Of a stretch of DNA of 64,000 bases, positions 1-64,000 are shown piece by piece (the first letter of the stretch is position 1; every line of letters starts with the position of its first letter). The stretch comes from Lepisosteus oculatus (Eukaryota; Chordata; Actinopteri; Semionotiformes; Lepisosteidae): positions 16,073,532 through 16,137,531 of the forward strand of contig NC_090718.1 of the NCBI RefSeq assembly GCF_040954835.1. The letters are read 5' to 3'. The position numbers and the translations under genes are program-made. The notes under the pieces were generated by a model that saw nothing but the letters and a program-made list of their open reading frames with translations, ran no database searches and had not been told where the DNA came from.

Positions 1-565
1 TGGCTGGAGATACACAGTCAGGTCCTGCTGCCTTTTTACAGTTTTGCTTTTTGAATAGCCTTAACACATCCTGTTCTTTGCTTCACAGGGCATTCTCAAG
101 ACTTGTTAACGGCGTCAAGTCTTCGTGAGAGATTGAGTGTGAGTGGGTGTGGCACTCCAGTTGAGTGGGGGACAATAGCTCATCCCCAGGATGTGAATTA
201 TTTGGAGGAGTTGCGAGACTGCCATGGACAAGGTCGTTGGAGATCCTTTGTGTTTCAGGCCTGCTGTAAAATGTGTTATCTGGTAGAGAGTGATCAAGAT
301 GTATCTGAGGGGATTTTCTTTTGTAATTGGTAACAGTTTGGAGACCTTTCCAGACAGATAAACAGTCTTTGTTAGCAAACAGTTGTTCCAGCTGTGGACA
401 GGAGGGGAAACAAAAGGTAGAGAACACTATTTTTAGAGAAATGGTCCTAAAGGAACAAAGCATAGTGTAGGATGCCACTAGCTTAAGTCTTAACAGCACT
501 GCATGAGAGGAGACTCCAGTGTCTATTTGTTCCGAGGGATCCTCAGAAAGGTCAAAAGGTTGCAA
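1..565 (-). mobile_element. LINE A fragment, L2/CR1-like, linker region (unit 1, cut by window start)
   Basis: The minus strand translates to the region between the endonuclease and reverse transcriptase of fish non-LTR retrotransposons. A recognisable stretch is DCLSVWKGLQTVTNYKRKSP followed by SLPDNTFYSRPETQ, which matches the usual 'VWKGL-TITNYK...LPD-LN-FY-RFE' pattern. The RT start continues to the left; in the other units it is seen across the unit boundary. A 160-aa frame is open at 83-565, but neighbouring sequence shows the element is only a piece, without complete EN or RT. The clade is assigned from memory of the motif pattern and needs a database match. Confidence 0.75.
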
Positions 566-696
566 ACAGATAGGAGACTGGTTACATGCCTGAAGCTTAG
601 CTAGAGGAACATAACATTGCTGGAATTCAGAGAGGGGAGGTTATCAGAGCCTAATGTTATTGCGAAAAATGGCAACTAGGCATAGACGATCTGCTG

Positions 697-1297
697 AATA
701 ATAATAATAATAATAATTGCTTACACTTATATAGCGCTTTTCTGGACACTCCACTCAAAGCACTTTACAGGTAATGGGGACTCCCCTCCACCACCACCAA
801 TGTGCAGCATCCACCTGGATGATGCGACGGCAGCCATAGTGCGCCAGAACGCTCACCACACATCAGCTATCAGTGGGGAGGAGAGCAGAGTAATGTAGCC
901 AATTCATAGAAGGGGATTATTAGGAGGCCATGATTGGTAAGGGCCAATTGGAAATTTGGCCAGGATGCCGGGGTTACACCCCTACTCTTTTCGAGAAGCA
1001 CACCTACACCCCTACTCTTTTCGAGATTTTTAATGACCACAGAGAGTCAGGACCTCGGTTTTACGTCTCATCCGAAGGACAGCGCCTGTTTACAGTATAG
1101 TGTCCCCATCACTATACTGGGGCATTAGGACCCACATGGACCACAGGGTGAGCACCCCCTGCTGGCCCCACTAACACCTCTTCCAGCAGCAACCTTAGTT
1201 TTTCCCAGGAGGTCTCCCATCCAGGTACTGACCAGGCTCACACCTGCTTAGCTTCAGTGGGTTGCCAGTTGTGAGTTGCAGGGTGATATGGCTGCTG
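697..1297 (-). mobile_element. 5S rRNA-derived SINE (SINE3-type), unit 1
   Basis: Read on the minus strand, 1297-1187 follows 5S rRNA: a GCCATA-like start, an A-box-like AAGCTAAGCAGG (near 1245) and the C-box block TGGATGGGAGACC (near 1210). These are the internal RNA polymerase III control elements. A body of about 480 bp follows and ends in a tail with 'TATATAGCGC' and a (TTA)n run at 697-717. Units 1 and 2 have a 24-bp internal duplication near 1003-1026. The body includes a CTCF-like motif at 1151-1167. The SINE class follows from the 5S-like head; the exact family is not named. Confidence 0.85.
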
Positions 1298-1556
1298 ACT
1301 GTCTGTCCTGTGAATTGTTAAGGGTTTCATGTATTTGTGTGTCCAAGTAGTCCGGACTGCTGTGCTATGTGTTGTTTGTCTTTTGAATTTTCTGTTTTAC
1401 ACCTATTGTATCCATAGTGGTATGGGCCAAATCCAATTTAAAGGGTGTTGTGAGCACTGGGGTTTGTTGGGAGTGGTGAGTTAGGAGTCTGGAAATGAGA
1501 GCAAGGTGCGAGTGGATATGATAAAAAGATTGTTCCTTTATTTTGTTTCTGATACC

Positions 1557-2064
1557 TGGTGAAGAGACGCAGTGAGTGTTTGAGTGGCCAGCTGCGTCAA
1601 CTTCAATAAAACTGGCCTTTTGGTTTGTTTGAGTGCTGACTTGCTATGGTGTATTTTTCTCTCTGTGAACAACAGGTCCTACGGCCAACACTACCCACAC
1701 AGGAGGTGTGTGCGTGACAGCTCCTCAGCTGAAGCAGGAGTCCAAGTGTGCACAGATTTCTTGTTGGGGTTTGTTGTTTGAAGTTTCTGTTTGTATGTAG
1801 GAAGCAATTGTGCCATCGCGTGGTCCGAGTTATAGCACGGGACGAGAGCTCCCGAAGAGCGCCTGCCTCCTGCCCGATTCGACGTCTAAAATCATCACAG
1901 AACGAGAGGAGCCAACAGGAATGCAAGTCTCTTCTGGTGAGGAGCCTCCAACACAGCCCCCAGTACTGGGTGTGCAGAAAGAATCCTGTTCTACAGTTGT
2001 GGTGCGAAATGGCCTCCAGTCCTTGTCAAATGCTGGGTTTCTCTGGACTGCAGTCCCCTCCGCA
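1557..2064. repeat. Internal duplicated block D1 (paralogue of 7992-8490)
   Basis: This segment is repeated later in the same unit at about 7992-8490. Shared landmarks are 'ACCTGGTGAAGAGAC', an AATAAA-containing stretch ('CTTCAATAAAACTGGCC' near 1605), the 'GGAAGCAATTGTGCCATCG' stretch near 1801 and a block translating to GFSGLQS near 2038. The block is cut at about 2064 where LINE B begins. In both paralogues the GFSGLQS frame is WCEMASS.C..GFSGLQS, so one frame may once have been coding, but I do not recognise it. Confidence 0.8.
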
Positions 2065-3552
2065 TTTGGATGATTGTGATTGGTGTTGCTGTAGCTGTGC
2101 TGTCCTGAGACTGACTGGTGTCAAGACCAGCTGTACTCTGGGATCAGCAGGGCCTAGTGGTGGTATGAATTGTGGCCTCTGTTTCTCAGGTGTAACAAGT
2201 GTTTGATTACTCTGTTCTGTATGTGTCACGGACGTCCAAAGGGACTTACCGTAGGGAGCAGGAGAGCGGAAAAAGACCCATATGCGTAGCGGCGAGACGG
2301 GAAAAAGGCCCGGGCTCATTAGTGCAAAGAGTTCAGGAATGCCGTATAGAAACCTATGCCCTCAGGGAGCGGACGTGGGGCGCCCTGGTGCTAGGCAGGT
2401 CTCAGGACATCCGAACAACAATGCTGAGCGAGGACAGAGTGCAAGACCCGGAAATATATAGCCCAAGGGAAAGAGAGGGACAGGAAGGACAGCAGACCGG
2501 AAACTAGGGACAGGACAGAGAAGGAGCGCCCTCTGGCTGCAGAGGGCGTGACAGTATGTTTATCAATAGTGGGTACTGGCCTAATTCAGCCCTGCACTCG
2601 CTGTTAGCTGTTTTTCTCTGCGCAAGGCGGATGTTTCTACAGATTGATTAGAGTTTCTACAGAGTGTACTCCTGGTCTGTGAGGGGACCCCACACTTCAC
2701 TGCCGTATAGGGCAATGGGTTGGATTACACTTTCAGATATTTGGAGCGAAATTCTTGTTGGTGGGTTGACATTGAAGAGCCTCCTTCTTATTGCGTAGAA
2801 AGCCCTGAGTGCCTTCTCCCTCAGTGCCTTTAGTGCCAGGTCAAAACTCCCAGAAGAGCTGATGGTGAGACCGAGATATGTGTAGCTGGATGTGTGCTCC
2901 AATGTGTTGTTGTTCAGTGTGAATTTGTACCTGTTTCCCTGAGGTCTGGCTTTCTCCTGGAAAACCATAACTCTTGTCTTGTCCAGATTGACTGGCAGTG
3001 CCCAGGTGTGACAGTCCTGCTCCAGCAATGCCAGGCTCTGCTGTTCTGGGTCCAGATGGGCTGGCAGTGCCCAGGTGTGAATGTGATGGGATGTGTGGCG
3101 GTTTGGTAGGAAGCCAGTCTGACTCTAATGCAGGACATTGTGCTCAATAAGGAGGGCCGGTTATCAGATATTCAAGTTACGACAGAGTTCCTTCCCCAGG
3201 TTACTGTTCACACTGAAGCTCCGGTACCTGTTGGGGTCGAGTCTGTCTCCATTCTTACAGATGGGCGTGATCAGTCCTTGATTCCAGGCCTCAGGGAAAC
3301 AGCCGGCCGTCAGGACGAGGTTGGGGAGTTTGAGCAGGCTTTGCTGCAGGTCTAAGCTGCAGTTGGATCAAGCGTTGTTGACTGTGTCTTGGCTACAGAC
3401 CTTTTGTGGTCTGAGAGTTGTCTGTTTGTGTATGTGCTTATCTTCTTTAGGGTGTGCATGTAGTGTCTAACCATCTCACAGTATCTGAGGCGCAGTTCAG
3501 AGTGGTGTGGTGTTGTTTTAGTTCTGGTAGTTCTCTTCAGTTGTTTCTGCAC
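2065..3552 (-). mobile_element. LINE B reverse transcriptase fragment, unit 1 (interrupted by a solo LTR)
   Basis: The minus strand, from high to low coordinates, follows a fish LINE ORF2. There is an N-terminal spacer (3552-3352, RYCEMVRHYMHTLKK), then RT fingers (3350-3165, AGCFPEAWNQGLITPICKNG and NRYRSFSVNSNLGK). After a deletion of most of the palm come the thumb and post-RT regions (3028-2657, LPVNLDKTRVMVFQEK, YTYLGLTISSSGSF, ESVIQPIALYGSEVWGPL). The RKTANSECRAELGQYPLL segment lies next to the LTR. The YADD catalytic block is missing and the frame is broken, so it is inactive. The clade is not assigned with confidence. Confidence 0.88.
2224..2553. mobile_element. Solo LTR (fossil, Ty3/Gypsy-like) nested in LINE B, unit 1
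   Basis: The 330-bp segment starts TGTCACG and ends CGTGACA, so it has TG...CA ends within short inverted repeats. It is flanked by a 5-bp target duplication GTATG (2219-2223 and 2554-2558). A TATA-like AATATATAG lies near 2453. There is no internal region, so this is a solo LTR left by LTR-LTR recombination. The family call rests on the terminal sequence style and the 5-bp duplication. It is young relative to the array, because unit 3 still has the empty site. Confidence 0.82.
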
Positions 3553-4439
3553 TCTGTATCAAACCATTTGATATTGTTTCTGAGTGTGTTTCATATGAAT
3601 GTAGTCATTTTGATTTTAAGGCTAGTTTCTCAAAAACATGGTTTATAAATTTATGCCCGATTTGTTGGTTTGATTCAGAGCGTTTTGAAATGTAAGGGAT
3701 CAAGTAATGGGTTTATTTGCTGCTGAAAAGAGAAGAAAGAAAAAAAAAAAGAAATGAGACAATTAGCTTGTAATGAGTTTATAACAACAGTAATTAGATT
3801 CCTGCAAGCACTCTTTTCATTGTCCAACAACTGAAAGCTTTTAGGTATAAAGGAAGGGTCCTCTAATATTTGATGTGTGAGCTTGTCGTTCTATTGGAGA
3901 TGTTAGTGAGTCTGAGGATTCGTGTTAATATGACAATACTGCTACTACTATTAATAATACAGCATGGCAAGACTTCTTTCAGTCATTTCCCACCCCTCCA
4001 CCTCAGTGAATCACACATGTTAAACTTCCATCTCGGGTTCCAGATCAGACATGAGCAATCCTATATTACAAATACTTAGCACCAGGCAATTTAACCAGAC
4101 AATAATTTAAGCAATTATTCATTCAAGAGAAGCAGCAGGACGAGTAAAGTGCCCCTCTGATGGCCGGTCAGTGGAATTAAACTGGAAAATTTCTTTGAAA
4201 TGATTATTCTTACAATGATGTACCAATGGCGCCGCTTGGTGGTCATTCAGCAAAATTTCACCGAAGGTTTTTTTTAATTAAAATACCGTTAGTAATGTTC
4301 GTATTAATTAGTTATTTTAATTTTAAAAATATTTAAGCATTTTCAACAGCAAAGAATACATTGCCTTGCAAACAAGAGTAATGAATGAATGTATTGTACA
4401 TGGATACAAAATACAAAATAAATACAATAAACCAAAAAT
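3553..4439. other. Unassigned AT-rich spacer, unit 1
   Basis: No reading frame or RNA gene is convincing. The stretch holds an A-run at 3738-3751, a GATGGCCGGTCAGTGGAA block near 4158 that has a diverged relative near 11120, and a 'CCTCAGTGAATCAC' block near 4001 related to one near 11535. A loose CTCF-like GGCGCCGCTTGGTGGTC lies at 4229-4245. Counterparts are at about 21381-22267, 38959-39855 and 57368-58255. Confidence 0.5.
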
Positions 4440-4620
4440 TAAAATGACGTTCAAAAGGCGCGAGTCGATGACGTCAGAAGGAAGTCGCCCACGGGGCGTA
4501 TGGGTAATGTAGTTTCTGTAGTTCTCTGGCCCGCACTGCCCACGTGTTTCGGTGATTTGATTGAACATCAGAATTAATTATATTGTACCATTTCAGCGTG
4601 TTTGTCGTGTCATGGATTTC
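4440..4620 (+). promoter_or_regulatory. Promoter-like cassette P1, unit 1
   Basis: It contains a full palindromic CRE (TGACGTCA, 4469-4476), a ZNF143/STAF-like ACTACA...CCCA element on the minus strand (4494-4513) and a CACGTG E-box (4541-4546) within 80 bp. A TTTCAG near 4596 follows. The same order of elements occurs at P2 and P3, so this is a duplicated module and not a chance cluster. CRE is bound by CREB/ATF, CACGTG by MYC/USF-type bHLH factors and the ZNF143 element by ZNF143/THAP11. There is no TATA box. Direction is inferred from the downstream exon-like pieces in cassettes B and C. Confidence 0.55.
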
Positions 4621-4879
4621 TATGACTGTCTTATGGGTTCTCTTGTGTGTCATGTTTATTTTAGTGGGTGGCAGTGCTGGGGCCCTGAACTGTAATCATT
4701 CGTGTTTAGTATTTGTTACTGTGACCCTCCTGGGAGGAGGGGACCTTTGTAAGATTCCTGTCCTGGCAAGCAGCAGGTGAGAGTTTGCTGTCCGACTCAA
4801 TTACACCTCCGCTACCTCATTTCACCTCTTTCACCAGCCTGTAAAGGGGGTTGTGATAGTATGGGGTCTTTCTCTTTAA

Positions 4880-5310
4880 CAACCTCAAACCGCAGGAAAG
4901 AAATGCTTCATTTATAAGATTGAAATATAACCAGAAAGTATAAAAATAGCTATTTGTGTGTATCATGTCAGAAATATTTGTTTTTATTTTAAAAGAATTT
5001 AGAAGAGAAATATGATTAATAAGGCAGTAGAATCCATTTAAACTGTCATTTCCCTGTTTAGGTTGGAAAGTTTAATTTGATCAAGTCCACTTGAGTGCCT
5101 AAGCAACTGTTTGGGTAGTTTGGCTGGTGTGGTGGTGCTCTCCAAATACCTGATCCAAACGGACAGAGAGACAAAGTGAGAAAGAAAAGGTGTAAATAAC
5201 AGACATATCATATGCAGAATACAGTAATGTGCTGTTCAGCACAGTGACCTAGAGTGAAGATGGAAATCAGTCATTCTAGTGCTCTCAATGGTTTTCCATT
5301 ACAAACGGAC
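4880..5310. repeat. Internal duplicated block F1 (paralogue of 10155-10515)
   Basis: Long stretches match 10155-10515: 'AACAACCTCAAAC.GCAGGA', 'AATAAGGCAGTAGAAT', 'GGACAGAGAGACAAAGTGAG' and 'CTAGAGTGAAGATGGAAATC'. Unit 3 has lost most of this block (junction near 40268). Together with blocks D1/D2 and cassettes B/C, it shows that the 17.8-kb unit was assembled from an older, shorter duplicated segment. Other copies are at 22708-23138 and 58696-59126. Confidence 0.8.
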
Positions 5311-5389
5311 CAGGGCTTCCTGAGACACAGGCAGTTGGAGTTATATAGAGTTAGAGGTTGTTTTCACGGCACCAGCCGACTAAAGCAGA

Positions 5390-5665
5390 GACCTCCTTCC
5401 ACTCCAGAATTTTTTTTTTATTTGGGTGGGATCATCTGGAGTCTTGATTCCTTTCACGGAGTCAGCAGTAGATACACAGCTGTTAGCATAGGAGGAGTAC
5501 AGAAGAGGTGACAGCAGTGCTGGGGACCCTGGTATCTCTTCCACTGAGGACCCTCTGGCACAACCAGAGGTGTGAAATTGAAATTGTTTGGAAGGAATGG
5601 GAAGCTAAAGGCAGAGTCACAATCTCTGATTCATGTAATCAAAACAGTAAGTTCTTTCCTCGGGC
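5390..5665 (+). repeat. Exon-like block E, unit 1 (relative of 63000-63360)
   Basis: The block runs from a T-run (5408) through 'GCAGTGCTGGGGACCCTG' to 'ATCAAAACA|GTAAGT', a strong splice-donor-like site near 5648. A diverged copy outside the array (63000-63360) has about 100 extra bases in its middle, including the GFSGLQS stretch, so the array version looks internally deleted. The frame is open through the second half (KEWEAKGRVTISDSCNQN), but I cannot name a protein. Other copies are at 23218-23493, 40430-40665 and 59206-59455; units 3 and 4 lack a further 19-24 bp here. Confidence 0.5.
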
Positions 5666-5889
5666 AGCTTCGTTAGAACATTTTAAATAGATGTAAAAGT
5701 GTATTTACAGACTATATCAGCCCTTATCTTTATTAACCTGGTTTAATCTTTTTTTCAGAAGTGTAAATATATTATACTATGTACCCCTGATGGTATTATT
5801 GATGTGCTATAAATATACTCTTGTTTGTATTGTATCTATTCTTATTGCTACCATAAAAAGTTAAAAAGAACTGCACTTTCGAGAAATGT

Positions 5890-5903
5890 CCACTGGGCGG
5901 CGA
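5890..5903 (+). promoter_or_regulatory. CTCF-like motif at the head of cassette B
   Basis: CCACTGGGCGGCGA is close to the core CTCF consensus CCASYAGRKGGCRS. The paralogous site in cassette C (15363-15376) reads CCACTGGGTGGCGA, a slightly better match. It is present in all units (23718, 40904 and 59682 onward). This is a motif match only. Confidence 0.35.
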
Positions 5904-6389
5904 CAGAGATACACGAGTCTATGGCGGCGAGTCCAATAGCGCCTCCGTACAGATCCTCGTTGTGCAGAGATTGAAAATCAATACAGATGATAACTGTGAC
6001 GTTTGTGACAGCAACTCTGAAAGATAACGTAAAGAAGGAAACTAATATTGACATTACTTTTAAAGAAGTTAAATAATACTACATTTTAAACCTATTGAAA
6101 GTAATATGAAAATATCGTTTGTATTTAAAAAAATATGATACTTCATAATAATTAACGAAATGCTGTGAGAGGAGACCCATGTTTAAACACTTTAAAACGG
6201 ATGTAAATGCGTCTGTACAGACAATTTGAAACATGTACGGACCTCATCTGCTTTTGTTTACTATTAAACAAGATTACTTGTTTAATCTTTTTCCATAACA
6301 TGTACATGTATTATCGTATGTACCCCTGGCTATACTCTGTGTTATATGTATTCTTGTTTTTATGGCATGTATTGTTGTTATAATTAAAA

Positions 6390-6560
6390 ATAAAAAGACG
6401 CGAATCGATTACGTCAAAAGGAAGTCGCCACAGGGCTTGTGGGAAATGTAGTCTTTATAGTGCTCTGGACTGCGCTCCGCACGTGTTCCGCAGATTTGAT
6501 TGAGCATCAGAATTAATTATACAATGTCAGTGTATTTACCGTGTCGCGGATTTCTATGTC
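6390..6560 (+). promoter_or_regulatory. Promoter-like cassette P2, unit 1
   Basis: This is a paralogue of P1. It has a CRE-like TTACGTCA (6409-6416), a near-consensus ZNF143/STAF site on the minus strand (6435-6452, ACTACATTTCCCACAAGC) and a CACGTG E-box (6480-6485). The ZNF143 element is the best of the three cassettes; its CRE has lost one base of the palindrome. An RFX site lies about 430 bp downstream. Confidence 0.6.
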
Positions 6561-6912
6561 TGTCTTACAAGACGGACTCGGCAGGAGCTGTTTCTTGCTC
6601 TCCGGAGTGAAGCTGTTCTGGGAAGAGACGAGCAAATCTTTAGACTCTTTGTAAATGAGACATCATCATGACAGCTGTGCCGACCTGCTCTTTATTGACC
6701 TGTTGAACCTGTTTGTGTAAAGAGCAGGAGTCTTGTGTACCCCTGATTGTGTTATGTGTACTCTAGTGTGTTTGCAGCGCTCGTCCTGCCTGGTTTATCA
6801 ACTCGACACAGAAACAAAACCCACTGCCGTCGTGTCTGTGGGTTTCTGAGCTCTCTTGTCTTGTTTGCAAACTTTTCTCCGGTGTTTATTTTACTTTGTT
6901 AAATAAAACGTG

Positions 6913-6926
6913 GTTGCCGGGGCAAC
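6913..6926. promoter_or_regulatory. RFX X-box palindrome, unit 1
   Basis: GTTGCCGGGGCAAC is a perfect full-length X-box (GTTGCC-N2-GGCAAC), the binding site of RFX factors, which drive ciliary and spermatogenic genes and others. It lies just upstream of an exon-1-like stretch. The equivalent site in cassette C (16119-16132) has one half-site degraded to GGAAAC. Confidence 0.65.
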
Positions 6927-7193
6927 GGAGCTGCAGTAGTGTTTGCCGGAGCGGGTCTGACCTCCAGCAGGTCAACAGGCGGCTTTTTTAATCTAATCTG
7001 CGAGAAAAACAGAAACTTAAGAAACTTTAGTCTAAAAAGCGCTGGCTGGAGTATTTTGTGGAAGAAACGGTGACTCGCAGGCTGTGGGACAGGACTATCA
7101 GGGACACATCAGCGCTGGACACCAGCCTCACACCGCTGGGCTCACTGCACCATGAGCGAGTCCGTCGGCGCCTCCTCCTGCTGGGGTGTGTTA

Positions 7194-7991
7194 CCTGGGC
7201 TGCTGTCTGTGTGGAGTCTGCATGCTCTGCCCCTGTTCTCATGGGTCTGGTGTCCTGGGGTGCTGTGTGTGTGGAGTCTGCATGCTCTGCTCCTGTTCTC
7301 ATGGGTCTGGTTTCCTGGGGTGCTGTCTGTATGGAGTCTGCATACTCTGCCCCTGTTCTCATGGGTCTGGTTCCTGGGGTGCTGTCTGTGTGGAGTCTGC
7401 ATGCTCTGCCCCTGTTCTCATGGGTCCTGTTCCTGGGGTGCTGTCTGTGTGGAGTCTGCATGCTCTGCCCCTGTTCTCATGGGTCTGGTTTCCTGGGGTG
7501 CTGTCTGTGTGAAGTCTGCATGCTCTGCCCCTGTTCTCATGGGTCTGGTGTCCTGGGGTGCTGTCTGTGTGGAGTCTGCATGCTCTGCCCCTGTTCTCAT
7601 GGGTCTGGTTTCCTGGGGTGCTGTCTGTGTGGAGTCTGCATGCTCTTCCCCTGTTCTCATGGGTTCGGTTTCCTGGGGTACTGTCTGTGTGGAGTCTGCA
7701 TGCTCTGCCCCTGTTCTCATGGGTCTGGTGTCCTGGGGTGCTGTCTGTGTGGAGTCTGCATGCTCTGCCCCTGTTCTCATGGGTCTGGTGTCCTGGGGTG
7801 CTGTCTGTGTGGAGTCTCCATGCTCTGCCCCGTTCTCATGGGTTCAGTTTCCTGGGGTGCTGTCTGTGTGGAGTCTGCATGCTCTGCCCCTGTTCTCATG
7901 GGTCCTGTTCCTGGGGTGCTGTCTGTGTGGAGTCTGCATGCTCTGCCCCTGTTCTCATGGGTCTGGTTTCCTGGGGTGCTGTCTGTGTGGA
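7194..7991 (+). repeat. 59/60-bp minisatellite derived from V-SINE core, 13 monomers (unit 1)
   Basis: The monomer is built on 'GGGGTGCTGTCTGTGTGGAG' followed by TCTGCATGCTCTGCCCCTGTTCTC and ATGGGTCTGGTTTCCT. It matches the conserved central part of V-SINEs ('GTGTGGAGTTTGCATGTTCTCCC...GTGGGTTTCC'). The non-amplified relative in cassette C (16430-16610) has about 1.5 monomers followed by a typical V-SINE 3' part, which shows the origin. Long open frames run through the array on both strands because the monomer has no stops in several frames; they are not evidence of a protein. Confidence 0.93.
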
Positions 7992-8560
7992 TACCTGGTG
8001 AAGAGACCCAGTGAGTGTTTGTGTGGCCAGCTGCGTCAACTTCAATAAAACTGGCCTTTTGGTTTGTTTGAGTGCTGACTTGCTATGGTGTATTTTTTCT
8101 CTCTGTGAACAACACGTCCTACGGCCAACACTACCCACACAGGAGGTGTGTGCGTGACAGCTCCTCAGCTGCAGCAGGAGTCCAAGTGTGCACAGATTTC
8201 TTGTTGGGTTTTGTTGTTTGAAGTTTCTGTTTGTATGTAGGAAGCAATTGTGCCATCGTGTGGTCCGAGTTATAGCACGCGACCAGAGCTCCCGAAGAGC
8301 GCCTGCCTCCTGCCCGATTCGACGTCTAAAATCATCACAGAACGGTGAGGAGCCTCTGACACAGCCCCCAGTACTGGGTGTGCAGAAATAATCCTATTGT
8401 ACAGTTTTGGTGTGAAATGGCCTCCAGTTCTTGTAACATGATGGGTTTCTCTGGACTGCAGTCCCAGTGCACTCCGCTTTGGATTTGCAGTGGTGTTTTC
8501 TACAATGGAAAACCCTTTGTTTGTACAGAATGGAAATGGCAGTCTGCATGTTTAAATAAT
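7992..8560. repeat. Internal duplicated block D2, unit 1
   Basis: Paralogue of block D1 (1557-2064), directly after the minisatellite. It keeps about 100 bp more on the right, translating WCEMASSSCNMMGFSGLQS then TPLWICSGVFYNGKPFVCTE. The same frame is kept in the copy outside the array (63170-63330: GFSGLQS, then LWICCAVLYNRRPFVWKEWE). Frame conservation among diverged copies suggests a former exon or a repeat with coding ancestry; I do not recognise it. An AATAAA lies near 8043. Confidence 0.6.
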
Positions 8561-8637
8561 ATAATGTGATCATGTACTACAGCTTAAACACTGAGCCAGG
8601 TGACGTTTGATTCTAAAAGATTTCTCTATCATTTCAG

Positions 8638-8705
8638 CGGCGCCTTGTCTGCGGCAGCCCGGCAGCTCCTCCTCCCTTCCAGCTGAGACTCTTCCCTCTC
8701 CAGAG
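8638..8705 (+). other. Exon-like segment (68 bp) with acceptor and donor, unit 1
   Basis: A pyrimidine-rich TCTCTATCATTTCAG acceptor precedes it and CCAGAG|GTGGGT follows. Two frames are open through it; one reads APCLRQPGSSSSLPAETLPS. It is unchanged at 26525-26592 and 44356-44423. I do not know a matching protein, and small exons like this occur by chance, so it is a candidate only. Confidence 0.3.
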
Positions 8706-9315
8706 GTGGGTTAGTGCTCTCAGGTCATCTTCTCTCACACAGCTGCGGGGCAGAAACGCTACTTCCACTGGGCAGAGAGCAGACGGGCAGTGGGAAGGGC
8801 AGCCCTGTGTTTGGGGATCAGGGCTGTCCCTGCTGAGGGATGCTTTCAGAGCCAAAGCAACTGGCTGGGTTATGAACTTTATGGTGTGATCCAAATATGA
8901 CATACAAAGACAGAGAATGAGAAAGAAATAGTATTGCATGTATCTGATCAAAACAGTCTCTTTCAGACAAAACAAATATTGAACAAAAACTTAGTTGCAA
9001 CACACTGCACTACACTTTCTTCTAGGCTGACATTACTGATAGTTTGTGCTGTCTTCCTTTCAGTCTGCAGGGTGTGCATCTTTTTCCTCAGCTTCCTACA
9101 CGAGGAATCAGTTTCTCCTGCCCTGGTTTCACTCCTTTATATCTCACAATCTTCTGCAGCTCCTGGAGGCTGACGACATGTTTGCTGTTTCTGAAAAATT
9201 GCTGACTGGCTCATCAGCACAATTGCTGATTCAAAATCCTTTACTCACATGTTGCCTTAGCCTCTGTATCACAGAGATGTCTTCTGGGTTGGGTAGATCG
9301 ATAGTGTGCTTTTGC

Positions 9316-9555
9316 TCAGTTGCTCTGCTCAATGCGTGGTCTTTTAACTCCGGCTGGGTACGAGCACCTCACTCTCCACACGGCTTTCCAAGGCTCTGTC
9401 ATCGTGTGTGAGGATGTTGTGTAGCTCGTGAAACAGTTCCCCCATTTGAGCCCTGGATTTACTGGGTACTTGAATACCTGAATCTTGCCGTCAGTCCTGA
9501 TCACCTTGTTTTTGTTCTGCAAGGACAAGGCACCTCCCCAGCACTGAACACAAAC
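9316..9555 (-). other. Conserved minus-strand frame of unknown origin, unit 1
   Basis: The minus strand reads GGALSLQNKNKVIRTDGKIQ, then FKYPVNPGLKWGNCFTSYTT, then TEPWKAVWRVRCSYPAGVKR and stops after about 80 residues. The composition looks like real protein (W, C, Y and charged residues balanced) and the frame is uninterrupted in units 2 (27203-27442) and 3 (45039-45278). It abuts SINE sequence at its N-terminal side. I do not recognise a family; a transposon or viral remnant is as likely as a host exon. Confidence 0.35.
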
Positions 9556-9564
9556 TGATACTGG

Positions 9565-9725
9565 CGGGTTGATTGTGTTGTGGTGTGAGTTTGTGTCTGT
9601 GGGGGTGAGGTGTCCCCTGCAGCGCGAACAAACATGCAGACTCCACACAGACAGCACCCCTGGAATCAAACCCAGGGCCCCGGTGCTATGAGGCAGCGAT
9701 GCTAACCACTGTGCCGCAGTGTTGC
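9565..9725. mobile_element. V-SINE pieces in opposite orientations, unit 1
   Basis: The plus strand at 9565-9600 matches the V-SINE tail-side segment also seen at 16553-16590 (GGGTTGATTGTGTTGTGGTG). At about 9605-9725 the minus strand is a tRNA-derived SINE head: CACAGTGGTTAGCATCGCTG (A-box region), GGGTTTGATTCC (B-box region), then CTGTCTGTGTGGAGTCTGCA. Two SINE insertions therefore meet head to tail. Other copies are at 27452-27612 and 45287-45450. Confidence 0.7.
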
Positions 9726-9805
9726 CCCCTTTGAAAATGTCTGACTTCCGTTTAATTTGAGGTCACAAGCTTATAAATGGTCTCACAACGTTTGTCTCAT
9801 CTCAG

Positions 9806-9907
9806 GTTTCTCTGACCAGGCCCAAGGACCTGTAGTCACTGACAGCTTCTGCAGTCTGACGGTTCATTTCAGTAGGCTGGAGGGATGGCGCAATTATCCT
9901 CAAATCA
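9806..9907 (+). other. Exon-like segment (102 bp), open in one frame, unit 1
   Basis: TGTCTCATCTCAG|GT opens it and CAAATCA|GTGAGT closes it. In one phase it is open throughout, giving FSDQAQGPVVTDSFCSLTVH then FSRLEGWRNYPQI. The intron side and first 12 bases match the corresponding place in cassette C (about 16770-16843), so an acceptor was part of the ancestral cassette. A weak resemblance to KRAB ('VHFSREEW') is not enough to name it. Other copies are 27693-27794 and 45529-45630, the latter with one A-to-S change. Confidence 0.35.
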
Positions 9908-10154
9908 GTGAGTATTGTTTTGCTCTTGTAACATGAAACATCAAAGAGAAGTCAACAGACTATTCCGTGAAACTGTTCAGACTGGCCCGTGGTGATTTTC
10001 TGGGTCCTTTAGTAAGCTGTCCGGGACTGTGTCATCGACACACTTTGTGAGAAGCCAGTCTGTGTGTTTGCTCTTGTGATCATTCGTGAACGAATGTAAG
10101 AGAGTGTAAGAGAGGGAGAAGATTCGGCCCTGGAGTGATCCAGTTTTCTATTTA

Positions 10155-10515
10155 ACAACCTCAAACTGCAGGAGAGAAATGCTTCATTTCTAAGATGGAA
10201 ATATAATCAGAAAGTATAATTAGCCATTTGTGTATATCATGTCAAAAAATGTTTTATATATAAAAAGAATTTAGTAGAGACATTTGCTTAATAAGGCAGT
10301 AGAATAAATGTTGTGATGCTGGTGTGATGGTGCTCTCCAACAAACTGATACAAATGGACAGAGAGACAAAGTGAGAAAGAAAATGTGTACATAACAGACA
10401 TATATGCAGAATACAATACAGTGCTGTAAAGTACAGTACCCTAGAGTGAAGATGGAAATCATTCATTCTGGTGCAGAAGAAATGAATCTGCTCTCAATGG
10501 TTTTCCTGTACAATT
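10155..10515. repeat. Internal duplicated block F2 (paralogue of 4880-5310)
   Basis: Matches block F1 over most of its length. Other copies are at 28042-28402 and 45875-46237. AT-rich, with no coding sign. Confidence 0.75.
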
Positions 10516-10589
10516 GGAACACGTTGTGAATTCTACATAATTCACAGAAAACAAAATAAACAACTCATTCACTCCCCTGCTGTCCGTGA

Positions 10590-10690
10590 CCCAGAGCTCA
10601 GTAATCATTTCACTACTGAAGATCATGCAGTTTTTAATGCTTTTCATTTGAACATCCTACTTGTTAATATTTCCTCTTAGATGAGAATAT
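10590..10690. repeat. Local direct duplication (partner 11256-11356), unit 1
   Basis: About 100 bp, from 'GTGACCCAGAGCTCA.TAATC' to 'TTTCCTCTTAG.TGAGAATA', recurs 666 bp downstream. The intervening segment holds the AATAAA-bearing exon-like piece, so the pair may mark an insertion or a local tandem duplication. Confidence 0.8.
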
Positions 10691-10802
10691 TCTCTTCGGC
10701 GTGTCTTTACAACTCTTCTCTTATTGCTCCTCTTGTCAGTAATCCGGTGTGAAAGCTGTCTCTGTCGGAATCAATGTCTTACCTCTCCGTCTTGTGTTTC
10801 AG

Positions 10803-10905
10803 GTCTCCTCTGGCTGCTGACCCTGCCGTCAGGACAGAACACATCCCGCACTGACCACACTGCTGGGTTTACTGTACGTGACAATAAAGAGCTTGAGCAA
10901 CACAT
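10803..10905 (+). other. Terminal-exon-like or LINE 3'-end-like segment with AATAAA, unit 1
   Basis: It begins after CTTGTGTTTCAG and contains 'TACGTGACAATAAAGAGCTT' (AATAAA at 10883-10888). One frame is open to a TAA at 10907-10909. The 'TGACAATAAAG' signature also ends many fish LINE families, so this could be a retrotransposon 3' end. Other copies are at 28690-28792 and 46525-46627. Confidence 0.35.
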
Positions 10906-11756
10906 CTAATGTGATCTCTGCACGCTTCCCGAGGAGGGTCCAGCAACGTTCTATATAGTGCACATCACCATCGGGATGAAAAACAAAAATCCCCAGTGGG
11001 AGTCCAGTCTTTCCCTGCTACGCAAATTGCTTTTCGTTAGGTGAGGTCGCAAGTTCTTAGTGGAGAATGTTGTACAGTTTCTTAATGCAATAGGGCGAGT
11101 AAGACTGAAGTTCCCCCCGTGTTGGCCGATCAGTGGAACGAAACTGAAAAAAGCTCCTTGAAACTGTGATTCATACACTTATACACTGGCTCAGCATGGT
11201 GCTCACCTGCTGTCCTTGGGTGTCTGCTGAAATTTGATTTTTTTTCAGGAGCACTGTGACCCAGAGCTCAATAATCATTTCAGCTACTGAAGATCATTCA
11301 CTTTTTAATGCTTTTCATTTGAACATCCTACTTGTTAGTATTTCCTCTTAGGTGAGAATACTCTGGTACTTTTCTGGGTCTTAGTTGAGTGAGCTTTATT
11401 AGAATAATTGAACAATACTTTCACCTCCACATAACACTCATAGATTTTTCAAGGGTTAAATATGGGAGCCACGTTTCTTACATGTTTCCTTTTGTAAGTT
11501 GATTCACAAAGCTTTCACCGCCTCCACTCCAGTGAATCACTTTGTTTAGCAAGTGATCAGGTGGAACAGTTTAATTTCTTCCTGCAAATAATGCCTTTTC
11601 CTTTTTCATCCCATTCAAGTCTCCGTCCTAGTTAGTCATTGTGATGTAGAACGGCAGTGGTCCAGTTGAAAGGTTCAAGGTTTCACTGTGTTTTAGAGTG
11701 CAGATAAAGAAGATAATAGGAGAGGAAACTGGAAAAGCCGTGACTCTGTCATTCCA

Positions 11757-12375
11757 TTCAATTCAATTTATTTTCATATAGCACCTTTCACAACAAGGTT
11801 GCCCCAAGGCGCTTAACAATGCAGGTAAATATACATTTTGTGAATACAGAACTGAAGACAATGGAGGAAAGGAACCAAAGACTCAGTAAGGAGAATAAAA
11901 TCCTCTAGGGGTCCAAGGTCAACTGGCTGCCCAACCCCTTTGGGCATGCTAACATTATATCATTAAAAAAAAAGAAAGAAATGAATGCGGGTATTAATCC
12001 ATCCATCCATCACGTTATCTGTATGTCAGTACCCCATGCAGGTCTCTGCAGACCAGCAGAATCCTCCTAAACGACAGCTGTATCCATGATGCCCCTCTTG
12101 GATCCATGGCACTGATGCAGCATTCAACTCACATGGTGCCCAGCCCATGACAGACAGTATTTCTCCTCTGCAGTATCCCTGCGAGGCAGGACAGGTGCCT
12201 GACCTCTGAGAGCCTTGTAAGTAAGTAGAAGGAGTTTGAAGTCCGCCCTGTACCCGAGAGGAAGCCAATGAAGAGAGAGAAGTATGGGGGTTATGTGGTC
12301 ATTCTTTCTGCTCCAAGTAACAATTCTAGCTGCTGCATTCTGTAAGTATTCAAACTCTTTGCTGTGACAAATCTA
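11757..12375. repeat. Dispersed-repeat-like segment, unit 1
   Basis: The stretch at 11757-11960 begins 'ATTCAATTCAATTTATTTTC', then ATATAGCACCTTTCACAACAAGG, a tail common to fish SINE/LINE families. The part at 12180-12350 (AGGAAGCCAATGAAGAGAGA, GGGGTTATGTGGTCATTC) is also typical of dispersed repeats. No reverse transcriptase is visible. Orientation and family are not determined. Other copies are at about 29644-30262 and 47472-48091. Confidence 0.4.
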
Positions 12376-12630
12376 ACGTACTTTAGGCAGACAAAACGAC
12401 CTTAAAAAGCCACATGATTTTTAAGTAGTCTGTCTGTGTGTAGTAACAGTGGTTCACATTATTTCAGAACGTATACTCCCGTCTCTGTAACTTTCCTCAG
12501 TCAGCTATTGAACATTCTGTATTTACACCACGAATGCACTACTTTGTCTCGCGCGCGGTCACACTGGCCGTCCACAGGCACGGGCAGGAGCAGGGAACAC
12601 GAGGCCGCTCTGTAGTGCCCCTGTGGCTCT

Positions 12631-12644
12631 CCAGCAGAGGGGAG
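12631..12644 (+). promoter_or_regulatory. CTCF-like motif, unit 1
   Basis: CCAGCAGAGGGGAG matches the CTCF core CCASYAGRKGGCRS except for G in place of the invariant-type C. It is present in unit 2 (30518-30531). Unit 3 has a clean 25-bp deletion over it (near 48338). Confidence 0.35.
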
Positions 12645-13018
12645 CACTTTGCTCAACAGCCCTGAGCCAAAGGACCCAGTGATAAAGCTGAAAATCTGGC
12701 AAGTCCCCCAGTCTCCCTGGGGCGCTGAAGAGGATTTCATCTGATGCTGAGGTTCCTGTAACTCAACACAAAATTGAACACGGCGAGTTATGAGTTTGTG
12801 AAGAAGTGACAGCGGAACAATGTCAAACAGGAAGTTAACCTACAGGAAAGAATGAATTGAATCTCTGATATTCAAGCATGCAGTGTGACGTCCACTGTCT
12901 ATTCAAATCTACTCTGCAAGTCTTACAATTCTTTTTCATACACCGTCTCCTGGTTATTGTTTTGTGAGTGCTTGAACTGTTTCTCAGTAGAAATAAGACC
13001 GATAACTCACTGCTTCAG

Positions 13019-13245
13019 GATGCACACTATCGTCGATGAAACCTGTGGTGTAAGCAAGCGAAAAGAGACAGATCCTTCTAAATCACAGAGGCCATCGGGA
13101 GGGCAGAAACACTCTGCAACAGGTAGGAGCTGTGGAGCCGTGATTCCCCCGAGCCAGAGCCCTCGTCCTCCCTCGACAGCGAACTGAGCTCCAGCGACTG
13201 GAGCAGCTACCTGCCGTCGTGGGACCTCCTGCAGATTGGGAACGG
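13019..13245 (+). other. Serine-rich exon-like segment, unit 1 (best coding candidate)
   Basis: An acceptor-like CACTGCTTCAG precedes 13019. A frame opens at ATG 13020 (MHTIVDETCGVSKRKETDPS) and meets a donor-like AACAG|GTAGGA at 13122. A second frame, 13127-13245, reads ELWSRDSPEPEPSSSLDSEL then SSSDWSSYLPSWDLLQIGNG and ends at a strong donor CGG|GTAAGG (13245/13246). The acidic, serine-rich, W-containing composition looks like genuine protein, such as an activation-type segment. It is kept in units 2 (30906-31132) and 3 (48709-48935). How the two pieces would be joined, if at all, is unclear. Confidence 0.4.
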
Positions 13246-13658
13246 GTAAGGCAATTCGACACGAGCCCACTCCTCTTCCCACTGCTTACACCCCTATAAC
13301 AAATAGTTTCAGGGTATTCAAGTACAGGATAAAGAGATGACAGGTGTTCCCAATTGGCTGAGGATACAACTCTCTCTCTCTGAGAAAGCACACAGAGGTG
13401 GACAAAGCAATTAAATGCGTTTACAAGTCATTTCCTCTGTTTCTGGTCTTTCTTTACATATCAGAAAAGTGAACTGGTGGCTGTTGGAAAGTGTCTGCTC
13501 CGTACGTAATATACATGTAAAAGATGTGATTAAATATCTTGGTATTAAGATTTTCAAAAAGGTGATTTTGTGATTTGATGTTCTCTACCTTAGTAAAATA
13601 AAAAAAAAAACTTTATTCATGGTTGCTATTTGTCAAACACGGGCAGAAGGAGGCCTAA

Positions 13659-13961
13659 ATGCTACAGGGTTTAGAGCATCTAATACCGATACCGACAGTA
13701 TTATTTACAAAATTAAGCAAAGTAGGTGATGTATGTTTCCCTAATTTAATCATTCAGGAACTAGGTATTGATGCTTTTAAGAAACTAACAGTAGCCCATC
13801 AGAACCTATGGAAGAATTTACAACCTTTATTAGACTACAAGGAAAACAATGTAGTTATACGTGTACTAATAAATACTTCAGATCCCTCTCGCAATCTCAC
13901 AATATCTTGTCAAACTATTTTGGAGCACCTCTTTGGGGAAAGTGAGTGGAATCAAACATGA
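13659..13961 (+). other. 100-aa frame of unknown origin, unit 1
   Basis: Reads TKLSKVGDVCFPNLIIQELG, then IDAFKKLTVAHQNLWKNLQP and ISCQTILEHLFGESEWNQ. The composition is protein-like. It follows a stretch (13523-13560) that translates VIKYLGIKI in another frame, reminiscent of LINE ORF2, so a decayed LINE is the first suspect. It is unchanged in unit 2 (31542-31844). In unit 3 (49346-49648) it has an early stop and several replacements, so no constraint is visible. Confidence 0.3.
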
Positions 13962-14718
13962 CTATTGTCAAACAGATTTTGTATGAATAATAAGGTTAAG
14001 GCGTCAGTACAAAATTGTACATTGAATCGACCCGGTAAAGATACACAGTGTGCATAGATTTAAAAGTAATATAGATGATAATTGTCTATCTCAAAGCAGC
14101 CCAGAAACCTTACGTTTGTTTTTGTTTTGTTCTGTTGTTAAAACACTCTGAACAGATCGGCAAAATGGTGTAAAGAAGGCTTCTAATTCTGACATTTCCT
14201 GTAGACAAATTGACGTTATTTTACTGCTCAATACTGCTGAACCGAATCTAAAATATAATGTATCATTGGCTTAATCATTATACTCGCTCGTTATTAGATG
14301 TAGAAATAGCCTAAAGATGAGAAATAATCGAAAATTGAATAATTAGACCGTATGTCGTAGTAGCAGATTGTACTTCTCGCCTACTTGATGTGGTCGAGCA
14401 ACTCCACAATCGCCATACAATCCGTCCGTTCTCATGCTCTGACTTTCAGGTTGGGCAGTGGACTGGATTCCAGGGCAAACTCGTTCTTGTTTGATTATCC
14501 GTGTGAAATCTCGCCCAATATAACAGGTAAGCTCATGCACTGAAATGATGCGCTTCCAAATTAAAGCGACACGCATTTGAATAATTCAAAATACACACGA
14601 GGGAACGTCTCCAAACCATGTCTAAGTATCACAACATGAAAGCTGTGCGTACCTTATCTTTATTTGACTGTATAATGTACTCCGGTGATCTGTAACGTAG
14701 TCTTGCGTGCATCGTAAA
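13962..14718. other. Unassigned AT-rich spacer, unit 1
   Basis: I see no gene, repeat family or RNA. It is highly conserved among units 1-3 (31845-32601, 49649-50405). The GGTTGGGCAGTGGACTGGAT stretch near 14451 is not a recognised motif. Confidence 0.5.
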
Positions 14719-15232
14719 GGATCCGGACTTCCGGCTACGGAAAACCCGGAGTGGATCAGCCATTGCACCGGACCCGGACTTCCGGCTACGAAAAACCCGG
14801 AGTGGATCGGCCTTTCCACCGGACCCGGACTTCCGGCTACGAAAAGCCCGGAGTGGATCGGCCTCCCACTGGATCCGGACTTCCGGCTACGAAAAGCCCG
14901 GAGTGGATCGGCGTTCCACTGGATCCGGACTTCCGGCTACGGAAAACCCGGAGTGGATCGGCCGTTCCACTGGATCCGGACTGCCGGCTACGGAAAACCC
15001 GGAGTGGATCGGCCTCCCACTGGATCCGGACTGCCGGCTACGGAAAACCCGGAGTGGATCAGCCTTCCACTGGATCCGGACTGCCGGCTACGGAAAACCC
15101 GGAGTGGATCGGCCTTCCACTGGATCCGGACTGCCGGCTACGGAAAACCCGGAGTGGATCGGCCTCCCACTGGATCCGGACTGCCGGCTACGGAAAACCC
15201 GGAGTGGATCGGCCTTCCACTGGATCCGGACT
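14719..15232 (+). repeat. 50-bp CpG-rich minisatellite with ETS motifs, 10 monomers (unit 1)
   Basis: The monomer is GGATCCGGACTTCCGGCTAC, then GGAAAACCCGGAGTGGATC and GGCCTTCCACT. ACTTCCGG is the reverse of the GABP/ETS core CCGGAAGT and is present in the first five monomers; the last five have ACTGCCGG, which destroys it. Each monomer also holds several CpGs. The array lies just upstream of a CCAAT box (15248-15252), a GGAGGCGGGAG GC-rich element (15271) and cassette C. It could act as a methylation-sensitive regulatory array, which is inference. Confidence 0.92.
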
Positions 15233-15239
15233 GTGAGCA

Positions 15240-15960
15240 GCTTTTGTCCAATCGGCGCTGAGATTTCAGCAGGAGGCGGGAGACAGGCTCTTGTCCAGTC
15301 ACACAGCTTCAGTCCCGGGACTTTTCCGAATTCCGGCGGGCGGTGACACTTCCGAGAAATGTCCACTGGGTGGCGACAGAGATACACGGAGCTGAGTCTC
15401 AAAGCGCTATCGGAAAGACTTGAAATCGGAAAGAAATACATTTGTTACGTTTTAATCCCATTGAAAAGGAAGATGAAAATATCGTTTGTATTTTAAAACA
15501 TTATTATACTTGCGCAACATAATTATTAAGGGAATGGTGTGAGAGGAGACCGTGTTTGAACAGTTTAAGACGGATGTAAAGACATTTTATTTCAGAATGT
15601 CTTTCTGAAATGTGTCTGTTTCTGTGTTGTAAGAACGTTGAAGCATGGACGGGCCTTATCTGCATTTACCTTGTTGAATCTTTTTTTCCATAAAATGTAC
15701 ATGTATTATTGCATGTACCCTGACAATACGACTGCTACGTTACGTTTTCTTGTAGTTTTTGGTCTCATAAAAAATACAAAAGTATGAGTCGATGACGTCA
15801 AAATGGTGTCGCCCACAGGGCTTATGGGTAATGTAGTCTCTGTAGTTCACTGGGCTTCCCTGCCCATGTGTTTCGCTGATTTCATTGAACATTAGAATGA
15901 ATTATATTAATACAATTTCAGCGTATTTATCGTGTCTTGTATTTCTTTGTCTCTCTTATG
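15240..15960 (+). promoter_or_regulatory. Cassette C promoter region with P3, unit 1
   Basis: It holds a CCAAT box in CCAATCGGCG (15248), GC-rich elements, a CTCF-like CCACTGGGTGGCGA (15363-15376), a palindromic CRE TGACGTCA (15793-15800) and a ZNF143-like element (15818-15836). The E-box here is CATGTG instead of CACGTG. From 15349 on it is collinear with 5875-6560 of cassette B. Other copies are at 33073-33793 and 50725-51429. Confidence 0.55.
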
Positions 15961-16255
15961 TGTTCCCTTGTGTGTATGTTTTCTTGTATTTCACTTGTCT
16001 GCGGCGCTGGTTAATCGACTTGGCACATAAAGCAAACCCACTGTCCTCGTGTTTCTTAGCTCCCGTCTTGTTTGCAAACTTTTCTCCTGTGTTTATTTTA
16101 CTTTGTCAATAAAACGTGGTTGCCGGGGAAACGGTGCTGCAGAAGTTGTTGCGAGCTGACCTCTAGGAGGTAAACAGTCGGCTTTTGTAATCTAATCAGC
16201 GAGCAAAGCAGAAACGTTAGTCTAAAAAGCGCTGGCTGAGTATTTTGTGGACATT

Positions 16256-16278
16256 ATGCAGAAGAAAAGGAAGAAACG
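16256..16278 (+). other. Exon-1-like start with splice donor, unit 1
   Basis: An ATG at 16256 opens MQKKRKK and runs into CG|GTGAGT, a near-perfect donor, about 125 bp after the degraded X-box (16119-16132). The basic run would suit a nuclear localisation signal. Unit 3 (51725-51747) encodes the same peptide; unit 2 (34089-34111) has one K-to-E change. Cassette B has lost the ATG through a 20-bp deletion at 7061. No partner exon is proven. Confidence 0.3.
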
Positions 16279-16429
16279 GTGAGTCGCAGGCTGTGTGACA
16301 GGACTGTCGGGGAAATGTAAGCGCTGGGCTGAGCGAGTCCGTCGGCGCCTCCTCCTGCAGGAGTGAGGAGTCTCCGGTCTCCGGTCGCGTCCTGATCTGC
16401 ATGTGGAGGTGAAAGGCTGAGAGACGGCG

Positions 16430-16610
16430 CACATGCTCTGCACATGTTCTCATGTGTCTGGTTTCCTGGAGTGCTGTCTGTGTGGAGTTTGCATGCTCTG
16501 CTCATGTTCTCAAGGGTTTCCTGCCGCTTCTGCAGTCCAGTGTTGGTGAGTCTGTCGGGTTGATTGTGTTGTGGTGTGAGTGTGCCCTAAAGGGGTTTTA
16601 ATAGTATGGG
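16430..16610 (+). mobile_element. V-SINE fragment, non-amplified, cassette C unit 1
   Basis: It contains about 1.5 copies of the core later amplified in cassette B (CATGTTCTCATGTGTCTGG, then GTGTGGAGTTTGCATGCTCT), followed by the expected V-SINE continuation: GGGTTTCCTGCCGC, TGCAGTCCAG, GGTTGATTGTGTTG and GTGTGAGTGTGCCCT. This ties the minisatellite to its source element. Other copies are at about 34807-34985 and 52425-52605. Confidence 0.75.
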
Positions 16611-16843
16611 GTTTGTGTGTTCACTTGTATGCAGACCACTGGAGAGACCGGTTGTTTTTTGCCAGGCAGACTAATGGCTGCATATTCAATTCCAGCTACT
16701 GAACCAGCAAGTGGGACAGTGTTTGAAAACCCTTTCAATGAAAGGTTTGTAGAACAGTGTTGCTATTGTTCTGTTTAATTCGAGGTCACCAAGCTTATAA
16801 ATGGTCTCACAACGTTTGTCTCTTTTCAGGTTTCTCCGACCCG

Positions 16844-17640
16844 GAGAGTGAACAAAGAAGTGATAAGGGCCCATAACACCTAAGCTCGGCACTCTCACAC
16901 TCTTCAGCCACACGAGCTTCCTCCTGGTAAAATACTGGGCAAGCCCCTTTCTGACAGGGACAGTGGAAAACCCCCTGAGGGAGATGGGCTGAGGGGAGGA
17001 ATAAAACCATCTGAGCCGGAACGGAGCGCGCTCCCGATTCCCACTAGACCCGGGAGACGACACAGGCAGCACAAGGGAAGCTGCGGCGCTCGAGTTCACG
17101 GAGGCAAGGACCGATTGACGACCACGGGAGACAGTGGCATCGGAACAGAGGTACTGTACAGAGACTTTTAATACCTGAAGGCAAGGAGCGAGAAACCGGC
17201 CCGGCTAGCCGCTCCAAACTGAGGGGAATGGAATACAGTTCGCGGGAGGATTTCTAGTGGAACCTGAACGGAGTCTGGGGAAATGGGACCGGCCTCTCGT
17301 TCACTGGGGCCATCAAAGACTTTACAGGTACGAAGAAGAATCGTTCGAGTGGCCACTCTTCGGTACTTGACAGAAAAGACTGCCGTCCCTCTGGATTCAT
17401 TATGACCCTTGGAAGGACCTTTTGTTGCTGCTGTTTTCGTTGTGTCTTTGGCTGATGGTGAAAGTGGATAGAAAATAAAAAGGTCACTTATACGATACAC
17501 ATGCTTGTCGCTGGTCTGTGTGGGCATTGGTGGATCTGGAAGATCAACAGAACCTGTTGCATTGCTAGGTGCCGTAGTCATATATGAGGCAGGAAATAAT
17601 TGTTGTTTGAGGGGTCACCTCACTCTGACACGAACGTGTT
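16844..17640. other. Unassigned, possibly LTR-derived segment, unit 1
   Basis: A GGAATAAAACC box near 16999, a GC-rich stretch after it and an AATAAA near 17476, followed by 'CTTGTCGCTGGTCTGTGTGG', give the look of an LTR (U3-R-U5). I could not find matching ends or a target duplication, so this is only a suspicion. It ends where LINE A begins. Copies at about 35229-36020 and 52848-53660; the unit-3 version differs near 53560. Confidence 0.25.
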
Positions 17641-17659
17641 GGGAAGACGCGCCAGTTCT

Positions 17660-18393
17660 GACGTAAGTGCGATGGGTCTGTAGGCATTAAGGCAGGTTCT
17701 TGTGTCCTTTTTTGGAACAGGAACAATAACAGAAGATTTGAAGCAGTCTGGCACTGTGCACTGGGACAATGATTGCTTACAAACGTCTGTAAAGATTGGA
17801 GCGAGTTGGCCAGCACAGGGCTGTAGTGTGGCTGGAGATACACAGTCAGGTCCTGCTGCCTTTTTACAGTTTTGCTTTTTGAATAGCCTTAACACATCCT
17901 GTTCTTTGCTTCACAGGGCATTCTCAAGACTTGTTAACGGCGTCAAGTCTTCGTGAGAGATTGAGTGTGAGTGGGTGTGGCACTCCAGTTGAGTGGGGGA
18001 CAATAGCTCATCCCCAGGATGTGAATTATTTGGAGGAGTTGCGAGACTGCCATGGACAAGGTCGTTGGAGATCCTTTGTGTTTCAGGCCTGCTGTAAAAT
18101 GTGTTATCTGGTAGAGAGTGATCAAGATGTATCTGAGGGGATTTTCTTTTGTAATTGGTAACAGTTTGGAGACCTTTCCAGACAGATAAACAGTCTTTGT
18201 TAGCAAACAGTTGTTCCAGCTGTGGACAGGAGGGGAAACAAAAGGTAGAGAACACTATTTTTAGAGAAATGGTCCTAAAGGAACAAAGCATAGTGTAGGA
18301 TGCCACTAGCTTAAGTCTTAACAGCACTGCATGAGAGGAGACTCCAGTGTCTATTTGTTCCGAGGGATCCTCAGAAAGGTCAAAAGGTTGCAA
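17660..18393 (-). mobile_element. LINE A fragment spanning unit 1/2 boundary (linker plus RT N-terminus)
   Basis: Reading the minus strand from 18393 downwards gives the EN-RT linker. At 17895-17660 it gives the start of a reverse transcriptase: LFKKQNCKKAAGPDCVSP, then VPDCFKSSVIVPVPKK, then LNAYRPIALTS. These are the conserved opening blocks of L2/CR1/Rex-type RT ('KAAGPDGVSP', 'CFK-S-IIPVPKK', 'NDYRPVALTS'). A stop lies between linker and RT (minus strand, near 17905). The palm with the YADD motif is absent, so this is a dead internal fragment. Confidence 0.85.
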
Positions 18394-18524
18394 ACAGATA
18401 GGAGACTGGTTACATGCCTGAAGCTTAGCTAGAGGAACATAACATTGCTGGAATTCAGAGAGGGGAGGTTATCAGAGCCTAATGTTATTGCGAAAAATGG
18501 CAACTAGGCATAGACGATCTGCTG

Positions 18525-19125
18525 AATAATAATAATAATAATAATTGCTTACACTTATATAGCGCTTTTCTGGACACTCCACTCAAAGCACTTTACAGGT
18601 AATGGGGACTCCCCTCCACCACCACCAATGTGCAGCATCCACCTGGATGATGCGACGGCAGCCATAGTGCGCCAGAACGCTCACCACACATCAGCTATCA
18701 GTGGGGAGGAGAGCAGAGTAATGTAGCCAATTCATAGAAGGGGATTATTAGGAGGCCATGATTGGTAAGGGCCAATTGGAAATTTGGCCAGGATGCCGGG
18801 GTTACACCCCTACTCTTTTCGAGAAGCACACCTACACCCCTACTCTTTTCGAGATTTTTAATGACCACAGAGAGTCAGGACCTCGGTTTTACATCTCATC
18901 CGAAGGACAGCGCCTGTTTACAGTATAGTGTCCCCATCACTATACTGGGGCATTAGGACCCACATGGACCACAGGGTGAGCACCCCCTGCTGGCCCCACT
19001 AACACCTCTTCCAGCAGCAACCTTAGTTTTTCCCAGGAGGTCTCCCATCCAGGTACTGACCAGGCTCACACCTGCTTAGCTTCAGTGGGTTGCCAGTTGT
19101 GAGTTGCAGGGTGATATGGCTGCTG
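18525..19125 (-). mobile_element. 5S rRNA-derived SINE, unit 2
   Basis: Near-identical counterpart of the unit-1 SINE, including the 24-bp internal duplication (about 18831-18854). The CTCF-like motif is at 18979-18995. Confidence 0.85.
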
Positions 19126-19384
19126 ACTGTCTGTCCTGTGAATTGTTAAGGGTTTCATGTATTTGTGTGTCCAAGTAGTCCGGACTGCTGTGCTATGTGT
19201 TGTTTGTCTTTTGAATTTTCTGTTTTACACCTATTGTATCCATAGTGGTATGGGCCAAATCCAATTTAAAGGGTGTTGTGAGCACTGGGGTTTGTTGGGA
19301 GTGGTGAGTTAGGAGTCTGGAAATGAGAGCAAGGTGCGAGTGGATATGATAAAAAGATTGTTCCTTTATTTTGTTTCTGATACC

Positions 19385-19892
19385 TGGTGAAGAGACGCAG
19401 TGAGTGTTTGAGTGGCCAGCTGCGTCAACTTCAATAAAACTGGCCTTTTGGTTTGTTTGAGTGCTGACTTGCTATGGTGTATTTTTCTCTCTGTGAACAA
19501 CAGGTCCTACGGCCAACACTACCCACACAGGAGGTGTGTGCGTGACAGCTCCTCAGCTGAAGCAGGAGTCCAAGTGTGCACAGATTTCTTGTTGGGGTTT
19601 GTTGTTTGAAGTTTCTGTTTGTATGTAGGAAGCAATTGTGCCATCGCGTGGTCCGAGTTATAGCACGGGACGAGAGCTCCCGAAGAGCGCCTGCCTCCTG
19701 CCCGATTCGACGTCTAAAATCATCACAGAACGAGAGGAGCCAACAGGAATGCAAGTCTCTTCTGGTGAGGAGCCTCCAACACAGCCCCCAGTACTGGGTG
19801 TGCAGAAAGAATCCTGTTCTACAGTTGTGGTGCGAAATGGCCTCCAGTCCTTGTCAAATGCTGGGTTTCTCTGGACTGCAGTCCCCTCCGCA
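19385..19892. repeat. Internal duplicated block D1, unit 2
   Basis: Counterpart of 1557-2064, essentially identical, followed directly by LINE B. Confidence 0.8.
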
Positions 19893-21380
19893 TTTGGATG
19901 ATTGTGATTGGTGTTGCTGTAGCTGTGCTGTCCTGAGACTGACTGGTGTCAAGACCAGCTGTACTCTGGGATCAGCAGGGCCTAGTGGTGGTATGAATTG
20001 TGGCCTCTGTTTCTCAGGTGTAACAAGTGTTTGATTACTCTGTTCTGTATGTGTCACGGACGTCCAAAGGGACTTACCGTAGGGAGCAGGAGAGCGGAAA
20101 AAGACCCATATGCGTAGCGGCGAGACGGGAAAAAGGCCCGGGCTCATTAGTGCAAAGAGTTCAGGAATGCCGTATAGAAACCTATGCCCTCAGGGAGCGG
20201 ACGTGGGGCGCCCTGGTGCTAGGCGGGTCTCAGGACATCCGAACAACAATGCTGAGCGAGGACAGAGTGCAAGACCCGGAAATATATAGCCCAAGGGAAA
20301 GAGAGGGACAGGAAGGACAGCAGACCGGAAACTAGGGACAGGACAGAGAAGGAGCGCCCTCTGGCTGCAGAGGGCGTGACAGTATGTTTATCAATAGTGG
20401 GTACTGGCCTAATTCAGCCCTGCACTCGCTGTTAGCTGTTTTTCTCTGCGCAAGGCGGATGTTTCTACAGATTGATTAGAGTTTCTACAGAGTGTACTCC
20501 TGGTCTGTGAGGGGACCCCACACTTCACTGCCGTATAGGGCAATGGGTTGGATTACACTTTCAGATATTTGGAGCGAAATTCTTGTTGGTGGGTTGACAT
20601 TGAAGAGCCTCCTTCTTATTGCGTAGAAAGCCCTGAGTGCCTTCTCCCTCAGTGCCTTTAGTGCCAGGTCAAAACTCCCAGAAGAGCTGATGGTGAGACC
20701 GAGATATGTGTAGCTGGATGTGTGCTCCAATGTGTTGTTGTTCAGTGTGAATTTGTACCTGTTTCCCTGAGGTCTGGCTTTCTCCTGGAAAACCATAACT
20801 CTTGTCTTGTCCAGATTGACTGGCAGTGCCCAGGTGTGACAGTCCTGCTCCAGCAATGCCAGGCTCTGCTGTTCTGGGTCCAGATGGGCTGGCAGTGCCC
20901 AGGTGTGAATGTGATGGGATGTGTGGCGGTTTGGTAGGAAGCCAGTCTGACTCTAATGCAGGACATTGTGCTCAATAAGGAGGGCCGGTTATCAGATATT
21001 CAAGTTACGACAGAGTTCCTTCCCCAGGTTACTGTTCACACTGAAGCTCCGGTACCTGTTGGGGTCGAGTCTGTCTCCATTCTTACAGATGGGCGTGATC
21101 AGTCCTTGATTCCAGGCCTCAGGGAAACAGCCGGCCGTCAGGACGAGGTTGGGGAGTTTGAGCAGGCTTTGCTGCAGGTCTAAGCTGCAGTTGGATCAAG
21201 CGTTGTTGACTGTGTCTTGGCTACAGACCTTTTGTGGTCTGAGAGTTGTCTGTTTGTGTATGTGCTTATCTTCTTTAGGGTGTGCATGTAGTGTCTAACC
21301 ATCTCACAGTATCTGAGGCGCAGTTCAGAGTGGTGTGGTGTTGTTTTAGTTCTGGTAGTTCTCTTCAGTTGTTTCTGCAC
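19893..21380 (-). mobile_element. LINE B RT fragment, unit 2
   Basis: Same deleted ORF2 as in unit 1, at +17828, with the same solo LTR inside it. The 123-aa thumb/post-RT frame (20485-20856) is identical to that of unit 1. Confidence 0.88.
20052..20381. mobile_element. Solo LTR (fossil), unit 2
   Basis: Same insertion at the same target, with GTATG at both ends (20047-20051, 20382-20386). It was inherited by duplication and is not an independent insertion. Confidence 0.82.
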
Positions 21381-22267
21381 TCTGTATCAAACCATTTGAT
21401 ATTGTTTCTGAGTGTGTTTCATATGAATGTAGTCATTTTGATTTTAAGGCTAGTTTCTCAAAAACATGGTTTATAAATTTATGCCCGATTTGTTGGTTTG
21501 ATTCAGAGCGTTTTGAAATGTAAGGGATCAAGTAATGGGTTTATTTGCTGCTGAAAAGAGAAGAAAGAAAAAAAAAAAGAAATGAGACAATTAGCTTGTA
21601 ATGAGTTTATAACAACAGTAATTAGATTCCTGCAAGCACTCTTTTCATTGTCCAACAACTGAAAGCTTTTAGGTATAAAGGAAGGGTCCTCTAATATTTG
21701 ATGTGTGAGCTTGTCGTTCTATTGGAGATGTTAGTGAGTCTGAGGATTCGTGTTAATATGACAATACTGCTACTACTATTAATAATACAGCATGGCAAGA
21801 CTTCTTTCAGTCATTTCCCACCCCTCCACCTCAGTGAATCACACATGTTAAACTTCCATCTCGGGTTCCAGATCAGACATGAGCAATCCTATATTACAAA
21901 TACTTAGCACCAGGCAATTTAACCAGACAATAATTTAAGCAATTATTCATTCAAGAGAAGCAGCAGGACGAGTAAAGTGCCCCTCTGATGGCCGGTCAGT
22001 GGAATTAAACTGGAAAATTTCTTAGAAATGATTATTCTTACAATGATGTACCAATGGCGCCGCTTGGTGGTCATTCAGCAAAATTTCACCGAAGGTTTTT
22101 TTTAATTAAAATACCGTTAGTAATGTTCGTATTAATTAGTTATTTTAATTTTAAAAATATTTAAGCATTTTCAACAGCAAAGAATACATTGCCTTGCAAA
22201 CAAGAGTAATGAATGAATGTATTGTACATGGATACAAAATACAAAATAAATACAATAAACCAAAAAT

Positions 22268-22448
22268 TAAAATGACGTTCAAAAGGCGCGAGTCGATGAC
22301 GTCAGAAGGAAGTCGCCCACGGGGCGTATGGGTAATGTAGTTTCTGTAGTTCTCTGGCCCGCACTGCCCACGTGTTTCGGTGATTTGATTGAACATCAGA
22401 ATTAATTATATTGTACCATTTCAGCGTGTTTGTCGTGTCATGGATTTC
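22268..22448 (+). promoter_or_regulatory. Promoter-like cassette P1, unit 2
   Basis: Counterpart of 4440-4620, with CRE at 22297-22304 and CACGTG at 22369-22374. All three elements are conserved. Confidence 0.55.
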
Positions 22449-24217
22449 TATGACTGTCTTATGGGTTCTCTTGTGTGTCATGTTTATTTTAGTGGGTGGC
22501 AGTGCTGGGGCCCTGAACTGTAATCATTCGTGTTTAGTATTTGTTACTGTGACCCTCCTGGGAGGAGGGGACCTTTGTAAGATTCCTGTCCTGGCAAGCA
22601 GCAGGTGAGAGTTTGCTGTCCGACTCAATTACACCTCCGCTACCTCATTTCACCTCTTTCACCAGCCTGTAAAGGGGGTTGTGATAGTATGGGGTCTTTC
22701 TCTTTAACAACCTCAAACCGCAGGAAAGAAATGCTTCATTTATAAGATTGAAATATAACCAGAAAGTATAAAAATAGCTATTTGTGTGTATCATGTCAGA
22801 AATATTTGTTTTTATTTTAAAAGAATTTAGAAGAGAAATATGATTAATAAGGCAGTAGAATCCATTTAAACTGTCATTTCCCTGTTTAGGTTGGAAAGTT
22901 TAATTTGATCAAGTCCACTTGAGTGCCTAAGCAACTGTTTGGGTAGTTTGGCTGGTGTGGTGGTGCTCTCCAAATACCTGATCCAAACGGACAGAGAGAC
23001 AAAGTGAGAAAGAAAAGGTGTAAATAACAGACATATCATATGCAGAATACAGTAATGTGCTGTTCAGCACAGTGACCTAGAGTGAAGATGGAAATCAGTC
23101 ATTCTAGTGCTCTCAATGGTTTTCCATTACAAACGGACCAGGGCTTCCTGAGACACAGGCAGTTGGAGTTATATAGAGTTAGAGGTTGTTTTCACGGCAC
23201 CAGCCGACTAAAGCAGAGACCTCCTTCCACTCCAGAATTTTTTTTTTATTTGGGTGGGATCATCTGGAGTCTTGATTCCTTTCACGGAGTCAGCAGTAGA
23301 TACACAGCTGTTAGCATAGGAGGAGTACAGAAGAGGTGACAGCAGTGCTGGGGACCCTGGTATCTCTTCCACTGAGGACCCTCTGGCACAACCAGAGGTG
23401 TGAAATTGAAATTGTTTGGAAGGAATGGGAAGCTAAAGGCAGAGTCACAATCTCTGATTCATGTAATCAAAACAGTAAGTTCTTTCCTCGGGCAGCTTCG
23501 TTAGAACATTTTAAATAGATGTAAAAGTGTATTTACAGACTATATCAGCCCTTATCTTTATTAACCTGGTTTAATCTTTTTTTCAGAAGTGTAAATATAT
23601 TATACTATGTACCCCTGATGGTATTATTGATGTGCTATAAATATACTCTTGTTTGTATTGTATCTATTCTTATTGCTACCATAAAAAGTTAAAAAGAACT
23701 GCACTTTCGAGAAATGTCCACTGGGCGGCGACAGAGATACACGAGTCTATGGCGGCGAGTCCAATAGCGCCTCCGTACAGATCCTCGTTGTGCAGAGATT
23801 GAAAATCAATACAGATGATAACTGTGACGTTTGTGACAGCAACTCTGAAAGATAACGTAAAGAAGGAAACTAATATTGACATTACTTTTAAAGAAGTTAA
23901 ATAATACTACATTTTAAACCTATTGAAAGTAATATGAAAATATCGTTTGTATTTAAAAAAATATGATACTTCATAATAATTAACGAAATGCTGTGAGAGG
24001 AGACCCATGTTTAAACACTTTAAAACGGATGTAAATGCGTCTGTACAGACAATTTGAAACATGTACGGACCTCATCTGCTTTTGTTTACTATTAAACAAG
24101 ATTACTTGTTTAATCTTTTTCCATAACATGTACATGTATTATCGTATGTACCCCTGGCTATACTCTGTGTTATATGTATTCTTGTTTTTATGGCATGTAT
24201 TGTTGTTATAATTAAAA

Positions 24218-24388
24218 ATAAAAAGACGCGAATCGATTACGTCAAAAGGAAGTCGCCACAGGGCTTGTGGGAAATGTAGTCTTTATAGTGCTCTGGACTG
24301 CGCTCCGCACGTGATCCGCAGATTTGATTGAGCATCAGAATTAATTATACAATGTCAGTGTATTTACCGTGTCGCGGATTTCTATGTC
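24218..24388 (+). promoter_or_regulatory. Promoter-like cassette P2, unit 2
   Basis: Counterpart of 6390-6560, with CRE-like and ZNF143-like elements unchanged. CACGTG (24308-24313) is kept although the next base differs from unit 1. Confidence 0.6.
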
Positions 24389-24740
24389 TGTCTTACAAGA
24401 CGGACTCGGCAGGAGCTGTTCCTTGCTCTCCGGAGTGAAGCTGCTCTGGGAAGAGACGAGCAAATCTTTAGACTCTTTGTAAATGAGACATCATCATGAC
24501 AGCTGTGCCGACCTGCTCTTTATAGGCCTGTTGAACCTGTTTGTGTAAAAAGCAGGAGTCTTGTGTACCCCTGATTGTGTTATGTGTACTCTAGTGTGTT
24601 TGCAGCGCTCGTCCTGCCTGGTTTATCAACTCGACACAGAAACAAAACCCACTGCCGTCGTGTCTGTGGGTTTCTGAGCTCTCTTGTCTTGTTTGCAAAC
24701 TTTTCTCCGGTGTTTATTTTACTTTGTTAAATAAAACGTG

Positions 24741-24754
24741 GTTGCCGGGGCAAC
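24741..24754. promoter_or_regulatory. RFX X-box palindrome, unit 2
   Basis: Identical perfect X-box. Confidence 0.65.
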
Positions 24755-25021
24755 GGAGCTGCAGTAGTGTTTGCCGGAGCGGGTCTGACCTCCAGCAGGT
24801 CAACAGGCGGCTTTTTTAATCTAATCTGCGAGAAAAACAGAAACTTAAGAAACTTTAGTCTAAAAAGCGCTGGCTGGAGTATTTTGTGGAAGAAACGGTG
24901 ACTCGCAGGCTGTGGGACAGGACTATCAGGGACACATCAGCGCTGGACACCAGCCTCACACCGCTGGGCTCACTGCACCATGAGCGAGTCCGTCGGCGCC
25001 TCCTCCTGCTGGGGTGTGTTA

Positions 25022-25878
25022 CCTGGGCTGCTGTCTGTGTGGAGTCTGCATGCTCTGCCCCTGTTCTCATGGGTCTGGTGTCCTGGGGTGCTGTGTGTGT
25101 GGAGTCTGCATGCTCTGCTCCTGTTCTCATGGGTCTGGTTTCCTGGGGTGCTGTCTGTATGGAGTCTGCATACTCTGCCCCTGTTCTCATGGGTCTGGTT
25201 CCTGGGGTGCTGTCTGTATGGAGTCTGCATACTCTGCCCCTGTTCTCATGGGTCTGGTTCCTGGGGTGCTGTCTGTGTGGAGTCTGCATGCTCTGCCCCT
25301 GTTCTCATGGGTCCTGTTCCTGGGGTGCTGTCTGTGTGGAGTCTGCATGCTCTGCCCCTGTTCTCATGGGTCTGGTTTCCTGGGGTGCTGTCTGTGTGAA
25401 GTCTGCATGCTCTGCCCCTGTTCTCATGGGTCTGGTGTCCTGGGGTGCTGTCTGTGTGGAGTCTGCATGCTCTGCCCCTGTTCTCATGGGTCTGGTTTCC
25501 TGGGGTGCTGTCTGTGTGGAGTCTGCATGCTCTTCCCCTGTTCTCATGGGTTCGGTTTCCTGGGGTACTGTCTGTGTGGAGTCTGCATGCTCTGCCCCTG
25601 TTCTCATGGGTCTGGTGTCCTGGGGTGCTGTCTGTGTGGAGTCTGCATGCTCTGCCCCTGTTCTCATGGGTCTGGTGTCCTGGGGTGCTGTCTGTGTGGA
25701 GTCTGCATGCTCTGCCCCGTTCTCATGGGTTCAGTTTCCTGGGGTGCTGTCTGTGTGGAGTCTGCATGCTCTGCCCCTGTTCTCATGGGTCCTGTTCCTG
25801 GGGTGCTGTCTGTGTGGAGTCTGCATGCTCTGCCCCTGTTCTCATGGGTCTGGTTTCCTGGGGTGCTGTCTGTGTGGA
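25022..25878 (+). repeat. 59/60-bp V-SINE-core minisatellite, 14 monomers (unit 2)
   Basis: Same order of monomer variants as unit 1 plus one duplicated 59-bp monomer (the variant with GCATACTCTG, near 25200-25258). This is a single-step slippage or unequal-exchange event. Confidence 0.93.
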
Positions 25879-26450
25879 TACCTGGTGAAGAGACCCAGTG
25901 AGTGTTTGTGTGGCCAGCTGCGTCAACTTCAATAAAACTGGCCTTTTGGTTTGTTTGAGTGCTGACTTGCTATGGTGTATTTTTTCTCTCTGTGAACAAC
26001 ACGTCCTACGGCCAACACTACCCACACAGGAGGTGTGTGCGTGACAGCTCCTCAGCTGCAGCAGGAGACCAAGTGTGCACAGATTTCTTGTTGGGTTTTG
26101 TTGTTTGAAGTTTCTGTTTGTATGTAGGAAGCAATTGTGCCATCGCGTGGTCCGAGTTATAGCACGGGACGAGAGCTCCCGAAGAGCGCCTGCCTCCTGC
26201 CCGATTCAACGTCTAAAATCATCACAGAACGGTGAGGAGCCTCTGACACAGCCCCCAGTACTGGGTGTGCAGAAAGAATCCTATTGTACAGTTTTGGTGT
26301 GAAATGGCCTCCAGTTCTTGTAACATGATGGGTTTCTCTGGACTGCAGTCCCAGTGCACTCCGCTTTGGATTTGCAGTGGTGTTTTCTACAATGGAAAAC
26401 CCTTTGTTTGTACAGAATGGAAATGGCAGTCTGCATGTTTTAATAATCTA
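25879..26450. repeat. Internal duplicated block D2, unit 2
   Basis: Counterpart of 7992-8560. At a few positions (26145-26180) it agrees with block D1, where unit 1 D2 differs. Confidence 0.6.
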
Positions 26451-29400
26451 ATGTGATCATGTACTACAGCTTAAACACTGAGCCAGGTGACGTTTGATTC
26501 TAAAAGATTTCTCTATCATTTCAGCGGCGCCTTGTCTGCGGCAGCCCGGCAGCTCCTCCTCCCTTCCAGCTGAGACTCTTCCCTCTCCAGAGGTGGGTTA
26601 GTGCTCTCAGGTCATCTTCTCTCACACAGCTGCGGGGCAGAAACGCTACTTCCACTGGGCAGAGAGCAGACGGGCAGTGGGAAGGGCAGCCCTGTGTTTG
26701 GGGATCAGGGCTGTCCCTGCTGAGGGATGCTTTCAGAGCCAAAGCAACTGGCTGGGTTATGAACTTTATGGTGTGATCCAAATATGACATACAAAGACAG
26801 AGAATGAGAAAGAAATAGTATTGCATGTATCTGATCAAAACAGTCTCTTTCAGACAAAACAAATATTGAACAAAAACTTAGTTGCAACACACTGCACTAC
26901 ACTTTCTTCTAGGCTGACATTACTGATAGTTTGTGCTGTCTTCCTTTCAGTCTGCAGGGTGTGCATCTTTTTCCTCAGCTTCCTACACGAGGAATCAGTT
27001 TCTCCTGCCCTGGTTTCACTCCTTTATATCTCACAATCTTCTGCAGCTCCTGGAGGCTGACGACATGTTTGCTGTTTCTGAAAAATTGCTGACTGGCTCA
27101 TCAGCACAATTGCTGATTCAAAATCCTTTACTCACATGTTGCCTTAGCCTCTGTATCACAGAGATGTCTTCTGGGTTGGGTAGATCGATAGTGTGCTTTT
27201 GCTCAGTTGCTCTGCTCAATGCGTGGTCTTTTAACTCCGGCTGGGTACGAGCACCTCACTCTCCACACGGCTTTCCAAGGCTCTGTCATCGTGTGTGAGG
27301 ATGTTGTGTAGCTCGTGAAACAGTTCCCCCATTTGAGCCCTGGATTTACTGGGTACTTGAATACCTGAATCTTGCCGTCAGTCCTGATCACCTTGTTTTT
27401 GTTCTGCAAGGACAAGGCACCTCCCCAGCACTGAACACAAACTGATACTGGCGGGTTGATTGTGTTGTGGTGTGAGTTTGTGTCTGTGGGGGTGAGGTGT
27501 CCCCTGCAGCGCGAACAAACATGCAGACTCCACACAGACAGCAGCCCTGGAATCAAACCCAGGGCCCCGGTGCTATGAGGCAGCGATGCTAACCACTGTG
27601 CCGCAGTGTTGCCCCCTTTGAAAATGTCTGACTTCCGTTTAATTTGAGGTCACAAGCTTATAAATGGTCTCACAACGTTTGTCTCATCTCAGGTTTCTCT
27701 GACCAGGCCCAAGGACCTGTAGTCACTGACAGCTTCTGCAGTCTGACGGTTCATTTCAGTAGGCTGGAGGGATGGCGCAATTATCCTCAAATCAGTGAGT
27801 ATTGTTTTGCTCTTGTAACATGAAACATCAAAGAGAAGTCAACAGACTATTCCGTGAAACTGTTCAGACTGGCCCGTGGTGATTTTCTGGGTCCTTTAGT
27901 AAGCTGTCCGGGACTGTGTCATCGACACACTTTGTGAGAAGCCAGTCTGTGTGTTTGCTCTTGTGATCATTCGTGAACGAATGTAAGAGAGTGTAAGAGA
28001 GGGAGAAGATTCGGCCCTGGAGTGATCCACTTTTCTATTTAACAACCTCAAACTGCAGGAGAGAAATGCTTCATTTCTAAGATGGAAATATAATCAGAAA
28101 GTATAATTAGCCATTTGTGTATATCATGTCAAAAAATGTTTTATATATAAAAAGAATTTAGTAGAGACATTTGCTTAATAAGGCAGTAGAATAAATGTTG
28201 TGATGCTGGTGTGATGGTGCTCTCCAACAAACTGATACAAATGGACAGAGAGACAAAGTGAGAAAGAAAATGTGTACATAACAGACATATATGCAGAATA
28301 CAATACAGTGCTGTAAAGTACAGTACCCTAGAGTGAAGATGGAAATCATTCATTCTGGTGCAGAAGAAATGAATCTGCTCTCAATGGTTTTCCTGTACAA
28401 TTGGAACACGTTGTGAATTCTACATAATTCACAGAAAACAAAATAAACAACTCATTCACTCCCCTGCTGTCCGTGACCCAGAGCTCAGTAATCATTTCAC
28501 TACTGAAGATCATGCAGTTTTTAATGCTTTTCATTTGAACATCCTACTTGTTAATATTTCCTCTTAGATGAGAATATTCTCTTCGGCGTGTCTTTACAAC
28601 TCTTCTCTTATTGCTCCTCTTGTCAGTAATCCGGTGTGAAAGCTCTCTCTGTCGGAATCAATGTCTTACCTCTCCGTCTTGTGTTTCAGGTCTCCTCTGG
28701 CTGCTGACCCTGCCGTCAGGACAGAACACATCCCGCACTGACCACACTGCTGGGTTTACTGTACGTGACAATAAAGAGCTTGAGCAACACATCTAATGTG
28801 ATCTCTGCACGCTTCCCGAGGAGGGTCCAGCAACGTTCTATATAGTGCACATCACCATCGGGATGAAAAACAAAAATCCCCAGTGGGAGTCCAGTCTTTC
28901 CCTGCTACGCAAATTGCTTTTCGTTAGGTGAGGTCGCAAGTTCTTATTGGAGAATGTTGTACAGTTTCTTAATGCAATAGGGCGAGTAAGACTGAAGTTC
29001 CCCCCGTGTTGGCCGATCAGTGGAACGAAACTGAAAAAAGCTCCTTGAAACTGTGATTCATACACTGATACACTGGCTCAGCATGGTGCTCACCTGCTGT
29101 CCTTGGGTGTCTGCTGAAATTTGATTTTTTTTCAGGAGCACTGTGACCCAGAGCTCAATAATCATTTCAGCTACTGAAGATCATTCACTTTTTAATGCTT
29201 TTCATTTGAACATCCTACTTGTTAGTATTTCCTCTTAGGTGAGAATACTCTGGTACTTTTCTGGGTCTTAGTTGAGTGAGCTTTATTAGAATAATTTAAC
29301 AATACTTTCACCTCCACATAACACTCATAGATTTTTCAAGGGTTAAATATGGGAGCCACGTTTCTTACATGTTTCCTTTTGTAAGTTGATTCACAAAGCT

Positions 29401-32400
29401 TTCACCGCCTCCACTCCAGTGAATCACTTTGTTTAGCAAGTGATCAGGTGGAACAGTTTAATTTCTTCCTGCAAATAATGCCTTTTCCTTTTTCATCCCA
29501 TTCAAGTCTCCGTCCTAGTTAGTCATTGTGATGTAGAACGGCAGTGGTCCAGTTGAAAGGTTCAAGGTTTCACTGTGTTTTAGAGTGCAGATAAAGAAGA
29601 TAATAGGAGAGGAAACTGGAAAAGCCGTGACTCTGTCATTCCATTCAATTCAATTTATTTTCATATAGCACCTTTCACAACAAGGTTGCCCCAAGGCGCT
29701 TAACAATGCAGGTAAATATACATTTTGTGAATACAGAACTGAAGACAATGGAGGAAAGGAACCAAAGACTCAGTAAGGAGAATAAAATCCTCTAGGGGTC
29801 CAAGGTCAACTGGCTGCCCAACCCCTTTGGGCATGCTAACATTATATCATTAAAAAAAAAGAAAGAAATGAATGCGGGTATTAATCCATCCATCCATCAC
29901 ATTATCTGTATGTCAGTACCCCACGCAGGTCTCTGCAGACCAGCAGAATCCTCCTAAACGACAGCTGTATCCATGATGCCCCTCTTGGATCCATGGCACT
30001 GATGCAGCATTCAACTCACATGGTGCCCAGCCCATGACAGACAGTATTTCTCCTCTGCAGTATCCCTGCGAGGCAGGACAGGTGCCTGACCTCTGAGAGC
30101 CTTGTAAGTAAGTAGAAGGAGTTTGAAGTCCGCCCTGTACCTGAGAGGAAGCCAATGAAGAGAGAGAAGTATGGGGGTTATGTGGTCATTCTTTCTGCTC
30201 CAAGTAACAATTCTAGCTGCTGCATTCTGTAAGTATTCAAACTCTTTGCTGTGACAAATCTAACGTACTTTAGGCAGACAAAACGACCTTAAAAAGCCAC
30301 ATGATTTTTAAGTAGTCTGTCTGTGTGTAGTAACAGTGGTTCACATTATTTCAGAACGTATACTCCCGTCTCTGTAACTTTCCTCAGTCAGCTAGTGAAC
30401 ATTCTGCATTTACACCACGAATGCACTACTTTGTCTCGCGCGCGGTCACACTGGCCGTCCACAGGCACGGGCAGGAGCAGGGAACACGAGGCCGCTCTGT
30501 AGTGCCCCTGTGGCTCTCCAGCAGAGGGGAGCACTTTGCTCAACAGCCCTGAGCCAAAGGACCCAGTGATAAAGCTGAAAATCTGGCAAGTCCCCCACTC
30601 TCCCTGGGGCGCTGAAGAGGATTTCATCTGATGCTGAGGTTCCTGTAACTCAACACAAAATTGAACACGGCGAGTTATGAGTTTGTGAAGAAGTGACAGC
30701 GGAACAATGTCAAACAGGAAGTTAACCTACAGGAAAGAATGAATTGAATCTCTGATATTCAAGCATGCAGTGTGACGTCCACTGTCTATTCAAATCTACT
30801 CTGCAAGTCTTACAATTCTTTTTCATACACCGTCTCCTGGTTATTGTTTTGTGAGTGCTTGAACTGTTTCTCAGTAGAAATAAGACCGATAACTCACTGC
30901 TTCAGGATGCACACTATCGTCGATGAAACCTGTGGTGTAAGCAAGCGAAAAGAGACAGATCCTTCTAAAACACAGAGGCCATCGGGAGGGCAGAAACACT
31001 CTGCAACAGGTAGGAGCTGTGGAGCCGTGATTCCCCCGAGCCAGAGCCCTCGTCCTCCCTCGACAGCGAACTGAGCTCCAGCGACTGGAGCAGCTACCTG
31101 CCGTCGTGGGACCTCCTGCAGATTGGGAACGGGTAAGGCAATTCGACACGAGCCCACTCCTCTTCCCACTGCTTACACCCCTATAACAAATAGTTTCAGG
31201 GTATTCAAGTACAGGATAAAGAGATGACAGGTGTTCCCAATTGGCTGAGGATACAACTCTCTCTCTGAGAAAGCACACAGAGGTGGACAAAGCAATTAAA
31301 TGCGTTTACAAGTCATTTCCTCTGTTTCTGGTCTTTCTTTACATATCAGAAAAGTGAACTGGTGGCTGTTGGAAAGTGTCTGCTCCGTACGTAATATACA
31401 TGTAAAAGATGTGATTAAATATCTTGGTATTAAGATTTTCAAAAAGGTGATTTTGTGATTTGATGTTCTCTACCTTAGTAAAATAAAAAAAAACTTTATT
31501 CATGGTTGCTATTTGTCAAACACGGGCAGAAGGAGGCCTAAATGCTACAGGGTTTAGAGCATCTAATACCGATACCGACAGTATTATTTACAAAATTAAG
31601 CAAAGTAGGTGATGTATGTTTCCCTAATTTAATCATTCAGGAACTAGGTATTGATGCTTTTAAGAAACTAACAGTAGCCCATCAGAACCTATGGAAGAAT
31701 TTACAACCTTTATTAGACTACAAGGAAAACAATGTAGTTATACGTGTACTAATAAATACTTCAGATCCCTCTCGCAATCTCACAATATCTTGTCAAACTA
31801 TTTTGGAGCACCTCTTTGGGGAAAGTGAGTGGAATCAAACATGACTATTGTCAAACAGATTTTGTATGAATAATAAGGTTAAGGCGTCAGTACAAAATTG
31901 TACATTGAATCGACCCGGTAAAGATACACAGTGTGCATAGATTTAAAAGTAATATAGATGATAATTGTCTATCTCAAAGCAGCCCAGAAACCTTACGTTT
32001 GTTTTTGTTTTGTTCTGTTGTTAAAACACTCTGAACAGATCGGCAAAATGGTGTAAAGAAGGCTTCTAATTCTGACATTTCCTGTAGACAAATTGACGTT
32101 ATTTTACTGCTCAATACTGCTGAACCGAATCTAAAATATAATGTATCATTGGCTTAATCATTATACTCGCTCGTTATTAGATGTAGAAATAGCCTAAAGA
32201 TGAGAAATAATCGAAAATTGAATAATTAGACCGTATGTCGTAGTAGCAGATTGTACTTCTCGCCTACTTGATGTGGTCGAGCAACTCCACAATCGCCATA
32301 CAATCCGTCCGTTCTCATGCTCTGACTTTCAGGTTGGGCAGTGGACTGGATTCCAGGGCAAACTCGTTCTTGTTTGATTATCCGTGTGAAATCTCGCCCA

Positions 32401-32601
32401 ATATAACAGGTAAGCTCATGCACTGAAATGATGCGCTTCCAAATTAAAGCGACACGCATTTGAATAATTCAAAATACTCACGAGGGAACGTCTCCAAACC
32501 ATGTCTAAGTATCACAACATGAAAGCTGTGCGTACCTTATCTTTATTTGACTGTATAATGTACTCCGGTGATCTGTAACGTTGTCTTGCGTGCATCGTAA
32601 A

Positions 32602-33065
32602 GGATCCGGACTTCCGGCTACGGAAAACCCGGAGTGGATCGGCCTTTCCACCGGACCCGGACTTCCGGCTACGAAAAACCCGGAGTGGATCGGCCTTCCA
32701 CCGGATCCGGACTTCCGGCTACGGAAAACCCGGAGTGGATCAGCCATTGCACCGGACCCGGACTTCCGGCTACGAAAAACCCGGAGTGGATCGGCCTTCC
32801 ACCGGATCCGGACTTCCGGCTACGGAAAACCCGGAGTGGATCGGCCTCCCACTGGATCCGGACTTCCGGCTACGGAAAACCCGGAGTGGATCGGCGTTTC
32901 CACCGGACCCGGACTGCCGGCTACGGAAAACCCGGAGTGGATCGGCCTCCCACTGGATCCGGACTGCCGGCTACGGAAAACCCGGAGTGGATCGGCCTCC
33001 CACTGGATCCGGACTGCCGGCTACGGAAAACCCGGAGAGGATCGGCCTTCCACTGGATCCGGACT
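32602..33065 (+). repeat. 50-bp CpG-rich minisatellite, 9 monomers (unit 2)
   Basis: The first six monomers carry ACTTCCGG and the last three ACTGCCGG. Variant order differs from unit 1 (the CAGCCATTGCACC variant is third instead of first), showing rearrangement within the array. Confidence 0.92.
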
Positions 33066-34119
33066 GTGAGCAGCTTTTGTCCAATCGGCGCTGAGATTTC
33101 AGCAGGAGGCGGGAGACAGGCTCTTGTCCAGTCACACAGCTTCAGTCCCGGGACTTTTCCGAATTCCGGCGGGCGGTGACACTTCCGAGAAATGTCCACT
33201 GGGTGGCGACAGAGATACACGGAGCTGAGTCTCAAAGCGCTATCGGAAAGACTTGAAATCGGAAAGAAATACATTTGTTACGTTTTAATCCCATTGAAAA
33301 GGAAGATGAAAATATCGTTTGTATTTTAAAACATTATTATACTTGCGCAACATAATTATTAAGGGAATGGTGTGAGAGGAGACCGTGTTTGAACAGTTTA
33401 AGACGGATGTAAAGACATTTTATTTCAGAATGTCTTTCTGAAATGTGTCTGTTTCTGTGTTGTAAGAACGTTGAAGCATGGACGGGCCTTATCTGCATTT
33501 ACCTTGTTGAATCTTTTTTTCCATAAAACGTACATGTATTATTGCATGTACCCTGACAATACGACTGCTACGTTACGTTTTCTTGTAGTTTTTGGTCTCA
33601 TAAAAAATACAAAAGTATGAGTCGATGACGTCAAAATGGTGTCGCCCACAGGGCTTATGGGTAATGTAGTCTCTGTAGTTCACTGGGCTTCCCTGCCCAT
33701 GTGTTTCGCTGATTTCATTGAACATTAGAATGAATTATATTAATACAATTTCAGCGTATTTATCGTGTCTTGTATTTCTTTGTCTCTCTTATGTGTTCCC
33801 TTGTGTGTATGTTTTCTTGTATTTCACTTGTCTGCGGCGCTGGTTAATCGACTTGGCACATAAAGCAAACCCACTGTCCTCGTGTTTCTTAGCTCCCGTC
33901 TTGTTTGCAAACTTTTCTCCTGTGTTTATTTTACTTTGTCAATAAAACGTGGTTGCCGGGGAAACGGTGCTGCAGAAGTTGTTGCGAGCTGACCTCTAGG
34001 AGGTAAACAGTCGGCTTTTGTAATCTAATCAGCGAGCAAAGCAGAAACGTTAGTCTAAAAAGCGCTGGCTGAGTATTTTGTGGACATTATGCAGAAGAAA
34101 AGGAAGGAACGGTGAGTCG

Positions 34120-34662
34120 CAGGCTGTCGGTAAATATCAGCGCTGGACACCAGCCTCACACCGCTGGGCTCACTGCACCATGAGCGAGTCCGTCGGCGCC
34201 TCCTCCTGCTGGGGTGTGTTACTGCAGGAGTGAGGAGTCTCCGGTCTCCGGTCGCGTCATGATCTGCAAGTGGAGGTGAGAGACGGCGGCGCAGTGGGTG
34301 GCAGCGCTGGGAGCCTGGATTTAGTTCCTGGGGTGCTGTGTGTGTGGAGTTTGCATGCTCTGCTCATGTTCTCGTGGCTCCAGTTTTCTGGGGTGCAAAA
34401 TTCTGTTTATTTCACAAGACGGACCCGGGCAGCAGCATGTGTCTGCAGCGCTCATCCTGCCTGCATGTTTGCAAACTTTTCTCCTGTGTTTATTTTACTT
34501 TGTCAATAAAACGTGGTTGCTGGGGAAACGGTGCTGCAGAAGTTGTTGCGATCTGACCTCCGGGAGGGAGACAGCTGGCAAAGCCGAAACTTTAGTCTAA
34601 AAGGCGCTGGCTGGAGTATTTTGTGGACATTTTGCGGAAGAAAAGGAAAAAGCGGTGAGTCG
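34120..34662 (+). repeat. Extra half-cassette (543 bp), unit 2
   Basis: Between the exon-1 donor and the V-SINE, unit 2 has an added stretch. It repeats cassette-B-type sequence (the ATGAGCGAGTCC exon-like stretch, one V-SINE-core monomer) and then a second RFX-like region ending in another exon-1-like donor (AAAAAGCG|GTGAGT at about 34651). Unit 1 lacks it. It looks like the product of unequal exchange between cassettes B and C. Confidence 0.8.
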
Positions 34663-36043
34663 CAGGCTGTGTGACAGGACTGTCGGGGAAATGTAAGCGC
34701 TGGGCTGAGCGAGTCCGTCGGCGCCTCCTCCTGCAGGAGTGAGGAGTCTCCGGTCTCCGGTCGCGTCCTGATCTGCATGTGGAGGTGAAAGGCTGAGAGA
34801 CGGCGCACATGCTCTGCACATGTTCTCATGTGTCTGGTTTCCTGGAGTGCTGTCTGTGTGGAGTTTGCATGCTCTGCTCATGTTCTCAAGGGTTTCCTGC
34901 CGCTTCTGCAGTCCAGTGTTGGTGAGTCTGTCGGGTTGATTGTGTTGTGGTGTGAGTGTGCCCTAAAGGGGTTTTAATAGTATGGGGTTTGTGTGTTCAC
35001 TTGTATGCAGACCACTGGAGAGACCGGTTGTTTTTTGCCAGGCAGACTAATGGCTGCATATTCAATTCCAGCTACTGATGTTGCCAAACCAGCAAGTGGG
35101 ACAGTGTTTGAAAACCCTTTCAATGAAAAGTTTGTAGAACAGTGTTGCTATTGTTCTGTTTAATTCGAGGTCACCAAGCTTATAAATGGTCTCACAACGT
35201 TTGTCTCTTTTCAGGTTTCTCCGACCCGGAGAGTGAACAAAGAAGTGATAAGGGCCCATAACACCTAAGCTCGGCACTCTCACACTCTTCAGCCACACGA
35301 GCTTCCTCCTGGTAAAATACTGGGCAAGCCCCTTTCTGACAGGGACAGTGGAAAACCCCCTGAGGGAGATGGGCTGAGGGGAGGAATAAAACCATCTGAG
35401 CCGGAACGGAGCGCGCTCCCGATTCCCACTAGACCCGGGAGACGACACAGGCAGCACAAGGGAAGCTGCGGCGCTCGAGTTCACGGAGGCAAGGACCGAT
35501 TGACGACCACGGGAGACAGTGGCATCGGAACAGAGGTACTGTACAGAGACTTTTAATACCTGAAGGCAAGGAGCGAGAAACCGGCCCCGCTAGCCGCTCC
35601 AAACTGAGGGGAATGGAATACAGTTCGCGGGAGGATTTCTAGTGGAACCTGAACGGAGTCTGGGGAAATGGGACCGGCCTCTCGTTCACTGGGGCCATCA
35701 AAGACTTTACAGGTACGAAGAAGAATCGTTCGAGTGGCCACTCTTCGGTACTTGACAGAAAAGACTGCCGTCCCTCTGGATTCATTATGACCCTTGGAAG
35801 GACCTTTTGTTGCTGCTGTTTTCGTTGTGTCTTTGGCTGATGGTGAAAGTGGATAGAAAATAAAAAGGTCACTTATACGATACACATGCTTGTCGCTGGT
35901 CTGTGTGGGCATTGGTGGATCTGGAAGATCAACAGAACCTGTTGCATTGCTAGGTGCCGTAGTCATATATGAGGCAGGAAATAATTGTTGTTTGAGGGGT
36001 CACCTCACTCTGACACGAACGTGTTCGGAAGACGCGCCAGTTC

Positions 36044-36778
36044 TGACGTTAGTGCGACGGGTCTGTAGGCATTAAGGCAGGTTCTTGTGTCCTTTTTTGG
36101 AACAGGAACAATAACAGAAGATTTGAAGCAGTCTGGCACTGTGCACTGGGACAATGATTGCTTAAAAACGTCTGTAAAGATTGGAGCGAGTTGGCCAGCA
36201 CAGGGCTGTAGTGTGGCTGGAGATACACAGTCAGGTCCTGCTGCCTTTTTACAGTTTTGCTTTTTGAATAGCCTTAACACATCCTGTTCTTTGCTTCACA
36301 GGGCATTCTCAAGACTTGTAAACGGCGGCAAGTCTTCGTGAGAGATTGAGTGTGAGTGGGTGTGGCACTCCACTCGAGTGGGGGACAATAGCTCATCCCC
36401 AAGATGTGAATTATTTGGAGGAGTTGCGAAACTGCCATGGACAAGGTCGTTGGAGATCCTTTGTGTTTCAGACCTGCTGTAAAATGTGTTATCTGGTAGA
36501 GAGTGATCAAGATGTATCTGAGGGGATTTTCTTTTGGAATTGGTAACAGTTTGGAGACCTTTCCAGACAGATAAACAGTCTTTGTTAGCAAACAGTTGTT
36601 CTAGCTGTGGACAGGAGGGGAATCAAAAGGTAGAGAACACTATTTTTAGAGAAATGGCCCTAAAGGAACAAAGCATAGTGTAGGATGCCACTAGCTTAAG
36701 TCTTAACAGCACTGCATGAGAGGAGACGCCAGTGTCTATTTGTTCTGAGGGGTCCTCAGAAAGGTCAAAAGGTTGCAA
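36044..36778 (-). mobile_element. LINE A fragment (unit 2/3 boundary)
   Basis: This is the same EN-RT linker and RT N-terminal blocks as at 17660-18393. The RT part reads NAYRPVALTS, with V where the earlier copy has I. The linker frame is broken up relative to units 1 and 2, consistent with unit 3 being the more diverged copy. Confidence 0.83.
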
Positions 36779-37077
36779 ACAGATAGGAGACTGGTTATAT
36801 GCCTGAAGCTTAGCTAGAGGAACATAACATTGCTGGAATGCTGAGAGGGGAGGTTATCAGAGCCTAATGTTATTGCAAAAATTGTATTGTGTTGTTTGTC
36901 TTGTGAATTTTCTGTTTTACACCTATTGTATCCATAGTGGTACGGGCCAAATCCTATTTAAAGGGTGTTGCGAGCACTGGGGTTTGTTGGGAGTGGTAAG
37001 TTAGGAGTCTGGAAATGAGAGCAAGGTGCGAGTGGATATGATAAAAAGATTGTTCCTTTATTTTGTTTCTGATACCT

Positions 37078-37585
37078 GGTGAAGAGACGCAGTGAGTGTT
37101 TGTGTGGCCAGCTGCGTCAACTTCAATAAAACTGGCCTTTTGGTTTGTTTGAGTGCTGACTTGCTATGGTGTATTTTTTCTCTCTGTGAACAACACGTCC
37201 TACGGCCAACACTACCCACACAGGAGGTGTGTGCGTGACAGCTCCTCAGCTGCAGCAGGAGTCCAAGTGTGCACAGATTTCTTGTTGGGGTTTGTTGTTT
37301 GAAGTTTCTGTTTGTATGTAGGAAGCAATTGTGCCAACACGTGGTCCGAGTTATAGCACGGGACGAGAGCTCCCGAAGAGCGCCTGCCTCCTGCCCGATT
37401 CGACGTCTAAAATCATCACAGAACGAGAGGAGCCATCAGGAATGCAAGTCTCTTCTGGTGAGGAGCCTCCGACACAGCCCCCAGTACTGGGTGTGCAGAA
37501 AGAATCCTGTTCTACAGTTGTGGTGCGAAATGGCCTCCAGTCCTTGTCAAATGCTGGGTTTCTCTGGACTGCAGTCCTCTCCGCA
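37078..37585. repeat. Internal duplicated block D1, unit 3
   Basis: Counterpart of 1557-2064 with several substitutions. At a few positions (for example 'ACACGTCC' near 37192) it matches block D2 of the other units better than D1, which hints at conversion between the two paralogues. Confidence 0.78.
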
Positions 37586-37739
37586 TTTGGATGATTGTGA
37601 TTGGTGTTGCTGCAGCTGTGCTGTCCTGAGACTGACTGGTGTCAAGACCAGCTGTACTCTGGGATCAGCAGGGCCTAGTGGTGGTATGAATTGTGGCCTC
37701 TGTTTCTCAGGTGTAACAAGTGTTTGATTACTCTGTTCT

Positions 37740-37744
37740 GTATG
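37740..37744. other. Empty LTR target site, unit 3
   Basis: A single GTATG joins the two sequences that flank the LTR in units 1, 2 and 4, with no trace of LTR sequence. This is the pre-integration state. It shows that the 330-bp segment is an insertion and gives its exact ends. Confidence 0.9.
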
Positions 37745-38151
37745 TTTACCAATAGTGGGTACTGGCCTAATTCAGCCCTGCACTCGCTATTAGCTGTTTT
37801 TCTCTGCGCAAGGAGGAGTTTCTACAGAGTGTACTCCTGGTCTGTGAGGGGACCCCACACTTCACTGCCGTATAGGGCAATGGGTTGGATTACACTTTCA
37901 GATATTTGGAGCCAAATTCTTGATGGTGGGTTGACATTGAAGAGCCTCCTTCTTATTGCGTAGAAAGCCCTGAGTGCCTTCTCCCTCAGTGCCTTCACTG
38001 CCAGGTCAAAACTCCCAGAAGAGCTGATGGTGAGACCGAGATATGTGTAGCTGGATGTGTGCTCCAATGTGTTGTTGTTCAGTGTGAATTTGTACCCGTT
38101 TCCCTGAGGTCTGGCTTTCTCCTGGAAAACCATAACTCTGGTCTTGTCCAG

Positions 38152-38510
38152 ATTGACTGGCAGTGCCCAGGTGTGACAGTCCTGCTCCAGCAGTGCCAGG
38201 CTCTGCTGTTCTGGGTCCAGATGGGCTGGCAGTGCCCAGGTGTGACAGTACTGCCCCAGCAGTGCCAGGCTCTGCTGTTCTGGGTCCAGTTTGGCTGGCA
38301 GTGCCCAGATGTGACAGTCCTGCTCCAGCAGTGCCAGGCTCTGCTGTTCTGGGTCCAGATGGGCTGGCAGTGACCAGGTCTGACAGTGCTGCTCCAGTAG
38401 TGCCAGGCTCTGCTGTTCTGGGTCCAGATGGGCTGGCAGTGCCCGGGTCTGACAGTGCTGCTCCAGCAGTGCCAGGCTCTGCTGTTCTGGGTCCAGATGG
38501 GCCATCAGAG
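38152..38510. repeat. 60-bp minisatellite inside LINE B, five repeats (unit 3 only)
   Basis: The segment with 'TGCCAGGCTCTGCTGTTCTG' recurs five times at 60-bp spacing; units 1, 2 and 4 have one full repeat and a partial second (for example 2990-3085). The period is a multiple of three, so the LINE frame stays open through the array. The monomers differ slightly from each other. Confidence 0.9.
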
Positions 38511-39855
38511 CCCAGGTGTGAATGTGATGGGATGTGTGGCAGTTTGGTAGGAAGCCAGTCTGACTCTAATGCAGGACATTGTGCTCAGTAAGGAGGGCCG
38601 GTTATCAGATATTCAAGACTGAAGCCCCGGTACCTGTTGGGGTCGAGTCTGTCTCCATTCTTACAGACGGGCGTGATCAGTCCTTGATTCCAGGCCTCAG
38701 GGAAACAGCCGGCCGTCAGGACGAGGTTGAGGAGTTTGAGCAGGCTTTGCTGCAGGTCTGAGCTCCAGTTGGGTCAAGCGTTGTTGACTGTGTCTTGGCT
38801 ACAGGCCTTTTGTGGTCTGAGAGTTGTCTGTTTGTGTATGTGCCTATCTTCTTTAGGGTGTGCATGTAGTGTCTAACCATCTCACAGTATCTGAGGCGCA
38901 GCTCAGAGTGGTGTGGTGTTGTTTTAGTTCTGGTAGTTCTCTTCAGTTGTTTCTGCACTCTGTATCAAACCATTTGATATTGTTTCTGAGTGTGTTTCAT
39001 ATGAATGTAGTCATTTTGATTTTAAGGCTAGTTTCTCAAAAACATGGTTTAAATTTATGAACGATTTGTTGGTTTGATACAGAGCGTTTTGAAATGTAAG
39101 GGATCAAGTAATGGGTTTATTTGCTGCTGAAAAGAGAAGAAAGAAAAAAAAGAAATGAGACAATTAGCTTGTAATGAGTTTATAACAACAGTAATTAGAT
39201 TCCTGCAAGCACTCTTTTCATTGTCCAACAACTGAAAGCTTTTAGGTATAAAGGAAGGGTCCTCTAATATTTGATGTGTGAGATTGTCGTTCTATTGGAG
39301 ATGTTAGTGAGTCTGAGGATTTGTGTTAATATGACAATATGACAATACAATACAATGCTACTACTATTAATAATACAGCATGGCAAGACTTCTTTCAGTC
39401 ATTTCCCACCCCTCCACCTCAGTGAATCACACATGTTAAACTTCCATCTCGTGTTCCAGATCAGACATGAGCAATCCTATATTACAAATACTTACCACCA
39501 GACAATTTAACCAGACAATAATTTAAGCAATTATTAATTCAACAGAAGCAGCAGGACGAGTAAAGTGCCCCTCTGATGGCCGGTCCGTGGAATTAAACTG
39601 GACAATTTCTTAGAAATGATTATTCTTACAATAATGTGCCAATGGCGCCGCTTGGTGGTCATTCAGCAAAATTTCACCGAAAGTTTTTTTTAATTCAAAT
39701 ACCGTTAGTAATACCGTTAGTAATGTTCGTATTAATAAGTTATTTTAATTTTAAAAATATTTAAGCATTTTCATTGCAAACAAGAGTAATGAATGAATGA
39801 ATGAATGTATTGTACATGGATACAAACTACAAAATAAATACAATAAACCCAAATT

Positions 39856-40040
39856 TAAAATAACATTCAAAAGGCGCGAGTCGATGACGTCAGAAGGAAG
39901 TCGCCCACAGGGCGTATGGGTAATGTAGTTTCTAGTTCTGTGGCCCGCACTGCCCACGTGTTTCGGTGTTTTGATTGAACATCAGAATTAATTATATTGT
40001 ACCATTTCAGCGTGTTTATCGTGTCATGGATTTCCATGAC
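39856..40040 (+). promoter_or_regulatory. Promoter-like cassette P1, unit 3
   Basis: The CRE at 39885-39892 and a CACGTG near 39956 are kept although the surrounding sequence has many small changes and indels. That is at least compatible with constraint on the motifs. Confidence 0.55.
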
Positions 40041-41409
40041 TGTCTTGTTGGTTCTCTTGTGTGTCATGTTTATTTTAGTGGGTGGCAGTGCTGGGGCCCT
40101 GAACTGTAATCATTCGTGTTAGTCATCATCATTGTTACTGTGACCCCCCTGGGAGGAGTGGACCTTTGTAAGATTCATGTCCTGGCAAGCAGCAGGTGAG
40201 AGTTAGCTGTCCGACTCAATTACACCTCCGCTACCTCATTTCACCTCTTTCACCAGCCTGTAAAGGTTGTGTTCAGCACAGTGACCTAGAGTGAAGATGG
40301 AAATCAGTCATTCTAGTGCTCTCAACGGCTTTCCATTACAAACGGACCAGGGCTTCCTGAGACACAGGCAGTTGGAGTTATATAGAGTTAGAGGTTGTTT
40401 TCACGGCACCAGCCGACTAAAGCAGAGACCTCCTTCCAATCCAGATTTTTTTTTTTTATTTGGGTGGGATCATCTGGAGTCTTGATTCCTTTCACGGAGT
40501 CAGCAGTAGATACACAGCTGTTAGCATAGGAGGAGTACAGAAGAGGTGACAGCAGTGCTGGGGACCCTCTGGCACAACCAGAGGTGTGAAATTGAAATTG
40601 TTTGGAAGGAATGGGAAGCTAAAGGCAGAGTCACAATCTCTGATTCATGTAATCAAAACAGTAAGTTCTTTCCTCAGGCACCTTCGTTAGAACATTTTAA
40701 ATAGATGTAAAAGTGTATTTACAGACTATATCAGCCCTTATCTTTATTAACCTGGTTTAATCTTTTTTTCAGAAGTGTAAATATATTATACTATGTACCC
40801 CTGATGGTATTATTGATGTGCTATAAATATACTCTTGTTTGTATTGTATCTATTTTTATTGCTACCATAAAAAGTTAAAAAGAACTGCACTTTCGAGAAA
40901 TGTCCACTGGGCGGCGACAGAGATACACGAGTCTATGGCGGCGAGTCCAATAGCGCCTCCGTACAGATCCTCGTTGTGCAGAGATTGAAAATCAATACAG
41001 ATGATAACTGTGACGTTTGTGACAGCAACTCTGAAAGATAACGTAAAGAAGGAAACTAATATTGACATTACTTTTAAAGAAGTTAAATAATACTACATTT
41101 TAAACCTATTGAAAGTAATATGAAAATATCGTTTGTATTTAAAAAAATATGATACTTCATAATAATTAACGAAATGCTGTGAGAGGAGACCCATGTTTAA
41201 ACACTTGAAAACGGATGTAAATGCGTCTGTACAGACAATTTGAAACATGTACGGACCTCATCTGCTTTTGTTTACTATTAAACAAGATTACTTGTTTAAT
41301 CTTTTTCCATAACATGTACATGTATTATCGTATGAACCCCTGACTATACTCTGTGTTATATGTATTCTTGTTTTTATGGCATGTATTGTTGTTATAATTA
41401 AAAATAAAA

Positions 41410-41580
41410 AGACGCGAATCGATTACGTCAAAAGGAAGTCGCCACAGGGCTTGTGGGAAATGTAGTCTTTATAGTGCTCTGGACTGCGCTCCGCACGTGT
41501 TCCGCAGATTTGATTGAGCATCAGAATTAATTATACAATGTCAGTGTATTTACCGTGTCGCGGATTTCTATGTCTCTCTT
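41410..41580 (+). promoter_or_regulatory. Promoter-like cassette P2, unit 3
   Basis: Essentially identical to unit 1 across the CRE-like, ZNF143-like and E-box elements. Confidence 0.6.
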
Positions 41581-41933
41581 ACAAGACGGACTCGGCAGGA
41601 GCTGTTCCTTGCTCTCCGGAGTGAAGCTGCTCTGGGAAGAGACGAGCAAATCTTCAGACTCTTTGTAAATGAGACATCATGACAGCTGTGCCGACCTGCT
41701 CTTTATTGACCTGTTGAACCTGTTTGTGTAAAGAGCAGGAGTCTTGTGTACCCCTGATTGTGTTATGTGTACTCTAGTGTGTTTGCAGCGCTCGTCCTGC
41801 CTGGTTTATCAACTCGACACAGAAACAAAACCCACTGCCGTCGTGTTTGTGGGTTTCTGAGCTCTCTTGTCTTGTTTGCAAACTTTTCTCCGGTGTTTAT
41901 TTTACTTTGTTAAATAAAACGGGGTTGCCGGGG

Positions 41934-41947
41934 CAACGGAGCTGCAG
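41934..41947. promoter_or_regulatory. RFX X-box palindrome, unit 3
   Basis: Perfect X-box retained in the most diverged unit, although the base just before it differs (GG instead of TG). Confidence 0.65.
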
Positions 41948-42308
41948 TAGTTGTTGCCGGAGCGGGTCTGACCTCCAGCAGGTCAACAGGCGGCTTTTTT
42001 AATCTAATCTGCGAGAAAAACAGAAACTTAAGAAACTTGAGTCTAAAAAGCGCTGGCTGGAGTATTTTGTGGAAGAAACGGTGACTCGCAGGCTGTGGGA
42101 CAGGACTATCAGGGACACATCAGCGCTGGACACCAGCCTCACACCGCTGGGCTCACTGCACCATGAGCGAGTCCGTCGGTGCCTCCTCCTGCTGGGGTGT
42201 GTTACTGCAGGAGTGAGGAGTCTCCGGTCTCCGGTCGCGTCATGATCTGCAAGTGGAGGTGAGAGACGGCGGCGCAGTGGGTGGCAGCGCTGGGAGCCTG
42301 GATTTAGT

Positions 42309-43883
42309 TCCTGGGGTACTGTCTGTGTGGAGTTTGCATGCTCTGCCTGTGTTCTCATGGGTCTGGTGTCCTGGGCTGCTGTCTGTGTGGAGTCTGCATG
42401 CTCTGCCTGGGTTCTCATGGGTCCTGTTCATGGGGTGCTGTCTGTGTGGAGTCTGCATGCTCTGCCTGGGTTCTCATGGGTCCTGTTCATGGGGTGCTGT
42501 CTGTGTGGAGTCTGCATGCTCTGCCTGGGTTCTCATGGGTCCTGTTCCTGGGGCGCTGTCTGTGTGGAGTCTGCATGCTCTGCCTGGGTTCTCATGGGTC
42601 CTGTTCATGGGGTGCTGTGTGTGTGGAGTCTGCGTGCTCTGCCCCTGTTCTCATGGGTCTGGTTTCCTGGGGTGCTGTCTGTATGGAGTCTGCATACTCT
42701 GCCCCTGTTCTCATGGGTCTGGTTCCTGGGGTGCTGTCTGTGTGGAGTCTGCATGCTCTGCCCCTGTTCTCATGGGTCCTGTTCCTGGGGTGCTGTCTGT
42801 GTGGAGTCTGCATGCTCTGCCCCTGTTCTCATGGGTCTGGTTTCCTGGGGTGCTGTCTGTGTGAAGTCTGCATGCTCTGCCCCTGTTCTCATGGGTCTGG
42901 TTTCCTGGGGTGCTGTCTGTATGGAGTCTGCATGCCCTGCCCCTGTTCTCATGGGTTCAGTTTCCTGGGGTGCTGTCTGTGTGGAGTCTGCATGCTCTGC
43001 CCCTGTTGTCATGGGTCCTGTTCCTGGGGTGCTGTCTGTGTGGAGTCTGCATGCTCTGCCCCTGTTGTCATGGGTCCTGTTCCTGGGGTGCTGTCTGTGT
43101 GGAGTCTGCATGCTCTGCCCCTGTTCTCATGGGTCCTGTTCCTTGGGTGCTGTCTGTGTGAAGTCTGCATGCTCTGCCCCTGTTCTCATGGGTCTGGTTT
43201 CCTGGGGTGCTGTCTGTATGGAGTCTGCATGCCCTGCCCCTGTTCTCATGGGTTCAGTTTCCTGGGGTGCTGTCTGTGTGGAGTCTGCATGCTCTGCCCC
43301 TGTTCTCATGGGTCCTGTTCATGGGGTGCTGTCTGTCTGGAGTCTCTATGCTCTGCCCCTGTTCTCATGGGTCCTGTTCCTGGGGTGCTGTCTGTGTGGA
43401 GTCTGCATGCTCTGCCCCTGTTGTCATGGGTCCTGTTCCTGGGGTGCTGTCTGTGTGGAGTCTGCATGCTCTGCCCCTGTTGTCATGGGTCCTGTTCCTG
43501 GGGTGCTGTCTGTGTGGAGTCTGCATGCTCTGCCCCTGTTGTCATGGGTCCTGTTCCTGGGGTGCTGTCTGTGTGGAGTCTGCATGCTCTGCCCCTGTTC
43601 TCATGGGTCCTGTTCCTGGGGTGCTGTCTGTGTGGAGTCTGCATGCTCTGCCCCTGTTCTCATGGCTCTGGTGTCCTGGGGTGCTGTCTGTGTGGAGTCT
43701 GCATGCTCTGCCCCGTTCTCATGGGTTCGTTTTCCTGGGGTACTGTCTGTGTGGAGTCTGCATGCTCTGCCTGTGTTCTCATGGGTCCTGTTCATGGGGT
43801 GCTGTCTGTGTGGAGTCTGCATGCTCTGCCCCTGTTCTCATGGTCCTGTTCCTGGGGTGCTGTCTGTGTGGAGTCTGCATGCT
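42309..43883 (+). repeat. 59/60-bp V-SINE-core minisatellite, 27 monomers (unit 3)
   Basis: New monomer variants appear here: CTGCCTGGGTTCTC near 42400-42600 and CCCTGTTGTCATGGG near 43000-43560. Some occur as higher-order runs, for example the block at about 42840-43010, which recurs at 43140-43310. The array ends directly in 'AGCTGCAGCAGGAGTCC', so the sequence between array and block D2 in units 1 and 2 (7991-8165) is missing. Confidence 0.93.
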
Positions 43884-44280
43884 CAGCTGCAGCAGGAGTC
43901 CAAGTGTGCACAGATTTCTTGTTGGGTTTTGTTGTTTGAAGTTTCTGTTTGTATGTGGGAAGCAATTGTGCCATCGCGTGGTCCGAGTTATAGCACGGGA
44001 CGAGAGCTCCCGAAGAGCGCCTGCCTCCTGCCCGATTCAACGTCTAAAATCATCACAGAACGGTGAGGAGCCTCTGACACAGCCCCCAGTACTGGGTGTG
44101 CAGAAAGAATCCTATTGTACAGTTTTGGTGTGAAATGGCCTCCAGTTCTTGTAACATGATGGGTTTCTCTGGACTGCAGTCCCAGTGCACTCCGCTTTGG
44201 ATTTGCAGTGGTGTTTTCTACAATGGAAAACCCTTTGTTTGTACAGAATGGAAATGGCAGTCTGCATGTTTTAATAATAT
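43884..44280. repeat. Internal duplicated block D2, unit 3 (left end lost)
   Basis: Starts at 'AGCTGCAGCAGG', fused to the minisatellite; the first 170 bp or so of the block are absent. The GFSGLQS segment at 44160-44180 is intact. Confidence 0.6.
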
Positions 44281-47200
44281 AATGTGATCATGTACTACAG
44301 CTTAAACACTGAGCCAGGTGACGTTTGATTCTAAAAGATTTCTCTATCATTTCAGCGGCGCCTTGTCTGCGGCAGCCCGGCAGCTCCTCCTCCCTTCCAG
44401 CTGAGACTCTTCCCTCTCCAGAGGTGGGTTAGTGCTCTCAGGTCATCTTCTCTCACACAGCTGTGGGGCAGAAACGCTACTTCCACTGGGCAGAGAGCAG
44501 ACGGGCAGTGGGAAGGGCAGCCCTGTGTTTGGGGATCAGGGCTGTCCCTGCTGAGGGATGCTTTCAGAGCCAAAGCAACTGGCTGGGTTATGAACTTTAT
44601 GGTGTGATCCAAATATGACATACAAAGACAGAGAATGAGAAAGAAATAGTATTGCATGTATCTAATCAAAATAGTCTCTTTCAGACAAAACAAATATTGA
44701 ACAATAACTTAGTTGCAACACACTGCACTACACTTTCTTCTAGGCTGACATTACTGATAGTTTGTGCTGTCTTCCTTTCAGTCTGCAGGGTGTGCATCTT
44801 TTTCCTCTGCTTCCTACACGAGGAATCAGTTTCTCCTGCCCTGGTTTCACTCCTTTATATCTCACAATCTTCTGCAGCTCCTGGAGGCTGACGACATGTT
44901 TGCTGTTTCTGAAAAATTGCTGACTGGCTCATCAGCACAATTGCTGATTCAAAATCCTTTACTCACATGTTGCCTTAGCCTCTGTATCACAGAGATGTGT
45001 GCTTTTCTGGGTTGGGTAGATCGATAGTGTGCTTTTGCTCAGTTGCTCTGCTCAATGCGTGGTCTTTTAACTCCGGCTGGGTACGAGCACCTCACTCTCC
45101 ACACGGCTTTCCAAGGCTCTGTCATCGTGTGTGAGGATGTTGTGTAGCTCGTGAAACAGTTCCCCCATTTGAGCCCTGGATTTACTGGGTACTTGAATAC
45201 CTGAATCTTGCCATCAGTCCTGATCACCTTGTTTTTGTTCTGCAAGGACAAGGCACCTCCCCAGCACTGAACACAAACTGATACTGGCGGGTTGATTGTG
45301 TTGTGGTGTGAGTTTGTGTCTGTGGGGGTGAGGTGTCCCCTGCAGCGTGAACAAACATGCAGACTCCACACAGACAGCAGCCCTGGAATCAAACCCAGGG
45401 CCCCGGTGCTATGAGGCAGCGATGCTAACCACTGTGCCGCAGTGTTGCCCCCTTTGAAAATGTCTGACTTCCGTTTAATTTGAGGTCACAAGCTTATAAA
45501 TGGTCTCACAACGTTTGTCTCATCTCAGGTTTCTCTGACCAGTCCCAAGGACCTGTAGTCACTGACAGCTTCTGCAGTCTGACGGTTCATTTCAGTAGGC
45601 TGGAGGGATGGCGCAATTATCCTCAAATCAGTGAGTATTGTTTTGCTCTTGTAACATGAAACATCAAAGAGAAGTCAACAGACTATTCCGTGAAACTGTT
45701 CAGACTGGCCCGTGGTGATTTTCTGGGTCCTTTAGTAAGCTGTCCGGGACTGTGTCATCGACACACTTTGTGAGAAGCCAGTCTATGTGTTTGCTCTTGT
45801 GATCATTCGTGAACGAATGTAAGAGAGTGTAAGAAAGGGAGAAGATTCGGCCCTGGAGTGATCCATTTTCTATTTAACAACCTCAAACTGCAGGAGAGAA
45901 ATGCTTCATTTCTAAGATGGAAATATAATCAGAAAGTATAATTAGCCATTTGTGTATATCATGTCAAAAAATGTTTTATATTTAAAAAGAATTTAGTAGA
46001 GACATTTGCTTAATAAGGCAGTAGAATAAATGTTGTGATGCTGGTGTGATGGTGCTCTCCAACAAACTGATACAAATGGACAGAGAGACAAAGTGAGAAA
46101 GAAAATGTGTACATAACAGACATGTATGCAGAATACAATACAGTGCTGTAAAGTACAGTACCCTAGAGTGAAGATGGAAATCATTCATTCTGGTGCAGAA
46201 GAAATGAATCTGCTCTCAATGGTTTTCCTGTACAATTGGATCACGTTGTGAATTCTACATAATTCACAGAAAACAAAATAAACAACTCATTCACTCCCCT
46301 GCTGTCCGTGACCCAGAGCTCAGTAATCATTTCATTACTGAAGATCATGCAGTTTTTAATGCTTTTCATTTGAACATCCTACTTGTTAATATTTCCTCTT
46401 AGATGAGAATATTCTCTTCGGCGTGTCTTTACAACTCTTCTCTTATTGCTCCTCTTGTCAGTAATCCGGTGTGAAAGCTGTCTCTGTCGGAATCAATGTC
46501 TTACCTCTCCGTCTTGTGTTTCAGGTCTCCTCTGGCTGCTGACCCTGCCGTCAGGACAGAACACATCCCGCACTGACCACACTGCTGGGTTTACTGTACG
46601 TGACAATAAAGAGCTTGAGCAACACATCTAATGTGATCTCTGCACGCTTCCCGAGGAGGGTCCAGCAACGTTCTATATAGTGCACATCACCATCGGGATG
46701 AAAAACAAAAATCCCCAGTGGGAGTCCAGTCTTTCCCTGCTACGCAAATTGCTTTTCGTTAGGTGAAGTCGCAAGTTCTTATTGGAGAATGTTGTACAGT
46801 TTCTTAATGCAATAGGGCGAGTAAGACTGAAGTTGTTGGCCGATCAGTGGAACGAAACTGAAAAAAGCTCCTTGAAACTGTGATTCATACACTTATACAC
46901 TGGCTCAGCATGGTGCTCACCTGCTGTCCTTGGGTGTCTGCTGAAATTTGATTTTTTTTCAGGAGCACTGTGACCCAGAGCTCAATAATCATTTCAGCTA
47001 CTGAAGATCATTCAGTTTTTAATGCTTTTCATTTGAACATCCTACTTGTTAGTATTTCCTCTTAGGTGAGAATACTCTGGTACTTTTCTGGGTCTTAGTT
47101 GAGTGAGCTTTATTAGAATAATTGAACAATACTTTCACCTCCACATAACACTCATAGATTTTTCAAGGGTTAAATATGGGAGCCACGTTTCTTACATGTT

Positions 47201-50200
47201 TCCTTTTGTAAGTTGATTCACAAAGCTTTCACCGCCTCCACTCCAGTGAATCACTTTGTTTAGCAAGTGATCAGGTGGAACAGTTTAATTTCTTCCTGCA
47301 AATAATGCCTTTTCCTTTTTCATCCCATTCAAGTCTCCGTCCTAGTTAGAGTCATTGTGATGTAGAACGGCAGTGGTCCAGTTGAAAGGTTCAAGGTTTC
47401 ACTGTGTTTTAGAGTGCAGATAAAGAAGATAATAGGAGAGGAAACCGGAAAAGCCGTGACTCTGTCATTCCATTCAATTCAATTTATTTTCATATAGCAC
47501 CTTTCACAACAAGGTTGCCCCAAGGCGCTTAACAATGCAGGTAAATATACATTTTGTGAATACAGAACTGAAGACAATGGAGGAAAGGAACCAAAGACTC
47601 AGTAAGGAGAATAAAATCCTCTAGGGGTCCAAGGTCAACTGGCTGCCCAACCCCTTTGGGCATGCTAACATTATATCATTAAAAAAAAAGAAAGAAATGA
47701 ATGCGGGTATTAATCCATCCATCCATCACGTCGTCTGTATGTCAGTACCCCACGCAGGTCTCTGCAGACCAGCAGAATCCTCCTAAACGACAGCTGTATC
47801 CATGATGCCCCTCTTGGATCCATGGCACTGATGCAGCATTCAACTCACATGGTGCCCAGCCCATGACAGACAGTATTTCTCCTCTGCAGGATCCCTGCGA
47901 GGCAGGACAGGTGCCTGACCTCTGAGAGCCTTGTAAGTAAGTAGAAGGAGTTTGAAGTCCGCCCTGTACCTGAGAGGAAGCCAATGAAGAGAGAGAAGTA
48001 TGGGGGTTATGTGGTCATTCTTTCTGCTCCAAGTAACAATTCTAGCTGCTGCATTCTGTAAGTATTCAAACTCTTTGCTGTGACAAATCTAACGTACTTT
48101 AGGCAGACAAAACGACCTTAAAAAGCCACATGATTTTTAAGTAGTCTGTCTGTGTGTAGTAACAGTGGTTCACATTATTTCAGAACGTATACTCCCGTCT
48201 CTGTAACTTTCCTCAGTCAGCTAGTGAACATTCTGTATTTACACCACGAATGCACTACTTTGTCTCGCGCGCGGTCACACTGGCCGTCCACAGGCACGGG
48301 CAGGAGCAGGGAACACGAGGCCGCTCTGTAGTGCCCCTTTGCTCAACAGCCCTGAGCCAAAGGACCCAGTGATAAAGCTGAAAATCTGGCAAGTCCCCCA
48401 GTCTCCCTGGGGCGCTGAAGAGGATTTCATCTGATGCTGAGGTTCCTGTAACTCAACACAAAATTGAACACAGCGAGTTATGAGTTTGTGAAGAAGTGAC
48501 AGCGGAACAATGTCAAACAGGAAGTTAACCTACAGGAAAGAATGAATTGAATCTCTGATATTCAAGCACGCAGTGTGACGTCCACTGTCTATTCAAATCT
48601 ACTCTGCAAGTCTTACAATTCTTTTTCATACACCGTCTCCTGGTTATTGTTTTGTGAGTGCTTGAACTGTTTCTCAGCAGAAATAAGACCAATAACTAAC
48701 TGCTTCAGGATGCACACTATCGTCGATGAAACCTGTGGTGTAAGCAAGCAAAAAGAGACAGATCCTTCTAAAACACAGAGGCCATCGGGAGGGCAGAAAC
48801 ACTCTGCAACAGGTAGGAGCTGTGGAGCCGTGATTCCCCCGAGCCAGAGCCCTCGTCCTCCCTCGACAGCGAACTGAGCTCCAGCGACTGGAGCAGCTAC
48901 CTGCCGTCGTGGGACCTCCTGCAGATTGGGAACGGGTAAGGCAATTCGACACGAGCCCACTCCTCTTCCCACTGCTTACACCCCTATAACAAATAGTTTC
49001 AGGGTATTCAAGTACAGGATAAAGAGATGACAGGTGTTCCCAATTGGCTGAGGATACAACTCTCTCTCTGAGAAAGCACACAGAGGTGGACAAAGCAATT
49101 AAATGCGTTTACAAGTCATTTCCTCGGTTTCTGGTCTTTCTTTACATATCAGAAAAGTGAACCGGTGGCTGTTGGAAAGTGTCTGCTCCGTACGTAATAT
49201 ACATGTAAAAGATGTGATTAAATATCTTGGTATTAAGATTTTCAAAAAGGTGATTTTGTGATTTGATGTTCTCTACTTTAGTAAAATAAAAAAAAAACTT
49301 TATTCATGGTTGCTATTTGTCAAACACGGGCAGAAGGAGGCCTAAATGCTATAGGGTTTAGAGCATCTAATACCGATACTGACAGTATTATTTACAAAAT
49401 TAAGCAAAGTAGGTGATGTATGTTGCCCTAATTTAATCATTCAGGAACTAGGTATTGATGCTTTTAAGAAACTAACAGTAGCCCATCAGAAACTATGGAA
49501 GAATTTACATCCTTTATTAGACTACAAGGAAAACAATTTAGTTATACTTGTACCAATAAATACTTCAGATCCCTCTCGCAATCTCACAATATCTTGTCAA
49601 ACTATTTTGGAGCACCTCTTTGGGGAAAGTGAGTGGAATCAAACATGACTATTGTCAAACAGATTTTGTATGAATAATAAGGTTAAGGCGTCAGTACAAA
49701 ATTGTACATTGAATCGACCCGGTAAAGATACACAGTGTGCATAGATTTAAAAGTAATATAGATGATAATTGTCTATCTCAAAGCAGCCCAGAAACCTTAC
49801 GTTTGTTTTTGTTTTGTTCTGTTGTTAAAACACTCTGAACAGATCGGCAAAATGGTGTAAAGAAGGCTTCTAATTCTGACATTTCCTGTAGACAAATTGA
49901 TGTTATTTTACTGCTCAATACTGCTGAACCGAATCTAAAATATAATGTATCATTGGCTTAATCATTATACTCGCTCGTTATTAGATGTAGAAATAGCCTA
50001 AAGATGAGAAATAATCGAAAATTGAATAATTAGACCGTATGTCGTAGTAGCAGATTGTACTTCTCGCCTACTTGATGTGGTCGAGCAACTCCACAATCGC
50101 CATACAATCCGTCCGTTCTCATGCTCTGACTTTCAGGTTGGGCAGTGGACTGGATTCCAGGGCAAACTCGTTCTTGTTTGATTATCCGTGTGAAATCTCG

Positions 50201-50405
50201 CCCAATATAACAGGTAAGCTCATGCACTGAAATGATGCGCTTCCAAATTAAAGCGACACGCATTTGAATAATTCAAAATACACACGAGGGAACGTCTCCA
50301 AACCATGTCTAAGTATCACAACATGAAAGCTGTGCGTACCTTATCTTTATTTGACTGTATAATGTACTCCGGTGATCTGTAACGTAGTCTTGCGTGCATC
50401 GTAAA

Positions 50406-50717
50406 GGATCCGGACTTCCGGCTACGGAAAACCCGGAGTGGATCGGCCTTCCACCGGATCCGGACTTCCGGCTACGGAAAACCCGGAGTGGATCGGCCTT
50501 CCACCGGATCCGGACTTCCGGCTACGGAAAACCCGGAGTGGATCGGCCTTCCACCGGATCCGGACTGCCGGCTACGGAAAACCCGGAGTGGATCGGCCGT
50601 TCCACTGGATCCGGACTGCCGGCTACGGAAAACCCGGAGTGGATCGGCCTTCCACTGGATCCGGACTGCCGGCTACGGAAAACCCGGAGTGGATTGGCCT
50701 TCTACTGGATCCGGACT
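50406..50717 (+). repeat. 50-bp CpG-rich minisatellite, 6 monomers (unit 3)
   Basis: Three ACTTCCGG monomers are followed by three ACTGCCGG monomers, keeping the same polarity as the longer arrays. Confidence 0.92.
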
Positions 50718-51754
50718 GTGAGCAGCTTTTGTCCAATCGGCGCTGAGATTTCAGCAGGAGGCGGGAGACAGGCTCTTGTCCAGTCACACAGCTTCAGTCC
50801 CGGGACTTTTCCGAATTCCGGCGGGCGGTGACACTTCCGAGAAATGTCCACTGGGTGGCGACAGAGATACACGGAGCTGAGTCTCAAAGCGCTATCGGAA
50901 AGAAATACATTTGTTACGTTTTAATCCCATTGAAAAGGAAGATGAAAATATCGTTTGTATTTTAAAACATTATTATACTAGCGCAACATAATTATTAAGG
51001 GAATGGTGTGAGAGGAGACTGTGTTTGAACAGTTTAAGACGGATGTAAAGACATTTTATTTCAGAATGTCTTTCTGAAATGTGTCTGTTTCTGTGTTGTA
51101 AGAACGTTGAAGCATGGACGGGCCTTATCTGCATTTACCTTGTTGAATCTTTTTTTCCATAAAATGTACATGTATTATTGCATGTACCCTGACAATACGA
51201 CTGCTACGTTACGTTTTCTTGTAGTTTTTGGTCTCATAAAAAATACAAAAGTATGAGTCGATGACGTCAAAATGGTGTCGCCCACAGGGCTTATGGGTAA
51301 TGTAGTCTCTGTAGTTCACTGGGCTTCCCTGCCCATGTGTTTCGCTGATTTCATTGAACATTAGAATGAATTATATTAATACAATTTCAGCGTATTTATC
51401 GTGTCTTGTATTTCTTTGTCTCTCTTATGTGTTCCCTTGTGTGTATGTTTTCTTGTATTTCACTTGTCTGCGGCGCTGGTTAATCGACTTGGCACATAAA
51501 GCAAACCCACTGTCCTCGTGTTTCTTAGCTCCCGTCTTGTTTGCAAACTTTTCTCCTGTGTTTATTTTACTTTGTCAATAAAACGTGGTTGCCGGGGAAA
51601 CGGTGCTGCAGAAGTTGTTGCGAGCTGACCTCTAGGAGGTAAACAGTCGGCTTTTGTAATCTAATCAGCGAGCAAAGCAGAAACGTTAGTCTAAAAAGCG
51701 CTGGCTGAGTATTTTGTGGACATTATGCAGAAGAAAAGGAAGAAAAGGTGAGTC

Positions 51755-52280
51755 GCAGGCTGTCGGTAAATATCAGCGCTGGACACCAGCCTCACACCGC
51801 TGGGCTCACTGCACCATGAGCGAGTCCGTCGGCGCCTCCGCCTGCTGGGGTGTGTTACTGCAGGAGTGAGGAGTCTCCGGTCTGCATGTGGAGGTGAGAG
51901 ACGGCGGCGCAGTGGGTGGCAGCGCTGGGAGCCTGGATTTAGTTCCTGGGGTGCTGTCTGTGTGGAGTTTGCATGCTCTGCTTATGTTCTCGTGGCTCCA
52001 GTTTTCTGGGGTGCAAAATTCTGTTTATTTCACAAGACGGACCCGGGCAGCAGCATGTGTCTGCAGCGCTCATCCTGCCTGGATGTTTGCAAACTTTTCT
52101 CCTGTGTTTATTTTACTTTGTTAAATAAAACGTGGTTGCTGGGGAAACGGTGCTGCAGAAGTTGTTGCGATCTGACCTCCGGGAGGGAGACAGCTGGCAA
52201 AGCCGAAACTTTAGTCTAAAAGGCGCTGGCTGGAGTAGTTTGTGGACATTTTGCGGAAGAAAAGGAAGAAGCGGTGAGTC
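51755..52280 (+). repeat. Extra half-cassette (about 526 bp), unit 3
   Basis: Same extra segment as unit 2, about 17 bp shorter because of a small deletion near 51875. Its presence in units 2 and 3 but not 1 conflicts with the otherwise close pairing of units 1 and 2. Confidence 0.8.
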
Positions 52281-53683
52281 GCAGGCTGTGTGACAGGACT
52301 GTCGGGGAAATGTAAGCGCTGGGCTGAGCGAGTCCGTCGGCGCCTCCTCCTGCAGGAGTGAGGAGTCTCCGGTCTCCGGTCGCGTCCTGATCTGCATGTG
52401 GAGGTGAAAGGCTGAGAGACGGCGCACATGCTCTGCACATGTTCTCATGTGTCTGGTTTCCTGGAGTGCTGTCTGTGTGGAGTTTGCATGCTCTGCTCAT
52501 GTTCTCAAGGGTTTCCTGCCGCTTCTGCAGTCCAGTGTTGGTGAGTCTGTCGGGTTGATTGTGTTGTGGTGTGAGTGTGCCCTAAAGGGGTTTTAATAGT
52601 ATGGGGTTTGTGTGTTCACTTGTATGCAGACCACTGGAGAGACCGGTTGTTTTTTGCCAGGCAGACTAATGGCTGCATATTCAATTCCAGCTACTGATGT
52701 TGCCAAACCAGCAAGTGGGACAGTGTTTGAAAACCCTTTCAATGAAAGGTTTGTAGAACAGTGTTGCTATTGTTCTGTTTAATTCGAGGTCACCAAGCTT
52801 ATAAATGGTCTCACAACGTTTGTCTCTTTTCAGGTTTCTCCGACCTGGAGAGTGAACAAAGAAGTGATAAGGGCCCATAACACCTAAGCTCGGCACTCTC
52901 ACACTCTTCAGCCACACGAGCTTCCTCCTGGTAAAATACTGGGCAAGCCCCTTTCTGACAGGGACAGTGGAAAACCCCCTGAGGGAGATGGGCTGAGGGG
53001 AGGAATAAAACCATCTGAGCCGGAACGGAGCGCGCTCCCGATTCCCACCAGACCCGGGAGACGACACAGGCAGCACAAGGGAAGCTACTGAGCGCGAGTT
53101 CGCGGAGGCAAGGACCGATTGACGACCACGGGAGACAGTGGCATCGGAACAGAGGTACTGTACAGAGACTTTTAATACCTGAAGGCAAGGAGCGAGAAAC
53201 CGGCCCGGCTAGCCGCTCCAAACTGAGGGGAATGGAATACAGTTCACGGGAGGATTTCTAGTGGAACCTGAACGGAGTCTGGGGAAATGGGACCGGCCTC
53301 TCGTTCACTGGGGCCATCAAAGACTTTACAGGTACGAAGAAGAATCGTTCGAGTGGCCACTCTTCGGTACTTGACAGAAAAGACTGCCGTCCCTCTGGAT
53401 TCATTATGACCCTTGGAAGGACCTTTTGTTGCTGCTGTTTTCGTTGTGTCTTTGGCTGATGGTGAATGTGGATAGAAAATAAAAAGGTCACTTATACGAT
53501 ACACATGCTTGTCGCTGGTCTGTGTGGGCATTGGTGGATCTGGGAGATCAACAGAACCTGTGGTAATGGAGAGGGGCCCTAGCACCCTGTTTGCATTGCA
53601 TGTCATATATGAGGCAGGAAATAATTGTTGTTTGAGGGGTCACCTCACTGTGACACGAACGTGTTGGGAAGACGCGCCAGTTC

Positions 53684-54401
53684 TGACGTTAGTGCGACGG
53701 GTCTGTAGGCATTAAGGCAGGTTCTTGTGTCCTTTTTTGGAACAGGAACAATAACAGAAGATTTGAAGCAGTCTGGCACTGTGCACTGGGACAATGATTG
53801 CTTAAAAACGTCTGTAAAGATTGGAGCGAGTTGGCCAGCACAGGGCTGTAGTGTGGCTGGAGATACACAGTCAGGTCCTGCTGCCTTTTTACAGTTTTGC
53901 TTTTTGAATAGCCTTAACACATCCTGTTCTTTGCTTCACAGGGCATTCTCAAGACTTGTTAACGGCGTCAAGTCTTCGTGAGAGATTGAGTGTGAGTGGG
54001 TGTGGCACTCCAGTTGAGTGGGGGACAATAGCTCATCCCCAGGATGTGAATTATTTGGACGAGTTGCGAGACTGCCATGGACAAGGTCGTTGGAGATCCT
54101 TTGTGTTTCAGGCCTGCTGTAAAATGTGTTATCTGGTAGAGATGTATCTGAGGGGATTTTCTTTTGTAATTGGTAACAGTTTGGAGACCTTTCCAGACAG
54201 ATAAACAGTCTTTGTTAGCAAACAGTTGTTCCAGCTGTGGACAGGAGGGGAAACAAAAGGTAGAGAACACTATTTTTAGAGAAATGGTCCTAAAGGAACA
54301 AAGCATAGTGTAGGATGCCACTAGCTTAAGTCTTAACAGCACTGCATGAGAGGAGACTCCAGTGTCTATTTGGGATCCTCAGAAAGGTCAAAAGGTTGCA
54401 A
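53684..54401 (-). mobile_element. LINE A fragment (unit 3/4 boundary)
   Basis: Same LINE piece. Two small deletions (10 bp near 54141 and 7 bp near 54371) shorten the linker compared with units 1 and 2. The RT blocks at 53684-53920 match the unit-3 version. Confidence 0.83.
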
Positions 54402-54532
54402 ACAGATAGGAGACTGGTTACATGCCTGAAGCTTAGCTAGAGGAACATAACAGTGCTGGAATTCTGAGAGGGGAGGTTATCAGAGCCTAATGTTATTGCG
54501 AAAAATGGCAACTAGGTATAGACGGTCTGCTG

Positions 54533-55112
54533 AATAATAATAATAATAATTGCTTACACTTATATAGCGCTTTTCTGGACACTCCACTCAAAGCACTTTA
54601 CAGGTAATGGGGACTCCCCTCCACTACCACCAATGTGCAGCATCCACCTGGATGATGCGACGGCAGCCATAGTGCGCCAGAACGCTCACCACACATCAGC
54701 TATCAGTGGGGAGGAGAGCAGAGTAATGTAGCCAATTCATAGAAGGGGATTATTTTGAGGCCATGATTGGTAAGGGCCAATTGGAAATTTGGCCAGGATG
54801 CCGGGGTTACACCCCTACTCTTTTCGAGAAGCACCCTGGGATTTTTAATGACCACAGAGAGTCAGGACCTCGCTGTTACATCTCATCCGAAGGACGGCGC
54901 CTGTTTACAGTATAGTGTCCCCATCACTATACTGGGGCATTAGGACCCACATGGACCACAGGGTGAGCACCCCCTGCTGGCCCCACTAACACCTCTTCCA
55001 GCAGCAACCTTAGTTTTTCCCAGGAGGTCTCCCATCCAGGTACTGACCAGGCTCACACCTGCTTAGCTTCAGTGGGTTGCCAGTTGTGAGTTGCAGGGTG
55101 ATATGGCTGCTG
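54533..55112 (-). mobile_element. 5S rRNA-derived SINE, unit 4
   Basis: Same element with a shorter (TTA)n tail and without the 24-bp duplication, so it keeps the presumably older form of that stretch. The CTCF-like motif lies near 54966-54982. The 5S-like A- and C-box blocks are intact. Confidence 0.85.
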
Positions 55113-55370
55113 ACTGTCTGTCCTGTGAATTGTTAAGGGTTTCATGTATTTGTGTGTCCAAGTAGTCCGGACTGCTGTGCTATGTGTTGTTTGTCTTTTG
55201 AATTTTCTGTTTTGCACCTATTGTATCCATAGTGGTATGGGCCAAATCCAATTTAAAGGGTGTTGTGAGCACTGGGGTTTGTTGGGAGTGGTGAGTTAGG
55301 AGTCTGGAAATGAGAGCAAGGTGCGAGTGGATATGATAAAAAGATTGTTCCTTTATTTTGTTTCTGATAC

Positions 55371-55880
55371 CTGGTGAAGAGACGCAGTGAGTGTTTGTGT
55401 GGCCAGCTGCGTCAACTTCAATAAAACTGGCCTTTTGGTTTGTTTGAGTGCTGACTTGCTATGGTGTATTTTTTCTCTCTGTGAACAACAGGTCCTACGG
55501 CCAACACTACCCACACAGGAGGTGTGTGCGTGACAGCTCCTCAGCTGAAGCAGGAGTCCAAGTGTGCACAGATTTCTTGTTGGGGTTTGTTGTTTGAAGT
55601 TTCTGTTTGTATGTAGGAAGCAATTGTGCCATCGCGTGGTCCGAGTTATAGCACGGGACGAGAGCTCCCGAAGAGCGCCTGCCTCCTGCCCGATTCGACG
55701 TCTAAAATCATCACAGAACGAGAGGAGCCAACAGGAATGCAAGTCTCTTCTGGTGAGGAGCCTCCGACACAGCCCCCAGTACTGGGTGTGCAGAAAGAAT
55801 CCTGTTCTACAGTTGTGGTGCGAAATGGCCTCCAGTCCTTGTCAAATGCTGGGTTTCTCTGGACTGCAGTCCCCTCCGCA
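55371..55880. repeat. Internal duplicated block D1, unit 4
   Basis: Counterpart of 1557-2064, intact up to the LINE B junction. Confidence 0.8.
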
Positions 55881-57367
55881 TTTGGATGATTGTGATTGGT
55901 GTTGCTGTAGGTGTGCTGTCCTGAGACTGACTGGTGTCAACACCAGCTGTACTCTGGGATCAGCAGGGCCTAGTGGTGGTATGAATTGTGGCCTCTGTTT
56001 CTCAGGTGTAACAAGTGTTTGATTACTCTGTGCTGTATGTGTCACGGACGTCCAAAGGGACTAACCGTAGGGAGCAGGAGAGCGGAAAAAGACCCATATG
56101 CGTAGCGGCGAGACGGGAAAAGGCCCGGGCTCATTAGTGCAAAGAGTTCAGGAATGCCGTATAGAAACCTATGCCCTCAGGGAGCGGACGTGGGGCGCCC
56201 TGGTGCTAGGCGGGTCTCAGGACATCCGAACAACAATGCTGAGCGAGGACAGAGTGCAAGACCCGGAAATATATAGCCCAAGGGAAAGAGAGGGACAGGA
56301 AGGACAGCAGACCGGAAACTAGGGACAGGACAGAGAAGGAGCGCCCTCTGGCTGCAGAGGGTGTGACAGTATGTTTATCAATAGTGGGTACTGGCCTAAT
56401 TCAGCCCTGCACTCGCTGTTAGCTGTTTTTCTCTGCGCAAGGCGGATGTTTCTACAGATTGATTAGAGTTTCTACAGAGTGTACTCCTGGTCTGTGAGGG
56501 GACCCCACACTTCACTGCCGTATAGGGCAATGGGTTGGATTACACTTTCAGATATTTGGAGCGAAATTCTTGTTGGTGGGTTGACATTGAAGAGCCTCCT
56601 TCTTATTGCGTAGAAAGCCCTGAGTGCCTTCTCCCTCAGTGCCTTTAGTGCCAGGTCAAAACTCCCAGAAGAGCTGATGGTGAGACCGAGATATGTGTAG
56701 CTGGATGTGTGCTCCAATGTGTTGTTGTTCAGTGTGAATTTGTACCTGTTTCCCTGAGGTCTGGCTTTCTCCTGGAAAACCATAACTCTGGTCTTGTCCA
56801 GATTGACTGGCAGTGCCCAGGTGTGACAGTCCTGCTCCAGCAATGCCAGGCTCTGCTGTTCTGGGTCCAGATGGGCTGGCAGTGCCCAGGTGTGAATGTG
56901 ATGGGATGTGTGGCGGTTTGGTAGGAAGCCAGTCTGACTCTAATGCAGGACATTGTGCTCAGTAAGGAGGGCCGGTTATCAGATATTCAAGTTACGACAG
57001 AGTTCCTTCCCCAGGTTACTGTTCACACTGAAGCTCCGGTACCTGTTGGGGTCGAGTCTGTCTCCATTCTTACAGACGGGCGTGATCAGTCCTTGATTCC
57101 AGGCCTCAGGGAAACAGCCGGCCGTCAGGACGAGGTTGGGGAGTTTGAGCAGGCTTTGCTGCAGGTCTGAGCTGCAGTTGGATCAAGCGTTGTTGACTGT
57201 GTCTTGGCTACAGGCCTTTTGTGGTCTGAGAGTTGTTTGTTTGTGTATGTGCTTATCTTCTTTAGGGTGTGCATGTAGTGTCTAACCATCTCACAGTATC
57301 TGAGGCGCAGTTCAGAGTGGTGTGGTGTTGTTTTAGTTCTGGTAGTTCTCTTCAGTTGTTTCTGCAC
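55881..57367 (-). mobile_element. LINE B RT fragment, unit 4
   Basis: Same arrangement as unit 1: spacer, RT fingers, palm deletion, thumb frame at 56472-56843, and the nested solo LTR at 56040-56368. Confidence 0.87.
56040..56368. mobile_element. Solo LTR (fossil), unit 4
   Basis: Same insertion, 329 bp, with GTATG at 56035-56039 and 56369-56373. Near identity with the unit 1 and 2 copies points to recent spread of the LTR-bearing unit within the array. Confidence 0.82.
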
Positions 57368-58255
57368 TCTGTATCAAACCATTTGATATTGTTTCTGAGT
57401 GTGTTTCATATGAATGTAGTCATTTTGATTTTAAGGCTAGTTTCTCAAAAACATGGTTTATAAATTTATGCCCGATTTGTTGGTTTGATTCAGAGCGTTT
57501 TGAAATGTAAGGGATCAAGTAATGGGTTTATTTGCTGCTGAAAAGAGAAGAAAGAAAAAAAAAAGAAATGAGACAATTAGCTTGTAATGAGTTTATAACA
57601 ACAGTAATTAGATTCCTGCAAGCACTCTTTTCATTGTCCAACAACTGAAAGCTTTTAGGTATAAAGGAAGGGTCCTCTAATATTTGATGTGTGAGATTGT
57701 CGTTCTATTGGAGATGTTAGTGAGTCTGAGGATTCGTGTTAATATGACAATACTGCTACTACTATTAATAATACAGCATGGCAAGACTTCTTTCAGTCAT
57801 TTCCCACCCCTCCACCTCAGTGAATCACACATGTTAAACTTCCATCTCGGGTTCCAGATCAGACATGAGCAATCCTATATTACAAATACTTAGCACCAGG
57901 CAATTTAACCAGACAATAATTTAAGCAATTATTCATTCAAGAGAAGCAGCAGGACGAGTAAAGTGCCCCTCTGATGGCCGGTCAGTGGAATTAAACTGGA
58001 AAATTTCTTAGAAATGATTTATTCTTACAATGATGTGCCAATGGCGCCGCTTGGTGGTCATTCAGCAAAATTTCACCGAAAGTTTTTTTTAATTAAAATA
58101 CCGTTAGTAATGTTCGTATTAATTAGTTATTTTAATTTTAAAAATATTTAAGCATTTTCAACAGCAAAGAATACATTTGCCTTGCAAACAAGAGTAATGA
58201 ATGAATGTATTGTACATGGATACAAAATACAAAATAAATACAATAAACCAAAAAT

Positions 58256-58436
58256 TAAAATGACGTTCAAAAGGCGCGAGTCGATGACGTCAGAAGGAAG
58301 TCGCCCACGGGGCGTATGGGTAATGTAGTTTCTGTAGTTCTCTGGCCCGCACTGCCCACGTGTTTCGGTGATTTGATTGAACATCAGAATTAATTATATT
58401 GTACCATTTCAGCGTGTTTGTCGTGTCATGGATTTC
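58256..58436 (+). promoter_or_regulatory. Promoter-like cassette P1, unit 4
   Basis: The CRE is at 58285-58292, and the ZNF143-like element and CACGTG (near 58358) follow as in unit 1. Confidence 0.55.
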
Positions 58437-60186
58437 TATGACTGTCTTATGGGTTCTCTTGTGTGTCATGTTTATTTTAGTGGGTGGCAGTGCTGGGGCC
58501 CTGAACTGTAATCATTCGTGTTTAGTATTTGTTACTGTGACCCTCCTGGGAGGAGGGGACCTTTGTAAGATTCCTGTCCTGGCAAGCAGCAGGTGAGAGT
58601 TTGCTGTCCGACTCAATTACACCTCCGCTACCTCATTTCACCTCTTTCACCAGCCTGTAAAGGGGGTTGTGATAGTATGGGGTCTTTCTCTTTAACAACC
58701 TCAAACCGCAGGAAAGAAATGCTTCATTTATAAGATTGAAATATAACCAGAAAGTATAAAAATAGCTATTTGTGTGTATCATGTCAGAAATATTTGTTTT
58801 TATTTTAAAAGAATTTAGAAGAGAAATATGATTAATAAGGCAGCAGAATCCATTTAAACTGTCATTTTCCTGTTTAGGTTGGAAAGTTTAATTTGATCAA
58901 GTCCACTTGAGTGCCTAAGCAACTGTTTGGGTAGTTTGGCTGGTGTGGTGGTGCTCTCCAAATACCTGATCCAAACGGACAGAGAGACAAAGTGAGAAAG
59001 AAAAGGTGTAAATAACAGACATATCATATGCAGAATACAGTAATGTGCTGTTCAGCACAGTGACCTAGAGTGAAGATGGAAATCAGTCATTCTAGTGCTC
59101 TCAATGGTTTTCCATTACAAACGGACCAGGGCTTCCTGAGACACAGGCAGTTGGAGTTATATAGAGTTAGAGGTTGTTTTCACGGCACCAGCCGACTAAA
59201 GCAGAGACCTCCTTCCACTCCAGAATTTTTTTTTTATTTGGGTGGGATCATCTGGAGTCTTGATTCCTTTCACGGAGTCAGCAGTAGATACACAGCTGTT
59301 AGCATAGGAGGAGTACAGAAGAGGTGACAGCAGTGCTGGGGACCCTCTGGCACAACCAGAGGTGTGAAATTGAAATTGTTTGGAAGGAATGGGAAGCTAA
59401 AGGCAGAGTCACAATCTCTGATTCATGTAATCAAAACAGTACGTTCTTTCCTCGGGCAGCTTCGTTAGAACATTTTAAATAGATGTAAAAGTGTATTTAC
59501 AGACTATATCAGCCCTTATCTTTATTAACCTGGTTTAATCTTTTTTTCAGAAGTGTAAATATATTATACTATGTACCCCTGATGGTATTATTGATGTGCT
59601 ATAAATATACTCTTGTTTGTATTGTATCTCTTTTTATTGCTACAATAAAAAGTTAAAAAGAACTGCACTTTCGAGAAATGTCCACTGGGCGGCGACAGAG
59701 ATACACGAGTCTATGGCGGCGAGTCCAATAGCGCCTCCGTACAGATCCTCGTTGTGCAGAGATTGAAAATCAATACAGATGATAACTGTGACGTTTGTGA
59801 CAGCAACTCTGAAAGATAACGTAAAGAAGGAAACTAATATTGACATTACTTTTAAAGAAGTTAAATAATACTACATTTTAAACCTATTGAAAGTAATATG
59901 AAAATATCGTTTGTATTTAAAAAAATATGATACTTCATAATAATTAACGAAATGCTGTGAGAGGAGACCCATGTTTGAACACTTGAAAACGGATGTAAAT
60001 GCGTCTGTACAGACAATTTGAAACATGTACGGACCTCATCTGCTTTTGTTTACTATTAAACAAGATTACTTGTTTAATCTTTTTACATAACATGTACATG
60101 TATTATCGTATGTACCCCTGACTATACTCTGTGTTATATGTATTCTTGTTTTTATGGCATGTATTGTTGTTATAATTAAAAATAAA

Positions 60187-60360
60187 AAGACGCGAATCGA
60201 TTACGTCAAAAGGAAGTCGCCACAGGGCTTGTGGGAAATGTAGTCTTTATAGTGCTCTGGACTGCGCTCCGCACGTGTTCCGCAGATTTGATTGAGCATC
60301 AGAATTAATTATACAATGTCAGTGTATTTACCGTGTCGCGGATTTCTATGTCTGTCTTAC
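60187..60360 (+). promoter_or_regulatory. Promoter-like cassette P2, unit 4
   Basis: All three elements are conserved. In this unit the cassette lies about 830 bp before the 33-monomer minisatellite that ends the array. Confidence 0.6.
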
Positions 60361-60711
60361 AAGACGGACTCGGCAGGAGCTGTTCCTTGCTCTCCGGAGT
60401 GAAGCTGCTCTGGGAAGAGACGAGCAAATCTTCAGACTCTTTGTAAATGAGACATCATGACAGCTGTGCCGACCTGCTCTTTATTGACCTGTTGAACCTG
60501 TTTGTGTAAAGAGCAGGAGTCTTGTGTACCCCTGATTGTGTTATGTGTACTCTAGTGTGTTTGCAGCGCTCGTCCTGCCTGGTTTATCAACTCGACACAG
60601 AAACAAAACCCACTGCCGTCGTGTTTGTGGGTTTCTGAGCTCTCTTGTCTTGTTTGCAAACTTTTCTCCGGTGTTTATTTTACTTTGTTAAATAAAACGG
60701 GGTTGCCGGGG

Positions 60712-60725
60712 CAACGGAGCTGCAG
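60712..60725. promoter_or_regulatory. RFX X-box palindrome, unit 4
   Basis: Perfect X-box, with the same 5' flanking variant as unit 3. Confidence 0.65.
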
Positions 60726-61015
60726 TAGTTGTTGCCGGAGCGGGTCTGACCTCCAGCAGGTCAACAGGCGGCTTTTTTAATCTAATCTGCGAGAAAAACA
60801 GAAACTTAAGAAACTTTAGTCTAAAAAGCGCTGGCTGGAGTATTTTGTGGAAGAAACGGTGACTCGCAGGCTGTGGGACAGGACTATCAGGGACACATCA
60901 GCGCTGGACACCAGCCTCACACCGCTGGGCTCACTGGGCATGATCTGCAGGTGGAGGTGAAAAGGTGAGAGACGGCGGCGCAGTGGGTGGCAGCGCTGGG
61001 AGCCTGGATTTAGTT

Positions 61016-62990
61016 CCTGTGGTGTTGTCTGTGTGGAGTCTGCATACTCTGCCCCTGTTCTCATGGGTCTGGTGTCCTGGGGTGCTGTCTGTGTGGAGTC
61101 TGCATGCTCTGCCCCTGTTCTCATGGGTTCAGTTTCCTGGGGTGCTGTCTGTGTGGAGTTTGCATAATCTGCCTGTATTCTCAAGGTTCCTGTTCATGGG
61201 GTGCTGTCTGTGTGGAGTCTGCATGCTCTGCCTGTGTTCTCATGGGTCCTGTTCATGGGGTGCTGTCTGTGTGGAGTCTGCATGCTCTGCCCCTGTTCTC
61301 ATGGGTCTGGTTTCCTGGGGTGCTGTCTGTGTGGAGTCTGCATGCTCTGCCTCGTTGTCATGGGTCTGGTTTCCTGGGGTGCTGTCTGTGTGGAGTCTGC
61401 ATGCTCTTCCCCTGTTCTCATGGGTTCAGTTTCCTGGGATACTGTCTGTGTGGAGTCTGCATGCTCTGCCCCTGTAATCATGGGTCTGGTGTCCTGGGGT
61501 GCTGTCTATGTGGAGTCTGCATGCTCTGCCCCTGTAATCATGGGTCTGGTTTCCTGGGGTGCTGTCTGTGTGGAGTCTGCATGCTCTGCCCCTGTTCTCA
61601 TGGGTCCTGTTCCTGGGGTGCTGTCTGTGTGGAGTCTGCATGCTCTGCCCCGTTGTCATGGGTCTGGTTTCCTGGGGTGCTGTCTGTGTGGAGTCTGCCT
61701 GCTCTGCCCCTGTTCTCATGGGTTCAGTTTCCTGGGGTGCTGTCTGTGTGGAGTCTGCATGCTCTGCCCCATGTTCTCATTTGTCTGGTTTTCTGGGGTG
61801 GAGTCTGCATGCTCTGCCCCTGTTCTCATGGGTCTGATGTCCCGGGGTACTGTCTGTGTGGAGTCTGCATGCTCTCCCCCTGTTCTCATTTGTCTGGTTT
61901 CCTGGGGTGCTGTCTGTGTGGAGTCTGCATGCTCTGCCCCAGTTCTCATGGGTCTGGTGTCCCGGGGTGCTGTCTGTGTGGAGTCTGCATGCTCTGCCCC
62001 TGTTCTCATGGGTCTGGTGTCCCGGGGTGCTGTCTGTGTGGAGTCTGCATGCTCTGCCCCTGTTCTCATTGGTCTGGTTTTCTGGGGTGCTGTCTGTGTG
62101 GCGTCTGCATGCTTTGCCCCGTAATCATGGGTCTGGTGTCCTGGGGTGCTGTCTGTTTGGAGTCTGCATGCTATTCCCTTGTTCTCATGGGTTCAGTTTC
62201 CTGGGGTACTGTCTGTGTGGAGTCTGCATGCTCTGCCCCTGTAATCATGGGTCAGGTGTCCTGGGGTGCTGTCTGTGTGGAGTCTGCATGCTCTGCCCCT
62301 GTAATCATGGGTCTGGTGTCCTGGGGTTCTGTCTGTGTGGAGTCTGCATGCTCTGCCCCTGTTCTCATGGGTCTGGTTTCCTGGGGTGCTGTGTGTGTGG
62401 AGTCTGTATGCTCTGCCCCTGTTCTCATGGGTCTGGTTTCCTGGGGTGCTGTCTGTGTAGAGTCTGCATGCTCTGCCCCTGTTCTCATGGGTCCTGTTCC
62501 TGGGGTGCTGTCTGTGTGGAGTCTGCATGCTCTGCCCCTTGTTCTCATGGGTCTGGTTCCCTGGGGTGGAGTCTGCATGCTCTGTCCCTGTTCTCATTGG
62601 TCTGGTTTCCTGGGGTGCTGTCTGTGTGGAGTCTGCATGCTCTGCCCCTGTTATCATGGGTCTGGTGTCCTGGGGTGCTGTCTGTGTGGAGTCTGCATGC
62701 TCTGCCCCTGTTCGCATGGGACTGGTGTGCTGGGGTGCTGTCTGTGTGGAGTCTGCATGCTCTGCCTGTGTTCTCATGGGTCTGGTTCCTGGGGTGCTGT
62801 CTGTGTGGAGTCTGCATGCTCTGCCCCTTTTCTCATGGGTCTGGTGTCCTGGGGTGCTGTCTGTGTGGAGTCTGCATGCTCTGCCCCTTTTCTCATGGGT
62901 CTGGTTTCCTGGGGTGCTGTCTGTATGGAGTCTGCATACTCTGCCCCTGTTCTCATGGGTCTTGTTCCTGGGGTGCTGTCTGTTTGGAGT
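61016..62990 (+). repeat. 59/60-bp V-SINE-core minisatellite, about 33 monomers (unit 4, array edge)
   Basis: The longest of the four arrays. Variants not seen elsewhere include CCCTGTAATCATGGG (near 61470-61540 and 62110-62310) and two shortened monomers that lack GTGCTGTCTGTGT (near 61800 and 62570). One frame stays open for 629 codons, only because most monomers are 60 bp (20 codons). The array ends at 62990, where macrosatellite homology also ends. Confidence 0.93.
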
Positions 62991-62999
62991 TGATTAAAA

Positions 63000-63360
63000 C
63001 AGTGACCTCCTTCCTCTACAGATTTTTTTTTATTCTGGTGGGATCATCTGCAGACTTGATTCCTTTCACAGCAGTAGATACACAGTTGTTAGCATAGGAG
63101 GAGTAAAGAAGAGGTGACAGCAGTGCTGGGGACCCTGGTATCTCTTCCACTGAGGACCCTCTGGCACAACCAGAGGTGTGAAATTGCCTCCATTCTTTGT
63201 AAAATTAAAGGTTTCTCTGGACTGCAGTCCCCTCCCGCTTCGCTTTGGATATGCTGTGCTGTTCTCTACAACAGAAGACCCTTTGTTTGGAAGGAATGGG
63301 AAGCTAAAAGCAGAGTCACAATCTCTGATGCATCTAATCAAAACAGTAAGTTCTTTAAAA
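63000..63360 (+). repeat. Diverged relative of block E in the 3' flank
   Basis: The T-run, CAGCAGTAGATACACAG, the GGAGGAGTAAAGAAGAGG stretch and CATCTAATCAAAACA|GTAAGT correspond to 5400-5655. Unlike the array copies it keeps a middle part with GFSGLQS and LWICCAVLYNRRPFVWKEWE, giving an 89-codon open frame (63114-63383) that ends beyond a good donor. It joins, in one copy, sequences that in the array are split between block E and block D2, so it may represent the ancestral arrangement. The protein is not recognised. Confidence 0.55.
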
Positions 63361-64000
63361 CAACTAAAAAAAAACTGTCATAAAGTAAAAACGAATTTGC
63401 AAGTCAAGATGCACCACTTAAACCCCCAGGAAAACAAAATCCCCACCTGATTGTATCCCAGTTGAGGAGAAAGCCAGGGCTGCAATGCCAACCAGTCCGT
63501 CACTCCAGGTGTCCCGACACACGAGTAAAAACCTTTCCTGTTCATCACCTGTCAGGTTTCAAGTCAGAAGGATGGGCGTCTCCAGGCCGGTCTCTGCAGC
63601 TGAGGCTCTGAGGAGCTCCTGACAGACATTAGTGGAGCTTCGCTTTCAACACCACTGTGGTCAGTAAAGGTTTAATATTCTTAAACACTGAGAGCTGGAG
63701 TTTCTCTGAATGTTATTTGATCACAGCAGCCATGTTTCATTCACACCAGAACTCACAACACACACTAACAGTGCAAGTTAACGTGACCGTAAAAATACGC
63801 ATTGTATTACATAATATATTTGTAAAGCAGCCTGAAGGTGCTGATTTCACAGGCATCTGTCTAATGTGCTGTAGAGTGGGCCTGCTGGACGATGGATGGA
63901 CAAGTCGCCCCTTCCTGCAGATGCCGTACTTTGACACCAGAGGAGTGAAAACATTTGTAGAAAAGTCATTTTCAGATGCGTTGTGTTTTCTTTAGAGAGG
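63361..64000. other. Single-copy 3' flank of the array
   Basis: No similarity to any part of the 17.8-kb unit is visible by eye. A 112-codon plus-strand frame (63657-63995) has no recognisable domain and no support, so I do not call it a gene. Confidence 0.6.

Follow-up and report, generated by a model that had tools for sequence, protein, structure and literature searches.

A direct tandem array of units of about 17.8 kb spans the window (the whole 64,000-bp stretch of Lepisosteus oculatus DNA analysed here) nearly to its right end. The units are mosaic, one of them keeps the empty site of an insertion carried by its neighbours, and each bears diverged promoter-like modules, which in U1 (the first unit) have retained their CpG dinucleotides. 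It is moderately probable that this is a real, noncoding macrosatellite-type array whose units exchange sequence.

Organisation of the array and divergence of its units

Unit starts (Table 1) were taken from long direct matches in a BLAST self-comparison of the window, in which all matches above 400 bp (E 1e-20 or better) were direct. Three full units of 17,828, 18,385 and 17,640 bp (U1 to U3) are followed head to tail by a truncated fourth (U4), with the lengths claimed in an earlier note on this DNA. A 40-mer recurs 17-19 kb downstream at 29,311 of the 46,961 start positions with room for it; the same count was zero in each of 20 first-order Markov controls, none of which was comparable. The window contains no N, and its GC content is 46% (0.377-0.572 across 2-kb bins). 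The ends given earlier are not those of the array: its left end lies beyond the window edge, at which the unit start was arbitrarily set, and the right stop falls within a 60-bp minisatellite, beyond which about 366 bp consist of diverged pieces of the unit in scrambled order. The last 644 bp of the window have no match to the units.

Table 1. Positions of the array units and of features within them (window coordinates).
Feature	Position	Strand	Remarks
U1	1..17828	+	99.68% identity to U2 over 17,673 aligned bases, minisatellites included; BLAST blocks
U2	17829..36213	+	full unit
U3	36214..53853	+	mosaic: diverged over the first ~5.4 kb, otherwise mostly near U1/U2
U4	53854..62990	+	truncated within 60-bp minisatellite
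Edge fragments	62991..63356 (diverged pieces from 62,992)	+	reordered, 80-96% identity to unit
5S-rRNA-derived match	1181..1299	-	Rfam RF00001, 55.2 bits
Solo-LTR-like insertion	2224..2553		in U1; TG...CA ends, 5-bp repeat GTATG on each side
Open frame, non-LTR retrotransposon remnant (by eye)	2657..3124	-	RVT_1 at E 0.066, under cut-off
P1	4453..4657	+	resembles 6393-6567 and 15786-15981; CpG o/e 1.18; CRE-type site at 4469
P2	5722..7188	+	CpG o/e 0.91; palindromic RFX-type X-box at 6913
60-bp minisatellite	7190..7991	+	in U1, 13.4 copies
50-bp minisatellite	14719..15233	+	in U1, upstream of P3, 10.2 copies
P3	15347..16365	+	CpG o/e 1.00; CRE-type site at 15793; X-box with one mismatch at 16119

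The near identity of units reported earlier holds for U1 and U2 (99.7%), but the left part of U3 is markedly different. With minisatellites included, U3 is 97.99% identical to U1 over 16,044 aligned bases and 98.02% identical to U2 over 16,636. The first 7.1 kb of U4 are 98.3% identical to U1 (BLAST, gaps counted); the MAFFT values for U4, 95.4-96.6%, are depressed by forced alignment past its end. To the left of U1 position 5400, 84 of the 3,889 sites aligned in all four units differ in U3 only, against 7 of the 1,721 sites at 5400-7150 (Fisher p 1.3e-7, with the 5400 cut picked after the bins were seen). The first ~5.4 kb of U3 are a more diverged lineage, with a switch near U1 position 5,400.

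U2 and U4 show a length difference equal to that made by the solo-LTR-like insertion of U1. U3 has the empty site, with a single target copy at 37740-37744, and sits between two carriers. Macrosatellite arrays vary in copy number between individuals, and their units are homogenised through exchange. Exchange would fit both the lineage switch within U3 and the presence of the insertion on either side of U3 but not in it, although neither proves its mechanism; unequal exchange would be the simplest cause of the mosaic units. Near its right end U2 also carries a stretch of about 540 bp, absent in U1, that doubles an exon-like core (34183, 34708), and a doubled core is likewise present at the right end of U3 (51819, 52327).

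Further differences concern transposon-like remnants and minisatellites. The 5S-derived match of U1, which we take to be the head of a SINE, has further copies at 19009-19127 and 54996-55114 and none in U3. The SINE-bearing stretch missing from U3 was considered as a second precise empty site and not called as one, there being no clean target repeat; the 382-bp difference more likely reflects loss from U3, because a related piece stands elsewhere in the unit. A 69-bp piece of the non-LTR remnant region is amplified in U3 (38146-38521). The 60-bp minisatellite grows from its length in U1 to 14.4 copies in U2, 26.6 in U3 and 33.4 in U4, and a 33-base part of its unit recurs on the opposite strand at 9,633-9,665 (32/33). 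The 50-bp minisatellite has 9.2 copies in U2 and 6.2 in U3, and its arrays in U1, U2 and U3 contain 5, 6 and 3 ETS-type cores, respectively.

Promoter-like modules

The duplicated promoter-like modules described earlier were recovered as three diverged, same-direction copies within U1 (P1 to P3), defined from its internal repeats. The modules are mutually 15-30% diverged. Their pooled CpG o/e is 0.97 compared with 0.46 for the remainder of U1; the module value was reached by 5 of 178 circular shifts, and seven other internal repeats of U1 range from 0.00 to 0.63. Past U1 position 5,500, CpG transitions between U1 and U3 number 2/98 in the modules and 22/231 outside (p 0.019); ahead of 5,500 the same test found no module difference (1/12 vs 13/72, p 0.68). 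Substitutions of every kind past 5,500 are also fewer in the modules (17/2,464 vs 149/8,439 outside, the latter count inflated by poorly aligned minisatellite edges), and the low CpG decay may therefore partly be low divergence.

Motifs were searched with consensus sequences. RFX-type palindromes (at most one mismatch) were found at 7 sites against 0.25 expected and CRE-type sites at 7 against 0.55 (means of 20 Markov controls), although these counts are non-independent, the modules having been copied through the units. The RFX-type site is exact in all four copies of P2 and has one mismatch in all three copies of P3, with none in P1 or in the additional right-end copies; CRE-type sites are present in 4/4 copies of P1 and 3/3 of P3 and in none of P2. 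CTCF-type sites (at most one mismatch) numbered 5 against 1.2 expected: U1 and U2 have two apiece, U4 has one and U3 has none. ZNF143-type matches (7 sites vs 1.15 expected) are weak, with 3-4 mismatches in 19, and E-boxes showed no enrichment (9 sites vs 10.25 expected).

Tandem duplication would have given rise to the direct array of ~17.8-kb units, and unequal crossing over or gene conversion between the units would keep them alike. Each unit may be regarded as pieced together from remnants of transposons, a pair of minisatellites and three related, more ancient copies of a single promoter- or first-exon-like region, lying in one direction. The most likely activity would be transcription of a noncoding (+)-strand RNA from the modules, probably in the germ line; judged from their sequence, present promoter activity of the modules is possible but rather doubtful. 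A fuller version is quite unlikely, namely that each full unit has three same-direction RFX/CRE-type modules (four with the doubled right-end piece in U2 and U3) that are unmethylated in the germ line, that the array is an RNA-producing or chromatin-organising locus, and that its units are among the largest vertebrate macrosatellite units.

Coding potential and alternative explanations

The units may instead be decayed or unrecognised multi-exon genes of an expanded tandem cluster, comparable to antifreeze or immune arrays, with the modules as their 5' ends. A start codon ends P2 in U1 (at 7152, just ahead of the 60-bp minisatellite), U2 and U3; a possible splice donor was noted by eye in P3 of U1 and in P2 of U3 and U4, as were exon-like open pieces at U1 13,130-13,245 and 14,450-14,526. 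Arrays of 11.2-kb gene-bearing units are also documented in fish (PMC9122973). Against a gene cluster, the Pfam scan, which covered U1 and single peptides, found no family above cut-off in the six frames of U1 (12 frame-pieces), and the two downstream exon-like pieces, when joined, had no Pfam match at E 10. The lone PDB match (E 1.3) is unrelated. Nor is the reading frame that opens at the start codon of P2 conserved: it runs for 298 aa in U1, 139 aa in U2 and 17 aa in U3 and is absent from U4, and of the exon-like core's eight copies, three (at 16332, 34708 and 52327) have no start codon. The earlier view that the unit has no clear gene agrees with these results. Such a scan could miss an undescribed family whose spliced exons are short; a gene cluster is considered unlikely.

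Other coding or RNA candidates were set aside. In U1, Pfam also gave two TEX19 matches (E 2.7e-4 and 0.12), both under the curated cut-off and lying within the 60-bp minisatellite as translated from the minus strand or at the edge of that stretch, together with a DUF4716 match that is likewise weak (E 0.035); these were dismissed as chance. Open frames of 305-659 aa (stop to stop) across the 60-bp arrays were not accepted as genes because several frames are simultaneously open and differ from unit to unit. An rDNA array was ruled out, 18S, 5.8S and 28S being absent; across the whole window Rfam at gathering score returned three 5S matches only, and no tRNA genes were found. Exact-pattern searches elsewhere gave 0 matches (two patterns in viral contigs, one in prokaryote contigs) and are little informative.

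Haplotypes or repeat-graph paths could also have been joined end to end during assembly, so that the true array would be shorter, possibly one or two units. The difference between U1 and U2 is only 0.32%, which falls within ordinary allelic divergence, and one of the two could be a false copy. However, U3 is ~2% different, with several structural differences and a lineage shift inside the unit, U4 has a minisatellite length of its own, and the array runs without N to an edge with diverged remnants. The earlier dismissal of an assembly duplication is therefore reasonable for U3 and U4 and less secure for U1 and U2. In a study of fish antifreeze arrays, assembly uncertainty is described as ubiquitous across array haplotypes, while 0 switch errors were counted in 13 arrays (PMC13032017). 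An artefact of this kind appears improbable. A real tandem array consisting of neutral duplication debris, in which the modules are dead promoter relics without transcription, is a quite conceivable alternative, if short of probable. The decayed start codons and frames and the transposon-like remnants in the unit are in keeping with it, yet the modules, for all their divergence, hold CpG near expectation, whereas roughly half of it is gone from the remainder of the unit. The preferred reading, a noncoding, exchanging macrosatellite-type array, extends to an array without promoter activity, and these alternatives are therefore not exclusive of it.

Comparison with known arrays

Large-unit tandem arrays are difficult to assemble and, as far as the literature searched goes, have been little described as macrosatellites beyond mammals. 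A noncoding array with units this large in another vertebrate, and with CpG-retaining promoter modules, would if confirmed be an independent case in which to ask whether promoter-bearing roles tied to chromatin are common to macrosatellites or whether unequal exchange simply yields such arrays as a by-product. Among the mammalian comparators in the earlier note, RS447 has a unit of about 4.7 kb.

Macrosatellites are defined as tandem repeats with units of 2 to >12 kb at one or two genomic sites (PMC3218863), and the present units, at 17.6-18.4 kb, are at or above the top of that range. Of the comparators, the DXZ4 unit measures 3 kb and that of D4Z4 3.3 kb (PMC3218863); REXO1L1 at human 8q21.2 (~12.2 kb; PMC4063668) and the starry flounder antifreeze array (11.2 kb; PMC9122973) are nearer in size, and the latter makes the supposed rarity of such units in fish too strong a claim. 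No fish macrosatellite or megasatellite of this unit size was noticed among the literature listed, mostly outside subscription journals.

Like DXZ4 on the human X, this is a tandem array without an obvious protein, and its promoter-like modules may correspond to the internal promoter of the DXZ4 unit, which also has simple repeats (PMC3218863). DXZ4, however, is 3 kb long and GC-rich (62% for macaque), and its CTCF site is conserved (PMC3218863), whereas here the unit is 17.8 kb, GC stands at 46% in place of a high value, and the CTCF-type site is inconsistent between units. D4Z4 and RS447, also tandem macrosatellites, both have conserved open reading frames (PMC3218863); a reading frame conserved in each unit was not found here. 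REXO1L1 is similar in its large unit but contains an annotated gene, at 108-266 copies in 165 HapMap individuals (PMC4063668), compared with no recognised gene here. The starry flounder array, also from a fish, comprises twelve near-identical 11.2-kb tandem units, has short similar flanking segments, and has been suggested to result from unequal crossing over (PMC9122973). Every unit there encodes antifreeze proteins (PMC9122973), whereas here no recognised coding sequence, and in U1 no recognisable gene, was found. The array, for which any function would be putative, is probably noncoding and is read here as a further macrosatellite-type array of an already known kind.

Array structure and probable exchange between units

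The window's 64,000 bases include no N, and direct matches in a self-comparison placed the starts of the four units (U1 to U4, the last truncated) at 1, 17829, 36214 and 53854, confirming the unit lengths proposed in the earlier note. A 40-mer recurred 17-19 kb downstream at 29,311 of the 46,961 possible start positions, and at none in each of 20 Markov controls; the large-unit tandem array looks real. U4 ends at 62,990, where its 60-bp minisatellite array stops. The next 366 bases consist of unit pieces with 80-96% identity to U1 5378-5580, 8409-8536 and 5584-5657, and for the final 644 bases the rest of the window gave no match at E 1e-4. To the left, the array extends beyond the window.

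U3-only differences were found at 84 of 3,889 four-way aligned sites left of U1 position 5,400 compared with 7 of 1,721 at 5,400-7,150 (Fisher p 1.3e-7, the cut at 5,400 having been picked after inspecting binned differences). Right of 7,150, U1-U3 identity was mostly 97.5-100% (500-column bins, minisatellites excluded), and U3-only differences climb again in the final ~830 bases (window 53100-53853; 8 and 9 in two bins from 17,000), which suggests a putative second exchange boundary near the U3 end. A solo-LTR-like insert of ~330 bp with TG...CA ends and a 5-bp target repeat (U1 2224-2553) is absent from U3 (37710-37780), where the empty site holds one copy of the target; in the alignment, U2 and U4 differ from U3 in length at this site exactly as U1 does. 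Two further stretches are absent from U3, one of ~670 bp that includes a 5S-derived match and another of 382 bp. Since neither has clean target repeats, no direction is claimed for the former, and loss from U3 is favoured for the latter. Such a patchwork is expected under unequal exchange between units and speaks against a simple copying error as well; the earlier view that an assembly duplication is unlikely stands to that extent, the argument being weaker for U1 and U2, which are 99.68% identical.

Promoter-like modules

Three promoter-like regions of U1, P1 (4453-4657), P2 (5722-7188) and P3 (15347-16365), are internal repeats related at roughly 70-85% identity, with shorter closer pieces, in keeping with the duplicated modules described previously. 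P2 and P3 lead into an exon-like end, the core of which occurs at the right end twice in U2 and U3 and once in U1. A possible splice donor is present in P3 of U1 and, for P2, in the U3 and U4 copies; the U1 and U2 copies of P2 meet the minisatellite before any donor.

Pooled CpG observed/expected was 0.97 in P1-P3 and 0.46 in the rest of U1, a contrast equalled by 5 of 178 circular shifts, or by 1 of 178 with P3 stretched to 13,801, a post hoc extension made by eye after the profile was seen. With this extended P3, CpG transitions between U1 and U3 numbered 5/155 inside and 33/258 outside, also post hoc. For the repeat-defined modules the U1-U3 figures were 2/98 and 22/231 right of 5,500 (p 0.019) and, indistinguishably, 1/12 and 13/72 left of it (p 0.68). 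Non-CpG substitutions right of 5,500 were also rarer in modules.

What we take to be a palindromic RFX-type X-box is exact in P2 of all four units and has one mismatch in P3 (3/3), and a presumed CRE-type site occurs in P1 (4/4) and P3 (3/3). As the units are copies, the evidence for each amounts to two modules, not seven. Candidate ETS-type cores number 14, all inside the 50-bp arrays upstream of P3. Adjoining the P2 X-boxes, the conserved stretches TTTGCAAAC and AATAAAACG are common to the four aligned copies.

Features of the array located within the window
Feature	Position	Remarks
X-box, exact (RFX-type consensus)	6913, 24741, 41924, 60702	all four P2 modules
First right-end core	U2 34180; U3 51816	opens 17 codons
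Second right-end core	U2 34708; U3 52327	start codon absent
Single right-end core	U1 16332	start codon absent
659-aa open frame	61014-62993	spans 60-bp minisatellite; other open frames overlap on both strands
Two exon-like pieces	13130-13245, 14450-14526	joinable in frame; GT-type 3' border each; by eye
Possible terminal exon	10803-10900	acceptor-like border, then AATAAA; by eye only
60-bp array copies		U1 13.4, U2 14.4, U3 26.6, U4 33.4
50-bp array copies		U1 10.2, U2 9.2, U3 6.2
69-bp tandem array	38146-38521	U3 only; in region read by eye as non-LTR retrotransposon remnant

Coding potential and unit content

No clear gene had been recognized earlier, and this holds: Pfam six-frame scans of U1 gave nothing above the curated cut-off, and the frame opened by the start codon at the P2 end is not kept between units (298 codons in U1, 139 in U2, 17 in U3), P2 of U4 being without the piece that holds this codon. 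It is possible that the unit encodes a short, fast-evolving protein. The hypothetical spliced peptide matched no Pfam family at E 10 and only one, unrelated, PDB entry (E 1.3); given these results and the frame decay, a probably noncoding array is favoured. The two exon-like pieces had no family match. The 659-aa frame was rejected as a gene, being probably a property of the repeat in view of the overlapping frames.

Rfam at its gathering score gave only 5S matches, one each in U1, U2 and U4, and no tRNA genes were found. A minus-strand open frame at 2657-3124 resembles a non-LTR reverse transcriptase end (RVT_1, E 0.066 only); its assignment as a remnant rests mainly on our own reading. Over 33 bases, the 60-bp repeat matches the opposite strand of 9,633-9,665 at 32 positions, a segment that we interpret as a dispersed-repeat tail.

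Comparison with known arrays

Judged from sequence, this is most likely a macrosatellite-type locus whose promoters would be relic or active. The high GC of DXZ4 is absent. As to the one CTCF site per unit of DXZ4, matches to a CTCF-type consensus with at most one mismatch number two in U1, two in U2, one in U4 and none in U3 (five in all, 1.2 expected). Unlike D4Z4 and RS447, the units have no conserved frame. PMC3218863 describes macrosatellites as confined to one or two sites and gives a size class of 'from 2 to >12 kb', which puts the Lepisosteus unit at the top of that range. Nearest in unit size among the arrays compared are REXO1L1 (~12.2 kb; PMC4063668) and the flounder antifreeze repeats (11.2 kb; PMC9122973). 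The rarity in fish asserted earlier is thus qualified, since the flounder repeats show that large-unit arrays are not unknown there, although that array is gene-bearing.
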